Shown here: piece after piece, positions 1-64,000 of the stretch
Position numbering within the stretch: the first letter of the stretch is position 1
How the letters are laid out: each line of letters opens with the position of its first letter
Origin: an uncultured Clostridia bacterium
Lineage (GTDB): Bacteria > Bacillota > Clostridia > UBA1381 > UBA9506
NCBI GenBank assembly: GCA_944393605.1
Contig: CALYAO010000044.1
Location: 62,001-126,000 of the forward strand
Length of the DNA: 64,000 nt
Direction: 5' to 3'
The notes under the pieces: generated by a model
What the model saw: only the letters and a program-made list of their open reading frames with translations
Database searches by the model: none
Told to the model about the DNA's origin: nothing
Translations under genes and position numbers: made by a program

Positions 1-460
1 TACAGATCTCAACGCGCTCCCCCGCTGCGGTAAAGATCACGCCGTGCAGGGCGAGCGGGATGGTGGTCCACTGGTATTTTTTGATGCCGCCGTAATAGTG
101 CGTTTTGAGGAACGCCAGCTCCAAATCCTCATACAGCGGGTTTTGCTTGAGGTCCAGGCGGGGGGAGTCAATGTGTGCGATCACAAAGCGAATCCCCTGC
201 TCCATGTCCTCGCTGCCAATTACTGCCAGCAAAACGCCCTTGTCCCGGTTGACCACATACACCTTGTCCCCTGGTTTTAGGCTGTCCACGGTGTCCAGCG
301 CGCGGAAGCCCTTTTCCTCCGCCAGGGCAACCGCCTGGCGGCAGCACAGCCGCTCGGTCTTGCCCGTCGTGATAAAGGATTTGTACCCTTCCGCAAATGC
401 GAACGCCGCTTTGGCATCCATCCCTGCGGTCCACCCGTTCTTGGTTTCATATGTCAGCAT
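1..460 (-). CDS. M18 family aminopeptidase, partial (N-terminal part)
   Basis: Partial: the gene runs off the left edge and only its first 153 codons are visible. They match the N-terminal region of M18 (aminopeptidase I / aspartyl aminopeptidase) enzymes, cytoplasmic di-zinc metallopeptidases that trim N-terminal residues from peptides. The stretch IAHIDSPRLDLK (from residue 94) holds the first zinc-ligand His (H96) and the Asp two positions later, followed by family-typical YYGGIKKYQW. The ATG at 460 lies four bases past the lplA stop, with a G-rich ribosome site inside the end of lplA, so the two genes are probably on one mRNA and translationally coupled. The catalytic Glu and the other zinc ligands lie outside the window. 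Confidence 0.85.
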   Translation of the reverse strand, partial: MLTYETKNGWTAGMDAKAAFAFAEGYKSFITTGKTERLCCRQAVALAEEKGFRALDTVDSLKPGDKVYVVNRDKGVLLAVIGSEDMEQGIRFVIAHIDSPRLDLKQNPLYEDLELAFLKTHYYGGIKKYQWTTIPLALHGVIFTAAGERVEIC

Positions 461-464
461 GGTG

Positions 465-1448
465 TCATACCCCCATCCATGTAAAAAATTCAGACAACTT
501 GATGCCTGTAAAATATGCGTCTATTGGTATAGTATGGACGACTTGTTCCATTTCATACCTGGTGCGGTGGATTCCGACCAGCCGCTTGGCCAGCTCCGAC
601 ACGTCCCGGCGGGAGAAAAAGTCCCCGTAAAATCGGACGTCCTCCATGACGCCGCCGTCTCCCACGCGCAACGCGGCTTCCACGGTACCGCCGTCAAAGC
701 GGAGGGTCCGGGTTTCGTCATACCGTGGCGAATATCCATAATTCCACGCCCAGGTTCCATATTTTTCCTTCGCCAGCTGCCGGATATCCGCCTCATGGGG
801 CGCCAGGCTGTATGAGACGCAGTCGGGCAGGTGAGCGAGAAGATAGTCGGATAGCTGCGCAAAAAATGCGGCGGCAGGCAGGCGGACCGGCAGGTGCTCT
901 GCGATGTTGGTCACGCGGCTGCGCACCGAAGCAATGCCCTTGGAGCGCACCTTGTCGAGCGGGACGCGGAGCACCCCGGCCAGCACATCTGGAACGGTGT
1001 CGTACAGCAGCGTCCCATGGTGGAGCAGGCGGTCATGGTACAGATACTGCGCGTTGCCCGAGCATTTGCGGCCCCCAATGGTCAGGTCGTTGCGGCCCTC
1101 CAACTGGGCATCCACGCCCAGCGACCCCAAAAAATCCAGGATGGGGCGGGTAAACCGCGCATAGTCACAGAAAGCGCTGTCAGCGCCGCTGATGATAAAC
1201 GTGAAATTGATGTTACCCAAGTCGTGGTACACCGCGCCGCCGCCCGACATGCGCCGCACGACACGGATGCCGTGCGCAGCCGCATAGTCTTGATTGACCT
1301 CCGCATAGGTGTTCTGGTTGCGCCCCACCACCACGGTGTTGTGGTTGCGCCACAGCATGCAGACATCCTCGGTGAGCTCCTTTAGCAATACCTCTTCACA
1401 GGCCAGGTTATAATAGGGGTCGGTGGCTTGGTTGTTGACAAAGAGCAA
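465..1448 (-). CDS. lplA: Lipoate--protein ligase A
   Basis: Adenylates free lipoate and transfers it to the lysine of lipoyl domains (GcvH, E2 subunits), in the cytoplasm. The protein shows the hallmark RRMSGGGAVYHD (about residues 65-76) and the RKCSGNAQ stretch containing the lipoyl-AMP-contacting Lys, followed by the C-terminal accessory domain. The TTG at 1448 is chosen as start because it yields 327 residues, the usual length, and opens with the family-typical LFVNNQATDPYYNLACEE. A longer in-frame form from a TTG at 1544 would add 32 residues without family character. A consensus promoter lies upstream at 1626-1654. The M18 peptidase gene follows after four bases. Substrate preference (lipoate or octanoate) cannot be read from sequence. 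Confidence 0.92.
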   Translation of the reverse strand: MLFVNNQATDPYYNLACEEVLLKELTEDVCMLWRNHNTVVVGRNQNTYAEVNQDYAAAHGIRVVRRMSGGGAVYHDLGNINFTFIISGADSAFCDYARFTRPILDFLGSLGVDAQLEGRNDLTIGGRKCSGNAQYLYHDRLLHHGTLLYDTVPDVLAGVLRVPLDKVRSKGIASVRSRVTNIAEHLPVRLPAAAFFAQLSDYLLAHLPDCVSYSLAPHEADIRQLAKEKYGTWAWNYGYSPRYDETRTLRFDGGTVEAALRVGDGGVMEDVRFYGDFFSRRDVSELAKRLVGIHRTRYEMEQVVHTIPIDAYFTGIKLSEFFTWMGV

Positions 1449-1625
1449 GTTGTCACCCGCTTTCCGTAACCGCTTGGTGCTGTAAATGCGCTGGGTTTTC
1501 CCGGGATGGAAGGGCCAACAGCAGAAATTTTCATTTTTTTCCAAATCATCCTGCTCGTGGAACTTTTCGGTGCCTCTATGTATGCATTGCTTGGGCAGTT
1601 ATCCGCCGCAGTGCATTTCATCTTT

Positions 1626-1654
1626 ATTATAGAAAAGGAATGCCCATTTGTCAA
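1626..1654 (-). promoter_or_regulatory. Consensus sigma-A promoter of lplA
   Basis: On the minus strand TTGACA (1654-1649), a 17-base spacer and TATAAT (1631-1626): a full match to both hexamers. It starts immediately after the T-tract of the terminator of the upstream SLH gene, so the two transcription units abut. Confidence 0.85.
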
Positions 1655-1656
1655 TA

Positions 1657-1684
1657 CAAAAAAGGGGGCGGAAGCCCGCCCCCT
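1657..1684 (-). terminator. Intrinsic terminator of the 377-residue SLH gene
   Basis: Perfect 8-bp GC stem (1664-1671 with 1676-1683), four-base loop, followed on the minus strand by six T (1663-1658). It lies eight bases beyond the stop codon at 1692. Confidence 0.88.
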
Positions 1685-1691
1685 CCTGGGG

Positions 1692-2825
1692 TTATTGCAT
1701 GAAACTGGTCGGCACATACATGGTGTTGCGCAGCGCACGCAGTTTTTGATATTTGAAGGATTGGTATAGCATTTCGGCTGCCTGTGCCTTGGTGATGTTG
1801 CTCCACGGGCGGAAGGTGTTGTCGTCATAGCCGCGGACGATGCCATACCCCTCCATGTTTTTGACCGCTTGGACTGCCCACTCGGGGATATCGTTGGTAT
1901 CTGCAAAATCCAGCGGGTCCTCGTTGGGGGTTTCCACCTTGAGTGCGTTGTCCAGGATGGTGACACATTCCGCACGGGTCAGTTGTTCATACGGATTGAG
2001 GTACAGCTGGCCGTCGTCGCCCAGCGTACCTGCGATGATCCCCTTCTCATAGGCGGCCATGGCCTGCTTGCGGATATAGCCCGGCAAATCGCTGTCCGCA
2101 AACGGATACTGGGAGAGGTCCTCCGCGGGCTCCACCTGGAACACGCCGTTGACGTAGATGATATACTCAATGCGGGTCAGGAGCTTTTCGGGGTGGAAGT
2201 AGAAGCGGTTTGCGACCTCTTCCCCGACGATGATCCCCTGTGTCCCTAGCATACCGGCAGAGTAGCTGCCCCAGTGATCCAGCATGTCCTCATAGCGAAG
2301 GGGCTGGATGGTGGGCTCAGGAGACTCGGTGGCTTCGGGGGACTCGGTTGGTGCTTCCGTCGGCGAAGCAGTGGGGCTTTCGCTCGGTTCGTCGGTGGGC
2401 GGCGCCTCATCCTTGATGGTGATGGTTACCGTTGCGGCACTCTCGGAATATTCGGTGCCGTTGCTGCCCTGCCACGTAAAGGTTGCATCTCCGGTGAAGT
2501 CGGTGGCGGGCTCAAAGACCAAGGTGTCGATCTGCTCGATGGGTACGATTTGGTCGGCTGTGATGGGCGCATCACTGAGCTTTAGCACCCCTTCGGTGGC
2601 GTCGCTGGGCAATGTGACAAATTTCACGTTGACAAGCGTGGGATAGTCCTCATGCGTGAAGTGGTCAGAGAAGTCGGCTTGTGCAAAGGTTAGCGTGGTA
2701 TTTTTGTAGCCTGTTTTTTGGAAGTCTGTAACGGTTGGCTTCTGGGTCTCTGCAAACACGGGAATGGAAAGCAGCCCCGACAGGGAGATGACCAGCGCGC
2801 CGGCGATGAGTTTTGTTCCTTTCAT
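1692..2825 (-). CDS. Secreted SLH-domain protein with cadherin-like N-terminal domain
   Basis: 377 residues. The ATG at 2825 is preceded by AGGAGGG at good spacing and opens a clear signal peptide (MKGTKLIAGALVISLSGL). Next comes a ~110-residue beta-rich domain of bacterial cadherin/Ig-like type (a tail containing FEPATDFTGDATFTW is typical), a Pro/Thr/Ser/Glu linker, and three SLH repeats at the C-terminus, two of them readily seen as FADSDLPGY...LTRAECVTIL and FADTNDIPEW...ITKAQAAEML. SLH triplets anchor proteins non-covalently to secondary cell-wall polymer, so this should be a surface protein. The cadherin-like domain may bind calcium, glycan or a partner; no catalytic motif is seen. It is divergent from hpf and has its own terminator. 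Confidence 0.85.
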   Translation of the reverse strand: MKGTKLIAGALVISLSGLLSIPVFAETQKPTVTDFQKTGYKNTTLTFAQADFSDHFTHEDYPTLVNVKFVTLPSDATEGVLKLSDAPITADQIVPIEQIDTLVFEPATDFTGDATFTWQGSNGTEYSESAATVTITIKDEAPPTDEPSESPTASPTEAPTESPEATESPEPTIQPLRYEDMLDHWGSYSAGMLGTQGIIVGEEVANRFYFHPEKLLTRIEYIIYVNGVFQVEPAEDLSQYPFADSDLPGYIRKQAMAAYEKGIIAGTLGDDGQLYLNPYEQLTRAECVTILDNALKVETPNEDPLDFADTNDIPEWAVQAVKNMEGYGIVRGYDDNTFRPWSNITKAQAAEMLYQSFKYQKLRALRNTMYVPTSFMQ

Positions 2826-3004
2826 GGGTTTCCCTCCTGTATGGTTTCGATTGATGTAAAGTGTTTGCTTTGGCCGGAGCACGTTGGGTGCATGGGCCAA
2901 AAGAAACACAAAAACATACTCTTATTCTGAGGCGGCTGCCCAAAAATATGCTGGTTGCTTTTTGGCAGGGCTGGAAATTTTTCAAACGCATTTTGTATTT
3001 GGTG

Positions 3005-3032
3005 TTTAAATGGGGCACATAGCGGGTATAAT
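3005..3032 (+). promoter_or_regulatory. Probable promoter of hpf
   Basis: TTTAAA (3005-3010), 16-base spacer, TATAAT (3027-3032), about 60 bases before the hpf start. The -10 box is perfect, the -35 weak, so an activator or another sigma factor may take part. Confidence 0.5.
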
Positions 3033-3091
3033 GTCAATGTAAGCTTTATGTTACCATAAGGTTAAAATACATATAGAAGGGGTTGTTGGTC

Positions 3092-3622
3092 ATGAAAGTA
3101 ACCATCACAGGCAGACACATTGAACTCACCGAGCCGCTCAAACAGCGGGTGGAAAAGGCGATGGACAAACTTGACCGGTACTTTACCAAGGATACAGAGG
3201 CCTATGTGACGCTTTCGGTTTTGCGGGAAAATCAAACCGTTGAAGCAACCATACAGTCGGGGAACCTGATGCTCCGTGTGGAGGAGAGCTCCCCCGATAT
3301 GTACGTTTCCATAGATAACACGGTGGACGTGCTGGAGCGCCAGCTCCGAAAGCATAAGACGCGGCTGGAGAAAAAGCTCAAACGGGAGTTTATTCCCGCC
3401 GAATTTCCGCCCGAATTTGGAGACGTGGAGGAGGAGACGGAGTTTAAGATCGTCAGGACCAAGCGGTTTGCGTATAAGCCCATGAGCCCGGAGGAGGCCA
3501 TCCTGCAAATGAACCTCGTGGGGCATCAGTTCTTTGTATTCAACAATGCAGAAACCAATGAGCCCAATGTGGTGTACAAGCGCAAAGATGGCAATTATGG
3601 TCTGATAGAGCTGGGTGACTAA
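3092..3622 (+). CDS. hpf: Ribosome hibernation promoting factor, long form
   Basis: 176 residues, the length of long HPF (YvyD type), which binds the 30S decoding region in stationary phase and pairs ribosomes into inactive 100S dimers. The N-terminal beta-alpha-beta-beta-beta-alpha domain begins MKVTITGRHIELTEPLK; a charged linker follows; the C-terminal dimerisation domain is recognisable from VRTKRFAYKPMSPEEAILQM through FFVFNNAETNEPNVVYKRKDGNYGLIE. The start at 3092 is preferred over the in-frame TTG at 3083 because AGAAGGGG sits nine to ten bases upstream and the family starts with this Met. Monocistronic, with its own promoter and terminator. Confidence 0.95.
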   Translation: MKVTITGRHIELTEPLKQRVEKAMDKLDRYFTKDTEAYVTLSVLRENQTVEATIQSGNLMLRVEESSPDMYVSIDNTVDVLERQLRKHKTRLEKKLKREFIPAEFPPEFGDVEEETEFKIVRTKRFAYKPMSPEEAILQMNLVGHQFFVFNNAETNEPNVVYKRKDGNYGLIELGD

Positions 3623-3633
3623 AGGACGTAAAA

Positions 3634-3677
3634 GGGCCCCCATGCTGCGGAATTCGCGGCATGGGGGCCTTTTTTTG
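3634..3677 (+). terminator. Intrinsic terminator of hpf
   Basis: 11-bp perfect stem (3635-3645 with 3659-3669), then a run of seven T (3670-3676). Confidence 0.9.
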
Positions 3678-3807
3678 TGGCATTTGGGAGGTGGAAAAAC
3701 AGAGGATCATGGGCCGTTGGTGCCCATCGGGTGCCGATTTGTCACATGTGACAGCGCCCGTAAACGATGCGCCGCTTCGTGTCAAACTCGCATGAGCCAT
3801 TGCGGGG

Positions 3808-4905
3808 TTATGTCTGCTTTGTGATGGTGGGCGGCTGTTTGCAGCCCGGGCCAAAGCCGAGCAGCACCGACAGGCCCTCCCCCGCGAGCGTGAAACGGGA
3901 GAGCCCAGCAGGCAGAAACAGACAGGTCCCCTGGGCAAGCGCATGGGGCGCATCCGCCGTCAAGGTGCCGCTGCCCGCTGTAACCACGGCGATACAAAAT
4001 GTGCCGTTTGTATCCACCGTCAGCGGCACACCGGCACACAGCCGGTACAACGAGAAGCATCCCGTCCGTTCGGGCGGAATGAGGCATTCCGCTGCCCCGT
4101 GGGGCTGGGGGGAGAGCAGCCACCGGCGGCGCGCCTCCGCCTCGCTGACGCCCTCATATGTAAAGCAGTCCATCATGGCGGATAGGCCGATGCCCTGGTG
4201 GATGAGGCTGTCGGGCACGGGGAGGCCGGCGGGCGTGATACGCTCGGTGCGCAGGGTAAAATCGGTCGGCTCCTGAATCTCCAGCAAGAAGCACCCCGCT
4301 CCAATGGCATGGGGAACGCCCGCCTCTACCAGCACGGTATCGCCCGGCTTGACGGGCAGCCGATGCATCATATGCAGCATGGCGGGGATGTCCTGTGCGG
4401 CAAAGGCCGCTTCCCAGGCCTCCCGGGTGATGCCTTCCCGGAACCCCAGCAAGACGCTGGGGGCTTCCCTATCTGTGCGTGTGCGCAGGATGTGCCAGGC
4501 CTCCGTCTTGCCAAAGGGAGAGCCGAAGTATTGCCGCGCCTTCTCGCGGGTGGGATGCACCTGGACGGTCAGCCGTTCGGCGGCATCCAGCAGCTTGCAC
4601 AGCACGCCTGTCGAGGTGCCGCAGGTGTCCAGCGTGCTCTGGCCGAGCATGCCGGCTGGGTCGCTTTGGATGGCGTCCGTAAGGCGCATGGGCTGCCCGT
4701 CTGCCAGGAAGCAGGACAGGCCCTCATCGGGCCGTGCGACCTCGTCGGGGTTGCGCGCTGCAACCACCGAGGCGAGCCAGTCTTCGGGCAGATTGGTGTC
4801 GGGATCATCTGGCCGGCCGTGGAACTGGCCCAGCAAATGTCCGCCCTGGTAGGTGCGCCAGACGCGGTTTTCCAGCAAAATAAGGGGCATTTTGGATGGC
4901 AGCAT
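3808..4905 (-). CDS. manA: Mannose-6-phosphate isomerase, class I
   Basis: 365 residues. Interconverts mannose 6-phosphate and fructose 6-phosphate, linking mannose to glycolysis and to GDP-mannose synthesis. Zinc ligands are visible in family order: Q115 and H117 (VQVHPT), E135 (GKTEAWH) and H199 (GVPHAIGAGC). The ATG at 4905 is preceded by GGGAGG; a longer in-frame reading to 5010 has no family character. The C-terminal third is a cupin-like domain. A -10-like TATAAT lies upstream. The nearby GH38 mannosidase would release mannose, giving a plausible functional link although the two genes are divergent. A decayed copy of the 5' end of this gene lies 3.4 kb away at 8290-8391. Confidence 0.93.
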   Translation of the reverse strand: MLPSKMPLILLENRVWRTYQGGHLLGQFHGRPDDPDTNLPEDWLASVVAARNPDEVARPDEGLSCFLADGQPMRLTDAIQSDPAGMLGQSTLDTCGTSTGVLCKLLDAAERLTVQVHPTREKARQYFGSPFGKTEAWHILRTRTDREAPSVLLGFREGITREAWEAAFAAQDIPAMLHMMHRLPVKPGDTVLVEAGVPHAIGAGCFLLEIQEPTDFTLRTERITPAGLPVPDSLIHQGIGLSAMMDCFTYEGVSEAEARRRWLLSPQPHGAAECLIPPERTGCFSLYRLCAGVPLTVDTNGTFCIAVVTAGSGTLTADAPHALAQGTCLFLPAGLSRFTLAGEGLSVLLGFGPGCKQPPTITKQT

Positions 4906-4939
4906 AGGGTATTTCCTCCCATCTTTTGGTCTTATTGGT

Positions 4940-4968
4940 ATTATATCGAACGTTGCTGCCCGAAAACA
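4940..4968 (-). promoter_or_regulatory. Possible promoter of manA
   Basis: Minus strand TGTTTT (4968-4963), 17-base spacer, TATAAT (4945-4940), 35 bases before the manA start. Only the -10 is strong. Nothing else is recognised in 4969-5146. Confidence 0.4.
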
Positions 4969-5146
4969 GGGATTTTTTTTGGATTCGGTGCATTTCTTTT
5001 TTGTCCCCACAATTTCTCAGATATGGTGGTACGCCATCACAACCTCTTGGTATCGCCTCTCCTCTGGCCTTTGATATATGCGGTTGCCGAAAAACATGAC
5101 ATCCATGATGAATCTTTTCCGCAAACATTCAAGCATTGAAAGGCAT

Positions 5147-5179
5147 AAGAAAACGGCATAGCCAATGATGGCTATGCCG
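5147..5179 (-). terminator. Intrinsic terminator of the 957-residue SLH gene
   Basis: 10-bp perfect stem (5154-5163 with 5170-5179), six-base loop, followed on the minus strand by TTTTCTT (5153-5147). Confidence 0.85.
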
Positions 5180-5223
5180 CAATACGATCCGCCCCGATAC
5201 TTCGGGATGAAAGAGAACTTTCT

Positions 5224-7352
5224 TTACGCCTGTGGTTCTTCGTCAGTCGTAACCGCGCCGGGGTCAATGGTGAGGTTGGTGTAATCCAGCTTGAGCTTGA
5301 AGGTATCAAGGACGTTATAGGTTTCACCATAGCCGCTGCCAACGGTGAAGGTATACTCCACGATGTTGGTGTCGTTGTCCGCACCCAGCGAGAGGGCCCA
5401 GTCAGCACCTTTTGCCTTGTGCGCAAACTGGATGGCCATCTTGTAGTAGCGGACGCCGTCGATGGTGACCGTCTGGCCATCGGTGGTTTGGTTGTCCAGC
5501 TTGATCATGCTGTCGTAGGGGATAGAAACCTGGTCGCTGAAATTAACGGTTTCGGCCCCCTCGGGCAGCCGGAAGTAAGCATAGGTAAAGGCAACGTCAT
5601 CGGCCCAGTCATAGCTGGGATCGTCCGTGGGGCACTCGGTCAGCGCATCCAGGTCACTCTTGGCAACCGTACCAGTGAAGGTGACGACTTCCTTGTCGCC
5701 TTCTTGAGAGGTCTTCACTTCAACGCCGGGCAGAGCAATGGTAGCAACGTCATCGGGGTCGCCCGCTTCGCCGCCGCCATAGACGACACCAGTATCAATG
5801 AAGAGGTTGGTGTAATCCAGCTTGAGCTTGTAGGAAGCAAGCGCTTCATAGGTATCTTCGTTGACGCGGCCAACGGTAAAGTTGTATTCCACAATCTTGG
5901 TGTCGTTGTCCGCACCCAGCGAGAGGGCCCAGTCGCTACCTTTTGCCTTGTGCGCGAACTGGATGACCATCTTGTAGTACTGAACGTCGTCGATGGTGAC
6001 CGTCTGTCCGTCGGTGGTGGAGCCATCCAGCTTGATCATGTCATCGGAGGGGACAGAAATCTGGTCACCGAAATTGACAGTATCGGCCCCCGCAGGCAGC
6101 GGGAAGTAAGCATAGGTAAAGGCAACGTCGTCGGCCCAGTCGTAGTTGGTATCGCTTGTGGGGCACTCGGTGAGGGCACCCAGGTCGTCCTTGGCAACCG
6201 TACCGGTGAAGGTGACAACTTCCTTGTCGTCCTCCTGGGAGGTCGTAACGGTGACGCCGGGCAGCTCGATGTTGGCAACGTCACCCTCGTCGCCGCCGTC
6301 ATAGACCACGCCGGTGTCAATGAAGAGGTCGGTGTAATCCAGTTTCAGCTTGTAGGAAGCAAGCGCTTCATAGGTCTCCCCATAGCCGCTGCCAACGGTG
6401 AAGTTGTATTCCACAATCTTGGTGTCGTTGTCCGCACCCAGCGAGAGGGCCCAGTCGCTACCTTTTGCCTTGTGCGCGAACTGGATAACCATCTTGTAGT
6501 AGCTGGCATCGCCGATGGTGACCGTCTGGCCATCGGTGGTGGAGCCGTCCAGCTTGATCATGTCATCGTAGGGGATGGAAGCCTGGCCGTCCAGGTCAAC
6601 GGTCTCAGCACCATCGGGCAGCCGGAAGTAAGCATAGGTAAAGGCAACGTCATCGGCCCAGTCGTAGTTGGGGTCACTCGTCGGGCACTCGGTCAGCGCG
6701 CCCAGGTCGTCCTTGGTAACCGTACCGGTGAAGGTGACAACCGCCTGGTCGCCTTCCTGGGAAGCCTTCACCTCAACGCCGGGCAGCTCAATGTTGGCAA
6801 CGTCACCTTCGTCGCCATTGTCGAAGACGACGCCGGTGTCGATGAAGAGGTTGGTGTAATCCAGTTTCAGCTTGTAGGAAGCAAGCGCTTCATAGGTCTC
6901 CCCATAGCCGCTGCCGACGGTGAAATTGTACTCCACAATCTTGGTGTCGTTGTCCGCACCCAGCGAGAGTTCCCAATCGCCGCCCTTGGCCTTGTGCGCG
7001 AACTGGATAACCATCTTGTAGTAGTCCACGCCGTCGATGGTGACCGTCTGTCCGTCGGTGGTGGAGCCATCCAGCTTGATCATATCGTCGTATGGGATGG
7101 AAGCCTGGCCGTCCAGGTCAACGGTCTCGGCCCCCTCGGGCAGACGGAAGTAAGCATAGGTAAAGGCAACGTCGTCGGCCCAGTCGTAGTTGGTATCGCT
7201 TGTGGGGCACTCGGTGAGAGCACCCAGGTCGTCCTTGGTAACCGTACCAGTGAAGGTGACAACCGCCTGGTCGCCTTCCTGGGAAGCCTTCACCTCAACG
7301 CCGGGCAACTCGATGTTGGCAACGTCACCCTCGTCGCCATTGTCGAAGATAA
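5224..7352 (-). repeat. Four tandem in-frame repeats (~522, 522, 531 bp and a last shorter copy)
   Basis: The same point in each copy (the GDVAN or DDVAT codons) falls at 7321, 6799, 6277 and 5746, giving periods of 522, 522 and 531 bases. Long stretches are identical at the DNA level between copies, while the fourth copy has diverged most and carries three extra codons. Such near-identity points to recent duplication or gene conversion. Confidence 0.9.
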
Positions 7353-8097
7353 CATCTTCAGGCGTGGGGGTCGGTGTAGCAGTCGGTCTGCTAGTCGGCC
7401 GAGAGGTCGGTCTGTAGCCCGAATTGCCGCCATAGCCGCCGCCGTTGATGGTAATGGAACCGCTTCCGCCAGGCATGAACTCCGTGCAGAAACGATACAG
7501 AATGCAAGCCACCTCTGCACGGGTCGCAGATCCTTTCGGTGCAAGCGTGGATGCGTCAATGCCATTGATCAGTCCGGCATTGTTCGCCCACTGCATCGCC
7601 TGTACAGCGCAGTCACTGATGTCTGACGCATCAGCATACCCGGACAGGTCGGCTGCGCCCGTTACATCATAGCCTTCGTTCTGGGCATACCGGAATAAAA
7701 TCAGCGCCATTTGTTCGCGTGTAATCGGATTGTTGGGGCCAAACGTGCCATCGCCGTAGCCGTCAACAATGCCGTTGGATGCAGCCCAAGCAACCGCGTC
7801 AGCATAATATGTACCCATTCCAACATCGTCGAATTGCGCTTGGGATGTGATGGGACTGCCTTCCAAACGATGCAAAATGGTGACGATCATACCGCGCGTG
7901 GTCGTTTCATTCGGACCAAAGGTTGTGTAGGTCATGCCTTGCATCAAACCATTTTCGCGCGCATACTGAACACCGTCATAATACCATGCGTTCATAGGAA
8001 CATCATCGAAGGGATTTCCTGCTGCAGATGTTGTGATGGGAATTAAGCTCATCGACAGACACAAAAATAAGATACTTGCAATGATTCGTTTCTTCAT
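5224..8097 (-). CDS. SLH surface protein with four tandem ~174-residue repeats
   Basis: 957 residues. Signal peptide (1-25), then three N-terminal SLH repeats to about residue 210 (motifs FDDVPMNAWYYDGV, TFGPNNPITREQMAL, SATRAEVACILYRF), which should tether it to cell-wall polymer. A Gly-rich then Arg/Pro/Thr linker leads into four tandem copies of an acidic beta-rich domain I do not recognise; each contains ADDVAFTYAY, YKMVIQFAHKAKG and LSLGADNDTKIVEY. No catalytic signature is seen. A surface spacer, adhesin or structural S-layer-like role fits best, but this is inference. Promoter at 8147-8175, strong AGGAGG ribosome site, own terminator. It lies between manA and the manA remnant, both in the same direction. 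Confidence 0.85.
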   Translation of the reverse strand: MKKRIIASILFLCLSMSLIPITTSAAGNPFDDVPMNAWYYDGVQYARENGLMQGMTYTTFGPNETTTRGMIVTILHRLEGSPITSQAQFDDVGMGTYYADAVAWAASNGIVDGYGDGTFGPNNPITREQMALILFRYAQNEGYDVTGAADLSGYADASDISDCAVQAMQWANNAGLINGIDASTLAPKGSATRAEVACILYRFCTEFMPGGSGSITINGGGYGGNSGYRPTSRPTSRPTATPTPTPEDVIFDNGDEGDVANIELPGVEVKASQEGDQAVVTFTGTVTKDDLGALTECPTSDTNYDWADDVAFTYAYFRLPEGAETVDLDGQASIPYDDMIKLDGSTTDGQTVTIDGVDYYKMVIQFAHKAKGGDWELSLGADNDTKIVEYNFTVGSGYGETYEALASYKLKLDYTNLFIDTGVVFDNGDEGDVANIELPGVEVKASQEGDQAVVTFTGTVTKDDLGALTECPTSDPNYDWADDVAFTYAYFRLPDGAETVDLDGQASIPYDDMIKLDGSTTDGQTVTIGDASYYKMVIQFAHKAKGSDWALSLGADNDTKIVEYNFTVGSGYGETYEALASYKLKLDYTDLFIDTGVVYDGGDEGDVANIELPGVTVTTSQEDDKEVVTFTGTVAKDDLGALTECPTSDTNYDWADDVAFTYAYFPLPAGADTVNFGDQISVPSDDMIKLDGSTTDGQTVTIDDVQYYKMVIQFAHKAKGSDWALSLGADNDTKIVEYNFTVGRVNEDTYEALASYKLKLDYTNLFIDTGVVYGGGEAGDPDDVATIALPGVEVKTSQEGDKEVVTFTGTVAKSDLDALTECPTDDPSYDWADDVAFTYAYFRLPEGAETVNFSDQVSIPYDSMIKLDNQTTDGQTVTIDGVRYYKMAIQFAHKAKGADWALSLGADNDTNIVEYTFTVGSGYGETYNVLDTFKLKLDYTNLTIDPGAVTTDEEPQA

Positions 8098-8146
8098 GTG
8101 GCTGCTCCTCCTAAATATTATATTAATTTATAGTAAGCTTTTTTTT

Positions 8147-8175
8147 ATTATATCAGGAATCTGCATAAAAAACAA
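8147..8175 (-). promoter_or_regulatory. Promoter of the 957-residue SLH gene
   Basis: Minus strand TTGTTT (8175-8170), 17-base spacer, TATAAT (8152-8147), about 50 bases before the start at 8097. Confidence 0.65.
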
Positions 8176-8289
8176 TAGATTTATGCTTTTTCAGGGATTT
8201 GATACATGATTCGATGCATTGAAACAATTTTTTTAGATGTTTTTTACAGCAACACTCCTCTGCTAGGTATGTGAAATGTCAGTCATCCT

Positions 8290-8391
8290 TCAAAAAAACA
8301 AGGACATATACCTGCGCAGCATATGTCCACCCTGGCAGGTGCACCAGACATGGTCTTCCAGCAAGGGAAAATATGTTTTCGAATACAGCAT
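8290..8391 (-). pseudogene. Remnant of the 5' end of a second manA
   Basis: A 33-codon reading frame from ATG 8391 aligns without gaps to the start of the intact manA: 15 of the first 29 residues match, including M-L-x-S-K, LLE, and VWCTCQGGHML against VWRTYQGGHLL. The similarity is also clear in the DNA. Everything downstream of about codon 29 is missing, so no enzyme can be made. The remnant runs into an inverted repeat (8302-8309 with 8321-8328) followed on the minus strand by a T-rich tract, which resembles a terminator. It lies in the same orientation as manA and the SLH gene. Either a tandem duplication decayed, or an older manA was replaced. Confidence 0.6.
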
Positions 8392-8509
8392 GCTTCCTAC
8401 CATTGTTTTTTTGTTTATGTATTGGACGAAAAAATTCTTTTTTTGTTCCAGGTTTTTTCCTATACCGCCTAAAATCGTAAAATAATCCACGGGAATGATA
8501 TTTTTTCTA

Positions 8510-8538
8510 TTGTCTTCCTTGTTTTTCGCCATTATAAT
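8510..8538 (+). promoter_or_regulatory. Promoter of the GH38 gene
   Basis: TTGTCT (8510-8515), 17-base spacer, TATAAT (8533-8538), 75 bases before the mannosidase start. The upstream stretch 8392-8509 holds nothing else I recognise. Confidence 0.75.
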
Positions 8539-8613
8539 GAAAGAGATTGTACTCACTGGAGCTTTTTACACAACAATTGGGCAAAAATGTCTGCCCGGAA
8601 ATGGAGGAGAGCC

Positions 8614-11592
8614 ATGCCATACCATTTTGATACCTGGCGGAAGACCATTGATACCACGTATGCCGCGGTGGAAAAGGCGATATTTACAAGGCTTTGCGAC
8701 CTTGCTATCACGTTGTATCACACCAAGGAGCCGGTTCCTTTTTTGCGGCGCATGGAGGGCGAGGCGTGCTGCCCCAAGCGGGAGGAACGCTGGGGAGAGC
8801 TGTTTGATTGCGGCTGGTTCCACTTTGAGGGCACCATTCCCTCCGAGGCGGCGGGCAAGGCCGTGTCGCTGTACATTGATGTGGGCGGGGAGCTGTTGGT
8901 TTACGATGAAAACGGCATCCCGGTGCGGGGCCTCACCAACGTCAATACTCTGTACTATCCCGAGGACAAGGCGGGCAAGTGCGAACTGCCCATAACGGAC
9001 TGTGCGGCGGGCGGCGAGCCCATTGACATCTGGGCGGATGCCGGCTGCAACGACCTGGCGGGGATGGATACGGACAATGGGACGCTGCACGAAGCCTCCA
9101 TCTGTGTGATGAACCCCCAGATGAAGGGGCTGTTTTACGATATGGAGGTGCTCCGTGACCTGCTGGTGTGTCTGCATCCCGACAGCGCGGCATACCACCA
9201 GGTGCTGTATGCGCTGCATCAGGCGGCGCTTAAGATGCAGGACTATACCGAGGAAGAGGCGTTATCCGCGCGCGCCATCTTGGCGCCCCAGCTGGCAAAG
9301 CGGGGCGGCGACCCCTCTCTGACTGTCACCGCCATCGGGCATGCGCACATCGATCTTGCATGGACATGGCCCCTGCGGGAGACCTACCGCAAGGGCGCGC
9401 GCACCTTTGCCACGGCCCTGCGCAACATGGAGACCTATCCGGCATACCGCTTCGGCGCGAGCCAAATGCAGCTGTATGCCTGGATCAAGCGGGACCATCC
9501 GGCGCTGTATGAGCAGATCAAGCGGCGCGTCGCGGAAGGCCGCTGGGAGGTCCAAGGCGGCATGTGGGTGGAGGCGGACACCAACTGTTCGGGTGGTGAA
9601 GCGCTCATCCGGCAGTTTTTGTATGGCAAGCGGTTTGCAAAGGAAGAGTTTGGCCTGGATATGCGCATGCTGTGGCTGCCCGACGTGTTTGGATACACCG
9701 CATCCCTGCCCCAGATTTTAAAGAAATGCGGTGTGGACTATTTTATGACCATCAAGCTCTCGTGGAGCAAGGTGGATGTATACCCCCATCACACCTTTCT
9801 GTGGCGGGGCATCGACGGGACGGAGGTCTTGGCGCACATGCCGCCCGAGAACAACTATGTCAGCGCGGCGCTGCCCAACAGCCTGCGGGATGCGGAGCGG
9901 CAGTACTGTGACAAGTGCGTGTCGGACGAGTGCCTGCTGCCGTTTGGCATCGGGGATGGCGGCGGCGGACCGGGAGAACCCCATCTGGAGCGGCTGGAGC
10001 GGCTGGGCGACATGCAGGGCCTGCCCCGTGTGCGCCAGGGGTTTGCGGTGGACTTTTTTGACCGCCTGAACGAGGGCCGTGACCGGTATCAGACATGGGA
10101 AGGGGAGCTGTACCTCGAGTTCCATCAGGGCACCTACACCACACAGGCCCGGAGCAAACAGTACAACCGCCGCATGGAACAGGCGCTGCGGGAGTGGGAG
10201 TTTGCAATGGTGCTGTCGGGCGCGGATGCAGAGGCGACCCGCGCGGAGCGGGATGCCATCTGGCAGGAGATGCTGCTCTACCAATTCCATGACATCTTGC
10301 CAGGATCTTCCATCAAACGGGTCTATGACGAGAGCCTCGCGCGGTATGCGGACCTGCTGGCGCAGGTGGAGGCGCACACGGCGGCATGCTATGCGGCGCT
10401 GGGCAAGCGCTTCTCTGGCGGAGCAGATACCCTCCTTGCGGTCAACTCCCTCGGTTGGGAGCGAACGGGGTATGTCCCCTGCCAGGGCGGCTATAAGCGC
10501 GTGACCCTCCCGGCACTGGGATGCTGCGTGGTGGATGTGAGCGCGCCTGACATGCCATCCGGCGTGTTGGTTGCCCAGGAGAATTTGTTGGAAAATGACC
10601 TGCTGCGGGTGGAGCTGGGGCCCGATGGCGCCATTTCGCGCATGGTGGATAAACGAGCGGACCGCGAGGTGCTAGATGGCGTCGGCGGCCGGTTTGCGGT
10701 GTACTACGACAGCGGGGATGCCTGGGATTTCTCCATGGATTTCCGCGGCCGTGCGCCCGAGTATTTTGCGTTGGTTTCGTCCGAGGCGGCGGTATGCGGC
10801 GTATGCGCATCGGTGACCCAGACCTATCGGTATGGGGATTCCACATTGAAGGTCGTGCTGTCTTTGTTGGAAGGGGATAGCATGCTCACGTTTGCGGCGG
10901 AGGCGGACTGGCATGAGAAGGCGCGCATGCTGCGCGTGAGCTACCCTTCGGCGGTGAAGGCGGAAACCGCCACCTGCAACATCCAGTTCGGCAACTTAAA
11001 GCGGCCGACCACGGCCAACACCAGCTGGGAATTTGCCAAACATGAGGTGTGCGCCCATCACTTTGTGGACCTGTCCGAGCCGGGGTATGGGGTGGCGCTC
11101 TTGAGCCGGGATAAGTATGGATTCTCGGTGGCAGACAGCGTGCTGGACATGAACCTCCTGCGGAGTACCAGCTATCCTGACGAGAGTGCAGACCAGGGTG
11201 TCCATACCTTCACATGGGCGGTGTATCCGCATGCAGGCAGCCTGGAACAGTCGGATGTGGACCGGCGGGGCTATGAATTCAATCTGCCCATTCAGACCGC
11301 GCCGTGCGGCGGCGGCACGGCGCTGTCGGCCTCTTTGCTTGCGGTGGATGCGCCCAATGTCATTGTGGAGACGGTGAAGCCTGCGGAAGACGGCCAGGGC
11401 TTCGTGGTGCGGCTGTATGAGAGCCGCGGCATGCGCACCAAGGCGACGATTCGGTCTAGGATTCCGCTTTCGGGCATGGCGCTGTCGGATATGCTGGAAC
11501 AGGAGCAGGAAACGCTCGATATGTGCGACAATACGGCGCTTCTCACCTTTGCGCCGTTTGAGATCCATACGGTGCGGCTTTTCAAAAAATAA
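8614..11592 (+). CDS. Alpha-mannosidase, glycoside hydrolase family 38
   Basis: 992 residues without signal peptide, so cytoplasmic. GH38 enzymes are zinc-dependent retaining exo-alpha-mannosidases. Visible: an N-terminal beta domain; the active-site motif HAHIDLAWTW with H245 and D247 of the zinc site; the nucleophile Asp in WLPDVFGY (D357); a second zinc His in FHDILPGSS (H559); and long C-terminal beta domains. The ATG at 8614 follows GGAGGAG; the in-frame ATG at 8587 lacks a ribosome site. It is the first gene of the sugar-uptake block: the importer (11694-15004) would bring in alpha-mannosyl oligosaccharides, this enzyme would release mannose, and manA could feed the phosphorylated sugar to glycolysis. 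Substrate linkage cannot be told from sequence. Confidence 0.93.
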   Translation: MPYHFDTWRKTIDTTYAAVEKAIFTRLCDLAITLYHTKEPVPFLRRMEGEACCPKREERWGELFDCGWFHFEGTIPSEAAGKAVSLYIDVGGELLVYDENGIPVRGLTNVNTLYYPEDKAGKCELPITDCAAGGEPIDIWADAGCNDLAGMDTDNGTLHEASICVMNPQMKGLFYDMEVLRDLLVCLHPDSAAYHQVLYALHQAALKMQDYTEEEALSARAILAPQLAKRGGDPSLTVTAIGHAHIDLAWTWPLRETYRKGARTFATALRNMETYPAYRFGASQMQLYAWIKRDHPALYEQIKRRVAEGRWEVQGGMWVEADTNCSGGEALIRQFLYGKRFAKEEFGLDMRMLWLPDVFGYTASLPQILKKCGVDYFMTIKLSWSKVDVYPHHTFLWRGIDGTEVLAHMPPENNYVSAALPNSLRDAERQYCDKCVSDECLLPFGIGDGGGGPGEPHLERLERLGDMQGLPRVRQGFAVDFFDRLNEGRDRYQTWEGELYLEFHQGTYTTQARSKQYNRRMEQALREWEFAMVLSGADAEATRAERDAIWQEMLLYQFHDILPGSSIKRVYDESLARYADLLAQVEAHTAACYAALGKRFSGGADTLLAVNSLGWERTGYVPCQGGYKRVTLPALGCCVVDVSAPDMPSGVLVAQENLLENDLLRVELGPDGAISRMVDKRADREVLDGVGGRFAVYYDSGDAWDFSMDFRGRAPEYFALVSSEAAVCGVCASVTQTYRYGDSTLKVVLSLLEGDSMLTFAAEADWHEKARMLRVSYPSAVKAETATCNIQFGNLKRPTTANTSWEFAKHEVCAHHFVDLSEPGYGVALLSRDKYGFSVADSVLDMNLLRSTSYPDESADQGVHTFTWAVYPHAGSLEQSDVDRRGYEFNLPIQTAPCGGGTALSASLLAVDAPNVIVETVKPAEDGQGFVVRLYESRGMRTKATIRSRIPLSGMALSDMLEQEQETLDMCDNTALLTFAPFEIHTVRLFKK

Positions 11593-11642
11593 TCCACCTA
11601 ATAGAAAATTTTTCTATTAAATCTCGACAATTTTTGGACTAT

Positions 11643-11716
11643 ACTGGTAACGTAAACTGTGATTCATAGACCAATTAAAGGAGCAAGAGCCCTATGAACC
11701 TGCCTACGTTACCAGT
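11643..11716 (+). promoter_or_regulatory. 12-bp perfect inverted repeat spanning the start of the first permease gene
   Basis: ACTGGTAACGTA (11643-11654) recurs as its exact reverse complement at 11705-11716, inside codons 4-8 of the permease. The 50-base interval holds the ribosome site and the ATG. It could form an mRNA stem enclosing the start region, or be two operator half-sites. An AT-only inverted repeat (11599-11608 with 11610-11619) lies just upstream. Confidence 0.5.
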
Positions 11717-12632
11717 AAAAAGTCCGGCGACGAAAAAGAAGCTTTCTCTTCGTATCAAGGAAAATTATCAGGTCTACCTGATGATTGCGGTTCCTTTGAT
11801 TTTGCTGCTGGCATTTGTTGTCTATCCGTTGCTTTGGAACATCCGGTTTTCTGTTTATGAGTACGACGGATTTACAAAGTCGTTTAACGGCCTCTACAAT
11901 TTTAAGCGTGTGCTGACCGACCCAATGTGGTGGAAAGCGGTTGCAAACACGTTTATCTTCACCATTTTCAAAACGGTCATCATGTTCCCCATCGCCATTG
12001 TGTTGGCGGTCATCTTAAATGGAGACCTGCGCGGTCGCAATTTCATCCGTGCGGCTTATTTTACGCCCTATATCATCTCCATGGCCATTGCGAGCATGAT
12101 ATTCATTATTATGTTCAGCGGGTATAATGGCATCGTCAATGAGATTTTAAAAAGCCTTGGGATTATCCGAGAGAATGTGGAGTGGCTGGGCAGTGAGAGT
12201 ACGGCCATGGGCGTTGTTGTGGCTGTAAATATTTGGAAAGACCTTGGTTATAATATCCTGCTGGTTCTGGCAGGCCTGCAAAGCATCCCCAGAGAGCTGT
12301 ATGAAAGCGCGGCCATTGACGGCGCGAACAGCTTTAAAAAGCTTTGGTATGTGACGCTGCCGCAGCTGGGGCCGGTGCTGCAGCTCATCATTATGTTGTC
12401 CTTTGTGGGCAGCTTGCATGCATTTGACTCGGTGAACGTCCTGACGGCGGGAGGTCCCAATCATGCGACGGACGTGATGATGACCTATCTGTTTAACTAC
12501 TATTTCGGAACAGAAAGCACCTCACCGCAGCAGGGGTATGCGGCGGCGGTCAGCGTTGTGGCATCCATCATTATCGCGATCTTTACGCTGATCTATCTGA
12601 AGGCATCCAAAAAGATGCAGGATGCAGAGTGA
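11694..12632 (+). CDS. Sugar ABC transporter permease (MalF/LplB-like)
   Basis: 312 residues with about six membrane helices, the first at roughly residues 27-48. One of two inner-membrane subunits of a carbohydrate uptake (CUT1) importer. The EAA loop that docks to the ATPase is visible as ELYESAAIDGANSFKKLWYVTLPQLGP. ATG 11694 has AAAGGAGC upstream. It is followed after 13 bases by its partner permease and then by the binding protein. No ATP-binding subunit gene is present in the window, so the importer must use a shared MsmX/MsiK-type ATPase encoded elsewhere, as is common for CUT1 systems in Firmicutes. Likely cargo: an alpha-mannoside oligosaccharide, judged only from the neighbouring GH38. 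Confidence 0.92.
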   Translation: MNLPTLPVKSPATKKKLSLRIKENYQVYLMIAVPLILLLAFVVYPLLWNIRFSVYEYDGFTKSFNGLYNFKRVLTDPMWWKAVANTFIFTIFKTVIMFPIAIVLAVILNGDLRGRNFIRAAYFTPYIISMAIASMIFIIMFSGYNGIVNEILKSLGIIRENVEWLGSESTAMGVVVAVNIWKDLGYNILLVLAGLQSIPRELYESAAIDGANSFKKLWYVTLPQLGPVLQLIIMLSFVGSLHAFDSVNVLTAGGPNHATDVMMTYLFNYYFGTESTSPQQGYAAAVSVVASIIIAIFTLIYLKASKKMQDAE

Positions 12633-12645
12633 GGGGGGATGAGCA

Positions 12646-13506
12646 ATGAAAAGAAACAATTTCAATCGCATCAAAAAGATTGTGAAGAAGGTTTTGACCT
12701 ATGTGCTGCTCATAGCGGTTATGGTCATTCTGCTATTCCCCATTGCGTTTATTATTTTAAGTTCCTTTAAGAGCAACCGAGAATTTCTGTTGGGCGGAAC
12801 AAATTTGCTGCCGCAGCAGTGGACCCTGCAAAACTATGTGGAGGCATGGAACACCGCAAACTTCGGCCGGTATACCTTCAACAGCATATACTTTTCAGGG
12901 ATTGCGACCATCCTCATCCTGTTTGTTACCACAATGATGGGATACTGTTTTGACCGGGGTCAGTTTGTGGGCAAAAAATTCATCATGAGCCTGTATATGT
13001 CCACCATTTTTATCGCAGGTGCGACGACGGTATATCCGGTGTTTGAGCTGTGTGTCAAGTTGGGGATCAACAAATCCTTAAATGGCCTTATCATCGCATC
13101 CGTAGGTGGTTTGCAGGTCATGAATACCTTCCTGATCATGGGCTATGTCAAGACCATTCCGCGGGAGATCGACGAATCTGCAAAACTGGATGGGTGCAGC
13201 TTCTTCCGAATTTATTGGAATATGATCCTGCCGCTCATTAAGCCTATGGCTGCAACCGTTGGCATTCTGTCCTTCCAGGGGACATGGAATAGCTATATGC
13301 TGCCGCTGGCGTTCACCATTTCCAATGAAGACCTCCGTACGCTTACGGTGGGTGTTGTTGCGCTGAAATCCGAATCCCTGGGCTCTACCCCGTGGAACAT
13401 CGTTACGGCGGGTTCCACCATCGCACTGGTACCTGTTTTGATCATCTTTGCGATCATGAATAAACAGATTGTGAGCGGCATTGTGTCAGGTGCGGTGAAG
13501 GGGTAA
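12646..13506 (+). CDS. Sugar ABC transporter permease (MalG/LplC/YtcP-like)
   Basis: 286 residues, about six membrane helices, the first at roughly residues 14-38 (YVLLIAVMVILLFPIAFII). Second membrane subunit of the same CUT1 importer. The EAA loop reads EIDESAKLDGCSFFRIYWNMILPL. Ribosome site GAGGGGGGAT lies just upstream of ATG 12646. The permeases lie in tandem with a 13-base gap, so stoichiometric expression is likely. Between this gene and the binding-protein gene are about 125 bases without a clear terminator. Confidence 0.92.
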   Translation: MKRNNFNRIKKIVKKVLTYVLLIAVMVILLFPIAFIILSSFKSNREFLLGGTNLLPQQWTLQNYVEAWNTANFGRYTFNSIYFSGIATILILFVTTMMGYCFDRGQFVGKKFIMSLYMSTIFIAGATTVYPVFELCVKLGINKSLNGLIIASVGGLQVMNTFLIMGYVKTIPREIDESAKLDGCSFFRIYWNMILPLIKPMAATVGILSFQGTWNSYMLPLAFTISNEDLRTLTVGVVALKSESLGSTPWNIVTAGSTIALVPVLIIFAIMNKQIVSGIVSGAVKG

Positions 13507-13633
13507 GCGGCAGCGCCTGATCCAGTGTTCTGATTGGAGGCATGAAAGCGGCCTGGTATTGCAGATGGTGGTATGCCTTTCCGGGTTGCACATTTATAAA
13601 TCATTCAATTTTAATCATAGGGAGGAATGTATG

Positions 13634-15004
13634 ATGAAAAAAAGAGGGTTGGCGTGTTTGCTGGCAGCCTTGCTGCTGGTGACTGCCTTTGCGGGATGCA
13701 GCCCGCAGGAGCAGCAGACGCAGGCAAACAACGGGGAAAAAATCAAAATTTCTTTCTGGCTTAACTGGAACAATGTGGACATGAAAGAGCTGATTGAAGA
13801 AGTGTACAACAAGGAGAATCCGGACAACATCGAAGTTGAGGTCCGTGTTGTGTCCTCCAAGTATGAGGACATGATCAATATGGCATTCCTGTCCAACGAA
13901 GCGCCTGATGTCTTTGTTTCGCAGAACTCTGGTTTTGCGAAGAATCATGTGAAGGCGGGACATATTGCGGATATCACTTCTTATGTGGATGAAGAGTATA
14001 AGAACTCCTTCATTGACGGCGCGTTCCGTGACAACATCAACGTATTTGATGGGAAGATCTATGGCCTTCCCAATGCGATCTTTACCCGTAAGATGCTGTA
14101 CAATGCGGACCTGTTCAGAGAGGCCGGCCTGGATCCGGACGATCCGCCTTCGTCGTGGGTAGAGATCAAGGAAGCGGCAGAGAAGATCACGGCCATCGGA
14201 AACGGTGAGATTTACGGTCTGTCTCTTCCCATTGGGGATGCGGGCGCACTGCGGACCTGTGCGATCGAGTCGCCCGGCTTGAAATCGTATGGTCTGATCA
14301 ACGGCTGGAATCCGGTGGAAGGCAAGTATGAATTTGAAAAATATGCGCCTACCCTAAAGCTCTTGCGGGAAATGTATCAGGAAAACACCTTGTTCCCCAG
14401 CTCGGCTACCCTCAAGCAGGATCAGGAGCTGGTGTATTTCACGGCGGGCAAGATCGGTATGTGCATGATGCCGAGCGGCAAGGCACAGACCATGGGCATC
14501 AGCGACGATCTCAAATATGACTTTGACATGCGTTCGACAGACTTGCCTTGCTATGAAGGCGAGCCGGAGTATTACAACTCGCTGGAAGCGGTATCTGCAT
14601 TTTTGCTCTCTTCCACTTGTGAGAACAAAGACGCGGCCATGAAGTTCATGAAGTGGATGCAAACCCCGGAGTGTATGGGTGAGCTGATGAAGCGGGGCGG
14701 CGACATGGGCTTTTCCAAAGAAATCTACAATCAGGAGGAATATATTTCGGATGCACCTGCAGCTGAGCTGTTCCTGCCCGATGATTCGTATGAGTTCTTC
14801 CCGCCGCAGCCGGGCGGCCTCACCATCGAAGGGGATAAGCCCGAGACGGTGTATGCCAACATTCTGCTGAGCGATATTGATATTGACGCGGCAATGGCGG
14901 ACTTGACCCAACGGCACACGCAGGCACTTGAGAAATCCATTGCGGACGGTGTCAATGAGCTGGAAGACTACGTGTATGAAACGAATCCCATGAAGATTCA
15001 GTAA
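13634..15004 (+). CDS. Extracellular sugar-binding lipoprotein of the ABC importer
   Basis: 456 residues. Family-1-type solute-binding protein that captures the sugar outside the cell and delivers it to the permease pair. Signal peptide with lipobox LVTAFAGC (Cys near residue 22), so it is lipid-anchored; a Gln/Thr/Asn-rich spacer follows, then the bilobed domain opening with KISFWLNWNNVDM. ATG 13634 is eight bases after GGAGG; an adjacent ATG at 13631 is equally in frame. It stands last in the importer genes, and a GC hairpin directly after it may stabilise its mRNA, in line with the excess usually needed of binding proteins. Confidence 0.92.
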   Translation: MKKRGLACLLAALLLVTAFAGCSPQEQQTQANNGEKIKISFWLNWNNVDMKELIEEVYNKENPDNIEVEVRVVSSKYEDMINMAFLSNEAPDVFVSQNSGFAKNHVKAGHIADITSYVDEEYKNSFIDGAFRDNINVFDGKIYGLPNAIFTRKMLYNADLFREAGLDPDDPPSSWVEIKEAAEKITAIGNGEIYGLSLPIGDAGALRTCAIESPGLKSYGLINGWNPVEGKYEFEKYAPTLKLLREMYQENTLFPSSATLKQDQELVYFTAGKIGMCMMPSGKAQTMGISDDLKYDFDMRSTDLPCYEGEPEYYNSLEAVSAFLLSSTCENKDAAMKFMKWMQTPECMGELMKRGGDMGFSKEIYNQEEYISDAPAAELFLPDDSYEFFPPQPGGLTIEGDKPETVYANILLSDIDIDAAMADLTQRHTQALEKSIADGVNELEDYVYETNPMKIQ

Positions 15005-15018
15005 TGGAATAGACTGAG

Positions 15019-15042
15019 GGCGCGGGCGGTGATGCCCGCGCC
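15019..15042 (+). terminator. GC hairpin after the binding-protein gene (weak terminator or mRNA stabiliser)
   Basis: 9-bp perfect stem (15019-15027 with 15034-15042) followed by only three T. It would let part of transcription continue into the two-component genes while protecting the importer mRNA. Confidence 0.55.
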
Positions 15043-15066
15043 TTTGGGGCAGGGAGAGGAAGCGGC

Positions 15067-16920
15067 ATGGGAAAGGTCATACTGAATAATTGGCTGACCA
15101 GAAGGATTGCGCACGGGCTCTACCATATCAAACGCATTCGCCTGCTGGGCAACTGGTCATTGCAAAAAAAACTCGCGGTCTGCTTTGTGCTGATTGCAGC
15201 GGTTCCGCTTTTGCTTTCTGCTGTCATTCAGTATGTTTACATGACAAACTACCTGCCTGAAAAAGAAAACAGACAGCTTTATGCAACGGTGGTACAATGC
15301 GAAAAAAATATCCAGTATGAGTTGGACGGTTTTATGCAGCGGATCGATCTGCTGGCATACAATGCCGGGCTGGAGAACTATCTGTCTTTGCCTTACGGGG
15401 CATCTGAGGCGGAAGTATCCATGCGCATCAATCAAATTTGGAGTACACTCAATAACTATTATTTCAATGCGGATGACTCCTCCTATTCCAGGTTATACGT
15501 CAACTGGAATACGCCGTATGGATACCTGTTTAATGACGACAGCATCGTTCCTATGTCCCAGTTTTATCAAAATCCGCTCTATGTCGATGTGGATGTGTCC
15601 AGCGGTAAAACGGTGTGGATTAGACGGCATACGAGCCGAAACGGCTTGTCGGTGATCTCAGCAGTCAAGCCCATTTTGGATCTGCAAAACCAGAACCTGC
15701 TGGGTGTGATGGAGCTGGAATTTGACAGTGCGATCTTAAGCCAGATCGTCAGAGATATCGGGTATGAAAATCTGGGGAGCGTTCTGTTTGTGGATCAGCA
15801 AGGGGATGTGATTGTCCGTAACGATCAGACGGAAACGCCGGTGTATACGCCTGAATATATCCTATCCGTTTTGCAAACGATGGAACAGGAGGGGATTGGA
15901 ACCACCATTTTAGATGGACAGATGGTGACACGTGTCGTCAACCAGGCGACAGGCTGGACGTTGCTCACGTTGACGCCGGTTTCCCACACCTACCATGATG
16001 TCTATATACTCAGTGGCGTTATGCTGCTGATCACCGGGGTATTTATCCTGCTTGCGAGTGTCCTGAGCCTGCCCATTTCACACAGCATTTCTATGCCTAT
16101 CCGAAGATTGATTGCCGCGGTAAACCGGGTGGAAGAGGACAACTTCACCACCAAGCTGCCAGTGGACAGTGAGGACGAACTGGGGCAGCTCAGTATGTCC
16201 TTTAATGAAATGAACAGACGGCTTCACTACTTGGTGGAAGCGGTTTATAAAACGGAGATTGAGAAAAAAAACGCGGAGCTTTCATTGCTCCAATCCCAAA
16301 TCAACCCGCATTTTTTGTATAATACACTGGATACCATGAATTGGATGGCGCTGTCGGAGGGCAACCGCGAGGTGGCAAAGATGGCGCGGTCACTGGCGGA
16401 TTTCTTCCGGCACAGCTTAAGCGGCGGCCAGACGGTTATCTCGGTCGCAGAAGAGCTCAAGTTGGTGGAGAATTATCTGGATATTCAAAAAATACGGTTG
16501 GATGGGAAACTCAAGGTGTTAATTGATGTTCCAGACAACCTTCTTGCGCGCCGGACACTCAAGCTGATTCTGCAGCCCGTGGTGGAAAACTCCGTGCTGC
16601 ACGGCTACGGGGACAACGGCGGCATTGCGGTGCTCACCGTCCGCATTTCGGTGCGGGAGGAGGGGGAGGATCTCCTCTTTACAGTTGCGGATGACGGAGT
16701 TGGCATTCCACCTGATCGGATGGCAACGTTGCTTTCGGGCGACGGCGGAAAGGCCTATGGGATTCGAAACGTCAACCGGCGGATTACCATGTTTTACGGG
16801 CCGCAGTATGGTCTTTCCTATCACCCGGTCGAACCGCACGGCACCTTGGCCATCATTCGAATCGGTTTAGAGGCGGATGACGGGCAGGAACGAAAGAAGG
16901 AGGCGGAGAACGCTGATTAA
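15067..16920 (+). CDS. Sensor histidine kinase, YesM type
   Basis: 617 residues. Order: cytoplasmic N-terminus, membrane helix about 36-57, a ~250-residue extracellular dCache-like sensor region, a second helix about 315-340, HAMP (SISMPIRRLIAAVNRVEEDN), His-kinase domain with phospho-acceptor H415 in QSQINPHFLYNTLD, and an ATPase domain with the N box VVENSVLHGYG and G1 box VADDGVGIP. YesM/LytS-type kinases with this single-domain His motif usually pair with AraC-type regulators and sense extracellular sugars or the loaded binding protein. It ends overlapping the regulator gene. Probably controls the importer, the mannosidase and the LamG/SLH genes; that is inference from position. Confidence 0.92.
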   Translation: MGKVILNNWLTRRIAHGLYHIKRIRLLGNWSLQKKLAVCFVLIAAVPLLLSAVIQYVYMTNYLPEKENRQLYATVVQCEKNIQYELDGFMQRIDLLAYNAGLENYLSLPYGASEAEVSMRINQIWSTLNNYYFNADDSSYSRLYVNWNTPYGYLFNDDSIVPMSQFYQNPLYVDVDVSSGKTVWIRRHTSRNGLSVISAVKPILDLQNQNLLGVMELEFDSAILSQIVRDIGYENLGSVLFVDQQGDVIVRNDQTETPVYTPEYILSVLQTMEQEGIGTTILDGQMVTRVVNQATGWTLLTLTPVSHTYHDVYILSGVMLLITGVFILLASVLSLPISHSISMPIRRLIAAVNRVEEDNFTTKLPVDSEDELGQLSMSFNEMNRRLHYLVEAVYKTEIEKKNAELSLLQSQINPHFLYNTLDTMNWMALSEGNREVAKMARSLADFFRHSLSGGQTVISVAEELKLVENYLDIQKIRLDGKLKVLIDVPDNLLARRTLKLILQPVVENSVLHGYGDNGGIAVLTVRISVREEGEDLLFTVADDGVGIPPDRMATLLSGDGGKAYGIRNVNRRITMFYGPQYGLSYHPVEPHGTLAIIRIGLEADDGQERKKEAENAD

Positions 16921-17695
16921 GCTATTGATTGTGGATGATGAGCGGCACATTCGCGAGGGCATTGCCCGGGTACTGGACTATGAGAGCATCGGCGTGACGG
17001 TGGTTGGATTGGCGGAAAACGGCGCACAGGCCCTGGAATTGGCACGGGAAACGCAGCCCGACATCCTGCTGACGGATATCTGTATGCCTGTGATGGACGG
17101 GCTGGAGCTGTCCCGGCGGATTTTGTCAATCAGGCCGGAGATTAAAATTCTGATCATCAGCGGATACGATGATTTTGCGTATGCACGGCAGGCCATTGAA
17201 AACAACGTCGCGGGCTATCTCTTAAAGCCGGTGGATCCCGATGAGCTGTATGATCGGCTGGTGGCACTGTGCGCGCGTATCCGGTCCGAACGCATCGCGC
17301 AGCGGGAACTTACCTACCTGCGGCAGATGGCGGGCATTCGGGATGCCGACCCCATTCAGACGACCACGGGTGCGTCCCGGGTGGTACAGAGCATCATCGC
17401 GGATATCAATCAAAACTATGCCAAAAACATCAATTTAAGTGACCTGGCTGAGAAGTACAAGCTGTCTTACTCCTATCTCAGCTTGTTGTTTAAAAAAGAG
17501 ACCAACCTCAATATCATTGATTATTTAAACAGCGTTCGTATTGAGCGCGCAAAAGAGCTTATGCAGGACCCAACCATGCGGGTGAGTGAGATCAGCGACA
17601 TGGTGGGCATCGCAGACAGCCATTATTTCGCGCGGCTCTTTAAAAAATATACCGGGAAATCCCCAACGGAGTACCGGGCCATGTTTTTATCATGA
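16913..17695 (+). CDS. Response regulator with AraC-type DNA-binding domain, YesN type
   Basis: 260 residues from a CTG start. Receiver domain (LLIVDDERHIREGI; phospho-acceptor Asp in LLTDICMPVMDG is residue 55 from this start) and C-terminal AraC helix-turn-helix pair (INLSDLAEKYKLSYSYLSLLFK and ITDYL-like second helix, ending YFARLFKKYTGKSPTEYR). The CTG at 16913 is preferred: AAGGAGG (16897-16903) sits nine bases upstream, it gives the family-typical beginning MIKLLIVDDE, and the overlap with the kinase is eight bases. An ATG at 16877 (12 residues longer) has a poor ribosome site; a TTG at 16925 is also possible. Binds DNA as output of the kinase upstream. Confidence 0.9.
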   Translation: MIKLLIVDDERHIREGIARVLDYESIGVTVVGLAENGAQALELARETQPDILLTDICMPVMDGLELSRRILSIRPEIKILIISGYDDFAYARQAIENNVAGYLLKPVDPDELYDRLVALCARIRSERIAQRELTYLRQMAGIRDADPIQTTTGASRVVQSIIADINQNYAKNINLSDLAEKYKLSYSYLSLLFKKETNLNIIDYLNSVRIERAKELMQDPTMRVSEISDMVGIADSHYFARLFKKYTGKSPTEYRAMFLS

Positions 17696-17735
17696 CAGCA
17701 CCCAGGATGGTGTGAATTTGGAAGGAGAGGTTACT

Positions 17736-18956
17736 ATGTGGAAAAAAATGATTGGCTTGGCTGTCGCGGCCGGTCTGGTGGCCGGCATGGCAGCCATCCC
17801 GGTGGTCGCGGCGGACCCTGCCGTCATCCCAACCGAGAATTTGGCGCTTTGGGTGAAAGCCGATGATGCTTCTAGCTTCGAACTGGCAACGGACGGCAGC
17901 AATAAGGTGGAAAGATGGAAGGATTTGTCGGGCAAGGGCAATGACCTGGTGCCTGTGACCGAAGTGAGTGCGGACAAGGAAGCGCGCCCAGTTCTTACGC
18001 AGAATGCCATCAACGGGCTGCCCGCCGTGGAGTTTGACGGGGACAGCACGGGGCTGACAACCGGCGCATTTGCCGAGGCATACGAGGGTGCAAGCGCCAT
18101 CTTCATTGTTGCGCGCATCTTGGAGAACAACCCCACCAACCCGACCTTCCGTGGTTTCTTTAACACATCGGCGGGGATGCAAAAGGACCATGACATTGAC
18201 ACTTATCTCTTGTTCAACAATACGATTAATAACCAAATTCAAAATCGTTCTTATCTTGGGAGCGCGAATTTTTCACGTCCGTGGGTCCAGGATAATACGG
18301 TTGGTGTGGACGACGGCGTTGCCCGTGTCTTTTCCATGAGCATTCAGGAGCAGAACTATCCCGACGATGGCGGTCTGGGCATGCATGTTTTGGCGGAGAC
18401 CAGCAGTTCTGACGGGACTACGATTAGTCAGAAAAACGGTATGAATACCGATGTGAAGCCCACCACCAATCCGTTTGCGAAATTCAACAAGCATTATGGC
18501 TACACCGTCGGCAACCGCATGAGCGGCAATAGCTATAACGGCCGTTCGATCAATGCCCAGATTGCTGAGATCATCGTGTATCAGGGCGACATGGGAAGAA
18601 ATTCGGGCGATTCGGATTATCTCAAAATTCGTACTTATTTGGAGAACAAATATTTGATGGAGCCCGAACCTGCCCCCCTCACCATCGATGCAACGGTAGA
18701 CGACACCGTTACCTCCGCAAAGAAAGTCACGGCGACCGTGACGGGTACCTACGAGGGCACCTTTGACGTGGTTGCACAGGTGTATGCGGATGCGGAGATG
18801 ACCCAGCCGCTTCTGTACATGTCACAGACAGTGGAAACGGGTGCTGAGCTCAACTTCTGTGTGGCGCCTGATAACTATATCAAGATCATGGCAACGACCA
18901 AATTTAATGATCCCACAGATGCCGGAGAGGTTTTGGCTGACCCGGTAACCAAATAA
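17736..18956 (+). CDS. Secreted LamG-like domain protein without anchor
   Basis: 406 residues. Signal peptide (1-25, ending VVAADPA), then a concanavalin-like LamG domain to about residue 308: LALWVKADDA, VERWKDLSGKGNDL, NGLPAVEFDGD and a final IAEIIVYQGD are shared with the three following proteins. A ~95-residue beta domain closes the protein. No SLH repeats, sortase motif or catalytic residues are seen, so it may be released or held by a partner. GGAAGGAGAGG lies before the ATG at 17736. It starts 40 bases after the regulator stop, hence probably the first structural gene of the same transcript. LamG folds usually bind carbohydrate or protein; the ligand is unknown. Confidence 0.85.
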   Translation: MWKKMIGLAVAAGLVAGMAAIPVVAADPAVIPTENLALWVKADDASSFELATDGSNKVERWKDLSGKGNDLVPVTEVSADKEARPVLTQNAINGLPAVEFDGDSTGLTTGAFAEAYEGASAIFIVARILENNPTNPTFRGFFNTSAGMQKDHDIDTYLLFNNTINNQIQNRSYLGSANFSRPWVQDNTVGVDDGVARVFSMSIQEQNYPDDGGLGMHVLAETSSSDGTTISQKNGMNTDVKPTTNPFAKFNKHYGYTVGNRMSGNSYNGRSINAQIAEIIVYQGDMGRNSGDSDYLKIRTYLENKYLMEPEPAPLTIDATVDDTVTSAKKVTATVTGTYEGTFDVVAQVYADAEMTQPLLYMSQTVETGAELNFCVAPDNYIKIMATTKFNDPTDAGEVLADPVTK

Positions 18957-18977
18957 GAGAGGCGGGAGGCTTTTTAT

Positions 18978-21900
18978 ATGTCACTGACCAAGAAAACAGT
19001 CTCCGTCCTGCTCACCCTGTGTATGGCACTCGGGCTGTTCCTGCTGCCGGTGCAGGCGGCAGGTATGGCGGAGATAAACGAAATTGCAGATACCTATCAG
19101 GAGGGCACGGTGAACATCTCGGGGGTCGCCTATGGCTCCTCCAAGTATGTGCAGCTCTACCTGTATGATGAAAGCGGCGCGCTCAAATTCTATGATCAAA
19201 TTGCGGTCTCGGGCGGGCAATTCCAGAGAAGTATTGTGGTGCCCCTCACGTGGACGCCGGGCGAGTATACCGCAAAGGCAAGCTATGCAGGTGTGTGGCT
19301 CACCGAGCGGACCTTCCATGTTGCGGACTCCAATACCTTCATTGGCATGGTAGATATTGAAGCTGCCATTGACCAGTATGAGACCTACACCCTGCCTGCG
19401 ACGGCTACGGCGGATTACACCAATGCCGACCAGGAGGTGCCTGTAACGTGGGGCACATGGACCCCTGCGCTGGACACCCATGTGGCAGGGACCTATGTGA
19501 ATGAAGGAACGGCCATGGTGGACGGCAGTGCGGAATCGGTCACGCTGACCCTGACGGTCAATGCGGTTTCGGTTACCGCGGTGACGGCGCCTGGTGACAT
19601 GACGGTGGAGATCGGGGATACGGTGTATCTGCCTCAGACCGTTAGCGGTACGTTGTCCAACGGGAAAACAGCGGCGCTGGCCGTCACATGGACACCCGAT
19701 CCCGCAACGGCTGACACCAGTTCCGAAAAAACGCTGACCTTCTCCGGGTCGGTGGAAAACTATGCGACTCCCATCACCGTGACGGTAGCGGTGAAGGCGG
19801 AGGTGCTGCCCATTCCGGAAGATGGGCTTGCGATCTGGACCAAGGCGGAAGCGGGCGGCTATGAGCTGGATGATCAGGGCCGTGTCATGACCTGGCTGGA
19901 TCAGTCGGGCAACGGCAATCACCTGGTGGCACCCGGCGAGGTCAACCGTCCCACCATCGCACAAAATGCGGTGAACCGTCAGAAGGCGCTGGATTTTGAC
20001 GGCGTCAACAACTACCTGACCATGGAGTATGATACCCCCTATGTTGGGGATAGCACGGTGATCATTGTACATAAGATCCGGGAAACCGCAGTCAGCTCGG
20101 CCAATCCGTCGCGTGCGTATACCGGTATCTTTAATACCGCGCCCCAAGGCGCAACGGGGAATGACATTGATACCTTCCTGATCAGCGACACGACGGCGCA
20201 GTTCCGCTGGAACAATGTGCAGGACGGCCGCCTGCCCAAAGACCGGTCTGAGACCTGGTTCAACTGGGATAACACGTCATTCCACAGTGTCGGCCTGCGG
20301 TTTGTCAACAATTATGTGGATGGCGTCTGGCAAAATGTGGATGTCACCAAGGACTACGACGGGACACTGACCACGACGCAGTATGGCGTATACCAAAATA
20401 CCCCCACCCCGCTTAACAACCATGTCGGCTTCATGCTGAATGGACGTGTGGGCGGCGGCGGACATCGCTGCCTCAATTCGGAGGTCGCAGAGGTCATTGT
20501 GTACCATCGTGCACTGACCGATGAGGAATTTACACAGGTGGAGAACTATCTGGATGACAAATACCGCAAAGAAAATCGGTATACCATCACGGAGCAGACC
20601 GAAACACCTGCCGGCGAAGGTACGGTGGATCTCAGTGCGAAGCTGAGCAACCTGAGCAGCACCGTACTCAAAGAAGCCGTTGCGATCCCTGTGGTGTACG
20701 ATGGCCAGACCATGGTTTCGCAAGGCGCGACACAGGTGACGGGTCTTGCGTCGGGTGCTTCCCAGGCCATTGTGGCAGAGGATATGGCGGTGCCGGCGGA
20801 CGACACCAACAAGTCGGTCAAATACTATCTGTGGGATAGTTTGGAGGACATGCATCCCCTGCTGTTTGACACCCCTGTACCCGAGAAGTCGGCATATGTG
20901 CCCGGTACGGGTGATCAGGTTACCATCACGAGCGTTGTGCCCGAGGGCAACGTCATCACCGTATCGGGTGTGACGCCGGGCGGCGCGGACAAGAAGCTAA
21001 CGCTGTTGGCGGCAGTGGCCGGCCAGCCGCTTGGAAAAGATAGCATCTACTATGCAGGCGAGGCCATGAGCGGCGCAGACGGCGCTTTCACGGCGCAGTT
21101 TGCTATGCCCGACACCGCGATGGACGGAACGCCGCTCAAAGCAGAGTTTGACCTCTATGTCGGCGGGGAAGAAGCGGAGCGTTCGGAAGCTGCGTCCTTC
21201 TCCTTCGTGAGCGAGAGTCTGCGGCAGTCCACCATCCAAAAGATCAACGATGCGGCAGAGGACAAGGACCTTGCGGCCATCTTTGCGCCCGATTCGGAAG
21301 ACCGGGTGGCGCTGGATGCGCTGGGCCTCTCCATGGCGGTCCAGTATGACGCCCTCACGGATGCGGGCAAGCAGGTTATGCGGGACGCGGTGATGAACGG
21401 CAGACCCTACGATGTGAATGATGGGACCGGCCTGGCCGCAGTATTTGGCGCCGCATATCCGTATGCGCTGCTCTTGCAGGCGGAGGATGCGGCTGAAATC
21501 ACCGAGGTGCTGGACACCTATGCGTCAGAGACGTTTGGCATGGAGACGGTAACAGGCAAGAAGCAAGAGGACCTGACCGCAGAAGAAAAGACTGCGGTGA
21601 GTGAATATCTGCTCGCGCACATGCCCGACTATCCGGGGGATACGGCGGCGTTTGGGCAGGCATATCAACTGGGGTATGCGTTCTGCCAGATCAACAGCGC
21701 CAGCTATGTGAGCATGGCCACCGCGCTGTCGGACAACGCTGCGCTGCTGGGGCTCACGGAAAACAGCGCCTATACCTCCTACCTGGGCATGTCGGACGAC
21801 GGCAAGGAATATGTGCAGACCGAAATGGTGAAGGATGCATTCGAATCGCCGTTTGATACCGCAGAGGAGGTTATCTCCAGCCTGACGAGTGCCGTGAACA

Positions 21901-22598
21901 GCTATGATCCGGACGATCCGGGTACCGGCGGCGGTGGCGGCGGTGGTGGCAGCAACAGCGGCGGTGGCGGCAGCTATCACGGCGGCGGCGGTGTGCTGGG
22001 GAACGGTGGTGTCAATATTGGAACGCCTGATCCGACGGATCCAGGTACGAATACTGAATTTACGGATCTTGCAAACACCCCGTGGGCCCAGGAGGCGATT
22101 GCTGGCCTTGTGGACTGCGGCATCGTAAACGGCAAGGGCGATGGCCTGTTTGCGCCCAATGACCAGGTGACGCGCGAAGAGTTTGTGAAGATGACGGTGG
22201 AGGCCTTTGGGCTCTATGATGCGTCCGCGGCCTGCACGTTTGCAGATGTGACAGAGGGACAGTGGTTCTATCCGTATGTTGCGAGCGGCGTTGCGTCCGG
22301 TGTGATTCGTGGGATCTCTGAAACCGCGTTTGGCGCGGGGCAGCCCATCACACGGGAGGACCTTGCAGTGATGCTGGTGCGTGCTGCAGGGGATGCGATC
22401 GCGGTGGAAGAAGGGAGCACAGCTTCCTTTGGCGACAGCGGCGAGATTTCGGATTATGCGGCAGCCAGCGTTGCCGCACTCCAAAAGGCGGGCATTGTAA
22501 GGGGCAGAGAGGACGGTCGGTTTGACCCCAAAGCGCCCTGCACCCGTGCGGAGAGTGCCGTGATGCTCTATAACCTGTTGAAGGTGGTGGGCAAATGA
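18978..22598 (+). CDS. Large SLH surface protein with Ig-like and LamG domains
   Basis: 1206 residues. Signal peptide (1-27); an Ig-like domain; two bacterial Ig-like (Big_4-type) domains between about residues 120 and 275, each with the VTWGTWTP or VTWTPDPA stretch; a LamG domain about 280-535 (DGLAIWTKAEAGGY, VMTWLDQSGNGNHL); further beta domains; a helical region about 750-980; a Gly-rich linker (983-1011); and three C-terminal SLH repeats. SLH repeats anchor it to wall polymer, displaying LamG for ligand binding. No enzyme motif is seen. It begins 21 bases after the previous stop and ends four bases into an alternative reading of the next gene, consistent with one operon. Confidence 0.85.
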   Translation: MSLTKKTVSVLLTLCMALGLFLLPVQAAGMAEINEIADTYQEGTVNISGVAYGSSKYVQLYLYDESGALKFYDQIAVSGGQFQRSIVVPLTWTPGEYTAKASYAGVWLTERTFHVADSNTFIGMVDIEAAIDQYETYTLPATATADYTNADQEVPVTWGTWTPALDTHVAGTYVNEGTAMVDGSAESVTLTLTVNAVSVTAVTAPGDMTVEIGDTVYLPQTVSGTLSNGKTAALAVTWTPDPATADTSSEKTLTFSGSVENYATPITVTVAVKAEVLPIPEDGLAIWTKAEAGGYELDDQGRVMTWLDQSGNGNHLVAPGEVNRPTIAQNAVNRQKALDFDGVNNYLTMEYDTPYVGDSTVIIVHKIRETAVSSANPSRAYTGIFNTAPQGATGNDIDTFLISDTTAQFRWNNVQDGRLPKDRSETWFNWDNTSFHSVGLRFVNNYVDGVWQNVDVTKDYDGTLTTTQYGVYQNTPTPLNNHVGFMLNGRVGGGGHRCLNSEVAEVIVYHRALTDEEFTQVENYLDDKYRKENRYTITEQTETPAGEGTVDLSAKLSNLSSTVLKEAVAIPVVYDGQTMVSQGATQVTGLASGASQAIVAEDMAVPADDTNKSVKYYLWDSLEDMHPLLFDTPVPEKSAYVPGTGDQVTITSVVPEGNVITVSGVTPGGADKKLTLLAAVAGQPLGKDSIYYAGEAMSGADGAFTAQFAMPDTAMDGTPLKAEFDLYVGGEEAERSEAASFSFVSESLRQSTIQKINDAAEDKDLAAIFAPDSEDRVALDALGLSMAVQYDALTDAGKQVMRDAVMNGRPYDVNDGTGLAAVFGAAYPYALLLQAEDAAEITEVLDTYASETFGMETVTGKKQEDLTAEEKTAVSEYLLAHMPDYPGDTAAFGQAYQLGYAFCQINSASYVSMATALSDNAALLGLTENSAYTSYLGMSDDGKEYVQTEMVKDAFESPFDTAEEVISSLTSAVNSYDPDDPGTGGGGGGGGSNSGGGGSYHGGGGVLGNGGVNIGTPDPTDPGTNTEFTDLANTPWAQEAIAGLVDCGIVNGKGDGLFAPNDQVTREEFVKMTVEAFGLYDASAACTFADVTEGQWFYPYVASGVASGVIRGISETAFGAGQPITREDLAVMLVRAAGDAIAVEEGSTASFGDSGEISDYAAASVAALQKAGIVRGREDGRFDPKAPCTRAESAVMLYNLLKVVGK

Positions 22599-22618
22599 GC
22601 ACAAAGGGAGGCATACAG

Positions 22619-25600
22619 ATGACCAAAAAACTAACGGCAGCGATCTTGGCTTTGGCGATGCTGCTTTCCTTGCTGCCGGGAATGGCGATGGCCGCGGACA
22701 CGGATTCCATTCCAACGGATGGGCTGTCCCTGTGGCTCAAGACGGATGAGGGTTCGATTGAACCCGACTCGGACGGCAGAATCTCCACCTGGAAGGATAT
22801 GTCAGGTATGGGCAATGACCTGACAGCGTCGGGCGACAAGCGGCCCACTTTAAAAGAGGGTGGCTACAACGGCAAGGACGTGGTTGCGTTTGACGGCAAC
22901 GCACTGACCAAGGAATTTGATGCAGTTTATGAAGGCAGTTCCGCCATCTTTTTGGTGATGCGCCTGCTGCCCGATAATAAGCAGTATGCGGGTATCTTCA
23001 ATACCGCCCCGGGCGGCCCCAAAGTGGGGGATTTTGATGCCTATTACATGGATGAGGAACAAATTCAGTTCCGCAGCAACAATCCGGGTGCAACGCCAAA
23101 CAACGAAAACCGGCCCTGGTACAAAGGCAAGCTGGACACGGAAGGGTTCCATGTGTATAGCATCACCATCCAGGATAACAACGGCCAGGCAACGGTGAAC
23201 TCCTACTATGACGACAAGACGACCGTCAAGGATTATATGAGCGTTGCGCCGGACCTCTGGAACCGCCAGTATGGGTATAACCTGGGTGCACGGGATGTGA
23301 ATGACAAGCATATGGCCAAGATGGAAGTGGCCGAGGTGATTGTGTATCAGCGGGGGATATCAAACGAGGAACGCGAAAGCGTCATGGAGTACTTAAACAA
23401 TAAATTTGGTTCCACTGGGGGCAGCCAGACGCCGGCAGCATCTAGCTCTCCGGCCGCATCTGGTTCCCCGGCGGCGTCTGGTTCTCCTGCGGCTTCCCCC
23501 TCTGCCCCGGCGGGCGGCGATGATATCGTGGGAACGCCCTATGAGGAGTCCTTCCGGACGCTGGCAGGCCTGGGGCTTCTGGAAGGGTATGAGGACGGCA
23601 GCTTTAAGCCCGAAGCACAGCTGACGCGGGCGGAGTTTGCGACCATGCTGGTGCGGCTCATGGGGTATGAGGAGGCACCCGCCGTAAGCGGTGTGACCTT
23701 CTCGGATGTGCCCGATAGCTACTGGGCGGCCAATGCCATCCGGTTTTTAGCGTCCAGCGGGGTAATCCGCGGCTATGAGGACGGCACCTTCCAGCCTGAC
23801 GGCCAGATCCTTTATCAGGATGCGGTCAAGATGCTGACCTGTCTGCTGGGCTATGGGCCTTATGCGGAGGTGAACGGCGGATATCCGGCGGGCTATCTGC
23901 GCGTTGCGCAGAGCCTGCGTCTGACGAGCGGCGTCGGAACACAGTCGGGTGAGATCACCCGCCAGGTTGCGGTGAAGCTCATGGACAACGCGCTGACCGC
24001 TACCGTGGCGCGGGAGACCAATATTGGCGCCGATGGGTCGGTCACGCTCGTGGATGGCGACATCCTGCTCAAGGAGTTCTTGGACGTCGGCCTGTACGGC
24101 GGCGTTGTGACGGACAATGGGATCACGTCGCTGAGTGGCGCAAGCCGGATTTCCAAGCAATCGGTGCAGATAGGCGACCAGGTGTATGCACGCGGCGACA
24201 GCAATGTCGGTGATTACATGGGATACTGGGTCAATTATTACGTGGATGAGAGCGAGACGGGCGGGGATACCATTTTATATGCGCTGCCCGACAGCAGCCG
24301 CAATGAGGTCCTGACCGTTTCGGCGGAGGACATCAGCCCTCAGACCACCAAACATGTGCTGTATTATGAAGAGGAAGACGGAGCCAGAACACAGAATGCG
24401 TCCATCTCTCCTGTTGCGTCCATGCTGTATAACGGCGCCGCGTTCCCTGACTACACGGCAGAGGACCTGATGCCCGCTTCGGGATCGGTGACGCTGATTG
24501 ACAACGACCGGGACGGAACGTACGATGTGGTTCGCACCACCGCATACCAGAACATTGTGCTGCAGAGTGTGAGTTCGCAGGACGACCTGGTGCTGAAGGA
24601 TATGTTTGATGCCAAATATAACCTGTCGCTGGATCTGACCAAGACGGAGATTTCGGTGGTGCGGGACGGTGCGGCGGCAACCTGGGAGGCCCTTGAAAGC
24701 GGGGATGTCCTCTCGGTGGCGGCACCCAAGGATCTGACGGCGGATCGGCTTTCGGTTTCCATTATTGCAAATTCCAAGAGCGTGACGGCAACCGTAAGCG
24801 AGTCCAGCGATGAGTATATCACCACCAGCAGCGCGCAATATGAAATCGCGCCCCACTTTAAGACCTTGCTGGCGGATCAGAAGATCGGCCCCATCCGTGC
24901 AGGGATGCAAACGGTCCTATACCTTGACTATGAGGGCAAGGTGGTTGCCAAGGAAGATGGTGCGTCGCAAAATGTTTATGGATACTTGATTGGTATCAAC
25001 ATTGGCAGCATGGGAAAAACAGAAATCAAGCTGTATAATTGGGACAGTGAAAGCTTTGAGATTTTGGAAACGCGGGAGAAGCTGCGGGTCAACGACCAGA
25101 GCGGCAAGCCGGAGGATGTGCTGACGGCCGGCGGTCTTTACGTGGATGGCACCACGCGGGATCAGTTGGTTGTCTATTCCACGGACAGTGAAGATAAGAT
25201 CACCCGCATTGACACTGCGCAGGACTATACCGGCAAATCCGTTTCAGAAAAGGAATACGCCATCAGCAATAACATCTTCCGTATCAGCAACAGCGGAACC
25301 TATTATCTGCGTGGCAGCGAGAGCTTTGAGGGACGCATCTATCCCAAGACGGATACCAAGGTATTTATCATCCCTCAGGATCTGGCGGACGAGTCACGGT
25401 ATGGTGCAAAGGACTTTTCTTACTTTACCAACGATTCGCAGTATACCTTCACTTCCTACGATGAGGACCTATACGGCACCCCAGGCGCCATTGTAGTGCG
25501 TGTGGGCGCAGGCGGCGGCGGCAGTGACAATACGACGCTCAAGCGGAGCGATACGATGATTGTGGAGAACCTGTCCGCTGCATATCAGGAAGATGTGGGC

Positions 25601-26074
25601 GAAGTGGTACGTATCAATGGTATGATGAGCGGCAGAAAGCAGAGCTTCAATATTGCACCTGACTATGACGGCGAACAGACGGGTGTTCCCATTGACAGCA
25701 TTCAGCCGGGCGACGTGTTGCAGCTGCAGCGGGACAATCAAGGCAATGTCATCTATATCGTGCGGCTCTATCAGGCGTCGGACGGCCGGATTAAGAGCGG
25801 ATTGCTCGGCTCCACCAACCTGCATACGCAGCGCGTGGTGATCACGGGTGATGTGGTGAAGGTTGATCCCGATACCAAGATGATCCTGGTGGACGACGGG
25901 ATGACCATGCCGCTCAGTTTGTCCAAAGCGACCTGCCTGACGTTGTCTGATCTGTCCAATCCGTCCCGCAACCGGGCGATTGAGGTATCGGATATTTTAG
26001 AAGATGACTACGTGATTTTAAAGATTCGGGATACCGCCGTCAGAGAGGTCATTGTGGTCAGAGGATTTGAATAA
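22619..26074 (+). CDS. SLH surface protein with N-terminal LamG and a large uncharacterised C-terminal region
   Basis: 1151 residues. Signal peptide (1-26), LamG domain about 28-265 (DGLSLWLKTDEG, ISTWKDMSGMGNDL), an Ala/Ser/Pro linker with repeated PAASGS units (265-301), then two clear SLH repeats and a degenerate third (about 304-460; SYWAANAIRFLASSGVIRGYE is typical). The remaining ~680 residues are beta-rich and I cannot assign them; similar tails occur in surface proteins of Clostridia. The ATG at 22619 has GGGAGG upstream; an ATG at 22595 overlapping the previous gene by four bases is in frame but would put eight residues before the signal peptide. Role: surface-attached glycan binding or scaffold, by inference. 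Confidence 0.83.
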   Translation: MTKKLTAAILALAMLLSLLPGMAMAADTDSIPTDGLSLWLKTDEGSIEPDSDGRISTWKDMSGMGNDLTASGDKRPTLKEGGYNGKDVVAFDGNALTKEFDAVYEGSSAIFLVMRLLPDNKQYAGIFNTAPGGPKVGDFDAYYMDEEQIQFRSNNPGATPNNENRPWYKGKLDTEGFHVYSITIQDNNGQATVNSYYDDKTTVKDYMSVAPDLWNRQYGYNLGARDVNDKHMAKMEVAEVIVYQRGISNEERESVMEYLNNKFGSTGGSQTPAASSSPAASGSPAASGSPAASPSAPAGGDDIVGTPYEESFRTLAGLGLLEGYEDGSFKPEAQLTRAEFATMLVRLMGYEEAPAVSGVTFSDVPDSYWAANAIRFLASSGVIRGYEDGTFQPDGQILYQDAVKMLTCLLGYGPYAEVNGGYPAGYLRVAQSLRLTSGVGTQSGEITRQVAVKLMDNALTATVARETNIGADGSVTLVDGDILLKEFLDVGLYGGVVTDNGITSLSGASRISKQSVQIGDQVYARGDSNVGDYMGYWVNYYVDESETGGDTILYALPDSSRNEVLTVSAEDISPQTTKHVLYYEEEDGARTQNASISPVASMLYNGAAFPDYTAEDLMPASGSVTLIDNDRDGTYDVVRTTAYQNIVLQSVSSQDDLVLKDMFDAKYNLSLDLTKTEISVVRDGAAATWEALESGDVLSVAAPKDLTADRLSVSIIANSKSVTATVSESSDEYITTSSAQYEIAPHFKTLLADQKIGPIRAGMQTVLYLDYEGKVVAKEDGASQNVYGYLIGINIGSMGKTEIKLYNWDSESFEILETREKLRVNDQSGKPEDVLTAGGLYVDGTTRDQLVVYSTDSEDKITRIDTAQDYTGKSVSEKEYAISNNIFRISNSGTYYLRGSESFEGRIYPKTDTKVFIIPQDLADESRYGAKDFSYFTNDSQYTFTSYDEDLYGTPGAIVVRVGAGGGGSDNTTLKRSDTMIVENLSAAYQEDVGEVVRINGMMSGRKQSFNIAPDYDGEQTGVPIDSIQPGDVLQLQRDNQGNVIYIVRLYQASDGRIKSGLLGSTNLHTQRVVITGDVVKVDPDTKMILVDDGMTMPLSLSKATCLTLSDLSNPSRNRAIEVSDILEDDYVILKIRDTAVREVIVVRGFE

Positions 26075-26088
26075 GGAATGTGCCTGCC

Positions 26089-26121
26089 CGGCTTCCGCAC
26101 AGCGCTGTGCAGAAGCCGGGG
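26089..26121 (+). other. Strong GC hairpin in the gap between two LamG/SLH genes
   Basis: CCCGGCTTC at 26089-26097 and GAAGCCGGG near 26113-26121 pair around a self-complementary middle (GCACAGCGCTGTGC). No T-tract follows, so it is more likely an mRNA processing or stabilising structure than a terminator. Confidence 0.5.
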
Positions 26122-26200
26122 CAATGGGCAGCAATATTAGTTTACATGGTTTAACAAGCGTTTTTTATGTAAGACAAACATAAAAGGAGGCGTTTTTAAG

Positions 26201-29200
26201 GTGAAAAAATTGGTATCTGGACTGCTGGTGTGCACCATGCTGCTGAGCGTGTTGTTGTTCCCGGCAGGCGCGACGGCGGAGGAGGCGCCCATTCCAACGG
26301 AGGGCATGTCTCTCTGGCTTTCGGCGGACAACGACTCCATGTCGGTGGATGCGGAAGGCAATGTGCTTGCATGGGAGGACAAGTCCCCGATGCAAAACGA
26401 GATTGAAATCGTTGGGAAACCTACCGTGGCACAGAATGTGGTGAATGGACAGCATGCGGTCAAGTTTGACGGCACATCCTTTGTGCGGACGGTGTTCGAC
26501 GAGCCCTATGTGGGCAGCGGCGCGTTCTTTGTGGTGGCGCGTATCGCAGAGGACAACACCGAATACGCGGGTATTTTTACCACTTCAATAGGGAATACGC
26601 TGGACAATGACGTTGATTTGTATCTGCTCAACATGACGCAGATGCAAATTCGCTCCAATCATCAAGGGGCGGCCAGCGGTGCCAACGACGAAAACCGTCC
26701 TCTCATCACCGATAAGAATGGGCTGGACACCGAGAATTTCCATCGTTTAGAAGCAACCATCAGTGACAATGGTTCGACCAGTACGCTGAGGACGTATTAC
26801 GACGACAAGAGAACCGTCAATTTTGATGCGGTGAATCCCGATTTCCGCTGGAACACACACTATGGCTACCAGATTGCAGCCCGTGGCCCTGGGGATAACC
26901 GGAAACTGAAAGGTGAGATCGCCGAGGTTATTTTCTATCAAGACGATCTGACCACAGACGAGCGGGAGGCCGTTGACGAGTATCTGAAAAACAAGTATTT
27001 CAACGAAGAGAATAAGACGGATGCGCCTGCGTTCGACGTATCCACACCCGAACCCACCCCGGAACCCACTCCGGTGGAGATCACATTTGAGAAGACTGCC
27101 CCTGACGTGAGTGAGATGTCCCTTAAGATGCGCACCTTTGAGGACACCATGGGGCACTGGTCCGAAGAGTATGTGAACCTGATGGCGGCAAAGTCCATCA
27201 TCAATGGTGTCACCGATACGACATTTGAACCCGATTCCCAGATTACCCGCGCGCAGTTTATCACCATTCTGGCGCGTGCGGTTGCGCTGGAGGAGGATGC
27301 GGCAGCATCGACCTACAGCGATGTTGCATCGGATGCGTGGTTTGCGGGCAGTATTGGTGCTGCGGTCAAGGCGGGTATCCTGCCGGGCGGCGACGGTGCG
27401 CTCAATCCCGACGAGGCGCTGACGCGGGAGGAGATGGCGGTGTTGTTCTATCGCACCATGCATCACTTCCATGTGGCATATGACATGAACGAAGCGCAGA
27501 TTACCGAGGCGCTGTCCAAGTTCACGGATGTCTCTGGCCTGTCCGAAGAGGCGCGCAAGGCGGTTGCCGCTTGTGTCAAGGCGGGCATCATCACGGGTAA
27601 GACGGACACCACCTTTGCGCCGGCAGACAATGCGACCCGCGGCGAGACGGCGGCTATGCTGCAGCGTATGCTGCTGGGGACTGGCCTGGTAACGGCCGGC
27701 AAGGGCGCAGATGTGCCGTTTGAGACCTACGAAGCGGAATATGCGGAGACCAATGCCGAGGTGCTGGTTTCCACTGCGTATACTGACAATGCTGCATTTG
27801 AAGCATCGGGCCGCAAGTGCGTGGTGCTCAAAGACACGGATGACTATGTGCAGTTTAACGATGTGGTTCCCGCAAACCGTATCACCTTCCGGTATTCGGT
27901 ACCCAAGGAGGATATGCGGTTCGTGGGCGGCAATAACTCCTATCCGGAGATGCCCATTGAAGGCAATGACATTGAAGGCACCATTGGCCTGTATGTGAAC
28001 GGCGAAAAGGTCAAGGATGTGGAGCTCAGCACCCGCAGTATGTATGCCTTTGAGGATGAAACTTCCACCACCAAGCCGTTCTACAAGCGGTGGTACCTGG
28101 ATGTCATCATCGATGATGTGACCATCAATGAAGGTGACAGCATCATGCTCAAGAAGGATGCACAGAGCACGCTGGACGAGTATCGCATTGACCTGATGGA
28201 TCTGGAGGTTGCGCCCGATCCCATTCCGCAGCCCGAAGGTTTCCTGAGTGCGGCGGACTTTGGCGCAACGCCCGACGACGACACGGATGACACCGAGGCC
28301 ATCCAGGCGGGTGTGGATGCCGCAATCGAGGCGGGCACCGGCCTGTACATCCCGGCTGGGTACTACAAGACGAGCGAGAAGATCATCCTGAATGAAAATG
28401 CCAACGTGGTAGGTGCCGGTATGTGGCACACCGTGCTGGACAACTATCTCAGCAACGAAGGCGCACTGGTCTGGATGGGCAGAGCGGGCTTCCTCATGTA
28501 TGGCGGTAACCTGCATGTCAGCGACCTGAAGGTAACGTCTTCCTGGAGCTATTCCCGGAACGGTGAAGGCAATGGCAGCATCGGCATCACAGGCCGTGGC
28601 GGCACACCGGGCATCGGTGACTTCGTCTTTGAAAACGTCTGGATCGACCGTACCGGCTGCGGCATCTGGGCAGAAGGCGGCATCAATGAAGAGCCTTCTT
28701 ATATTCGCAACAGCCGCTTCACCAACCTGTTTGCAGATGGCGTTCATTTCACGGACGGTTCGGCAAACATCATCGTGGAGAATAACTTCTTCCGTAACAA
28801 CGGCGATGACAACATCGCGGTGACGGGCGAAGAGGTGGGCGCAATCTACGACATCACATATCGTAACAACACGGCGCTGTGCAACTACTGGGGCCGCGGT
28901 CTCATGGTGGCAGGCTCCAGCAACATTGTGGTGGAGAACAACGTGCAGGCAGATTCCCCCCGCAGCGCAGGGATACTGGTGATGTCGGAGTCGGCATATG
29001 AATCCACCGACTGCACCAACAACACGGTGCGCGGCAATATCGTGCTTCGCAGCTCCTACAACCGTGGCCACGGTATGGGCGCCATCTCGCTGTCCAACAC
29101 GCTGGATGGTTCGCTGGTGGACTGCGATGTGTATGACAACGAGGTATATGGTCCCAACCTGTATGAAGGGATCAACGTCGTGGACAGAAACGGCGGCGTA

Positions 29201-29317
29201 CATGCGGAGATCATCAACAACATCGTGCAGAAGCCGGCAGACTTTGATGCGATCAACCCCAGCAATACACATGCGGAAACGCAGGTCTTGGTGGAAGGCA
29301 ATTTGGTTTTTGAGTAA
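26201..29317 (+). CDS. SLH-anchored multidomain protein with beta-helix resembling GH87 alpha-1,3-glucanases
   Basis: 1038 residues from a GTG start with AAAGGAGG upstream. Signal peptide (1-26); LamG about 30-265; Thr/Pro/Glu linker; three SLH repeats about 313-491; a CBM35-like beta domain about 505-672 (EAEYAETNAEV, VLKDTDDYVQF); and a right-handed beta-helix from 677 to the end, opening ADFGATPDDDTDDTEAIQAG as in pectate-lyase-3 type domains. FADGVHF (D846) and NNGDDNIAV (D869, D870) reproduce the Asp then Asp-Asp arrangement of GH87 alpha-1,3-glucanases/mycodextranases. If active it would cut a polysaccharide outside the cell to feed the importer. Alternative: a non-GH87 polysaccharide lyase or hydrolase with the same fold. 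Followed by a strong terminator. Confidence 0.85.
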   Translation: MKKLVSGLLVCTMLLSVLLFPAGATAEEAPIPTEGMSLWLSADNDSMSVDAEGNVLAWEDKSPMQNEIEIVGKPTVAQNVVNGQHAVKFDGTSFVRTVFDEPYVGSGAFFVVARIAEDNTEYAGIFTTSIGNTLDNDVDLYLLNMTQMQIRSNHQGAASGANDENRPLITDKNGLDTENFHRLEATISDNGSTSTLRTYYDDKRTVNFDAVNPDFRWNTHYGYQIAARGPGDNRKLKGEIAEVIFYQDDLTTDEREAVDEYLKNKYFNEENKTDAPAFDVSTPEPTPEPTPVEITFEKTAPDVSEMSLKMRTFEDTMGHWSEEYVNLMAAKSIINGVTDTTFEPDSQITRAQFITILARAVALEEDAAASTYSDVASDAWFAGSIGAAVKAGILPGGDGALNPDEALTREEMAVLFYRTMHHFHVAYDMNEAQITEALSKFTDVSGLSEEARKAVAACVKAGIITGKTDTTFAPADNATRGETAAMLQRMLLGTGLVTAGKGADVPFETYEAEYAETNAEVLVSTAYTDNAAFEASGRKCVVLKDTDDYVQFNDVVPANRITFRYSVPKEDMRFVGGNNSYPEMPIEGNDIEGTIGLYVNGEKVKDVELSTRSMYAFEDETSTTKPFYKRWYLDVIIDDVTINEGDSIMLKKDAQSTLDEYRIDLMDLEVAPDPIPQPEGFLSAADFGATPDDDTDDTEAIQAGVDAAIEAGTGLYIPAGYYKTSEKIILNENANVVGAGMWHTVLDNYLSNEGALVWMGRAGFLMYGGNLHVSDLKVTSSWSYSRNGEGNGSIGITGRGGTPGIGDFVFENVWIDRTGCGIWAEGGINEEPSYIRNSRFTNLFADGVHFTDGSANIIVENNFFRNNGDDNIAVTGEEVGAIYDITYRNNTALCNYWGRGLMVAGSSNIVVENNVQADSPRSAGILVMSESAYESTDCTNNTVRGNIVLRSSYNRGHGMGAISLSNTLDGSLVDCDVYDNEVYGPNLYEGINVVDRNGGVHAEIINNIVQKPADFDAINPSNTHAETQVLVEGNLVFE

Positions 29318-29327
29318 ACGAGCAATC

Positions 29328-29366
29328 AAAACAGGCAGAGCCAAACTGGCTCTGCCTGTTTTCTAT
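29328..29366 (+). terminator. Intrinsic terminator after the GH87-like gene
   Basis: 14-bp stem (29330-29343 with 29347-29360), three-base loop, preceded by A and followed by T on both sides, so it can work in both directions. Confidence 0.88.
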
Positions 29367-29379
29367 TTCGGAAAAAGAC

Positions 29380-29408
29380 TTGCTATTTTGTACAAAGTAT
29401 GGTATCAT
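29380..29408 (+). promoter_or_regulatory. Promoter of the leader and small SLH gene
   Basis: TTGCTA (29380-29385), 17-base spacer, TATCAT (29403-29408). Transcription from here would yield a leader of about 190 bases before the SLH gene start. Confidence 0.65.
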
Positions 29409-29415
29409 AGAAAAT

Positions 29416-29583
29416 GCCAAACAAACGCAACGCTACTTTTGTAACCGAGGTGTGTGTTTTTATGCCTATCGGCAAAAATGCATGCTCTATTTCTGCATAC
29501 CTTGTGTTATGAGAAGCGTTGTTTGGCGACAATCGGAGCGATGCGTTTTTCATGCGCTGACTACGGTTGGCGCATTTTTTATT
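29416..29583 (+). promoter_or_regulatory. Candidate structured leader ending in an intrinsic terminator (attenuator or riboswitch-like)
   Basis: A long-range stem closes the leader: 29416-29422 with 29521-29527 and 29429-29434 with 29515-29520, with a six-base bulge. Inside lies a short hairpin ATGCA/TGCAT. Further on, ATGCGC (29552-29557) pairs with GCGCAT (29570-29575), extended by four more pairs, followed by six T: an intrinsic terminator just before the ribosome site at 29592. A second ATGCG (29541-29545) could compete for the same 3' arm, as an antiterminator would. No known riboswitch consensus was recognised. Confidence 0.5.
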
Positions 29584-29606
29584 ATGATATCAAAGGAGAT
29601 GATCGG

Positions 29607-30335
29607 ATGCGGAAAATGATTTTGATGGTTGTGACGATGTCGTTGCTCCTAGCGACGGTGGTCCCCGGTGCGTCGGCGGCAGAGGCCGCGTTTGGCGACA
29701 TCAGCGGGCACTGGGCGGAGGATGTCATTGTCAAATGGGCGGACAGCGGCCTGCTTTCGGGCTATCCTGACGGCACATTTCGGCCCGATGAACCCGTCAC
29801 CCGGGCGGAGCTCTCCAAAATCCTCACGCTTGCATTTGACCTTAACGAGACCGCTTCGCTTTCGGACTATCATGACCTCGACAGCAACGCATGGTATTAC
29901 CCGTATGTAGCGCATGCTGCGGCCTATCTGCCCGTATATGCGCTCCCTGTCGCCTATGACACCAACCAGCCATATGTAGACAACGACAGTGCGCAGGAAA
30001 AGGGGTTTTTGCCCGATACAGCGGCGCTTCGGATGCATGCCGCGGAGGCGCTGGCGGAGATCAAACTGGCAAGCGAAAACGTGGATATTGAGATTCCCGA
30101 TATCGGGGAGATCAAGACCGATCTCAATCAAACCTTTGCAAACGATGCCGAATATGAGAACCTGTTTGTCATGCATGGGGAGGTGCCTGACAACGTGGAG
30201 CGGATGTTCCGCTACACGTGGCTGGCCAAGGAGCTGGACGTCATGGAAGGCAAGCCAGACGGCACTTTTGACCCCTATGGCGTGATGACGCGGGCGGAGG
30301 CGTTGACCGCCATCGACAGGCTGCTTGCCGCATAG
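29607..30335 (+). CDS. Small secreted SLH protein
   Basis: 242 residues. Signal peptide (1-24, MILMVVTMSLLLATVVPGASA), a clear SLH repeat directly after it (FGDISGHWAEDVIVKWADSG, then FRPDEPVTRAEL), a second half-preserved unit, an acidic ~80-residue middle, and a final SLH-like unit at the C-terminus (GKPDGTFDPYGVMTRAEALTAI). It has no separate effector domain. It may be a wall-polymer-binding filler or S-layer-associated protein. ATG 29607 follows AAAGGAG; a long in-frame extension upstream overlaps the structured leader and is unlikely to be translated. Its attenuator-type leader sets it apart from the other SLH genes here, suggesting conditional expression. Confidence 0.82.
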   Translation: MRKMILMVVTMSLLLATVVPGASAAEAAFGDISGHWAEDVIVKWADSGLLSGYPDGTFRPDEPVTRAELSKILTLAFDLNETASLSDYHDLDSNAWYYPYVAHAAAYLPVYALPVAYDTNQPYVDNDSAQEKGFLPDTAALRMHAAEALAEIKLASENVDIEIPDIGEIKTDLNQTFANDAEYENLFVMHGEVPDNVERMFRYTWLAKELDVMEGKPDGTFDPYGVMTRAEALTAIDRLLAA

Positions 30336-30490
30336 GCCGGAAGGGCGCTTTACGCCGTATGTGAAGCAGGATTGCGGACTAAATTGGAAAATAATGGATT
30401 TTTTGTGTGACTTTTATTCAAAGATGGTGGCCCGAAGAGAAAAATGGGAAATCATTACATTTTCCCTGTGCAGAGAGATAAAATCATAGC

Positions 30491-30526
30491 AAAAACAGGC
30501 AGAACGCATGGTTTCTGCCTGTTTTT
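30491..30526. terminator. Bidirectional intrinsic terminator between the small SLH gene and prmA
   Basis: 14-bp stem (30491-30504 with 30513-30526) with A-run on one side and T-run on the other; it sits two bases from the prmA stop and about 155 bases after the SLH stop. The stretch 30336-30490 holds nothing recognisable. Confidence 0.87.
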
Positions 30527-30528
30527 GC

Positions 30529-31500
30529 TTATGCGCCATATCGGCAGGTCACGCTGACCCAACAGTCCCGGCGGCCCACGGTATCTACCGTAAATCCCGC
30601 TTGCCCGAGCGCTGCCATCACTTCCTCAGCCCGCTCATCAATGATGCCCGAGGTGATGAACGTCCCGCCCGGGCGGATGACTTCCGCCGCATAGGGCGCC
30701 AGCGGAACGATGACGTCCGCGACAATGTTGGCCAGCACCACGTCATACCGCTCTGCCCCGATGCGCGCACGCAGCGCGCTGTCCGACAGCACGTCGCCCG
30801 CATAGGTGTGGTAGCGATCGGACCCGATGTTATTTTTTGCGGCATTTTCACATGCGATGTCCGCCGCGTTGGGATCGATGTCCACTGCGACGGCATGGTC
30901 AGCACCTAGCAGCAGCGCAATGATGGATAGGATGCCGCTGCCGCATCCGAGGTCCAGCACGCTGTCCCCCCGCCGGACGCGCTTTTCCAGGGACTCGATG
31001 CACAGTTGGGTGCTGGCATGGGTGCCCGTGCCAAAGCTCATGCCGGGGTTGATGGTAAAGACGACGCGGTTTGTCTTTCCAATCTCTTCCCATTCGGGCC
31101 GGATGAGGATCTTGTCCCCCACCGGGGTGGGCTTGTAGTACTGTTTCCAGTTGTTGGCCCAGTCCTCCTCGCTCATGCCCGCCAGTTCTACCGTAAGCCG
31201 TCCGAAGGCATGCGCAGTATCCCGCGCAGCCAGCGCCGCCAGGGAGGCGCGGATGGCCTGGAGCATGTCATGCCCCGCCTCGTTGTCGCTGACATAGACC
31301 TTGATGCGCGTCTCGCCCTTCTTTTGCGCCATGAGGTCCTCGTCCACATAGTCCCAGTACTGCTTGTTGTGCTCCAAAAAGTCCAGAAAATCCGCCTCGT
31401 CCTCGATCTCCAGTCCCGTTACGCCCGCATCGTACAAGGCGCCGCTGACGGGCTCGATGCCCTCCGAGGTGGTGTATACCGTCACCTGTATCCAGTCCAT
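30529..31500 (-). CDS. prmA: Ribosomal protein L11 methyltransferase
   Basis: 323 residues. SAM-dependent trimethylation of L11. The N-terminal substrate-recognition domain begins MDWIQVTVYTTSEGIEPVSGAL; the catalytic domain shows the SAM motif VLDLGCGSGILSI and the NPGMSFGTGTHAST and DVVLANIVADVI stretches that define PrmA. The ATG at 31500 has GGAGGAGACC upstream and gives the family start; a longer frame to 31527 overlaps argH. It lies 17 bases after the argH stop, so is likely on the argH transcript, an uncommon partner since prmA often travels with dnaJ or rsmE. Ends at a bidirectional terminator. Confidence 0.94.
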   Translation of the reverse strand: MDWIQVTVYTTSEGIEPVSGALYDAGVTGLEIEDEADFLDFLEHNKQYWDYVDEDLMAQKKGETRIKVYVSDNEAGHDMLQAIRASLAALAARDTAHAFGRLTVELAGMSEEDWANNWKQYYKPTPVGDKILIRPEWEEIGKTNRVVFTINPGMSFGTGTHASTQLCIESLEKRVRRGDSVLDLGCGSGILSIIALLLGADHAVAVDIDPNAADIACENAAKNNIGSDRYHTYAGDVLSDSALRARIGAERYDVVLANIVADVIVPLAPYAAEVIRPGGTFITSGIIDERAEEVMAALGQAGFTVDTVGRRDCWVSVTCRYGA

Positions 31501-31517
31501 GGTCTCCTCCTTTGCCG

Positions 31518-32903
31518 TCACCCACATGTGATTTCCCCCATGCGCTTGCGGCCCTGTGCGATTTCGGCTTTCACGCGCTCAGGATTGGGGCCGCCGATGA
31601 GTTTGCGGTCGCGAACGCAGGTCTCCATGGACAGCGCATCATAGATGTCCTCTTCGATGAGGTCGGAGCAGGCATGAAACTCGTCCATGGTGAATTCGTC
31701 TAGGTTCTTGCCTTTGTCCAGCGCCAGCGCCACCATGCGCCCAACGATGGCATGGGATTCCCGGAAGGGGACGCCTTTTTTGACGAGGTAGTCCGCGAGG
31801 TCGGTGGCATTGGTAAAGCCCCCTTTGGCGCCCTGGAGCATGTTCTCCTTTTTGACCGTCATGGTGGCGATCATCTTGATAAACACGGGCAGACAGAGCT
31901 TCACGGTGTCCACCGCGTCAAAGATGCCCTCCTTGTCCTCCTGCATGTCCTTGTTGTACGCAAGCGGCAGGGACTTCATGACGGTTAAGATCCCCATGAG
32001 GTGGCCGTATACACGGCCTGTCTTGCCCCGAATGAGCTCTGCGACGTCGGGGTTCTTCTTCTGGGGCATGATGGAGGAGCCGGTGGAGTAGGCGTCATCC
32101 ATCTCCACAAAGGAAAACTCATGGGAGGACCACAGGATGAGCTCCTCCGAGAAGCGGGACAGGTGCATCATGATCAGGGACAGCGCCGCTGCGAGCTCCA
32201 CCACAAAATCCCGGTCGGACACGCCGTCCAGCGAGTTGTGGGTGATATCCGCAAAGCCCAGCTGCTCTGCCACATAGGCGCGGTCCAGCGGGTAGGTGGT
32301 GCCCGCCAGGGCGCCCGACCCAAGCGGCATCACGTCCATGCGGCGATAGGCATCGGACAGTCGGCCCGCGTCCCGCAGGAACATCTCAAAATAGGCCATG
32401 AGGTGGTGCGCCAGCGTGATGGGCTGGGCCTTTTGAAGGTGTGTATACCCTGGCATGATGGTATCGGTATGTTGCTCTGCAAGGTCCAAAAGCGTCCCCA
32501 TGAGCTCCTTTAGGAGGCCCAGGATGTCCTGTGTCTCCTCTTTTAAGTACATACGCAGATCCAGCGCCACCTGGTCGTTGCGGCTGCGGCCCGTGTGCAG
32601 CCGCTTGCCGACATCCCCGATGCGGGAGATGAGGATGGTCTCCACATTCATGTGGATGTCCTCCGCATCTATCGCAAATGCCACCTTGCCAGCCTCAATG
32701 TCCGCAAGGATCTCCCCCAGCGTCTTTACGATGAGCGCCGCGTCCTCCTCCGAGATGACGCCGACACGCCCCAGCATGCGCGCGTGCGCCATGCTGCCCG
32801 TGATGTCCTGCCTGTACATGCGAGCGTCAAAGCGGATGGAGGAGTTAAAGTCGTCCACCAGCGCATCCGTCGCTTTGCCAAACCGGCCGCCCCATAGTTT
32901 CAT
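31518..32903 (-). CDS. argH: Argininosuccinate lyase
   Basis: 461 residues, family length. Splits argininosuccinate into arginine and fumarate, the last step of arginine synthesis. Starts KLWGGRFGKATDALVDDFNSS; the fumarase-superfamily signature GSSIMPQKKNPD, which holds the catalytic Ser loop, is intact. Lies downstream of argG with a terminator-like hairpin between them, so its level is probably set partly by read-through. The ATG at 32903 is the family start. Confidence 0.96.
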   Translation of the reverse strand: MKLWGGRFGKATDALVDDFNSSIRFDARMYRQDITGSMAHARMLGRVGVISEEDAALIVKTLGEILADIEAGKVAFAIDAEDIHMNVETILISRIGDVGKRLHTGRSRNDQVALDLRMYLKEETQDILGLLKELMGTLLDLAEQHTDTIMPGYTHLQKAQPITLAHHLMAYFEMFLRDAGRLSDAYRRMDVMPLGSGALAGTTYPLDRAYVAEQLGFADITHNSLDGVSDRDFVVELAAALSLIMMHLSRFSEELILWSSHEFSFVEMDDAYSTGSSIMPQKKNPDVAELIRGKTGRVYGHLMGILTVMKSLPLAYNKDMQEDKEGIFDAVDTVKLCLPVFIKMIATMTVKKENMLQGAKGGFTNATDLADYLVKKGVPFRESHAIVGRMVALALDKGKNLDEFTMDEFHACSDLIEEDIYDALSMETCVRDRKLIGGPNPERVKAEIAQGRKRMGEITCG

Positions 32904-32920
32904 TATCCAGTGCCCCTTTC

Positions 32921-32957
32921 TCTAAAAAATGGGGCAGACATCGGGTCTGCCCCATTC
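32921..32957 (-). terminator. Intrinsic terminator or attenuator between argG and argH
   Basis: 11-bp perfect stem (32929-32939 with 32945-32955) followed on the minus strand by TTTTTTAG. It lies 12 bases after the argG stop and 18 before the argH start, so read-through controls argH unless argH has its own promoter; none is visible in the 65-base gap. Confidence 0.82.
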
Positions 32958-32968
32958 GGTAATGTGTC

Positions 32969-34177
32969 TTATTTGTTGCGTTCTTTCATCATGGCGTTGA
33001 CCTTGAGGGGCAGGCCAAACAGGTTGATGAACCCGGCCGCGTCCTTCTGGTCATAGACGTCATCCGCGCTGAATGTCGCAATCTCCTCGTCGTACAGCGA
33101 GTAGGGCGATTTGGCGCCGGCGGGGATGATGTTGCCCTTGTACAGCTTGAGCCGCACCGTTCCCGTGACGGTCTGCTGCGTACTGGTCACGAATGCGGAC
33201 AGCGCCTCGCGCAGCGGCGTATACCAGTTGCCGTCATACACCAGCTCCGCAAACTCAATCCCAACCTGCCGCTTGTATGCCTGGGTCCGGCGGTCCAGCG
33301 TCAGGTATTCCAGTTCCTGGTGGGCCGCATACAGAAGCGTTCCGCCCGGGGTCTCATAGACGCCGCGGGACTTCATGCCGACCAGCCGGTTTTCCACAAT
33401 ATCCGCGATGCCGATCCCGTTTTTACCCGCCAGCTCATTGAGCTTCTCAATCATGGCAACGGGCGCATAGGCGACGCCGTCAATCTTGGTGGGAATGCCC
33501 TTTTCAAACTCGATTTCCACATACGTCGGGGTATCCGGCGCTTTTTCGGGCGTTGTCATAAGCTCCAAAATCTTGTCATACTGCGGCTCGTTCCACGGGT
33601 TCTCCAGGTCCATCCCCTCGTGGGACAGGTGCCACAGGTTCTTGTCCTTGGAATAGTTGTCCTCCTTGGTGACGGGGACATCAATGCCGCGGGCCTGCGC
33701 GTAGTCAATCTCCTCCTCACGGGACTTGATGTCCCACATGCGCCAGGGCGCAATGATCTTGAGGTGGGGCGCCAGGGCCTTGATGGTCAGCTCAAAGCGC
33801 ACCTGGTCGTTGCCCTTGCCCGTTGCACCGTGGCAGATGGCGACGGCGCCTTCCTTTTTTGCAATCTCCACCAGCCGCTTGGCAATCACCGGCCGCGCAA
33901 AGGAGGTTCCCAGCAGGTACTTGCCCTCGTATACAGCCCCCGCCTGCACGGTTGGGTAGATAAAATCGGTCACAAACTCCTCGCGGAGGTCTTCAATATA
34001 AATCTTGCTGGCGCCCGTCTTGATTGCCTTTTCCTGCAGCGGCTCCAGCTCCTTGCCTTGACCCACATCGCCCGCGACAGCGATGACATCATAGTCAAAG
34101 TTTTCCTTGAGCCATGGTATGATGATGGAGGTATCCAGCCCTCCGGAATAGGCCAGTACGACTTTTTCTTTTGCCAT
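32969..34177 (-). CDS. argG: Argininosuccinate synthase
   Basis: 402 residues. ATP-dependent condensation of citrulline and aspartate. The pyrophosphatase-type ATP loop AYSGGLDTS is at residues 9-17; the citrulline and aspartate binding stretch [15 protein letters not shown] is intact. ATG 34177 is preceded by GGGAGGA; the in-frame TTG two codons earlier lies within the ribosome-site spacing. Own promoter at 34226-34254. Ornithine-to-citrulline genes are not in the window. No clear ArgR operator was recognised in the leader. Confidence 0.96.
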
Positions 34178-34225
34178 TTGCAATTCCTCCCAAATTATGC
34201 TATACTTCTTTGTATGCTAGCATCT

Positions 34226-34254
34226 ATTATACAACAAGGATGCGGGATGTACAA
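34226..34254 (-). promoter_or_regulatory. Promoter of argG
   Basis: Minus strand TTGTAC (34254-34249), 17-base spacer, TATAAT (34231-34226), about 45 bases before the argG start. Confidence 0.68.
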
Positions 34255-34286
34255 TACCTTTTTTGCAAAAAGTTGGGGGGAAAAGC

Positions 34287-34775
34287 GTGATTATATTGGG
34301 CATCGATCCAGGGATTGCCATTGTGGGATATGGGATTTTAGAGCATGCGGGCAACAAATTCCGCGTCATAGATTACGGTGCGATCACGACGCCGGCGGGG
34401 CAAAAGCTGTCCGACCGTCTGCGGGACATCTATGAGAGCGTCAACATTCTGATTGAGCGGCACCATCCCGATCAGTTTGCCATCGAGGAGCTGTTTTTCA
34501 ACACCAATGTCAAAACGGCCATCAGCGTTGCGCACGGACGCGGCGTGGCAATCTTGGCGGCGACGGTGCAGGGCCTGCCCGTGTTTGAGTATACGCCGCT
34601 GCAGGTCAAGCAGTCGGTGACGGGGTATGGCCGTGCGGACAAGGCGCAGGTACAGCGCATGGTAAAAACGCTGCTGGGGCTTCCCGAGGTGCCAAAACCC
34701 GACGACGTGGCGGATGCGCTCGCGATTGCCATCTGTCATGGGAATACCTCGCGGATGCTCAATTTTGATGTATAA
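34287..34775 (+). CDS. ruvC: Holliday junction resolvase RuvC
   Basis: 162 residues. Endonuclease that cuts Holliday junctions after RuvAB branch migration. Catalytic acids are visible: Asp in GIDPG near the N-terminus, Glu in IEELFFN, and the Asp pair in KPDDVADALAIAICH. GTG 34287 follows GGGGGGAAAAGC and gives the family start (VIILGIDPGIAIVGYG); a longer in-frame reading upstream lacks support. ruvA and ruvB are not adjacent. It ends at an intrinsic terminator whose T-tract forms the left edge of the inverted-repeat segment at 34.8-36.2 kb. Confidence 0.95.
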   Translation: MIILGIDPGIAIVGYGILEHAGNKFRVIDYGAITTPAGQKLSDRLRDIYESVNILIERHHPDQFAIEELFFNTNVKTAISVAHGRGVAILAATVQGLPVFEYTPLQVKQSVTGYGRADKAQVQRMVKTLLGLPEVPKPDDVADALAIAICHGNTSRMLNFDV

Positions 34776-34780
34776 AAAAT

Positions 34781-34804
34781 AGGGGCTTTGGCCCCTGTTT
34801 TTTT
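34781..34804 (+). terminator. Intrinsic terminator of ruvC
   Basis: 6-bp GC stem (34781-34786 with 34791-34796), loop TTTG, then seven T (34798-34804). Confidence 0.85.
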
Positions 34805-34830
34805 GTCAGCGCTAAAATATTTACCGGGGC
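34799..34830 (+). repeat. Left terminal inverted repeat of the 1.45-kb repeat segment
   Basis: 32 bases (TTTTTTGTCAGCGC, then TAAAATATTTACCGGGGC) that match the reverse complement of 36213-36244 with a single mismatch. Confidence 0.85.
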
Positions 34831-35018
34831 TGTGCCGCCCCCGGGGGTGCCCGTATTGCACAGGGGGTACCCTCTGCATGCCCCAGGCCTCCTTTTTCTC
34901 CGAAGAAAAAGGAGCAAAAAGTCGCTGGGGGCGTTCCCCCAGACCCCCCGGCAGCCCGCAGCACCCGCGGCCCCTGCCAGACATGTTCTCTACCACACTG
35001 TTAGGTGAGCGCTCGAAT
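34805..35018 (+). repeat. GC-rich hairpin repeat, copy 1
   Basis: Shares with the other three copies the blocks GCCCCAGGCCTCCTTTTTC, GGGGGCGTTCCCCCAGAC, CGGCAGCCCGCAGCACCCG and the end block CTACCACACTGTTAGGTGAG. Rich in perfect hairpins: CTCCTTTTTCT with AGAAAAAGGAG, and CTGGGGG with CCCCCAG. Open frames across it translate the repeat and are not considered genes. Confidence 0.85.
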
Positions 35019-35051
35019 AAAAAAACACCCCATATGTTCAATCATTAAACT

Positions 35052-35430
35052 TTTTACCTGGGCGATGCCTCCCCGTTCTCGTCGCGTCAAGCGTCGCCTG
35101 CTCGGTTTCCCCTGCGGGAAAACCGTCGCTTAACTCCGCTGCCGCTCCTCTTTCCCACAGCGCACGCAGGCGCTGTGGGGACCCCATCATTGCATAGGGG
35201 GTATTCTCTGCACGCCCCAGGCCTCCTTTTTCTTTGGAGGAAATAACGGAAACATCGCCTACAGCGATGGGCTGAAACGCTTAATGCAAGCTGCGCCATC
35301 GCTTGCTTTCATTAAGCGTTTCATGCCAAAAGTCGCCAGGGGAATGCCCCCGGCCCCCCCGGCAGCCCACAGCTCTCGCGGCCCCTGCCAAACATGTTCT
35401 CTACCACACTGTTAGGTGAGCGCTCGAATA
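35052..35430 (+). repeat. GC-rich hairpin repeat, copy 2 (long form with inserted palindrome)
   Basis: Long form: starts with the block GTCGCGTCAAGCGTCGCCTG and a CCCACAGCGC...GCGCTGTGGG hairpin also found in copy 4, then the common core and end block. About 87 bases (35241-35327) are inserted in the core and contain a large palindrome: GAAACGCTTAATG near 35274 pairs with CATTAAGCGTTTC ending at 35322, with an inner CAAGC/GCTTG stem. Confidence 0.83.
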
Positions 35431-35509
35431 GGCTGAAAATCCAAATATGTTGTATTTCGAGTTCGGTTGTGATAGATAAATGAGAGGATTCTATTAGAAA
35501 ATTCTCGTT

Positions 35510-35538
35510 TAGACTTTTTATGACCTTCCTTCTATAAT
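35510..35538 (+). promoter_or_regulatory. Promoter of the 59-residue RHH-like gene
   Basis: TAGACT (35510-35515), 17-base spacer, TATAAT (35533-35538), 22 bases before the start. The AT-rich stretch 35485-35505 holds an imperfect palindrome that could be an autoregulatory operator. Confidence 0.65.
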
Positions 35539-35560
35539 AAGGTAGAAGGAGGCGGTTTGG

Positions 35561-35740
35561 ATGGCGTTTATTCCAAAAAGTACCAGACAGAAACAAGAAG
35601 TGGCCTATAAGACGCTTTATATATCCAAAAAATATGAAGAAAAAATCAACCAAATCGCCCGGGAGAACAATACGAGCTTTAACAATGTTGTGGTCAGTAT
35701 GATTGAACAATGTCTGCAAGGCGACGAACAAAATAACTAA
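35561..35740 (+). CDS. 59-residue ribbon-helix-helix-like small protein
   Basis: Starts at ATG 35561 behind AAGGAGG and stops at 35740. The sequence KTLYISKKYEEKINQIAREN followed by NTSFNNVVVSMIEQCL has the beta-strand, helix, turn (NNTSFNN), helix pattern of Arc/MetJ/CopG-type ribbon-helix-helix DNA-binding proteins; the assignment is by pattern only. It is the single plausible gene inside the 1.45-kb segment bracketed by inverted repeats and lies between the inward-facing ends of repeat copies 2 and 3. Own promoter and terminator. No toxin partner or transposase is next to it. It could regulate itself, or bind the repeats; neither is shown. Its AT content is higher than that of its surroundings. 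Confidence 0.75.
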   Translation: MAFIPKSTRQKQEVAYKTLYISKKYEEKINQIARENNTSFNNVVVSMIEQCLQGDEQNN

Positions 35741-35749
35741 AATTCAAGA

Positions 35750-35788
35750 AAACATCCAAAAATTATGGACTAACTGGATGTTTTTTTA
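35750..35788 (+). terminator. Intrinsic terminator of the RHH-like gene
   Basis: 8-bp stem (35750-35757 with 35776-35783), 18-base loop, T-run to 35787. The T-run is shared with the end of repeat copy 3. Confidence 0.78.
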
Positions 35789-35996
35789 TTTGAGCACTCA
35801 CCTAACAGTGTGGTAGAGAACATGTTTGGCAGGGGCCGCGGGTGCTGTGGGCTGCCGGGGGGTCTGGGGGAACGCCCCCAGCGACTTTTTGCTCCTTTTT
35901 CTTCGGAGAAAAAGGAGGCCTGGGGCGTGCAGAGGGCACCCCCTATGCAGAAGGGGTATCTCCGGGGAGGCATCGCCCCGGTAGACAAATGAGCGC
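35785..35996 (-). repeat. GC-rich hairpin repeat, copy 3 (inverted)
   Basis: Reverse orientation of copy 1, closest to it in the core; its inner end starts with GAGCACTCACCTAACAGTG, the inverse of the end block of copies 1 and 2, so the two flanking copies face the RHH-like gene symmetrically. Confidence 0.85.
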
Positions 35997-36015
35997 TTTC
36001 CCCCATCGCCGGAGG

Positions 36016-36244
36016 CCATACTTTTTCTATCATATCTTCATAGAAAAAGAAGGCCTGGGGCGTGCAGAGGGTACCCCCTATGCAATGATGGGGTCCCCAC
36101 AGCGCCTGCGTGCGCTGTGGGGAAGAGGAGCGGCAGCGGCGTTAAGCGACAGTTTTCCCGCAGGGGAAACAGAGCAGGCGACGCTTGACGCGACGAGAAC
36201 GGGGACGGCATCGCCCCGGTAAATATTTTAGGGCTGACAAAAAA
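36016..36244 (-). repeat. GC-rich hairpin repeat, copy 4 (inverted, long form without end block)
   Basis: Matches the long left half of copy 2 in reverse, including the CCCCACAGCGC/GCGCTGTGGGG hairpin. The core hairpin differs in sequence (CTTTTTCTAT with ATAGAAAAAG) but keeps the pairing seen in copies 1 and 3. The end block is absent. Confidence 0.82.
36213..36244 (-). repeat. Right terminal inverted repeat of the 1.45-kb repeat segment
   Basis: Reverse complement of 34799-34830 at 31 of 32 positions. Its outer end also forms a 12-bp hairpin (36232-36243 with 36257-36268), which can act as a terminator. Confidence 0.85.
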
Positions 36245-36316
36245 TCTGGACCACAATTTTTGTCAGCCAAAAATAGCTGGCGCACAGCCCAAGCAACCAA
36301 TTTAGAGGTGGCAAAA

Positions 36317-36508
36317 ATGATTGAATGCGAAAACGAATTCTGCATCCACTGGATGGAGGGCAACCAATGCCATTTCAAAGCAATCGCACTGGACGCACGC
36401 GGCTGCTGCACAGACTGCGTTTTGGTTGATTTCCAAACGGACACCTTATGGCTCAGACGCACACAGTGCCTTGCGCGTTTCCTGCGTGAACACGAAAATA
36501 TCAAATAA
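36317..36508 (+). CDS. 63-residue cysteine-rich protein (DUF1540-like)
   Basis: Starts at ATG 36317 behind AGAGGTGG. Cysteines at 4, 9, 18, 30, 31, 34 and 50 give a C-x4-C-x8-C-x11-CC-x2-C pattern like the small Cys-rich DUF1540 proteins of Clostridia, which presumably bind a metal; function unknown. A basic, Leu/Arg-rich tail follows. It lies just outside the inverted-repeat segment and is followed by an intrinsic terminator shared with ypeB. An upstream in-frame extension reads into repeat copy 4 and is rejected. No lateral partner gene is evident. Confidence 0.72.
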   Translation: MIECENEFCIHWMEGNQCHFKAIALDARGCCTDCVLVDFQTDTLWLRRTQCLARFLREHENIK

Positions 36509-36521
36509 ATGGCACAACGAC

Positions 36522-36552
36522 AAAAAAGCGATCCCTTCCGGGCCGCTTTTTT
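36522..36552. terminator. Bidirectional terminator between the Cys-rich gene and ypeB
   Basis: AAAAAAGCG (36522-36530) pairs with CGCTTTTTT (36544-36552), with extra G/C pairs inside the loop. It lies 14 bases after the Cys-rich gene and 15 bases beyond the ypeB stop. Confidence 0.82.
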
Positions 36553-36566
36553 CACGTCCTGCCACG

Positions 36567-37934
36567 CTACATGGTGAGGACCCCGTCCTCCGACTCCAGC
36601 AGCATGAGAATCTTTTCCTCCTTTCCTGTTATGGCATTGATATAGATGAGGAAATGCTTGTCCTCAAATGAGCCTTTGCACTCATAGCACAGCACCTCCC
36701 GCTTGCTCTCCTTGGGGATGTTTGCGAGCCGGACACTGTCCACCGTCAGGTGGCGGTTGACTCGCGCTTTCGCATCTGCCTCGCTGAGCGTCGGGGCGGG
36801 CAGGTCCCGTGCCTGATGGCTCATGATATAGCCCTGACTTTCAAACCCCACAATTTCGCCGTTGTCCAGTGCGACTTTGACCTTGATCAGGTCGGAATAC
36901 ATGATGATGTCGCGGTCGGTATAGGCGTAGTTGAGCGTTGCAACGCCGTCGTACTTCTCGTAATAGCTCTGCTTCATTCCGGTATATCCCATATCAGCCA
37001 AAAATTGGCTCCCAATTTCGCTGGCACGCTGCCAATCGATGGTCTCCTCTCCAACCGCACGGTTGTCCAAGAACCACAGCATCATGCCGTTTTGCTTGGT
37101 GACTTCCGCACTGATGGTGCGGTCGCTCTTGGGGTCGGGCTGGGAGGAAAAGGCATAGGTGAGGAGGCCATTTTCGTTTTCCCCGTTAAACGTGAGATTG
37201 GCGGCACGTTCCTCCCCAATGAAGTAGCGAACCAGCTCCGCCGCCTGCTCCTGCGTGACGTCGGGCTTCCCTTTGAGGGCGGCGGGCTCCATTTGCTCGA
37301 TGTGTTCCGAAAAAGGCCCGTCATAGATGAGGGTTGGATAGTCCTGAAATTCCTTTTCCACCTGCTCCATGCCCGAAAGCAGCGTGACCTGATTTTCGGC
37401 TTGGGCAGACGTGTTTTTGACCTGCGTAAAGCGCATGCCTGTTTCCACCATGTCCGTCTCCATGGTCAGCAGGTTATTCGACAGCTCCTGTGCGTAACTG
37501 GACAGATCTTGGAGGCTCTGGAATTCCTCCTTGCTGATTTCCCCGCTGTCAATGACCTTAGCAGATAGGTAGGAGGTGTAATCCCCCACCTGGCTGAGAA
37601 ATTTGGAGGTATTGTCCAGATGAGCATCCGCGACAGGAAGCTGGCCCAGGCTGGACTTGGCGGCAGCCGCCTGCATGGAGATATCAGCGGAGATGGAAGC
37701 CAGTTGGTTGGGATCCCCCACCAGCATGGCCTTGTCCAACATGACGTTAATATCTCGTACATAGTCGACAGTGTCATGGAATGCGCGGACATAGACCCCT
37801 TCCATGGCGAGCTCCAGGTCGTTTGCACGTTTGAATTGTACAATGCCCACAATTGCCACAACGGTCGTAAGGGCCAGTGCTACGGCGTACAGCGCGCGTA
37901 GATTGAACCGTTTTTTGATGTCTTCGGTATGCAT
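36567..37934 (-). CDS. ypeB: Spore germination protein YpeB
   Basis: 455 residues, YpeB length. In spore formers YpeB is needed for the spore-cortex lytic enzyme SleB to be stable and correctly placed. N-terminal membrane helix about residues 13-32 (ALYAVALALTTVVAIVGIVQF), a long helical region, then repeated PepSY-type domains (for example LSEADAKARVNRHL and the final CYECKGSFEDKHFLIYINAITGKEEKIL). ATG 37934 is preceded by GGGAGG; the longer frame to 38045 lacks family character. sleB, the usual neighbour, is not adjacent. A forespore sigma-G promoter was looked for upstream but none is convincing. Confidence 0.9.
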   Translation of the reverse strand: MHTEDIKKRFNLRALYAVALALTTVVAIVGIVQFKRANDLELAMEGVYVRAFHDTVDYVRDINVMLDKAMLVGDPNQLASISADISMQAAAAKSSLGQLPVADAHLDNTSKFLSQVGDYTSYLSAKVIDSGEISKEEFQSLQDLSSYAQELSNNLLTMETDMVETGMRFTQVKNTSAQAENQVTLLSGMEQVEKEFQDYPTLIYDGPFSEHIEQMEPAALKGKPDVTQEQAAELVRYFIGEERAANLTFNGENENGLLTYAFSSQPDPKSDRTISAEVTKQNGMMLWFLDNRAVGEETIDWQRASEIGSQFLADMGYTGMKQSYYEKYDGVATLNYAYTDRDIIMYSDLIKVKVALDNGEIVGFESQGYIMSHQARDLPAPTLSEADAKARVNRHLTVDSVRLANIPKESKREVLCYECKGSFEDKHFLIYINAITGKEEKILMLLESEDGVLTM

Positions 37935-38117
37935 AGGTTTGCGGCCTCCCTGCCAGTGAATTTTTTGCTGCCCGGTTGGGCACCGTTTGACCATAGTTTT
38001 TACCGTTGCGGTCAAATTATTCATTTTTTGGAAAAACTGTAACAATCGTACAGATATAAACTAAAATCTGGTACTTTTGCACAAGAAATCTGTCAAAAAA
38101 TTATGAAATATGGTCAC

Positions 38118-38146
38118 TTTACGAAAAAGAAAAAGCGTGATATAAT
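38118..38146 (+). promoter_or_regulatory. Possible promoter of spoVS
   Basis: TTTACG (38118-38123), 17-base spacer, TATAAT (38141-38146), 67 bases before spoVS. In Bacillus spoVS is sigma-H dependent; no sigma-H pattern was clear here. Confidence 0.5.
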
Positions 38147-38212
38147 AACATCATCGAAACAGGAGTCCTTGGATTACGCTAGGCCCCGGTTGACGATGGG
38201 AGGGAATCAACC

Positions 38213-38473
38213 ATGGAGATACTGAAAGTATCGTCGAAATCCAGCCCGAACTCGGTGGCCGGCGCGCTTGCAGGCGTTATCCGGGAAACGGGGGCGGCGG
38301 AGATTCAGGCGATTGGCGCGGGTGCGCTCAATCAGTCGATCAAGGCTGTGGCCATTGCGCGTGGATTTTTGGCTCCGTCTGGGATAGATGTTGTCTGCAT
38401 CCCGGCTTTTGCGGACGTTGTGATCGATGGGGAGGAACGGACGGCAATCAAGCTGATTGTGGAGCCCAGATAG
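38213..38473 (+). CDS. spoVS: Stage V sporulation protein S
   Basis: 86 residues, the full length of this very conserved Alba-like small protein (MEILKVSSKSSPNSVAGALA; later AIGAGALNQSIKAVAIARG and IPAFADVVIDGEERTAIKLIVEP). It influences septum and coat steps of sporulation and may bind nucleic acid. ATG 38213 follows GGGAGG. Monocistronic: own promoter and terminator. Divergent from ypeB. Confidence 0.95.
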   Translation: MEILKVSSKSSPNSVAGALAGVIRETGAAEIQAIGAGALNQSIKAVAIARGFLAPSGIDVVCIPAFADVVIDGEERTAIKLIVEPR

Positions 38474-38519
38474 TAGGTAGTGTGTAAAAAGTGTTGTGTT
38501 GGTTCGTTTGATCGGACAG

Positions 38520-38558
38520 CCGCCTTGTGTATAGGGAAAGCACAGGGCGGTCTTTTTT
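38520..38558 (+). terminator. Intrinsic terminator of spoVS
   Basis: Stem CCGCC-TTGTG with CACAG-GGCGG (38520-38529 with 38541-38550) and seven T after it (38552-38558). Confidence 0.8.
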
Positions 38559-38679
38559 TGCCCGGCAATGTGCGGCAATAGCATGCGGCGTATTATGGTT
38601 TCGCTGTGCGGGTCGCTTTTGATGCCTTGGGGAGCAGCGCCAGAAAGGGGAGGGGGCTTGGGCTGGAAATCATTGCGCA

Positions 38680-38708
38680 TTGCGGAACGCGCCGTTTTAT
38701 GCTATACT
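38680..38708 (+). promoter_or_regulatory. Possible promoter of the 79-residue membrane protein gene
   Basis: TTGCGG (38680-38685), 17-base spacer, TATACT (38703-38708), 25 bases before the start. Confidence 0.45.
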
Positions 38709-38732
38709 GGATACAGAGGATGGTGTATTGCG

Positions 38733-38972
38733 ATGATGCGAAAACTCTTTCGACTGGAACACCACATCCATGCGACAGCAAAGGCGATCATCCGGTGGGG
38801 ACTTCTGATTGCGACTCTGCTCATTGGGGCGGGTCTCATGTTATCTTTTCTTCCGCCCGATCATGCGCTGTATGCTCTGCATTTGAAGTTCGCGGATGTG
38901 GGAGTATTCGTGTTTGCGGAAAGTGTCATTGCAGGGTTGCTTTTTGACGTGATTTACAAGCGGCAATCATAA
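38733..38972 (+). CDS. 79-residue membrane protein of unknown function
   Basis: Two predicted membrane helices (about residues 22-42, GLLIATLLIGAGLMLSFL, and 53-72, FADVGVFVFAESVIAGLLFDV) after a basic N-terminus with HHIH. I do not recognise a family. The ATG at 38733 is close to the proposed transcription start, and its ribosome site is weak; the ATG one codon later is equally possible. It is divergent in content from the flanking spoVS and ftsX genes and ends at a bidirectional terminator. A small sporulation-associated membrane protein is one guess from its neighbours only. Confidence 0.6.
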   Translation: MMRKLFRLEHHIHATAKAIIRWGLLIATLLIGAGLMLSFLPPDHALYALHLKFADVGVFVFAESVIAGLLFDVIYKRQS

Positions 38973-39006
38973 AAAAAGACGCGGCAAGTTGCCGTGTCTT
39001 TTTTTA
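38971..39006. terminator. Bidirectional terminator between the small membrane protein and ftsX
   Basis: AAGACGCGGCAA and TTGCCGTGTCTT pair with one internal mismatch, flanked by an A-run (38971-38977) and a T-run (39000-39005). Confidence 0.83.
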
Positions 39007-39018
39007 TGTTTCGTTATG

Positions 39019-39909
39019 TTAGACCTTTAAATACTTCCGTACAGAAATCAGGCTGCCGATACCGCCAAGCAGGATGCCCATCAGCGCGAACAGACCCGAT
39101 GAAGTCAGCCAGATGCGACTCAGCGGCACAAATTTTACAAAGGTAATGCCCAAATTTTCCACCATGCCAAGCAGCCCGTTATAGGCAAAGCCTAAGATGA
39201 GAAGGGAGATGATGCATCCGAAAAAGCCGATGATCACGCCCTCGATGACAAAGGGCCATCGGATGAACCAATCGGTTGCGCCCACAAATTTCATGATATT
39301 GATCTCCTTGCGGCGGGCGAACACAGTAAGCTTGATGGTATTGGAAATGATGAACACCGAAACAATGGCAAGCGCCAACATGACCCAGATGCTGATGTTG
39401 CTGATGGAATCGGTCACAGTGACGAGCGTGTTGATGGTATCCTGGTTGCGCGCAATCTTGGCAACCCCGCTGATTTGCTCCAGCTGCGCGGCGGTTTGCT
39501 CGGCGAGGTCCAGCGATTCCATGGTGACCATATACCAGTCTCGAAGCGGGTTGTCCTCCTCGTATCCATCCAGCACGGAGGCGTCTTCCCCCAAGTCCTC
39601 TTTTAAATCTGCGAGCCGCTGATCATTGGGGTTTAAAACGACCTCCTGCACATTGGGGATGTTTCGGATCTCCTCCCCGATGGCCGCAAGCCGATCTTCC
39701 CCAACCGTCTCGTCTACCATAACGATGATCTCATAATCCGCCTCGATCTGTTCTGCGAAGTAGGAAACGTTGATGCTGAGGATCATAAACAGGCCAAACA
39801 CCAGCAAGCTGGCCACAACGGTCAGAATGGACGCCATACTCATCCAGCCGTTGGAAAACACATTCCGAAAGGCCTCTTTGATAAAATAGCGTCCGCCTCT
39901 AATTTTCAT
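39019..39909 (-). CDS. ftsX: Cell division ABC transporter permease FtsX
   Basis: 296 residues, four membrane helices (the first about 21-44), an extracellular domain about 48-165 that in Gram-positives contacts a PcsB/CwlO-type peptidoglycan hydrolase, and the FtsX core (ISIWVMLALAIVSVFIISNTIKLTVFARRKEINIMKFVGA). With FtsE it couples ATP hydrolysis to wall hydrolysis. ATG 39909 overlaps the ftsE stop by 11 bases and has GAGGGG nine bases upstream; the ATG at 39933 is longer by eight residues. Its likely hydrolase partner, the coiled-coil M23 protein at 48974-50146, is 9 kb away instead of directly downstream. Confidence 0.93.
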   Translation of the reverse strand: MKIRGGRYFIKEAFRNVFSNGWMSMASILTVVASLLVFGLFMILSINVSYFAEQIEADYEIIVMVDETVGEDRLAAIGEEIRNIPNVQEVVLNPNDQRLADLKEDLGEDASVLDGYEEDNPLRDWYMVTMESLDLAEQTAAQLEQISGVAKIARNQDTINTLVTVTDSISNISIWVMLALAIVSVFIISNTIKLTVFARRKEINIMKFVGATDWFIRWPFVIEGVIIGFFGCIISLLILGFAYNGLLGMVENLGITFVKFVPLSRIWLTSSGLFALMGILLGGIGSLISVRKYLKV

Positions 39910-40585
39910 AGCCGTATACCCCTCTGGTTTCATCCCGCGCGATCACGCCGTCCTCGATGGCGATGACGCGCTTTTTCATACTGTCCACAATCTCCTTGGC
40001 ATGGGTCGCCATGATGACGGTGGTCCCCCGTTTATTGATGTCATCCAAAATCTCCACGATCTCCGCGGCGGTCTTGGGGTTGAGGTTCCCTGTGGGCTCG
40101 TCCGCGATGAGGTATGCGGGGTTGTTCACAATGGCACGCGCCAGCGCGACCCGCTGCTGCTCGCCGCCCGAAAGCTGGGTGGGCAGCATCTTGGCCTTGT
40201 GGGACAGGCCGACTAGGCTCAGCGCGTTGGGGACACTTCGCCGGATATCCCGTTTGCTGGCCTGCACGATCTGCATGGCAAACGCGACATTTTCATACAC
40301 AGTCTTGTTGGGCAGCAGTCGAAAATCCTGGAACACGACCCCCATGCGGCGCCGGAGGTACGGAATCTGGCTGCGCTTTAAACGGCTCACGTTGATGTCG
40401 TTGATGATGACATCTCCGCTGGTGGGGGTTTCCTCATGCATGAGCAGCTTGATGAGCGTCGATTTTCCGGCGCCGCTGGGGCCCACGATGAATACAAATT
40501 CTCCCTTGTCGATGTAAAAGCTGACATTGTCCAGCCCAACCGTGCCGTTTTCATATACTTTGGTTACGTTGCTAAATAGAATCAA
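39899..40585 (-). CDS. ftsE: Cell division ATP-binding protein FtsE
   Basis: 228 residues. ABC ATPase partner of FtsX. Walker A GPSGAGKS, Q-loop VVFQDFRLLPN, signature LSGGEQQRVALARA, Walker B YLIADEPTGNL, and H-loop ATHAKEIV are all intact. Begins MILFSNVTKVYENGTVGLDNVS. Overlaps ftsX by 11 bases, indicating coupled translation. Upstream lies the PucR-type regulator gene in the same direction, with a hairpin-containing 86-base gap. Confidence 0.95.
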   Translation of the reverse strand: MILFSNVTKVYENGTVGLDNVSFYIDKGEFVFIVGPSGAGKSTLIKLLMHEETPTSGDVIINDINVSRLKRSQIPYLRRRMGVVFQDFRLLPNKTVYENVAFAMQIVQASKRDIRRSVPNALSLVGLSHKAKMLPTQLSGGEQQRVALARAIVNNPAYLIADEPTGNLNPKTAAEIVEILDDINKRGTTVIMATHAKEIVDSMKKRVIAIEDGVIARDETRGVYGYEN

Positions 40586-40671
40586 TGGAACCCTGCCTCC
40601 TGTATCTTTCCATTATCCGACACAAATCCGCCCGGGCATGCTGCAAATGGGCGGATTTGGAAATCATCTAT

Positions 40672-41751
40672 TTAAAAATTGGTGGGATTGGTCTGCAGAT
40701 ACTTGTCCACAAGCATGGCGACCTTAAAGGTGACGGCGTCGTCAAACTTTCGGAGATCCAGCCCCGTCAGTCGCTCGATCTTATCCAGCCGATACACCAG
40801 CGTGTTGCGGTGCACAAACAGCTGCCGGGATGTTTCGCTCACATTTAGGTTATTTTCAAAGAATTTGTTGATGGTTTGAAGTGTTTCATGGTCCAGCGAG
40901 TCGATGCTTTCTTTTTTGAAGATCTCGTCCATAAACAGTTCACACAGCTTGCGGGGAAGTTGGTAAATCAGCCGCCCGATCCCCAAATTGTCATAGCTTA
41001 AGATATATTTATCCCCGTCGAATGCACGCCCGATTTCCAGCGCGATCTGCGCTTCGGAATAGGAGCGCGCGATGTCTGTGATGCTTTCCACCTGCGTTCC
41101 GATGCCAACATACACCTGCATCATAAGCTCAGAGCTTAAGGTCTCCACAACGCTCTTTGCAATTTTGAGCGTGGCCTCCCGCGTAAAGGGAACAGTCGCG
41201 GATTTGATCAAAACAATCTTGGCATTGTCGATATTAATGACAAAATCGGGCTCGGGGAATAGGTTTTGCAGCACCTGTACCACCGGCGTATCGTTCTCCT
41301 CTTCCAATTCCACAATGAACACCATGCGGGGGCAGTCAGGGTCAATGCGCAGTTCGGTGGATTTCAGGTATACATCCCCAGGGAGCACGTTGCCCAACAG
41401 CACATTTTTGATGTAGCTGGCTTTGTCGTATTTATCGCCGCAATGCAGCTGCAGATTGGACAGCGCAATGGCAATCAAAGCGCAGAGCTTATGGTCCGAG
41501 GGCTCTTCCCCGTGGATATATACGACATACTCCAGCGTATTGCGCGGCCCGATGCCGACAAAAGAATACCCTTTATAAGAGTAAGGCTTATTGTTGCTGG
41601 GGCATTGTGTCATAGCGTCATAACTGATGTCTTCGCTGATGGGGTCATCGGTATACGCGATCACATTCCCAAGATTATTGAATACGCCCAGCGGCTTATG
41701 GGTCAATCCTTTCATTTGATCCAGTACGGTTTGGAAAACCTGGCCTAACAA
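40672..41751 (-). CDS. PucR/CdaR-type transcriptional regulator
   Basis: 359 residues. C-terminal helix-turn-helix of the PucR family, about residues 290-345 (TINKFFENNLNVSETSRQLFVHRNTLVYRLDKIERLTGLDLR), preceded by a GGDEF-like degenerate central domain and an N-terminal sensor region. PucR-family proteins regulate purine, sugar-diacid or amino-acid catabolism; the effector here is unknown. TTG start at 41751 with GGGGAG at close spacing; a leader of about 160 bases separates it from the proposed promoter. It precedes ftsEX on the same strand and is divergent from the M23 peptidase gene, so a cell-wall or growth-phase input is conceivable but unsupported. Confidence 0.85.
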   Translation of the reverse strand: MLGQVFQTVLDQMKGLTHKPLGVFNNLGNVIAYTDDPISEDISYDAMTQCPSNNKPYSYKGYSFVGIGPRNTLEYVVYIHGEEPSDHKLCALIAIALSNLQLHCGDKYDKASYIKNVLLGNVLPGDVYLKSTELRIDPDCPRMVFIVELEEENDTPVVQVLQNLFPEPDFVINIDNAKIVLIKSATVPFTREATLKIAKSVVETLSSELMMQVYVGIGTQVESITDIARSYSEAQIALEIGRAFDGDKYILSYDNLGIGRLIYQLPRKLCELFMDEIFKKESIDSLDHETLQTINKFFENNLNVSETSRQLFVHRNTLVYRLDKIERLTGLDLRKFDDAVTFKVAMLVDKYLQTNPTNF

Positions 41752-41918
41752 TTTGCTCCCCCCGTTTCTCGTCCATGTGGCGGGGCCGAAACGCCCCTGT
41801 AAAATGCCGGCACATCACAATAAACCGACATATTCGTGGGTTGGCCTATTGCAATCAAAAATGCCACAACGCCTATCTTTTATCATACAACACCAAAAAT
41901 ATCAAAAGGATATCATAT

Positions 41919-41947
41919 ATTTTATACTTTTTACACAATTTTTGCAA
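41919..41947 (-). promoter_or_regulatory. Possible promoter of the PucR-type regulator
   Basis: Minus strand TTGCAA (41947-41942), 17-base spacer, TAAAAT (41924-41919). The rest of the 435-base gap to 42188 holds the divergent M23 promoter and nothing else I recognise. Confidence 0.5.
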
Positions 41948-42040
41948 GCCTTTTCGGTCATTTTTTCAGAAATATGCAGAAAAGTTCACATTTTACGCGA
42001 TTTTTGGGGAAGGGTTCATACTTTCTTAACAATTTATCCA

Positions 42041-42069
42041 TTGAAATTGTTAAGAAAATGTTGTAAAAT
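42041..42069 (+). promoter_or_regulatory. Promoter of the M23/G5 peptidase gene
   Basis: TTGAAA (42041-42046), 17-base spacer, TAAAAT (42064-42069), about 120 bases before the start. Confidence 0.6.
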
Positions 42070-42187
42070 AAGGAGCATGCGTAATAGTTTTGTAATAATT
42101 GCCCGGGTGCTTTCATATACTATCGGCGAAGGGATGAATGTGTTTTGTGCGGCCCGGTGCAATGGCGGGAAAACAGGGGTGAAAGCA

Positions 42188-43822
42188 ATGGATCAGGATT
42201 GTGTTAAGGTGAATAAGATCACCAAAATTTCAGGTGGCCGCGGCATGCGACTTCAGCAGGAGACCCAGGAGGCCTCTGAAAACGAACGGCGGCCCGAAGA
42301 GTGCCAGCCGTTGGAGGAGTCGGTTGAGCTGGCAGAATACCAGCGGATTACCCCCGAAGAACCTGAACCCGAACAAGGTTCGGCCGTTTGGGAACGGCTG
42401 TGTGAGCTGGTAAAAGAAACGAGCGGTGTTCTTTGGCGGGGCGCCCGCGTATTTTTTGCTTCCCGGATGAAACGGGTGGCATTTTCGGGACTGTGCGGCG
42501 GCGTGGTGTTGGCGGTCGCGGGCGGTGTGTTGTTTACGACCTGCACGTTTGCATATGAAGTGAAGGTGGGGGACGAGGTGATTGGTGTCGTGCCTACGGT
42601 GGCGGCCTATTCGGAGGTGGAAGCCCAGACCGCTGCTGAGGTGGAGGCACTCACGGGGGACACATTTGAGACGCCCCAGGAGGTGCAGTTCAGCCCCACC
42701 ATCATCCCCAAGGGTGCCTACACCCAGTCGGAAGAGCTGGCGGACAATTTGAAATCCACCTGCTCGGATATGGTGGAGGCCTGTGCTGTGAAGGTGGATG
42801 GCAAAACAGTGTTTGCCATGCCCAATTTGGAGATGGCAAACACCCTGTTGCAACAGTATAAGGATATGTATGCGGTTCCAAATCAGCAAAGTGCAGAGTT
42901 TTCCAAGCCGGTGGAGCTGGTGGTGGAGCATGTGCCCGTCGATGTGCTCAAAACCGTGGAGTCGGGCCTCTCGATGCTGCAGTCGGATGTGGATGTGGAA
43001 CGGGAATACACGACCCAGGAAGGGGATACGCCCGATACCGTTGCGGCGGCGTTGGGGCTGAGCGTGGAGGAACTGACGGCGCAGATTGCGGACCTGCCTG
43101 AGATCATCCCTGCGGGCGAGTGCATCAAAGTAACCGTCAAAGAGCCGTTGGTGCAGGTAAAGACCACCGAGCTGGCGCAGTACCAGGAGCCCGTTCCCTA
43201 TACGGTGTTAAAGCAGGAAGACGCGGAGGCCTATGTGGACGAAACGGAGATTTTGACGCCGGGCGAGGAAGGACTGCAGTTTGTGCAGGCCTATGTGGAA
43301 AAGCTCAACGGCCAGGAAGTGGGCAAACAGGTGCTGTCGGAGGAGATGCTGAAGGCGCCGGTGGAACAGGTGGAAAAGGTGGGAACCAAAGAGCGTCCCT
43401 CGCCCATCGGGACGGGTGTCTTCGCGCAGCCATACGACGGCGTTTTGACGTCCCGGTATGGGGAACGCTGGAACCGGATGCACGGCGGGATTGACATCGG
43501 CGGCAATACGGGTGACCCCATCCGTGCGGCGGACAATGGGACGGTGGTTTATGCGGCCTATAATGACGGCGGCTATGGCAACCTGGTGCAGATTGACCAT
43601 GGCAACGGATATGTCACGTACTATGGGCACAACAGCGAGCTGTTGGTCCAGGTGGGAGACGTGGTAGCCAAGGGGGACGTCATTGCAAAGCTGGGCAGCA
43701 CTGGGCGGAGCACCGGTCCACACTGTCACTTTGAGGTGCGCAAGGACGGTGTGACGGTCAATCCGCTGCCCTACTTACAGGGCGTGGACGTCAACTCGGT
43801 TGTGCTGGATGACGATGAATGA
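42188..43822 (+). CDS. Membrane-anchored M23 peptidoglycan endopeptidase with LysM-like and G5 domains
   Basis: 544 residues. Acidic cytoplasmic N-terminus (~95 residues), one membrane helix about 100-122 (FSGLCGGVVLAVAGGVLF), then an extracytoplasmic region with a LysM-like stretch (REYTTQEGDTPDTVAAALGL), a G5 domain (about 320-410) and a C-terminal M23 LytM domain. Zinc ligands are intact: H and D in RMHGGIDIGG, and H-x-H in GPHCHFEVR, so it should be an active cross-bridge hydrolase. ATG 42188 is chosen for the G-rich ribosome site; an in-frame ATG at 42134 is possible. Divergent from the PucR-type regulator. Confidence 0.88.
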   Translation: MDQDCVKVNKITKISGGRGMRLQQETQEASENERRPEECQPLEESVELAEYQRITPEEPEPEQGSAVWERLCELVKETSGVLWRGARVFFASRMKRVAFSGLCGGVVLAVAGGVLFTTCTFAYEVKVGDEVIGVVPTVAAYSEVEAQTAAEVEALTGDTFETPQEVQFSPTIIPKGAYTQSEELADNLKSTCSDMVEACAVKVDGKTVFAMPNLEMANTLLQQYKDMYAVPNQQSAEFSKPVELVVEHVPVDVLKTVESGLSMLQSDVDVEREYTTQEGDTPDTVAAALGLSVEELTAQIADLPEIIPAGECIKVTVKEPLVQVKTTELAQYQEPVPYTVLKQEDAEAYVDETEILTPGEEGLQFVQAYVEKLNGQEVGKQVLSEEMLKAPVEQVEKVGTKERPSPIGTGVFAQPYDGVLTSRYGERWNRMHGGIDIGGNTGDPIRAADNGTVVYAAYNDGGYGNLVQIDHGNGYVTYYGHNSELLVQVGDVVAKGDVIAKLGSTGRSTGPHCHFEVRKDGVTVNPLPYLQGVDVNSVVLDDDE

Positions 43823-43862
43823 GGAAAAGCAGGGCGGCTGCCCTGCTTTTTTTGATGCGGAC

Positions 43863-44504
43863 TTAAAAGAACTTGACGATGCCGACGGCGATGAGGAGCA
43901 GACCGGCGCCCCATGCGATGACCCGGTCGCTCAGCCGGTGCTGGAGCCATTTGCCGCAGGCGCAGCCGGTGCACAAAAAGCCCATTTGTGCGGCGCCAAC
44001 GATGACGGGAAATAGCGGGCTGGGGCGCCCTGTGAGTGCGATGCCGATGCCCGCACCCAGCACATCCACCGACAAGGCAAAGCCGAGCAAAAATGCCTCC
44101 CGGCTGTCGATGGCGCCCGAGTGGTCGATATCTCCGGCCTGGGGATTTTTGATCACGCAGATGGTGATGCCAAGGGAACGGATGGCCCATTCAAAGACCG
44201 TTTTGGGCGTATCCGCGGCATCTGCGCCGCTGCAGTCGGGCTGTTGTCGGCGGAAACCGCGCCCTACGATGACAGACAGGCCCATGCAGCACAGGATGGC
44301 CGAACCGGCCAGGTTGGCTGCCGCGGGCGGCAGCAGCGGCACCAGCCATCGCCCCAGCAGCATGGCGAGGCAGGCATAGAGCAGGGAGCATAGACAAAGA
44401 AGCAGCTTGGCTGCGGGCCGGATTTGAATTCCGCGCATGCCAAAGGACAGCCCGACGCCCAGCGCGTCCACACTGACCGAAAGGGCAAGCAGCAGCATGG
44501 TCAT
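43863..44504 (-). CDS. ytaF: Sporulation membrane protein YtaF (MntP-like)
   Basis: 213 residues, six membrane helices in two related halves, each with an acidic motif in the membrane: SVSVDALGVGLSFG near the N-terminus and ALSVDVLGAGIGIAL in the second half. This is the architecture of MntP-type exporters; YtaF is its sporulation-associated relative in Firmicutes. AAGGAGG lies upstream of ATG 44504. The central loop (QQPDCSGADAADTPK) is hydrophilic. Single gene; convergent with the M23 peptidase gene. Cation export has not been shown for YtaF, so only the family name is certain. Confidence 0.85.
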   Translation of the reverse strand: MTMLLLALSVSVDALGVGLSFGMRGIQIRPAAKLLLCLCSLLYACLAMLLGRWLVPLLPPAAANLAGSAILCCMGLSVIVGRGFRRQQPDCSGADAADTPKTVFEWAIRSLGITICVIKNPQAGDIDHSGAIDSREAFLLGFALSVDVLGAGIGIALTGRPSPLFPVIVGAAQMGFLCTGCACGKWLQHRLSDRVIAWGAGLLLIAVGIVKFF

Positions 44505-44597
44505 GATAAGCAGCCTCCTTTTTGGTTCTAACCGCAGTATATGTGTGCACCTTGTCCGCTGTGCGGGGCAAAATCGGATAATTTAGAAAAAAAGGGC

Positions 44598-44626
44598 TTG
44601 ACAATTGATTTGCGGGTGTATATAAT
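44598..44626 (+). promoter_or_regulatory. Consensus sigma-A promoter of the rpmH operon
   Basis: TTGACA (44598-44603), 17-base spacer, TATAAT (44621-44626), matching both hexamers fully. A leader of about 130 bases follows; it holds GC-rich inverted repeats but no reading frame of note. Confidence 0.9.
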
Positions 44627-44762
44627 AGTAGGGTATAAAACTGTGTGTTGCTGTGCCATGGGCGCAGCCGCGGCAACAGCGCCGTTCTTTGGCTGCCGGC
44701 AGCGTGAGCCGAAAAGGTGCTGCCGCAGTGTTACTACTGGGAAAAATGGAGGTGGAATATAG

Positions 44763-44897
44763 ATGAAACAGACGTATCAGCCCAATGTGCGTAAACGGAA
44801 GAAAGATCACGGTTTTCGGAACAGAATGAGTACCAAAAATGGCAGGAAGGTATTAGCCAGAAGAAGACTCAAAGGTAGAAAAGTTCTATCTGCATAA
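44763..44897 (+). CDS. rpmH: 50S ribosomal protein L34
   Basis: 44 residues, very basic ([20 protein letters not shown], ending [11 protein letters not shown]): the universal L34. GGAGGTGG ribosome site. First gene of the rpmH-rnpA-yidD-yidC-jag cluster, normally next to dnaA and the replication origin; here ytaF lies upstream instead. Confidence 0.97.
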
Positions 44898-45002
44898 ACT
44901 GGCCGCTGAAGCAACCTTTTGCTTCAGCGTCTTTGTCATATGCTCAAATTTTGTAACAGCGGCTCGGCCGTAGCAGGGCCCTAAAAACCGCGGGGTGTAC
45001 GT

Positions 45003-45371
45003 ATGAAACATACAGTCAGCATGAAATCCAACGCGCTGTTTCAGCGTGCCTTCCGGCGCGGGAAGCGCGTGTATCACCCGGCGCTAGTACTGTACTATCT
45101 TCCCAATGGTTTGCCCATCAATCGCATAGGCATCCATGTGGGCAAGAAACTGGGCAAGGCTGTTCGGCGGAACCGGATCAAGCGGCTCTTGCGGGAAAGT
45201 TATCGGCTGATGGAGCAATCTTTGCCGGTGGGATATGACTTGGTTTTGGTAAGCCGGGAAGCTGCGGCGGCGATGGATGCGCTGGCGGATGCGGATGCGG
45301 CTTTGGTGTCCCTTGTGCGGCGCGCGGGGCTTTTTGGGAACAATGGATTCGCGCCCAAGGGCGGCAAATGA
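45003..45371 (+). CDS. rnpA: Ribonuclease P protein component
   Basis: 122 residues. Protein cofactor of RNase P, which matures tRNA 5' ends. The RNR signature region is visible as [20 protein letters not shown] (residues ~50-69); the N-terminal phenylalanine-rich [14 protein letters not shown] stretch is typical. Lies 105 bases after rpmH and 10 bases before yidD. Confidence 0.95.
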
Positions 45372-45381
45372 GGCGGATGAT

Positions 45382-45591
45382 ATGAAGCAGATTTTACTTT
45401 GGCTCATTGATTTTTATCGAAAGTACTTATCGGGGCTAAAACCGCCTTGTTGCCGGTTTTATCCCACTTGCTCGGCATATGCGCGGGAGGCCATTCAAAA
45501 GTATGGCGCCATCCGGGGCGGCTGGATGGCGGTGAAACGGCTTCTGCGGTGCCATCCATTCTGTGACGGCGGATATGACCCGGTAAAATGA
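45382..45591 (+). CDS. yidD: Membrane protein insertion efficiency factor YidD
   Basis: 69 residues. Small membrane-associated protein that aids YidC-dependent insertion. Shows the family core with its cysteines: [20 protein letters not shown] and [31 protein letters not shown] ribosome site at the end of rnpA. ATG 45382 gives the family start. Its position between rnpA and yidC is the classical one. Confidence 0.95.
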
Positions 45592-45630
45592 CCGGGCTTG
45601 ATTGTCTAGTGGCTTTAGGAGGCGTATTGG

Positions 45631-46521
45631 TTGGAAATTATTAATGCACCGCTGGGGTTTATCCTGCGGACTATCTATAACTTGATCGGCAGCTATGGCT
45701 GGTCGCTCATTTTGTTTACTATCATCGTGAAGGCCATCCTGTTTCCGCTTGCCATCAAGCAGCAGAAGTCTATGGCGGGAATGGCTGCGATTCAGCCAAG
45801 GCTGGCGGAACTGCAAAAAAAGTATAAATATGATCAGGAGAAGCTCAACACGGAGACCATGAAGCTGTACAAGCAGCATAAGGTGAGCCCAATGGGCGGG
45901 TGTCTGCCGCTCTTGATTCAATTCCCCATCCTGATCGGGCTATATAACAACATTCGAAACCCGCTCACCTATATTCTGCAATATAGCAAAGAAACCATTG
46001 ACCAGATTGTGGCTGCTTTTGCGAACATGGGGGTGGCGCTCAATGCGGCGGACCAGATCCCCATTGCAAACGCGATCTTTGAGCGGTTTGATGAAATCAG
46101 CGCGGCGCTGCCCGAGCTGTCTCTGCGCGCGATTGATTTTAATTTTTGGGGCATCAATCTGTCCCAGACGCCGCATCTGACCTGGCCGCTGACGCCTCTC
46201 ATCATCATCCCGGTGCTCGCGGGCGTGACGACGTTTTTGTCCTCCTGGCTGATGCAGAAGATGAATGGAACCTCCTCGCAGCAGAGCACCGAAAACGGCG
46301 CCGGCAGTGCGATGAAGACCATGAATTACATCTTTCCGTTCATCACGGTATTCTTTGCGATTAGCATGCCGGCCGGTTTGGGCTTTTACTGGACGCTGTC
46401 CAACTTGCTGCAAATTGTGCAGCAGTTTTTGCTGCAGAAATATTTTTCCAACAAAACGCAGGAGGCGGAAAAGCAACCCTTCCGTGTCCGTGAGGCGAAC
46501 AAGAGGAGGAAAAAGAAATGA
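45631..46521 (+). CDS. yidC: Membrane protein insertase YidC
   Basis: 296 residues from a TTG start behind GGAGG. Oxa1-type insertase without the large periplasmic domain of Gram-negatives; about five membrane helices. LFTIIVKAILFPLAIKQQKS carries Lys34 where many relatives have the conserved groove Arg, a mild substitution. MGGCLPLLIQFPILIGLY and FPFITVFFAISMPAGLGFYW are family blocks. The basic tail (REANKRRKKK) may contact ribosomes. No lipobox is seen. Overlaps jag by four bases (ATGA), so the two are translationally coupled. Confidence 0.95.
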   Translation: MEIINAPLGFILRTIYNLIGSYGWSLILFTIIVKAILFPLAIKQQKSMAGMAAIQPRLAELQKKYKYDQEKLNTETMKLYKQHKVSPMGGCLPLLIQFPILIGLYNNIRNPLTYILQYSKETIDQIVAAFANMGVALNAADQIPIANAIFERFDEISAALPELSLRAIDFNFWGINLSQTPHLTWPLTPLIIIPVLAGVTTFLSSWLMQKMNGTSSQQSTENGAGSAMKTMNYIFPFITVFFAISMPAGLGFYWTLSNLLQIVQQFLLQKYFSNKTQEAEKQPFRVREANKRRKKK

Positions 46522-47138
46522 GATCGGTTGAAAAATCCGCAAAAACAGTGGAGGAAGCTGTTGACCTCGCACTACAGGAGCTTCATCTTACCCGTGATCA
46601 GGTGAAGGTGGAAGTGAAACAGGAAGGGAGCCGAGGCTTGTTTGGTATCGGCGCAAAGGATGCGGTTGTGCTGGTAACGGCGGACATCAATTTGGAAGAC
46701 CGTGCGCGGACATTCCTAGAGGATGTCTTTGTGGCAATGGGCCTGCATGTGGATATTGAAGTGACACAATCTGAAAAGCGGATGGATATCAAGCTGTCGG
46801 GCGAAAACATGGGTATCGTCATCGGCAAACGTGGGGACACGTTGGATGCTCTGGAGCATCTCACCAGCCTTGCGGTGAACAAGGGTGATGTGGACTACGT
46901 GAAGGTCACGCTGGACACCGAGAATTACCGGCAGAAGCGCCAGGAGACCCTCATTAAGCTCGCGAACAACCTGGCGGGCAATGTTGCGAAAAACAAGCGG
47001 AAGACAACGCTGGAGCCCATGAGCGCGAACGAGCGGCGCATCATCCATTCCGCGCTGCAAAACAACAAGCAGGTGGATACCTTTAGCGTTGGGGAGGAGC
47101 CCAACCGGCGGGTTGTGATCGCGCCAAAACGAAAATAA
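46518..47138 (+). CDS. jag: RNA-binding protein Jag/KhpB
   Basis: 206 residues. N-terminal Jag domain (SVEKSAKTVEEAVDLALQEL; GSRGLFGIGAKDAVV), a KH domain containing GIVIGKRGDTLDALEHLTSL, and a C-terminal R3H domain (LEPMSANERRIIHSALQ). KhpB-type proteins bind small RNAs and mRNAs and affect cell elongation or division in Firmicutes. Last gene of the rpmH operon; a long terminator hairpin follows. Confidence 0.95.
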   Translation: MRSVEKSAKTVEEAVDLALQELHLTRDQVKVEVKQEGSRGLFGIGAKDAVVLVTADINLEDRARTFLEDVFVAMGLHVDIEVTQSEKRMDIKLSGENMGIVIGKRGDTLDALEHLTSLAVNKGDVDYVKVTLDTENYRQKRQETLIKLANNLAGNVAKNKRKTTLEPMSANERRIIHSALQNNKQVDTFSVGEEPNRRVVIAPKRK

Positions 47139-47148
47139 TGCGATGCAT

Positions 47149-47197
47149 GGGGCCGTGTACAGCAGAGCAAAGGCTTTGCTGTGTGCGGCCCTTTTTG
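47149..47197 (+). terminator. Intrinsic terminator of the rpmH-jag operon
   Basis: GGGCCG (47150-47155) pairs with CGGCCC (47186-47191), with an inner stem CAGCA/GCTTTGCTG region; five T follow (47192-47196). Confidence 0.82.
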
Positions 47198-47252
47198 GTG
47201 CGAAAAAACACATGTCATGCAGCTTGACGGAACCGCCCATCGCGGATGGCCA

Positions 47253-47286
47253 TAAAAAAACGGGACATGGCATATGCCACGTCCCG
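47253..47286 (-). terminator. Intrinsic terminator of rpsU
   Basis: Near-perfect stem CGGGACATGGCA with TGCCACGTCCCG (47261-47286) and seven T on the minus strand (47260-47254). Confidence 0.86.
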
Positions 47287-47297
47287 CTACGCTGCCC

Positions 47298-47474
47298 TTA
47301 TTTGTACTTTCTTTTTCTGGCCGCTTCAGATTTCTTCTTTCTTCTTACGCTGGGCTTTTCATAGTGCTCCCGCTTACGAACCTCCGACAGGACGCCCGAT
47401 TTTGCGCAGGAACGCTTGAAACGCCGCAGAGCGCTATCTAAAGACTCATTGTCCTTCAGTCTGATTTCAGACAT
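47298..47474 (-). CDS. rpsU: 30S ribosomal protein S21
   Basis: 58 residues, basic, family-typical ([40 protein letters not shown]). The ATG at 47474 has GGAGGGAGGG upstream; a longer frame to 47498 reads through that ribosome site. Single gene with own terminator, convergent with the rpmH operon. Confidence 0.96.
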
Positions 47475-47624
47475 GTTATTCCCTCCCTCCGATGCCATGA
47501 GTAGGAGAAAACCGGCTCGGGGCGCCAGCTTTGCTCACATGTATGCTCTTGGCCTATAAAACACACGATCTATTATACCTTATTTCCGTGTAATCTGTCA
47601 ATGGGTATCTGCAAATATTTTTGC

Positions 47625-48818
47625 TTATTTCATATCTTCCTGCAGCTGCACAAGCGCGCGCTGCAGCTGGGTGTCTTCTTCGGGCGCAAGCAGCAGCAGA
47701 TTCTTCTTCTGCTCCGCATCCACTTCCACCAAAACGTCGGGCGTGAGGCCGATGCCGTCGATGCAATTGCCGTTGGGCGTATAATACCGCGAATCGGTCA
47801 GATAGATGTTGGTGCCGTCGTGCAGGTCATAGCTGGATTGTCCGACGGCCTTACCGTAGGTTTTGGTGCCCACCAGCTTCCCGATGCCGAGCGCCTGCAC
47901 ACTGCCCGCAAACAGCTCGGATGCACTCGCGCTTCCCTCGTTGACCAAAACAACGAGCGGAACGTCTACCGCGTCTTGCTGCGCATAGTAGTCTTGGCGG
48001 GAGCCATCATTCTTCATGCTGTATGCCATGAGCTCGCCCTTGGGCACGAAGAAATCCGTGATCCCCAAGACAACATGGGCATATCCGCCGGGATTGTTGC
48101 GCAGGTCCACGATGAGACCTTGGGCTCCCTGGGATAGGACATCTTCCAGCCCCAGCGCGAAATCCTCCAGCGTGTTGGCACGAAATTCGCTGATTTTGAT
48201 GTATCCGATGTTCTCCGCCAGCATCTTGGTGGAGATGGTCTGCATGGTGATCTCGCCCCGTGCCATCTCAAATACGAGGGGGGATGCCTCCCCTTCCCGC
48301 TGTACCGTAACATGGACAATTTCGCCCTCTGCCGCATTGTCCCCCCGCAGGTAGTCTATGATGTCGGGATAGGTCTCAAGGCTGGTCTGGATGCCGTCCA
48401 CCTCGATGATCTTATCCTGCGGCAGGATGCCGGCCTGCTGGGCGGGTGATCCGTCATATGGCGCGACAACGGTGAGTTCTTCGGTCTCCGCATCGAACAG
48501 GACGCTGATCCCCAGGCCGATATAGGTGTCCTTTTGTTCCTCCTGATAGTCCGAATAGACCTCACGGTCCATGTATGCCGAATAGGGGTCTCCCAGACTG
48601 GCAATCATGGCGCTGATCGCAGCGTCCTCCATTTGCGTGCGCTGCTCTTCATCCAGCTGGTTCACATAGTTGCGCTCGATAACAGCCTGGGCACGGTCTA
48701 GCTTTCCGCCGGGCAAAAGGCCGCTTCGGGACAGCGCAAAATAGCCGATGGAGGTTCCAATGAATACGACAGCGGCCGTGATGACCGCTGTGATGGTGAT
48801 TTCAACTTTTCTGGACAA
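47625..48818 (-). CDS. S41 carboxy-terminal processing protease (membrane-anchored)
   Basis: 397 residues. N-terminal membrane helix (about 8-30), PDZ domain (ISVLFDAETEELTVVAPYDGSPAQQAG) and S41 serine protease domain. The catalytic Ser lies in NEGSASASELFAGS and the Lys in KTYGKAVGQSS; VDLRNNPGGYAHVV is the family block. CtpA-type enzymes cleave exported proteins near the C-terminus, including regulators of cell-wall hydrolases. TTG start at 48818. Lies 155 bases downstream of the M23/coiled-coil gene; the order hydrolase then S41 protease is common in Clostridia. Confidence 0.92.
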   Translation of the reverse strand: MSRKVEITITAVITAAVVFIGTSIGYFALSRSGLLPGGKLDRAQAVIERNYVNQLDEEQRTQMEDAAISAMIASLGDPYSAYMDREVYSDYQEEQKDTYIGLGISVLFDAETEELTVVAPYDGSPAQQAGILPQDKIIEVDGIQTSLETYPDIIDYLRGDNAAEGEIVHVTVQREGEASPLVFEMARGEITMQTISTKMLAENIGYIKISEFRANTLEDFALGLEDVLSQGAQGLIVDLRNNPGGYAHVVLGITDFFVPKGELMAYSMKNDGSRQDYYAQQDAVDVPLVVLVNEGSASASELFAGSVQALGIGKLVGTKTYGKAVGQSSYDLHDGTNIYLTDSRYYTPNGNCIDGIGLTPDVLVEVDAEQKKNLLLLAPEEDTQLQRALVQLQEDMK

Positions 48819-48973
48819 ATGATACCACTTCTTCCCTTGATGTACGATTCTATCGCGTGTCAGACGAGGTGGCGGATAACCAGCAGGAGTCTGCAGACGC
48901 CCCGTCTTTTATTGTACGATGGTATAATGGCAAATATGCGCATACCAATATTTTACAGTCGTCATAGAGCCCG

Positions 48974-50146
48974 TCAACCGACGTATTCAAGCGGGTTGCG
49001 TTCAACGCCGTTTACCAGCACCTCAAAATGCAGGTGAGGTCCTGTGGAGACACCGGTACTGCCGACGCGTGCAATCTGCTGCCCTTGCGAAACCGTTTGA
49101 CCGGCACTGACGAGGAGGGAACTGTTGTGTCCATACAGCGTCGCCATGCCGTTGCCGTGATCGATCACGACGCAATTGCCATACCCGCCGTTCCAGCCCG
49201 CAAGGGTTACGGTTCCGCCCGCGGAGGCATATACCGCGGAGCCGTAGCTGCCGCCGATATCGATACCCGAATGGAACCGCTCCACGCCGTATACGGGGTG
49301 TGTCCGCGTGCTGAATTGGCTGGTGATATAGTGGGAACTGGGCAGGGGCCAGATAAAGGCGCCGCCGTTCTCGTTGGAGATGAAAGCGGGCGCATTAGAC
49401 GAGCTGCGGGACAGGGTAGGCGTAAGCTGGGCCTTGAGCGCCTGCTCCTGCTCTTCCGCTTCCGCAATGGCGGCCTCATAGGCCTCCATATCGTTCTTGA
49501 GCGCTTCGATGAACTGTGTTTTTTCCGCTAGCTTGGCATCCAAAGCGGCTTTTTTGTCCGCAACCAGCGAACGGGCTTCTTCCTGTTCCGCTTTGCTGGC
49601 CTCAATCTCCTGCTTGGACTGCACCACGCCATTTTTGAGGGTCACCATCTGGTCAATGATGGCTTGGTCGTGTTCGGAGATCTCTCTTAAGGTTTCCATC
49701 CGCACTAAAAAGTCAGACAGACTTTCTGCCTCCAGCAAAATGTCGATATATGTCGAAACGTTGATTTCGTCCATGGCGCGCAGGCGCTTACGAAACGCTT
49801 CGTCTTCCTTTTCGATATCCGCCTCATACTGCGTAATCTGCGCCTGTTTTTCCGCAATGCGCGCATCCGCATCCGCAATGATGGCGTCGATGCCCGAAAG
49901 TTCGTCCTCCAGGATGCTGATTTCGGTGTCCAGTGCGTCCTTTTCGGTGATGGCATCTTCCCTCTGGGCCTTTGCCTCATTGAGCTTTTCCAGGTTTTCC
50001 TTTTTGGACTTGGTTGCCTCATCCAACTTCTGCTGGACGGACGAAGTCGCTGCGTTGGTCACAATACCAGGTACCGCTGTGCCCCAAGTCAGCATGCCGG
50101 ATAGCAGCAGTATGCCGCAGCTTTTGATGATATGACGTTTCTGCAT
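48974..50146 (-). CDS. PcsB/EnvC-like peptidoglycan hydrolase: coiled coil plus M23 domain
   Basis: 390 residues. Signal peptide (1-33), long coiled coil about 35-255 rich in Glu, Lys and Ala, then a C-terminal M23 (LytM) domain. Zinc ligands H-x3-D in FHSGIDIGG and H-x-H in HLHFEV are intact, so it should be a working endopeptidase, not only an activator as in E. coli EnvC. Coiled-coil M23 or CHAP proteins of this layout are recruited by FtsEX for daughter-cell separation. ftsEX is 9 kb away. The M23 domain resembles that of the 42188-43822 protein (GGYGNxVxIDHGNG in both). Confidence 0.92.
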   Translation of the reverse strand: MQKRHIIKSCGILLLSGMLTWGTAVPGIVTNAATSSVQQKLDEATKSKKENLEKLNEAKAQREDAITEKDALDTEISILEDELSGIDAIIADADARIAEKQAQITQYEADIEKEDEAFRKRLRAMDEINVSTYIDILLEAESLSDFLVRMETLREISEHDQAIIDQMVTLKNGVVQSKQEIEASKAEQEEARSLVADKKAALDAKLAEKTQFIEALKNDMEAYEAAIAEAEEQEQALKAQLTPTLSRSSSNAPAFISNENGGAFIWPLPSSHYITSQFSTRTHPVYGVERFHSGIDIGGSYGSAVYASAGGTVTLAGWNGGYGNCVVIDHGNGMATLYGHNSSLLVSAGQTVSQGQQIARVGSTGVSTGPHLHFEVLVNGVERNPLEYVG

Positions 50147-50183
50147 GGTTTTCCTCCCCTTTATCTGCTGTCCTGCTGCCCAT

Positions 50184-51692
50184 TTATGACTCGTCCCTGG
50201 GAGTAGGCGGTGTTTCTATGATGGTTTTCATCTCCTCCGGGCTCTTGAGCATCTGGATAGCTGTATCAAACGGCGTATCGATCACCCGCTCATAGGTTTG
50301 AATCTGACTTTCCAGGAAGGTCTGGGTGGTAATATCCATGACGCCATAGGGGTATAGCCCCGCATTGCGCTGGAAGGTGGTCACAGCAACGACCAGCTCC
50401 TCATCATATACATCATTGATCTCCCCAACCTCATATCCAAAGAGGGAAAGCCGCTCCTTGATGGCCAAAACGCCCGGACCGGTGTCCCCCAGCTGATATT
50501 TCTCACTGTAGGTGAACGGCGTAAGCGTTGACTCATCAATGGGCTCATAGGTGTATTTGACCTTGAGGTGGGGCGCGATGCCACGGTGGTGAATGTTGTT
50601 GCCGCTCGGGGTCAGGTATTCCCCAACCGTCAGCTTGATGTCTCCCAGGTTCATGTCGCCATAGTTGATGAGCTGCATGAACTCCTGAATGGTGGCCTTG
50701 CCATAGGTGGTCTCTCCAATGATGATGCCCAGGTTATTGTCCATGATGGCACCGGTAAACACCTCGGCGGCGCTGGCGGTATACCCGTTGACCAGCACGG
50801 CCAGGTTGTACTTGGGCTCGGTGAATGTTGCAGTGGAATAATATGTCTGATCTCTTAAATCGTTGGTGAAATCCACCTGGATGAGCGGCAGGCCTTTGGG
50901 AACAAACATACTTAAGATGCTGGTGACGGAAGAAAGGTATCCGCCGGGATTGTTTCGCAGATCCACCACGATGTCTTTGATACCCTGTGCATCAAAGGAA
51001 GCAAGAGCCTTGGCCGTATCTGTGACAGCGGTATCATTAAACTGAGAGAGGACGAGCACCCCGATGTTGTCCTCCGTGACGCTGTATGCAATGGGGGAGG
51101 CATCCACCGCGGCACGCACCAGATGAAACTCCTGATATTCCCCGTTCCGGAGGATACCCAGCGTGACACTGGTTCCGGCATCGCCCTGGATGCGCTCCTG
51201 CGCCATGGCAATGTCAAAGTTCTTGGCGTCTTCCCCGTCGATGGAGGCAATCTGATCCTCCGGCATGAGGCCGGCCTCCTGCGCCGGAGAGTTGGGGGTA
51301 ATTGCGGTGATGGTGACATAACCGCCCTTGCGCTCGACGGTCACACCGATGCCGACGTAGCTGCCTTCGGTCTGATTGATGAAGCCCGAGAGCTCATCCT
51401 GTGTGAAATACATGGAGTTTTCGTCCAAGGAGTCCACGACGATCCCAATCAGCTCTTCCAATAGCTCGGGGTTTTCCTCCATGAGCCGAGTGATCACACT
51501 TTGGTAGATTTCGTCTTTTGGATAGTCAAACTTATAGTGCCGTTCTAACATTTCGATGACGCCATTGAGGTAGTAGGCGTAAAATGCCTTTTCCTCCTCG
51601 GTGTATTCTTTGGCATAGACGCCCAAAGAAGATGTGATGGTCAGTAGGACTGCGACGCATGCCGCCAGCAGGCCTTTGAAACGCTTGCGCAT
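50184..51692 (-). CDS. S41 protease with PDZ and C-terminal peptidoglycan-binding domain
   Basis: 502 residues. Signal peptide (1-27), helical pro-region, PDZ domain (VGIGVTVERKGGYVTITAI), S41 domain with catalytic Ser in NGYTASAAEVFTGA and Lys in ETTYGKATIQ, then a PG_binding_1 domain about 405-470 (LGDTGPGVLAIKERLSLFGY). This is the CtpB-like layout; in Bacillus such proteases act in signalling across the forespore membranes or on exported proteins. The ATG at 51692 follows GGAGAGGG; a longer frame to 51812 overlaps the promoter and is rejected. It is 37 bases upstream of the coiled-coil M23 gene, so probably one transcript. Confidence 0.92.
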   Translation of the reverse strand: MRKRFKGLLAACVAVLLTITSSLGVYAKEYTEEEKAFYAYYLNGVIEMLERHYKFDYPKDEIYQSVITRLMEENPELLEELIGIVVDSLDENSMYFTQDELSGFINQTEGSYVGIGVTVERKGGYVTITAITPNSPAQEAGLMPEDQIASIDGEDAKNFDIAMAQERIQGDAGTSVTLGILRNGEYQEFHLVRAAVDASPIAYSVTEDNIGVLVLSQFNDTAVTDTAKALASFDAQGIKDIVVDLRNNPGGYLSSVTSILSMFVPKGLPLIQVDFTNDLRDQTYYSTATFTEPKYNLAVLVNGYTASAAEVFTGAIMDNNLGIIIGETTYGKATIQEFMQLINYGDMNLGDIKLTVGEYLTPSGNNIHHRGIAPHLKVKYTYEPIDESTLTPFTYSEKYQLGDTGPGVLAIKERLSLFGYEVGEINDVYDEELVVAVTTFQRNAGLYPYGVMDITTQTFLESQIQTYERVIDTPFDTAIQMLKSPEEMKTIIETPPTPRDES

Positions 51693-51762
51693 GGTACCCT
51701 CTCCGTTCCTATGTAATCGATCCATCCAGTCCACATGATACAAAATGACGATAGATACTATA

Positions 51763-51791
51763 AGTATAGCACATCGGGCCAAGAAAGCCAA
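51763..51791 (-). promoter_or_regulatory. Promoter of the S41-M23-S41 gene set
   Basis: Minus strand TTGGCT (51791-51786), 17-base spacer, TATACT (51768-51763), 70 bases before the start. Confidence 0.6.
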
Positions 51792-51819
51792 GCGACGGGC
51801 AGCAAAATTCACAAATTTG

Positions 51820-51854
51820 TAAAAAAAGAAAGGCCGCTCAAGAAGCGGCCTTTC
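51820..51854 (-). terminator. Intrinsic terminator of the sirtuin gene
   Basis: 10-bp perfect stem (51829-51838 with 51844-51853) followed on the minus strand by CTTTTTTT; six bases after the sirtuin stop at 51861. Confidence 0.88.
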
Positions 51855-51860
51855 TATACG

Positions 51861-52574
51861 CTATGAAACCTGCACCGCACCGAGGAGCGCCCCAATACTG
51901 CCGCGGAACAGGTAGTCCGCTCGGCTGTCATAGGGCGTTGGGGTACGGTTGATGAGAGTGAGCTTTTGTCCTTGGTAGTAGGTGATGAGCCCTGCGGCGG
52001 GATATACGGAAAGGGACGTTCCGCCCACCAGCAGGAGATCCGCCTCCGAAATGGCGCGGATGGACTCGTTTAGGATGTGCTCATCCAGCCCTTCTTCGTA
52101 CAGCACCACGTCGGGCTTGATCATGCCGCCGCACGTGCACCGGGGGATGCCTTCTGCGGCCGCAATATAGGCCGCGTCATAGCTTCGGCCGCAGGCCATG
52201 CAGTGGTTGCGGTGCACCGACCCATGCAGCTCCAGCACGTTCTTGGAGCCCGCCAGCTGATGCAGGCCGTCGATGTTTTGGGTAATGACGCAGATGAGCT
52301 TGCCCGCCCGCTCCAGCTCTGCCAGTTTGCGGTGCGCCGCGTTGGGCTGTGCGTCCAGTGCCAGCATCTTGGTTTTGTAGAAGTCATAAAATGCCGATGG
52401 GTTTTCCAGAAAAAAGCTGTGGCTGACGATGGTTTCGGGCGGATAGGCATACTGCTGGTTGTACAGCCCGTCTGTGCTGCGAAAGTCGGGGATGCCGCTT
52501 TCGGTGGATACGCCTGCGCCGCCAAAGAATACAATGGCGTTGCTGCCGTCAATGAGTTCCTGTAATGTCGCCAT
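51861..52574 (-). CDS. NAD-dependent protein deacylase (sirtuin)
   Basis: 237 residues. Removes acyl groups from lysines using NAD. The NAD site GGAGVSTESGIPDFRS, the catalytic TQNIDGLHQLAG and ELHGSVHR (catalytic His), and a zinc site C-x2-C-x15-C-x-C (HCMACGR ... RCTCGG) are all present. ATG 52574 has AAAGGAGG upstream; the longer frame to 52778 is a GC-rich artefact. Lies downstream of the CoA-disulfide reductase gene after 242 non-coding GC-rich bases with no clear signal. Deacetylase versus desuccinylase activity: no Tyr/Arg pair typical of Sir2 class III was identified. Confidence 0.93.
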   Translation of the reverse strand: MATLQELIDGSNAIVFFGGAGVSTESGIPDFRSTDGLYNQQYAYPPETIVSHSFFLENPSAFYDFYKTKMLALDAQPNAAHRKLAELERAGKLICVITQNIDGLHQLAGSKNVLELHGSVHRNHCMACGRSYDAAYIAAAEGIPRCTCGGMIKPDVVLYEEGLDEHILNESIRAISEADLLLVGGTSLSVYPAAGLITYYQGQKLTLINRTPTPYDSRADYLFRGSIGALLGAVQVS

Positions 52575-52816
52575 AGGGAAACCTCCTTTGTTGTATGCCG
52601 GTTGGATATCCGCTTGGTCGGGCCTGCGGCTGCCACAGCCTGACAGAGCACCTGGCCAGCCCGTCTTGTGCCGGCGTGACACGTGTGTGCAGAGCGGTAG
52701 GTTCGCTGCGCCACCGGGACGCGTCTCACGCGCGGTCTTGCCCCAAGCTGGACGGCGCCCGCAGCGCAAATGCGCCATTGGTGCGGCTTTGTGCGGCGCG
52801 CGCCCTGCCTTGCCAT

Positions 52817-54463
52817 TTATGATTGGCTTGCAGCCTGATCCTTCTGGGCGGCCTCATACAGGAGGTAGCCGCCGCTTAAGTTGAATACCGTAAACCCATG
52901 CTGCATGAGGATGCGCTGGGCGATATATCCCCGCTGGCCCACGCGGCAGTAGGCATAGATCGGTTTGTTTTTGTCCAGTTCATCCAGCCGGTCCCGCATC
53001 TCGTCTAACGGCAGGTGTACCGCGCCGGGGAGGTGCCCCATGCGGAACTCGCCCAGGGTGCGGACGTCCAACAGGGTGGCGTCTTGGGGAATGCTGGAAA
53101 TATCTTCCAAATAGAAGGGGCGCATCAGCCCGTCTAGGATGTTGCCCGCCACATAGCCCGCCATGTTGACGGGATCCTTGGCGGAGGAGAAGGGGGGCGC
53201 ATAGGAGAGCTCCAGCTCCTGCAGGTCATACACCGTGAGGTGCGCGCGCAGGGCGGAAGCGAGCACGTCGATGCGCTTGTCAACGCCCTCCTGTCCCACA
53301 ATCTGCGCCCCCAAGATATACCCTTCTGGGTCAAACAGAAGTTTTACGGTCATCATGGTACCGCCGGGGTAATAGCCCGCATGGGAGGGGCTGATGGTAT
53401 AGCATTTGCGAAAGTCCGCGCCCCGCCCAATGAGGGCCTCTTCGCTCTCCCCCGTCACGGCGGCGGTCAGACGGAACACCTTGGCGATGGCGGTACCCTG
53501 CGCGCCGGTGTATGCAGCGTCCCGTCCGCACACCACATCTGCCACGATGCGGGCCTGCTTGTTGGCCGGGGAGGCCAGCGGCACGATGCGGGTCTGCCCG
53601 CTGACGACATGGGTGACCGAAACCGCATCCCCCACCGCGTATACGTCGGGCACGCCGGTGGTCATGCGGTCGTCCACCAGGATCTCTCCGCGCGGGCCCA
53701 GGGGGATGCCGCTCTGGGCAAGAAAGCCCGTCGCCGGCGCCACCCCGACGCTCAAAACCACCACATCGGCGGGAATGCATGTGCCGTCATTTAGCCTGAC
53801 CTCCCGCTCGGTGATCTCCTGTGCCGTGCGGTCCAGATACAGCGCGACGCCGTTGTCCCGCAGGTGGTTGTGAACGGCATGGGCCATGTCCGCATCCAGC
53901 GAGCCGATCACATGTGCTCCCGCTTCCACCACGCTGACCGACAGCCCGGCATGTGCCAGGTTTTCTGCCATCTCAAGGCCGATGTATCCGCCGCCGATCA
54001 CCGCCGCCGTCTTGGGCGCATTCGCATCCAGATAGGCCTTGATGCGAATCGTATCGGGAACGTTTCGCAGGGTGAACACGTGGGGCAGGTCCGCGCCCGC
54101 AATGGGCGGCCGGATGGGGGAGGCGCCGGGGGAGAGGATGAGTTTGTCGTAGGACTCGGTATACCGCTCTCCTGTCTCGTGATTTGTGACCGAGACGGTC
54201 TTTTGCACCGTATCCACCGCCGTGACCTCGCTGTTGACCCGGACATCGACGTGAAACCGGGCACGGAAGCTCTGTGGCGTCTGGAGCAGCAGCGCAGCCT
54301 CCTCCTGGATGACGCCGCCGACGTAATAGGGCAGGCCGCAGTTGGCAAAGGAGATGTGCGGCCCTTTTTCCAGCATCACAATCTCCGCGTATTCGTCGTT
54401 GCGCCGCAGCCTTGCCGCCGCACCGGCACCGCCTGCGACCCCGCCTACAATCACTACCTTCAT
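52817..54463 (-). CDS. CoA-disulfide reductase-type flavoprotein fused to rhodanese
   Basis: 548 residues. N-terminal pyridine nucleotide-disulfide oxidoreductase: FAD site VVIVGGVAGGAGAAARLRR, single active Cys in FANCGLPYY, NAD(P)H site AAVIGGGYIGLEMAENL, second FAD motif DVYAVGDAVSV, dimerisation domain. The C-terminal ~95 residues are a rhodanese domain with its active Cys in YAYCRVGQRG. This is the CoADR-Rhd layout, known to reduce CoA disulfide, persulfides or polysulfide in anaerobes. The ATG at 54463 gives the family start. Upstream of the sirtuin gene; whether co-transcribed is unclear. Role: low-molecular-weight thiol or sulfane-sulfur balance. Confidence 0.92.
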   Translation of the reverse strand: MKVVIVGGVAGGAGAAARLRRNDEYAEIVMLEKGPHISFANCGLPYYVGGVIQEEAALLLQTPQSFRARFHVDVRVNSEVTAVDTVQKTVSVTNHETGERYTESYDKLILSPGASPIRPPIAGADLPHVFTLRNVPDTIRIKAYLDANAPKTAAVIGGGYIGLEMAENLAHAGLSVSVVEAGAHVIGSLDADMAHAVHNHLRDNGVALYLDRTAQEITEREVRLNDGTCIPADVVVLSVGVAPATGFLAQSGIPLGPRGEILVDDRMTTGVPDVYAVGDAVSVTHVVSGQTRIVPLASPANKQARIVADVVCGRDAAYTGAQGTAIAKVFRLTAAVTGESEEALIGRGADFRKCYTISPSHAGYYPGGTMMTVKLLFDPEGYILGAQIVGQEGVDKRIDVLASALRAHLTVYDLQELELSYAPPFSSAKDPVNMAGYVAGNILDGLMRPFYLEDISSIPQDATLLDVRTLGEFRMGHLPGAVHLPLDEMRDRLDELDKNKPIYAYCRVGQRGYIAQRILMQHGFTVFNLSGGYLLYEAAQKDQAASQS

Positions 54464-54612
54464 GATGTGTCCCTCCTGCTATATGGTGTAAGATGGGTGT
54501 ATTTGTCCGTATAAAACGAGCATCGTCTTTTATCACCCCTATTATACCACGGCGCACCAGGGAATAAAAGGGGCACTTGCGAAATTGTCCCCCGCTTTCT
54601 GCATCGGTTTCA

Positions 54613-54648
54613 TAAAAAAATCAGACATGGCATTTGCCATGTCTGATT
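54613..54648 (-). terminator. Intrinsic terminator of the zinc-ribbon-like secreted protein gene
   Basis: 13-bp perfect stem (54620-54632 with 54635-54647) and seven T on the minus strand (54620-54614); 11 bases after the stop at 54659. Confidence 0.86.
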
Positions 54649-54658
54649 GCGGATGGGG

Positions 54659-55204
54659 TTATTCTGCGGGTGCTTCTGTAGAAATATCTGCGCTGTTCGT
54701 CGGAGCCTCTGCACTGTCCGTCGCGGCCTCTGCGCTGTCCGTCGGGGCCTCTGCGTTATCCATCGGACGGCCTGGCCCCGGATGCTTGCCGCCCATCGGG
54801 CCGCCGGACATCCCGGGACCTTTTCCCGCGAGGATTTCATCCGCTTCCTCTTGGGTCAGTTCACCGCTTTCTACTTGCTCCTGCAGCTTTTGCTCCATTT
54901 CGGCTTTCCGTGCCTCCATTTCCGCCTGCCGCTCTTCGTATTCCGCCAGCATCTGATCGGCCTCTTCCTGGGTCAGCTCCCCATTTGCGACCTTTTCAGA
55001 CAGGGATGCCGCAAGCTCCTCTGGCGTTTGGGGCGCCATCCGCTCCTCCCGCTCGGGCTTGGGTATCTCCACCTCCGCGCCGCAGTTGGGGCAGGTGAGG
55101 GTGTGGCCCTGCATGGTGGCAGCGGCGAACGCCACCGACCCTGCGGCAATGGCGATGGTTAGCCCTGCCGCACCTGTGACCCAGGCAATGGTTTTTCGTC
55201 TCAT
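54659..55204 (-). CDS. Small secreted or membrane-anchored protein with CPxC motif and acidic repeats
   Basis: 181 residues of no family I recognise. N-terminal signal or anchor helix (residues ~6-27, AWVTGAAGLTIAIAAGSVAFA), a C-P-N-C motif (LTCPNCGAEVEIP) that could be half of a zinc ribbon, two copies of NGELTQEEADQML / SGELTQEEADEIL joined by a charged helix, a Gly/Pro/Met stretch, and an Ala/Thr/Ser/Glu tail with repeated DSAEA units. ATG 55204 has AAAGG at 10 bases; an ATG three codons earlier has none. Single gene with its own terminator. The helical repeats resemble EF-hand-poor heat-shock-like linkers but no real match is claimed. Confidence 0.65.
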   Translation of the reverse strand: MRRKTIAWVTGAAGLTIAIAAGSVAFAAATMQGHTLTCPNCGAEVEIPKPEREERMAPQTPEELAASLSEKVANGELTQEEADQMLAEYEERQAEMEARKAEMEQKLQEQVESGELTQEEADEILAGKGPGMSGGPMGGKHPGPGRPMDNAEAPTDSAEAATDSAEAPTNSADISTEAPAE

Positions 55205-55453
55205 AGACTTCATCCTTTCTATCCTGTGCCGGTATGGCACCTGTTTTTTTGCGGCAGAGCAGCGCCGGACGGCGGTCTGGTCGCTTCCTGCTCGCAGAAC
55301 CAGTGTAACAGGCGGATGTGATAGGCGCATGATCATTGGATGAAACCTGCGTCATTTCCCAGTTTTCACCAAACGATCATCCGATGAACAATGTGCAATC
55401 AAGGAATATATGGGAAATTGATAGATAGCGGCCCATTCTTCTAAAGCTGCTAC

Positions 55454-55482
55454 TTGAATTTTTTTCGCTCTTTTGATATAAT
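55454..55482 (+). promoter_or_regulatory. Promoter of the MATE gene
   Basis: TTGAAT (55454-55459), 17-base spacer, TATAAT (55477-55482). Upstream, GATCATTGGATGAA near 55330 and GATCATCCGATGAA near 55374 form a direct repeat at 12 of 14 positions and could be a regulator site. Confidence 0.7.
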
Positions 55483-55512
55483 CATCGATGTGGAACCAAC
55501 GGGTGAGCACCT

Positions 55513-55545
55513 ACCGTATGCAAGAAGGCTGTTCTTGCATACGGT
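55513..55545 (+). promoter_or_regulatory. Attenuator-like hairpin in the MATE leader
   Basis: 14-bp perfect stem (55513-55526 with 55532-55545), five-base loop, followed by ATTTTGATTT. It lies in a leader of about 85 bases between the promoter and the MATE start. A reading frame from ATG 55488 runs through it in frame with the transporter, compatible with a leader peptide. Confidence 0.5.
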
Positions 55546-55574
55546 ATTTTGATTTCATGAGAGGAAACGACAGG

Positions 55575-56924
55575 ATGAACAAGCGGCATATAAACGGGTT
55601 GATGGATATTGCAAGCGTATTGCTACAGTTTAGTTTGCCATTGATATGCAGCGGGATATTGCAGCAGCTTTACAACTGGGCAGACGCTTTTATCGTTGGA
55701 AATGTCGTAGGTGAATTGGCGCTGGCAGCGGTTGGAGCAACAACGACCATTGTCAATTTTTATGTGACCGCTATCACAGGATTTACATTGGGCTTATCCA
55801 TTTTCACTGCCCAGAAGTTTGGAAGCGGAGAAATGACATCCATTCCCCAAATTTTATCGACCTTTTCCGTTTGTTTGGGAGGCGTATTTCTGTTTCTTGC
55901 AGGGCTTGGCATGCTGCTGACATCGCCATTGCTACATCTGCTACATACAACACCCGATACCATCCTGTTGGCAGAAGCATATTTAAAAATCATTTTTTTA
56001 GGCATTCCATTTCTTGCCGTGTATAATGTTTATTCCGCTGTGCTGCGGGGCATTGGTGACAGTAAAGCACCTTTTTATTCGGTTTTACTATCCTCTGTGG
56101 TCAATGTGGTTTTGGATATTATCTTTGTGGCATTTTGTCATTGGAGCGTCGCAGGTGCGGCGGTTGCGACGGTCATTGCGCAAGCAGCCATGACAATCTT
56201 TTTGGTCCTATACAGCGTGAAAAAACATCCTATTTTACGATTTGCGTTTCATAAGAGAACGTTTGACAAAGCGATGTTTTTACAGGGCTGTCGCTTTGGC
56301 GTACCGCCCATGCTTCAATCCAGTGTCAGCGCTATTGGGAGCCTCATATTGCAGAACTTTATGAATGGATTTGGCACGCAGACCGTGGCAGCGGTTACAA
56401 CAGCATACCGGGTAGACTCCATTGTCATGGTTCCTATCATCAATCTCGGTTCTGGTATTTCTACTCTTGTAGCGCAAGACTCTGGCTCTGGGTATTCGAA
56501 ACAAGCGAAGAAAACCCTGGCCGTTGGTACAGGCATCATGATCGTTGTTTCCTTGCTTTTGACAGTATTGGTCATTCCAACGGGAGGCCACTTGATTGCG
56601 ATCTTCGGCGCTGGGCAAGAAGCAATTACAATAGGTGATAACTTTTTTCGCAGAATTGCAAGCTTTTATCTGATTTATGGACTTGCTACAGCTGTCCGCA
56701 GTTATTTGGAAGGGATCGGGGATGTTGTTTATTCGAGTTTCGCGGGAATGGTATCGTTAATCAGCCGTATACTCGCCTCTTATGCTTTTATTGCGATATT
56801 TGCAAACATGGTTATTGCCTATGCGGAAGCCTTTTCATGGGTGGTATTATTGTTGCTATATATTATCCGGTTCGTTTGGAAAGAATGGAAAAACAAAAGA
56901 GAAGCCGCTGATCCAGCAGAATGA
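55575..56924 (+). CDS. MATE family efflux transporter
   Basis: 449 residues, about 12 membrane helices in two homologous halves (MatE domains); PLICSGILQQLYNWADAFIVGN and the matching PPMLQSSVSAIGSLILQNFMNGFG in the second half are the family's repeat starts. Na+- or H+-coupled exporters of this kind expel cationic drugs or metabolites. The ATG at 55575 follows GAGGA at nine bases; an upstream in-frame ATG at 55557 is weaker. Base composition is clearly AT-richer than its neighbours, suggesting acquisition by transfer. A leader with a perfect hairpin suggests inducible expression. Substrate unknown. Confidence 0.92.
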   Translation: MNKRHINGLMDIASVLLQFSLPLICSGILQQLYNWADAFIVGNVVGELALAAVGATTTIVNFYVTAITGFTLGLSIFTAQKFGSGEMTSIPQILSTFSVCLGGVFLFLAGLGMLLTSPLLHLLHTTPDTILLAEAYLKIIFLGIPFLAVYNVYSAVLRGIGDSKAPFYSVLLSSVVNVVLDIIFVAFCHWSVAGAAVATVIAQAAMTIFLVLYSVKKHPILRFAFHKRTFDKAMFLQGCRFGVPPMLQSSVSAIGSLILQNFMNGFGTQTVAAVTTAYRVDSIVMVPIINLGSGISTLVAQDSGSGYSKQAKKTLAVGTGIMIVVSLLLTVLVIPTGGHLIAIFGAGQEAITIGDNFFRRIASFYLIYGLATAVRSYLEGIGDVVYSSFAGMVSLISRILASYAFIAIFANMVIAYAEAFSWVVLLLLYIIRFVWKEWKNKREAADPAE

Positions 56925-56969
56925 AATCAGCAGCAAAAGAAAGTCTGCTGAAAGGTATGTTGGGAAGCC

Positions 56970-56999
56970 AAAAACCCCCGCTTTTTTGCGGGGGTTTTT
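56970..56999 (+). terminator. Intrinsic terminator of the MATE gene
   Basis: 10-bp stem (56972-56981 with 56988-56997), loop TTTTTT, T-run to 56999; works mainly on the plus strand. Confidence 0.87.
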
Positions 57000-57072
57000 G
57001 TGATATCGCTTGGAGCCGGAGATACGAGGGAATATACGCTATGTATCATCCGTGCATCCGCCTTTTTAACGG

Positions 57073-57552
57073 TCATGCATCCAGCGGCTCGTCCTCAATC
57101 AGGTCGCCGCTTTGGTATGCCGCGACGGCGAGTTGGTCACACCGTTCGTTTTCGGGGTGCCCCGCATGGCCTTTGACCCAGTGGAATGCCACGATGTGTT
57201 CCTCCAGGAGCCCCAGCAGGTATTCCCAGAGGTCGGCGTTTAAGGCGGGCTCGTTTTTGGTCCGCATCCAGTTGTTGTCATGCCATTTGTATACCCAACC
57301 CTTGGACACGGCGTCCACCACATACTTGGAGTCGCTGTATACATTCACGTTGCAGGGTTCCTTTAAGGCCTCCAGCCCACGGATGACCGCGAGAATCTCC
57401 ATGCGGTTGTTGGTGGTCTGCCGGTATCCCTGGGAGAGCTCCTTGGCCTTTCCCTTGTATTTTAAAATCGCACCATACCCGCCCGGGCCGGGGTTGCCGC
57501 TGCACGCCCCGTCGGTGTACAGGTCCACGGTGCGTAAGGTTTCGTCAAACAT
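57073..57552 (-). CDS. rnhA: Ribonuclease HI
   Basis: 159 residues. Cuts the RNA strand of RNA-DNA hybrids. Catalytic acids in order: Asp in DLYTDGACSGNPGPGG, Glu in NNRMEILAVIRGLEAL, Asp in VNVYSDSKYVVDAV, and the final Asp in NERCDQLA; the basic handle HDNNWMRTKN is present. Follows fmt by three bases, so it is the last gene of the priA-def-fmt-rnhA run. ATG 57552 is the family start. Confidence 0.95.
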   Translation of the reverse strand: MFDETLRTVDLYTDGACSGNPGPGGYGAILKYKGKAKELSQGYRQTTNNRMEILAVIRGLEALKEPCNVNVYSDSKYVVDAVSKGWVYKWHDNNWMRTKNEPALNADLWEYLLGLLEEHIVAFHWVKGHAGHPENERCDQLAVAAYQSGDLIEDEPLDA

Positions 57553-57555
57553 CTG

Positions 57556-58488
57556 CTATTCCCCCAATCGTTCGCCGGGCGCCATGGGATGGCCCCGCAG
57601 AAAGTCCGCCGCCGGCAGGCGTTTGCCGCCCTCCAGCTGGAGCTCTAAAATGAGGATGCTCCCCGCGCCGCACGCCACCCGGATGCCCTCTGGACCTGCG
57701 GCGAGCACTTTGCCTGAGCCGCCTGCCACCGCATGGTCGTCCGCGGTTGCACGGATGATCTTGAGGAGCTTGCCGTGGTAAGTGGTGCGTGCCATCGGAA
57801 AGGCATTCATGCCGCGGATGAGGTTGCAAACCTCGCGTGCGGGCCGGGTGAAGTCGATGGTTGCGGTGGTCTTGTCAATCATGGGTGCATAGGTCGCATG
57901 TGCGTCTATCTGTTTGCGCGGCACCAGCAGACCGCGGTCGAGGTGGTCCAGCGTCTTTACGATGAGCGCTGCGCCCGCTTCACTCAGCTTGTCATGGAGC
58001 GAGGACCCCGTCTCCTCGGGCGTGATATCCACCACCGTATGCAGCAGCATGTCCCCCGTGTCCAGCCCCTCTTCCATGAACATGGTGGTGACGCCCGTTT
58101 GGGTCTCGCCCGAGAGGATGCTCCACTGGATGGGCGCTGCGCCCCGGTACTTGGGAAGCAGGGAGGCATGCACATTGATGCACCCCTTGGGGGGGAGGGC
58201 CAAAATGGAGGGGGGCAGGATTTTGCCGTATGCCACCACCACATAGACGTCGGCGGGATGGGACGCGAGCACCTCTTCCGCGGTACCGTCCCGCAGCGTT
58301 GCGGGCTGGTATACGGGGATGCCGCGCTCCGCTGCGAATGCCTTGACGGGAGGCGGCGCGAGCTTGTGCCCCCGGCCTTTGGGTTTGTCGGGCTGGGTCA
58401 CCACGAGGGACACGGTGTGCCCGGCATCCAGCAGGGCAGAAAGGCAGGGAACCGCGAAATCGGGGGTTCCCATAAAGATGATTTGCAT
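57556..58488 (-). CDS. fmt: Methionyl-tRNA formyltransferase
   Basis: 310 residues. Formylates initiator Met-tRNA with 10-formyl-tetrahydrofolate. MQIIFMGTPDFAVPCLSALL start, catalytic block NVHASLLPKYRGAAPIQW (Asn and His), and the Asp in GLDTGDML are intact, with the C-terminal tRNA-binding OB domain after residue ~205. Lies 21 bases after def, the usual partner that later removes the formyl group. Confidence 0.96.
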   Translation of the reverse strand: MQIIFMGTPDFAVPCLSALLDAGHTVSLVVTQPDKPKGRGHKLAPPPVKAFAAERGIPVYQPATLRDGTAEEVLASHPADVYVVVAYGKILPPSILALPPKGCINVHASLLPKYRGAAPIQWSILSGETQTGVTTMFMEEGLDTGDMLLHTVVDITPEETGSSLHDKLSEAGAALIVKTLDHLDRGLLVPRKQIDAHATYAPMIDKTTATIDFTRPAREVCNLIRGMNAFPMARTTYHGKLLKIIRATADDHAVAGGSGKVLAAGPEGIRVACGAGSILILELQLEGGKRLPAADFLRGHPMAPGERLGE

Positions 58489-58509
58489 GATTGCTTCCTC
58501 CCGTCTGGT

Positions 58510-58974
58510 CTATTCTTCCTCTTCGTCTTCGATGAAGGCGATCATCTTGTCGGTATATAGGATCCCGTGCAGGTGGTCGATCTCATGGCACAGCGCGCGC
58601 GCAAGCAAGTCCTCCCCCGTTATGGTAAACTGCTTTCCCGTCCGGTCCAGCGCTTTGACCGTCACCTTCTGGGGCCGTTCCACCTTGCCCCATTTGCCGG
58701 GAATGGACAGGCATCCCTCGGGGCCGACGACGGAACCTTCCGTCTTGGTGATGACGGGGTTGATCAGCTCAATGGGGCCCTCTCCGACGTCAATGACGAC
58801 ACACTGCTTGAGCACGCCGACCTGCGGCGCCGCAAGTCCTGCGCCGTCGTTTGCATACAGGGTCTCCCGCATGTCGTCGAGCAGCGCAAGGAGCCGGTCG
58901 TCAATGACCTCCACTGCCCGCGCCTTTTTTTTCAAGATTTCATCTCCAATTTTTACAATGTTTCGCTTTGCCAT
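58510..58974 (-). CDS. def: Peptide deformylase
   Basis: 154 residues. Removes formyl from nascent N-terminal Met. The three family motifs are visible: [18 protein letters not shown] (metal Cys) and HEIDHLHG (metal His pair, catalytic Glu). ATG 58974 has GGAGG upstream and gives the family start [14 protein letters not shown]; the longer frame to 59262 reads non-coding DNA. Separated from priA by 293 bases in which I see no gene. Confidence 0.96.
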
Positions 58975-59267
58975 AGTGACCTCCTGACACTTGTCTGGTT
59001 GTTCTGGGTTTCGTACGTAAAAGAGGGTGGGATTCTTTTGCAGCATGGGTGCTTTTTTGGATTTCCCACGGTTTTTATGCCCCTGCGCGCCTGCCAAACG
59101 ACGAGGAACCGTGTTGGGCGGGGGCGCAAAGTGCTGTGCGTGACCGGGGACCGCCTCTTTTTGGGCGAGGGGGAAAACAGGCCCAGGGCGGGGCACAGGC
59201 CCTCTTGGGCAGAGGGCGCATCCCCGCTGCGCCCCGGCACGTCCGATGCCGCAAAAAAGCACATGAT

Positions 59268-61523
59268 TTAATTCATGGTAGTAGGATTGACATCAATTGC
59301 CAGTGTAATCCATTTTTTTTCTTTGCCGGTATGGTGCCGTGATAGCATTGCGGACAAAATGGCCCGCAGGTCGTCCGTCAGCGTGCACTTGATCAGCATG
59401 CGGTACCGGTATTTGTTGTTGATGCGGGGCAGCGTGCAGGGGCAGGGCCCCAGCAGCGCATAGCAGTTTCTCGCCTGCATGGACTTTTCCGCCATGGCAC
59501 GGAAACGCTGTGCCATGTGCCGCGCATAGGCCGCAACCTGTCCCTCGTTCTGCCCCGTGAACAGCAGCGAAACGATGTCCGAAAAGGGCGGGTAGCAAAG
59601 CGCACGGCGAAGCGGGATCTCCGCCCGGTAGAATCCGGGGTAGTCCTGCTGCCGCGCCAGGTGCAGAATCTCGTTGTCGGGATCATAGGTCTGCACCACG
59701 GCTCGGCCCGGCTTCTCCGCCCGCCCCGCGCGGCCGCACACCTGCGTGATGAGCCCGAAGGTGCGCTCCCCGGCGCGGAAGTCGTCCATGTTGAGGCTCA
59801 TGTCCGCCGCAAGGACGCCCACCAGCGTGACATTGGGGAAGTCCAGCCCCTTGGCGACCATCTGGGTGCCGATGAGGATGTCCACTTTTCCCTCTCGGAA
59901 GGTGGTTAGAATTTGCTCGTGGGAGGCCTTGTGGGCGGTGGTGTCCATGTCCATGCGCAGGACGGAGGCGGCCGGAAACAGCGCCCGCACCTCCTCCTCC
60001 ACCTTCTGCGTCCCGCTGCCGAACTGCCGGATATAGCGGCTGCCGCAAACGGGGCAGGTCTGGGGCGTTCGCGTGGTGTACCCGCAGTAGTGGCAGGTGA
60101 GATAGTTTTTGTATTTGTGGTAGGTGAGCGGTATGTTGCAGTTTTCACATTTTGCAACATACCCGCAGCTGCGGCAGGACACAAAGGTCGCATACCCTCG
60201 CCGGTTCATGAACAGGATGGTCTGTTGCCCGGCGTCCAGGTTTTTTTGGATTTCCTCCTGCAGCCGCACAGAAAGCACCGACCGGTTGCCTGCCTGCAGC
60301 TCCGCTCGCATGTCGGCCAGCATGACGTCGGGCAGGGCGGCCTGGTTGATGCGGTCGGGCAGGGTGAGCAGATGGTAGTCTCCCCGCTCGGCATGCCAGT
60401 AGCTCTCGATGGATGGGGTCGCGGATGCCAGCACCAGTGCGGCACCCGTCTCCCGGCACAGCCACTTTGCGATGTCCCGCGCGTGATACCGGGGGGACAT
60501 CTCGGATTTGTAGGTGGTTTCGTGTTCTTCGTCCAGGATGACTATGCCCAGGCGCGCCAGGGGCGCAAACACGGCCGACCGTACGCCCACCACCACATCC
60601 ACATCCCCGTTTCGGATGCGTTTCCATTGGTCATACCGCTCCCCCAGCGACAGCCGGGAGTGCAGCACGGCGATGCGGGAGCCGAACCGCCCCGCAAACC
60701 GCTCGATCATCTGGGGGGTCAGCGCAATCTCAGGGACCAGCACCAGCGCGGTTTTCCCCCTGTCCACCGCGTGCCGGATGGCCTGCAAAAATACCTCCGT
60801 TTTGCCGCTTCCCGTAACGCCGTGGAGCAGAAAGGTGTCGGGGGATTCCCGGTCCATGGCGGCGGCAATTTCCGACACGGCATGTGCCTGTGCGGGCGTC
60901 AGCGGATGGGGCTTTGTGGGCGCCGCCTGGGCGATGCCCGCGGGGGTGCGGAACACCTCCACCTCATGACTCACGATCACGCCCTTGGCCTCCAGCGCCT
61001 TGAGCGTCCCGGCGCCGCACCCCGCCAGGTGGGCGATGTCCCGGTTGCTCACAAAGTCATTTTGGAGGAGCAGCTCAATAACCCGCGTTTGCGCGGGCGC
61101 TTTGGTACGGATGCGGTCCAAAAGATCAAAGGCGTCTTCCTCGGGTATGGCAAGCGAGGAGACGCGGACGTATTTGTCACTTACGCTCACCAGCCCTTTG
61201 GCGGGCGGCGTTACGGCGCGGATGGCCTCCAGCCAGGTGGCAAAGCAGGTCTGGCGCAGGAATGCGCATAGGCGCAGCTCCCGCGCACCGAATTGGGGCA
61301 AGGGGTCAACGATCGCCACGATCTCCTTGAGCGCCTGCGCCGGCACGGCGTCCGACAAAGACACCACATACCCGTCCACCGGCGCATTGTTTCTGCCAAA
61401 CGGGACGCGCACCACACAGCCGATGGTGATATCTGCTGCCAAATGGGCGGGGATCAGATAGGAAAATGGCTTATCCACATTGCGCGCAGTGCGGTTTACG
61501 ATGACCCCGGCGATTTCTGGCAA
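59268..61523 (-). CDS. priA: Primosomal protein N' (replication restart helicase PriA)
   Basis: 751 residues. Recognises stalled forks and reloads the replisome. N-terminal 3'-DNA-binding domain, winged helix, then Walker [13 protein letters not shown], Walker [12 protein letters not shown], and the zinc domain with [15 protein letters not shown] and [21 protein letters not shown] (eight Cys), helicase C-terminal motifs ([38 protein letters not shown]). TTG 61523 follows GGGGAGGG and gives the family start; an ATG eight codons earlier is in frame but overlaps that ribosome site. Opens the priA-def-fmt-rnhA run. Confidence 0.95.
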
Positions 61524-61653
61524 ACGAGTCCCTCCCCTGTTTGGCATTTGCCTTTATTGTACCATATTCCGGCGGCCGATGCAATGTTATTTTGTGCGGG
61601 GCAGTTCGGAGGACACGGAAAAGCAAAAAACAGAAAAATTGTTGGAAGAGGGA

Positions 61654-61682
61654 TTGACAGACGTACAAATCTTTACTATAAT
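61654..61682 (+). promoter_or_regulatory. Consensus sigma-A promoter driving a long untranslated transcript upstream of rny
   Basis: TTGACA (61654-61659), 17-base spacer, TATAAT (61677-61682), both hexamers fully matched. No convincing gene starts within the next 400 bases. Confidence 0.85.
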
Positions 61683-61689
61683 AAAAAAG

Positions 61690-62096
61690 CAGGAATAAGG
61701 GGAAGTTTTGTCGTGCCATTTTCCCAAAAATTGGATTTTGGCGGCATGGCAGGATGTGAGAGATTTTTTGTGTGGCGTGGGGCAATCCGCGGGAAATAAG
61801 CGGGCCATCCATGGCGTGCAGAATGATAATAACCCAGCAAGAGGCGGGTCCGCGGGGTAGAGAAGCCCAAACAGGAAACACAGAGAAGGCGCCGAGTGCG
61901 GCCTTTGGTGCAAATGCGCATGGAATAGGAATCGGATTTGCAGTTTACATAGATGATTGCCGATTGACAGCTTGGAGTTTTGCGTCAAAAAAGGCATTTT
62001 TCCCTGTTTTGTGATAAACGGAACACCTCTGCCATTCCTAAATAGGAGAACCAGACGGGCGTTTGCCCAATACTACTTGTTGGAGGTGTTTTTTTC
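61690..62096 (+). ncRNA. Possible non-coding RNA or long leader of rny
   Basis: About 407 bases from the promoter to the rny start without a credible reading frame. AGCGGGCC near 61797 can pair with GGTCCGC near 61846, and CCGCGG occurs twice around it, so a folded RNA is likely. Short stretches (AAGCGGGCCATCC; GAGAAGCCCAAACAG) resemble 6S RNA as I remember it, but this is too weak for a call. Near the end, AACACCTC (62022-62029) pairs with GAGGTGTT (62083-62090), which contains the rny ribosome site and is followed by T, so it can act as terminator or as translational block. Confidence 0.4.
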
Positions 62097-63665
62097 ATGT
62101 GGCCTTATATTATCATGGGCATTGTTGCGGTTGTATTGGCCGCGGCTGCGGGCGTGATTTCGGGCATGCTGTCCTTCCGGGCGGGCATTGCGCACCGGAA
62201 ACGGATTGCGGAGGCGGAGTTTGAGTCCGCGGAGGCGGAAGCGAAACAGATCATAGCGCGTGCGAAAAAAGAGGGAGAGGGCAAGAAACGGGAGCTGCTC
62301 CTCGAGGCGAAGGAAGAGAACCACAAGCTGCGGCAGGAATTTGACAAAGAGGTCAAGGACCGGAGAAATGAGCTGACCCGGCAGGAGCGGCGGATTCAGC
62401 AAAAAGAGGAAAATCTGGACAAGAAGACCGACCAGATGGAGCAAAAAGAGAACGAAATCGCAAAAAAGAGCAAGTCGCTGGATGATGCGAAGGCGGAAAT
62501 TAAGGAAATCAAAAAGAAACAGATAGAGCAGTTGGAGAAAATCTCGGGGCTCACGGTGGAGGAGGCCAAAAACTTCCTGCTCAAGAACATCGAGACGGAG
62601 GTCCGGCACGAGGCCGCGATGATGGTCAAAGAGATTGAAACGCAGGCCAAGGAGGACGCGGAGAAGAACGCGAAGAATATCATTGCGGGCGCCATCCAGA
62701 AGTGCGCCGCAGACCATGTGGCAGAGACCACCGTTTCGGTGGTGTCATTGCCCAATGACGAGATGAAGGGCCGTATTATCGGCAGGGAAGGGCGCAACAT
62801 CCGGACGCTGGAAACCCTGACGGGCATCGACCTCATCATAGACGATACGCCGGAAGCAGTCATCCTGTCGGGCTTTGATCCGGTGCGTCGGGAGATTGCG
62901 CGGGTGGCGCTGGAGAAGCTCATCGTGGATGGCCGCATTCACCCAGCCCGCATTGAGGAGATGTATGAGAAGGCCAAAAAAGAGGTGGAGCACGAGATCA
63001 AGCAGGAGGGCGAAAACGCCACCTTTGAAACGGGCGTGCATGGCCTGCATCCCGAGGTGGTGAAGCTTCTCGGAAAGCTAAAATTCCGTACGAGCTATGG
63101 CCAGAACGTCCTGAAGCACTCCATCGAGGTGTCGCATCTGGCGGGGCTCATGGCGAGCGAGCTGGGCGCGGATGTCGCGACCGCAAAACGCGCAGGGTTG
63201 CTGCATGATATCGGCAAGGCGGTGGACCACGAGGTGGAAGGCACCCATGTGACCATCGGCGCGGACATTGCCAAGAAGTACAAAGAGAGCAAGGAAGTGG
63301 TGCATGCCATCATGGCGCACCATGGCGACGTGGAAGCCAATACGCTGGTTGCTGCGCTGGTGCAGGCGGCGGATGCCATCAGTGCTGCGCGGCCGGGTGC
63401 GCGGCGGGAGAACATCGAGAACTACATCAAGCGGCTTGAAAAGCTGGAAGAAATTGCCAATTCGTTTGACGGCGTAGAAAAATCCTATGCCATTCAGGCG
63501 GGCCGTGAGATTCGGATCATGGTCAAGCCTGAAAACATCAAAGATGACGGGATCGTGCTCATCGCGCGGGACATCTGCAAGAAGATTGAAAATGAACTGG
63601 AGTACCCGGGCCAGATTAAGGTCAATGTCATCCGGGAGACCCGTGCGATTGATTACGCGAAATAA
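62097..63665 (+). CDS. rny: Ribonuclease Y
   Basis: 522 residues, the family length. Membrane-anchored endoribonuclease that starts mRNA decay in Firmicutes. N-terminal membrane helix (3-25), long charged coiled coil to about residue 200, a KH domain with [20 protein letters not shown], and an HD domain with [15 protein letters not shown] metal ligands. Ribosome site GGAGG is buried in a predicted stem (see the leader). Own strong terminator follows. Confidence 0.96.
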
Positions 63666-63678
63666 ATGGGAGAAGTGA

Positions 63679-63712
63679 AAAAGGGATTTCCATGTGAAAT
63701 CCCTTTTTCTTA
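63679..63712 (+). terminator. Intrinsic terminator of rny
   Basis: 13-bp perfect stem (63679-63691 with 63697-63709), five-base loop, T-rich 3' arm. Confidence 0.88.
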
Positions 63713-63726
63713 TGTGAGGGGCGGAC

Positions 63727-64000
63727 ATGAAAAAACAACTGATCTTTGTAAACGGCACCATGGGCGCTGGGAAGAGCACGGTGTGCCGCGCGCTGGCGGA
63801 CAGGCTAACGCCCTGCGTCTTCTTGGATGGGGACTGGTGCTGGGACATGCATCCGTTCGTGGTAAATGAAGAGAACAAGGCCATGGTGCTGGGGAATATC
63901 GCCTATCTGCTCAATGCATTTCTGGCAAATACCTCTCTTACCTATGTCATCTTCTGCTGGGTGATGCAAGAGGAGCGCATCATAGAAGAGATATGCGCCC
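63727..64000 (+). CDS. AAA/P-loop nucleotide kinase-like protein, partial
   Basis: Partial: 91 codons are visible before the right edge. The opening MKKQLIFVNGTMGAGKSTVC holds a Walker A loop (GTMGAGKST), followed by FLDGDWCWDMHPF, a layout typical of small AAA_33/gluconate or shikimate kinase-like P-loop proteins that phosphorylate small molecules or antibiotics; the catalytic and lid regions lie outside. ATG 63727 has GAGGGG upstream. It stands after the rny terminator, so it must have its own promoter or rely on read-through. Confidence 0.75.
   Translation, partial: MKKQLIFVNGTMGAGKSTVCRALADRLTPCVFLDGDWCWDMHPFVVNEENKAMVLGNIAYLLNAFLANTSLTYVIFCWVMQEERIIEEICA

Follow-up and report, generated by a model that had tools for sequence, protein, structure and literature searches.

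In the intergenic gap ahead of a GH38 alpha-mannosidase gene, we found a short stretch that is very likely a dead, decayed partial copy of manA. The explanation that best fits the data overall, to which we assign a probability of about 0.83, is that a duplication of the manA start took place in this genome's lineage and that one of the copies has become nonfunctional. The window, that is, the whole stretch of 64,000 nucleotides analysed, covers positions 62001-126000 of contig 44; the draft genome has 97 contigs and a size of 2.5 Mb. From left to right, the locus is composed of manA (minus strand), an SLH-domain repeat gene (minus strand), a gap with the fragment, and the GH38 gene (plus strand). 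The gap between the SLH and GH38 genes is 489 bases long and A+T-rich (34% G+C), and the fragment lies inside it on the minus strand. The features are as follows.

4905 (ATG) to 3808, minus strand: intact manA of the parent lineage, type I mannose-6-phosphate isomerase (Pfam PMI_typeI_cat and MPI_cupin_dom, just above cut-off; family alignment).
5224..8097, minus strand: SLH-domain repeat gene, flanked by intact manA and the fragment (Pfam SLH, three stretches).
8290..8313, minus strand: non-homologous tail with the 3' arm of a hairpin, a T-run and the stop codon; no similarity to the remaining manA.
8302..8328, minus strand: hairpin resembling an intrinsic terminator, 11 pairs, followed by TTGTTTTTTT; its 5' arm is manA-derived.
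8314..8391, minus strand: probable decayed copy of manA codons 1-26 (ungapped amino acid and DNA match; near-invariant family residues lost).
8392..8430, minus strand: possible copy of the manA leader (RBS and -10 region), degraded; it prolongs the DNA alignment and is not significant alone.
8510-8538, plus strand: predicted sigma-70-like promoter ahead of the GH38 gene (promoter scan).
8587..11592, plus strand: gene for a GH38 alpha-mannosidase, with its start at 8587 or 8611 and divergent from the fragment (Pfam Glyco_hydro_38N/38C).

The ORF at 8391-8290 on the minus strand (102 bases) reads MLYSKTYFPLLEDHVWCTCQGGHMLRRYMSLFF*. Aligned with intact manA from the ATG, it is identical at 15 of 28 residues without any gap, and VW, T, QGGH and L are kept. 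The BLOSUM62 score of this match is 70, whereas 2000 shuffles gave a mean of 23 and a maximum of 41. At the DNA level, 59 of 87 bases are identical and the local score is 88, as compared with 45 or less in 500 dinucleotide shuffles. When all 2.5 Mb of the genome were searched in a tblastn-like manner, manA was the sole match of the fragment besides itself (E = 0.0013), and a pattern scan at 0 mismatches returned these two sites and no others. Homology at the DNA level can be relied on between 8391 and about 8314 (codon 26), where it ends. The sequence-only reading had taken 8290-8391 for a manA fossil in the same orientation as intact manA, with VW-T-QGGH-L strictly retained in a gap-free match of 15 positions and with similarity ceasing beyond the start; all of this was reproduced, both sequences lie on the minus strand, and the match stands far above random sequences. 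Homology possibly extends 39 bases further upstream, across the RBS and up to the -10 region (about 8430); this extension is suggestive and alone not significant, being equalled in 20 of 300 shuffles and, once the self match is excluded, at 4 of 109 other ORF starts.

Judged by its residues, the source of the fragment is the manA lineage of its own genome, because the two share H23, E12 and Q20, which are absent or rare in other manA homologues (0, 1 and 3 of 79, respectively), and because the genome's own manA matches the fragment at 45 of 57 bases over codons 8-26, whereas the best of 68 homologues reaches 35. To obtain the set of 79 homologues, sequences more than 95% identical to the genome's own manA were removed, as were additional hits within one locus and alignments that began beyond residue 8; the 68 used for the DNA comparison are ungapped over codons 8-26 and have enough sequence there. 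The comparison genomes are outside the genus of this bacterium, and the best ManA beyond its own genome is 48% identical. In the plasmid collection, 74 of 74 records were below 60%. The genome itself has two more manA homologues (G000:C52:71582-72538 and C81:64916-65341), which are 36-37% identical to the manA of the window.

The fragment has drifted at positions that the family conserves. At the columns P7, N13, R14, R17 and Y19, intact manA has the family residue, which is found in 68 of 70, 65 of 79, 75 of 79, 77 of 79 and 77 of 79 homologues, respectively, whereas the residues of the fragment at these columns occur in none of the 70-79 homologues. The 33-codon ORF hits no Pfam family and lacks both the catalytic and the cupin domain of a functional type I isomerase. 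With family-invariant sites mutated and no catalytic or cupin part, the fragment would therefore yield no working isomerase. In manA homologues, position 3 of codons changes most; in the 29 codons compared here, the differences at positions 1, 2 and 3 number 10, 9 and 9, although with so few sites this evenness alone is weak (P = 0.12 against an assumed 45% of changes at position 3). Counted from manA to the fragment, 14 changes are towards A/T and 7 towards G/C, as expected in unconstrained A+T-rich DNA. The reading frame around the fragment is still open over 91 codons; a typical pseudogene is full of stops, but 87 bases are short.

The hairpin at the end of the fragment (8328-8302 on the minus strand) has 11 pairs, is followed by TTGTTTTTTT, and has a folding energy of -15.5 kcal/mol (z -3.8). 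As in intrinsic terminators, a stable hairpin is followed here by a T-run. Its 5' arm, GGACATATGCT, comes from manA, where the parent reads GGACATTTGCT, whereas its 3' arm does not. Of 1000 shuffles of the intergenic gap, 9 contained an equally strong terminator-like site, and the whole window has three such strong sites against 0.15 expected; a simpler and looser scan for promoters and terminators was at chance level for the region. The hairpin looks like a predicted intrinsic terminator assembled at the breakpoint. An extended -10-like motif, TGATATAAT, which the promoter scan did not list, is located at 8155-8147 between the hairpin and the SLH gene, so the predicted terminator would shield the SLH gene from upstream minus-strand transcription. 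The new feature here is this ending of the fragment in a strong predicted terminator-like hairpin with a manA-derived 5' arm.

The hairpin, together with the frame that is still open, might suggest that the stretch is a live element, such as a leader ORF or attenuator with its terminator, or an RNA regulator made from the start of manA. A plus-strand RNA across the fragment would moreover pair with the manA mRNA at -120.5 kcal/mol, and none of 295 window controls was as strong; such pairing is, however, expected because the fragment is homologous to manA. Against a live element, Rfam searches over 7900-8800 gave only sub-threshold, implausible matches, none of them near the gathering score, and the manA-like -10 and RBS, if homologous, are degraded. 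The first 124 loci contained no further copy at E below 0.1, and elsewhere in the genome the fragment's surroundings gave only chance matches of 17-19 bases; the simpler scan being at chance level also speaks against this explanation, which we consider improbable. It is still much harder to believe that the dead start of manA serves a new purpose, with the predicted terminator insulating the SLH gene and a plus-strand RNA towards GH38, complementary to the manA start, tying alpha-mannosidase expression to the control of manA. Least probable of all is a chance resemblance in intergenic DNA. When 49 putative genes were compared with the window, another weak intergenic match outside repeats did appear at 63730-63816 (E 0.009). 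However, the fragment shares the ATG start with manA, aligns without gaps, differs alike at the three codon positions, scores beyond all shuffles and carries lineage-specific residues of its own manA; the shuffle tests and these residues contradict chance.

The match at 63730-63816 is to the ORF 39899-40585 (29 residues, 41%) and may itself be chance. Raw scores of 62 and 58 between manA and the ORFs 48977-50215 and 21000-21524 came from local alignments, with gaps, against long ORFs and were set aside; neither ORF is among the matches listed in the 49-gene scan, for which the filter was narrow. Repeated DNA is clustered at 34794-36249 in both orientations: the inverted arms measure 192 nt (93%) and 170 nt (95%), the direct copies 106 nt (89%), and there is a recurring motif close to CTCTGCACGCCCCAGGCCTCC.

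The same dead fragment could have another history, in which a tandem duplication placed the whole manA or a mannose unit on either side of the SLH gene and a later deletion removed all but the start of the second copy. The confidence that we give to it overlaps with that of the best explanation. The shared orientation and the beginning of the fragment at or before the start codon accord with it, and the palindrome at 8302-8328 could be the end of a deletion. However, the rest of manA (about 340 codons) and its 3' flank were sought in 8098-8313 and left no trace (score 19, shuffle mean 19.7), and shared flanks sought on both sides of the SLH gene were all at shuffle level. Because only the first 26 codons or so, perhaps with the leader, are present, a second whole manA is unsupported. 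The sequence-only reading had held that the region once contained two manA copies and that a duplicated mannose unit was rearranged; as a statement about whole genes or a whole unit, this found no support. A partial duplication of the 5' end of manA would be the simpler reading, as it explains the data as well in fewer steps, and we regard the tandem history as unlikely.

A check proposed with that reading was whether relatives have manA directly beside the GH38 gene. This holds for only a few distant genomes. The two genes adjoin in four of them: in L101 and L085 they diverge, which apart from the SLH gene is the arrangement seen here, and in G086 (L140) and G020 (L141) they share a strand. 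L101 and L085 are 2 of 80 manA loci of genome contigs (L045-L124, many of them ended by contig ends), and the GH38 match in L085 is partial and 28% identical; G086 and G020 are two genomes of the same order. In the closest GH38 relatives, G037 and G029 (47%), no manA was found within the 18 kb and 9 kb stretches examined. The adjacency is not general among the genomes compared. Since manA and GH38 are neighbours in four distant genomes, it is plausible that a divergent pair manA<- ->GH38 was the ancestral order and was later split by the SLH gene.

The preferred reading, duplication of the manA start, may then be outlined as follows: A short piece that includes the manA start (some 26 codons, perhaps together with the leader) was probably duplicated in this genome's lineage, and one of the two copies ceased to function. 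The dead start now lies upstream of the SLH gene and intact manA downstream. In the likeliest history, the divergent manA<- ->GH38 pair was split when an illegitimate event brought in the SLH gene and copied the beginning of manA. The original start would have stayed next to GH38 and decayed, and the other copy would live on as manA. The end of the fragment now forms the predicted terminator-like hairpin, and this may halt minus-strand transcription ahead of the SLH gene. The SLH gene used as query gave 80 matches in its own genome, nearly all in the SLH part of the query, and the set of SLH-domain proteins is large for a 2.5 Mb genome.

In conclusion, the fragment is a small and ordinary case of genome decay, a gene fossil, and it alters no view of the mannose pathway. 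It may serve as a small record of rearrangement at a mannose-use locus, and as a worked case in which a gene remnant of 78 bases was distinguished from chance by lineage-specific residues. If real, the terminator would be a neat regulatory signal built from the end of a dead gene.

Integrating elements can displace the 5' end of a gene by bringing a new gene start, as SXT does in prfC. The present locus resembles that case in that inserted DNA is flanked by a displaced gene start and by the intact gene. It differs in that the 3.2 kb between them have no integrase gene among their ORFs, only the SLH gene, and in that shared flanks were sought at the borders and not found. As compared with type I mannose-6-phosphate isomerase (ManA, Pfam PF20511 / PF21621), the 26 codons of the fragment are homologous and carry the lineage-specific QGGH, whereas the catalytic and cupin domains are missing and the family-invariant N, R, R and Y are lost. 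The fragment comes closest to the truncated gene duplicates and pseudogene fragments of bacterial intergenic regions, a general concept (compare Pseudofinder, PMC9336565): it is short, derived from a neighbour and drifting without visible constraint, with the start kept and the domains missing. It differs from them in being very short, in having a frame that is not yet broken, and in ending in a terminator-like hairpin.

Follow-up and report, generated by a model that had tools for sequence, protein, structure and literature searches.

Gram-positive polysaccharide utilization loci (gpPULs) are defined by the presence of a degrading enzyme, a carbohydrate transporter, and a transcriptional regulator (PMC5320581). 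The same study reported no SusC/SusD homologues, attributed the binding of polysaccharides to CBMs, and made no mention of SLH domains in its text. The genome of Paenibacillus sp. JDR-2 has 77 SLH genes (PMC4765114). The susC/susD pair makes the glycan loci of Bacteroides easy to find, and Gram-positive loci have been without such a marker.

In this study, we analyzed a gene cluster in a stretch of 64,000 nucleotides from an uncultured Clostridia bacterium (here referred to as the window). All three components of a gpPUL were found: degrading enzymes, by homology, in a GH87-like protein and a GH38 protein; carbohydrate transport in two sugar-ABC permeases and an SBP_bac_1 protein; and a transcriptional regulator in a YesM/YesN pair. 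The first-pass annotation had described the cluster as a Gram-positive counterpart of a polysaccharide utilization locus, and the published definition bears this out. No SusC (TonB-dependent) or SusD domain was found in any protein of the cluster, which is thus not a locus of the Bacteroidetes type. We think it fairly probable that the cluster is a Gram-positive polysaccharide utilization locus organized around a surface module of two genes that recurs in the genome and that we call the B-C pair.

Organization of the cluster

The cluster occupies positions 8614-29317 of the window as an uninterrupted run of genes on the + strand, encoding GH38, two permeases, a binding lipoprotein, YesM/YesN, and four secreted proteins that we call A, B, C, and D. 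The consecutive order and single direction seen in the first-pass annotation were found in full. The features are as follows.

8614..11592, + strand: GH38 alpha-mannosidase, predicted cytoplasmic exo-enzyme, without an N-terminal signal (Pfam GH38N/mid/C/C2)
11694..12632, + strand: sugar-ABC (CUT1-type) permease 1, UgpA/MalF-like (PF00528, E 2e-14)
12646..13506, + strand: sugar-ABC permease 2, UgpE/MalG-like (PF00528, E 2e-12)
13631..15004 (start approximate), + strand: solute-binding lipoprotein (SBP_bac_1, E 2e-27; lipobox-like ...TAFAGC)
15067..16920, + strand: YesM-type sensor kinase (HAMP, His_kinase, weak dCache)
16877..17695, + strand: YesN-type response regulator with AraC HTH
17736..18956, + strand: protein A, secreted, one LamG-like domain plus ~95 residues (signal sequence, translation)
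17826..18665, + strand: LamG-like domain of A
18978..22598, + strand: protein B, first gene of the pair, with two Big_4 repeats, a LamG-like domain, a conserved region, and three SLH domains
19812..20576, + strand: LamG-like domain of B
21231..21899, + strand: conserved core of B, upstream of the SLH domains (profile match)
22059..22595, + strand: SLH domains of B
22595..26074, + strand: protein C, second gene of the pair, with a LamG-like domain, two SLH domains, and a C-terminal core
22709..23407, + strand: LamG-like domain of C, the copy that was modeled (pLDDT 81.6, pTM 0.86, fold matches)
24101..25903, + strand: C-core, ~600 residues
26201..29317, + strand: protein D, with a LamG-like domain, three SLH domains, and a GH87-like beta-helix
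26291..27013, + strand: LamG-like domain of D
27701..29317, + strand: GH87-like region of D, CatAgl_D1 plus beta-helix (PF22815/PF22816, E ~1e-17; PDB 5zru, E 2e-34)
28736-28738 (D846) and 28805-28810 (D869, D870), + strand: three conserved catalytic Asp of D (alignment to Agl-FH1 mutant entries)
29328..29362, + strand: intrinsic terminator after D (16-bp stem, -30 kcal/mol, folding z -6.8)

The start of the binding lipoprotein was set at the signal Met (~13631) in preference to the mechanical ORF start at 13559. The YesM-type kinase gene overlaps the YesN-type regulator gene, and the intergenic gaps that follow are ~40 nt between the regulator and A, 21 nt between A and B, -4 nt between B and C, i.e., an overlap of 4 nt, and 126 nt between C and D. 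Scans for promoters and terminators gave nothing clearly above shuffled sequences, except for the strong terminator after D. Because this terminator (29328-29362) follows D, the SLH-only gene E, which starts with an ATG at 29609 and ends at 30335, is a separate unit. We found no ATPase gene within the cluster; for this class of sugar-ABC transporter, it is usually absent from the cluster.

Proteins B, C, and D each have a signal peptide, as judged by eye, and two to three SLH domains (three in B, two in C, and three in D), and A has none. Three of the four had indeed been credited with SLH domains and one with a beta-helix; the beta-helix protein, D, has to be counted among the SLH proteins as well. 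An 865-aa antisense ORF over D was discarded as a product of TTA/CTA/TCA codon avoidance, and it had no Pfam match.

A LamG-like domain shared by four secreted proteins

Each of the four secreted proteins has one domain of ~240 residues, with pairwise identities of 30 to 47% and 34 invariant columns. A search of the whole genome with the shared domain returned these four copies only (E 1e-110 to 1e-120), consistent with the first-pass claim of a single domain common to all four. Its naming as LamG holds at the level of the fold and fails at the level of the Pfam family: PF13385 (Laminin_G_3) was below its curated cut-off for every copy, with a best E of 0.09 (13.3 bits versus 27.6). We therefore describe the domain as LamG-like. 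The four copies were aligned with relatives found in a Sphingobacteriales MAG and on two viral contigs (nine rows in all), and the resulting profile matched the N-terminal region of sialidase B (E 5e-4). A structure model from the four sequences had a pLDDT of 41.6 and was set aside, and the nine-sequence model was used. In this model, the domain of C is predicted to be a jelly roll (pLDDT 81.6, pTM 0.86), with a phage tailspike as the top VIA fold match (Z 21.3, rmsd 2.8, 214 residues) and further matches to a GH54 arabinofuranosidase domain (Z 19) and lectin-like domains of sialidases. As modeled, the shared domain is a LamG/concanavalin-A jelly roll at the superfamily/fold level. Jelly-roll matches to trans-sialidases and to portions of toxin complexes from clostridia were put down to the common lectin-type fold, and no functional claim is based on them.

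LamG-like domains also serve as structural or protein-binding units, which counts against a reading as capture modules.

Of the 95 order genomes searched, 3 had the domain, as did 3 of the 391 class genomes, a rarity that rules out LamG as a general hallmark. In other places, the B-C pair comes with CBM9, F5/8C, CBM4/9, or enzyme domains. The idea at the center of the first-pass annotation, that LamG takes the place of the usual binding modules, is not supported for these reasons. The LamG-like domain is a local elaboration, whereas the B-C pair is what the loci have in general.

Enzymes, candidate substrate, and a counterpart locus

The GH38 protein matched all four GH38 Pfam models, covering the N-terminal catalytic, middle, and C-terminal parts, above cut-off (E 3e-87), and its best PDB relatives were an Ams1 fusion (7vqo, E 4e-159) and an alpha-mannosidase (7ufr, E 4e-138). 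It is probably cytoplasmic, since its sequence has no signal peptide. The best solved relative of the binding lipoprotein was MBP1 (4r9f, E 9e-20).

The C-terminal region of D is a homologue of GH87 (5zru, E 2e-34; 7c7d, 2e-28; 6k0m, 2e-21), with both PF22815 and PF22816, i.e., CatAgl_D1 and the right-handed beta-helix, above cut-off. GH87 enzymes are inverting, with a right-handed beta-helix that carries three acidic residues (PMC12394665). The Asp of ADG and the two Asp of GDD are the residues mutated in the Agl-FH1 entries 6k0p, 6k0q, and 6k0s; all three are kept in D, where D846, D869, and D870 align with them. By this homology, D is a putative alpha-1,3-glucanase.

Because the GH38 protein is near Ams1, D near GH87, and the binding protein near MBP1, a target polymer containing alpha-mannose or alpha-glucan, as originally suggested, is a reasonable guess. 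The sugar is less certain, however, because GH38 is replaced by a beta-mannosidase and an alpha-rhamnosidase in a counterpart locus. This locus lies on the minus strand of contig C15 in G076, which belongs to the same order but to a different family. Its genes encode a GH78 protein, two GH87-like proteins, YesM, YesN, a binding protein, two LamG-like proteins, B, C, a Cu_amine_oxidN1 protein, another LamG-like protein, RpiB, a ROK-epimerase fusion, a second binding protein, two permeases, and a GH2 beta-mannosidase. For an alsK/alsE-type allose pathway in this locus, the matches were below curated cut-offs.

B and its G076 orthologue align end to end with 33% identity over 1220 columns, and the C orthologues are 31% identical, that of G076 having no LamG-like domain. 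On whether the LamG-like copies in the two loci have independent or common origins, the domain tree gave weak support. The search for the same gene order in other genomes, which the first-pass annotation had proposed, thus found the same components together in one distant relative, but in a different order. The ensemble is real and stays together, with gene order and finishing enzymes differing between the two genomes.

Recurrence of the B-C pair in two genomes and in sampled loci of the class

With C minus its LamG part as a query, we found matches in all 95 genomes of the order, and B as a query retrieved SLH proteins encoded directly upstream of C-type genes. Pairs were counted from complete searches as a B-type match located 300 to 1600 nt upstream of a C-core on the same strand. 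A B-type partner was present for 14 of 22 C-core copies in the genome of the window, where 0.26 were expected, and for 53 of 70 in G076 (expected, 1.0). The distance from B to the C-core was typically 590 to 860 nt, i.e., that of directly adjacent genes. Among the unpaired copies of the former genome, three lie where a contig begins, and for another (C4:617-2554), C is longer and the B gene falls just beyond the distance limit. Homology of the upstream partner reached past the SLH domains in 14 of 14 sampled pairs of this genome.

The C-core was found in 102 of 391 genomes of the class, with a C member in about 20 of its families, and the B-C arrangement was seen in 10 of 19 sampled stretches from other families. 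No Pfam or PDB relative of the C-core was found. B ranges from ~560 to 2495 residues in length with a constant conserved core and SLH part, and the ligand modules at pair loci are either fused ahead of the B core or encoded by a separate gene just upstream. Within the genome of the window, the distances between B paralogues correlated weakly with those between C paralogues (Mantel r 0.26, P 0.08); for the SLH part, the values were r 0.31 and P 0.02. These correlations are only suggestive of a coevolution of B and C. We found no description of the pair in the open-licence literature.

Of the 15 pairs in the genome of the window, 9 had a sugar-ABC permease no more than 15 kb away (expected, 2.9; P 6e-4), as did 41 of 53 pairs in G076 (expected, 20.5; P 1e-8), the P values being rough because random placement along the genome was assumed. 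The C copies without B showed no permease excess within 15 kb. AraC regulators were also more frequent than expected around pairs at 15 kb, an enrichment that was absent in G076 when the distance was 10 kb. Around the sampled pairs of the former genome, the enzyme-like neighbors were heparinase II/III-like, GH39-like, BNR/sialidase-like, SASA esterase, MGH1-like GH, and pectate-lyase-like proteins, and the binding-module neighbors were CBM9, CBM4/9, CBM11, and F5/8C proteins. At 2 of 14 sampled loci of this genome, the stretch covered had no importer or regulator.

Proposed function and alternatives

In the mechanism that we propose, B, C, and D would be secreted and attach to the cell wall through their SLH domains, and A would be secreted without an SLH anchor. 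The LamG-like jelly rolls of A to D would keep one target polymer at the surface, and the GH87-like helix of D would cleave it. The binding lipoprotein and the two permeases, with an ATPase encoded elsewhere, would bring in the fragments, from which the cytoplasmic GH38 enzyme would take off alpha-mannose. YesM may sense the fragments, and YesN may then activate the operon. At many loci, a constant chassis would be provided by the conserved parts of B and C, with locus-specific ligand modules on B or on the gene just upstream. The pair would then be a surface glycan-capture module and a functional analogue of SusC/SusD. We also considered a more far-reaching version, which we regard as doubtful: B-C as a dedicated modular capture pair of SLH-bearing Clostridia, in which C, through its core, and B, whose ligand modules are interchangeable, make up a complex at the cell wall and pass fragments to a cognate ABC importer, so that the pair count predicts the glycan repertoire of a genome. 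Overall, the observation made in the first-pass annotation is confirmed, and its interpretation is partly supported.

B and C might instead be ordinary S-layer building blocks, with each surface locus having its own paralogues for coverage or phase change and with nearness to glycan genes arising from the clustering of large secreted proteins. This would fit with C-type proteins in every genome of the order, SLH domains in both B and C, and several C copies that stand without B and away from glycan genes (L070, L071, L077, L087-L089). It is hard to reconcile with importer enrichment for the pairs but not for the partnerless C copies, with the tightly kept order and spacing of the pair, and with the ligand-type modules at the N-terminus of B, and we judge it unlikely. 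A similarly low probability is assigned to the view that the four LamG-like domains do not capture nutrients but serve to assemble proteins with one another or to attach the cell to host cells or neighbors. Lectin-like domains of surface proteins, such as tailspikes and pilins, are numerous among their structural relatives, and A, having no anchor of its own, could dock on B to D; however, the domains are located between the importer-sensor operon and the glucanase-like domain in what is apparently one transcription unit, and they occur again in the counterpart locus.

The locus may also feed on something other than mannan or alpha-glucan, and the prospects of this are close to even. The substrate would be another host or plant glycan, with GH38 trimming N-glycan-like mannose and the D helix cutting a different alpha-1,3 linkage or acting as a lyase. 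The GH2 beta-mannosidase and GH78 rhamnosidase of the counterpart locus point in this direction, as does the distance of D from characterized GH87 enzymes, given that GH87, GH28, and GH49 have the right-handed helix in common (PMC12394665). On the other hand, D keeps the CatAgl_D1 domain and all three GH87 Asp residues.

Repeated about 15 times in one genome and 53 times in the other, the B-C pair would supply a marker for Gram-positive loci and point to an uncharacterized family of surface proteins. A good test case is offered by the four-fold LamG cluster, where a single transcription unit would predict four proteins binding the same sugar.

Comparison with known systems

The gpPULs of Roseburia and Eubacterium rectale resemble the present locus in that an enzyme, a sugar-ABC importer, and an AraC-type regulator are clustered and fragments are finished intracellularly, whereas the SLH-anchored surface proteins and the B-C pair are features of the present locus (PMC5320581). 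In Paenibacillus sp. JDR-2, the systems for xylan, beta-glucan, and starch likewise have SLH surface enzymes with CBMs, ABC importers, and cytoplasmic finishing enzymes; in the passages on these systems, no recurring SLH gene pair is mentioned, and the gene for the main anchored xylanase is apart from its transporter cluster (PMC4765114). D is like the GH87 alpha-1,3-glucanases (5zru, Agl-FH1 6k0m, and 7c7d) in its CatAgl_D1 domain, beta-helix, and three catalytic Asp. It differs from them in being distant and in being fused to SLH and LamG-like domains. Between B-C and SusC/SusD, no sequence relation was detected, and the former would belong to the cell wall and the latter to the outer membrane, with import here by an ABC transporter. 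The likeness to a Bacteroidetes PUL lies in the arrangement, i.e., a tandem pair of surface-protein genes that is repeated genome-wide near enzymes and regulators.

The surface repertoire of G076, a relative from another family of the same taxonomic order, is unusually large for a 4.1-Mb genome, with approximately 70 copies of the C-core (the C-terminal region of C-type proteins) and 53 B-C pairs of tandem SLH genes (stretches L016, L017, and L080-L083). C-type proteins were also found without a B partner:

G000: L056 (C47); L098 (C97, 120714-122444)
Relatives: L070, L071, L077, L087

Most of these B-less proteins lie at a distance from glycan genes, and they may represent either the ancestral S-layer form or the main one.

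Two frames lie opposite the glycan locus or beside it:

5224-8097, - strand: divergent SLH protein adjoining the locus
26747-29344, - strand: 865-codon open frame antisense to D, the secreted GH87-like protein

The SLH protein carries four near-identical tandem repeats of ~175 residues, only parts of which weakly matched Pfam, and no family was assigned. Avoidance of TTA, CTA, and TCA codons accounts for the antisense frame.

The counterpart locus in G076 (contig C15, stretch L016) includes two sugar-phosphate genes, adjoined by permeases and a GH2 β-mannosidase:

6299-7861: ROK kinase-ribulose-phosphate-epimerase fusion
7861-8307: RpiB-like isomerase

Together they look like an allose or psicose pathway, but their matches to allose enzymes score under the curated cut-offs.
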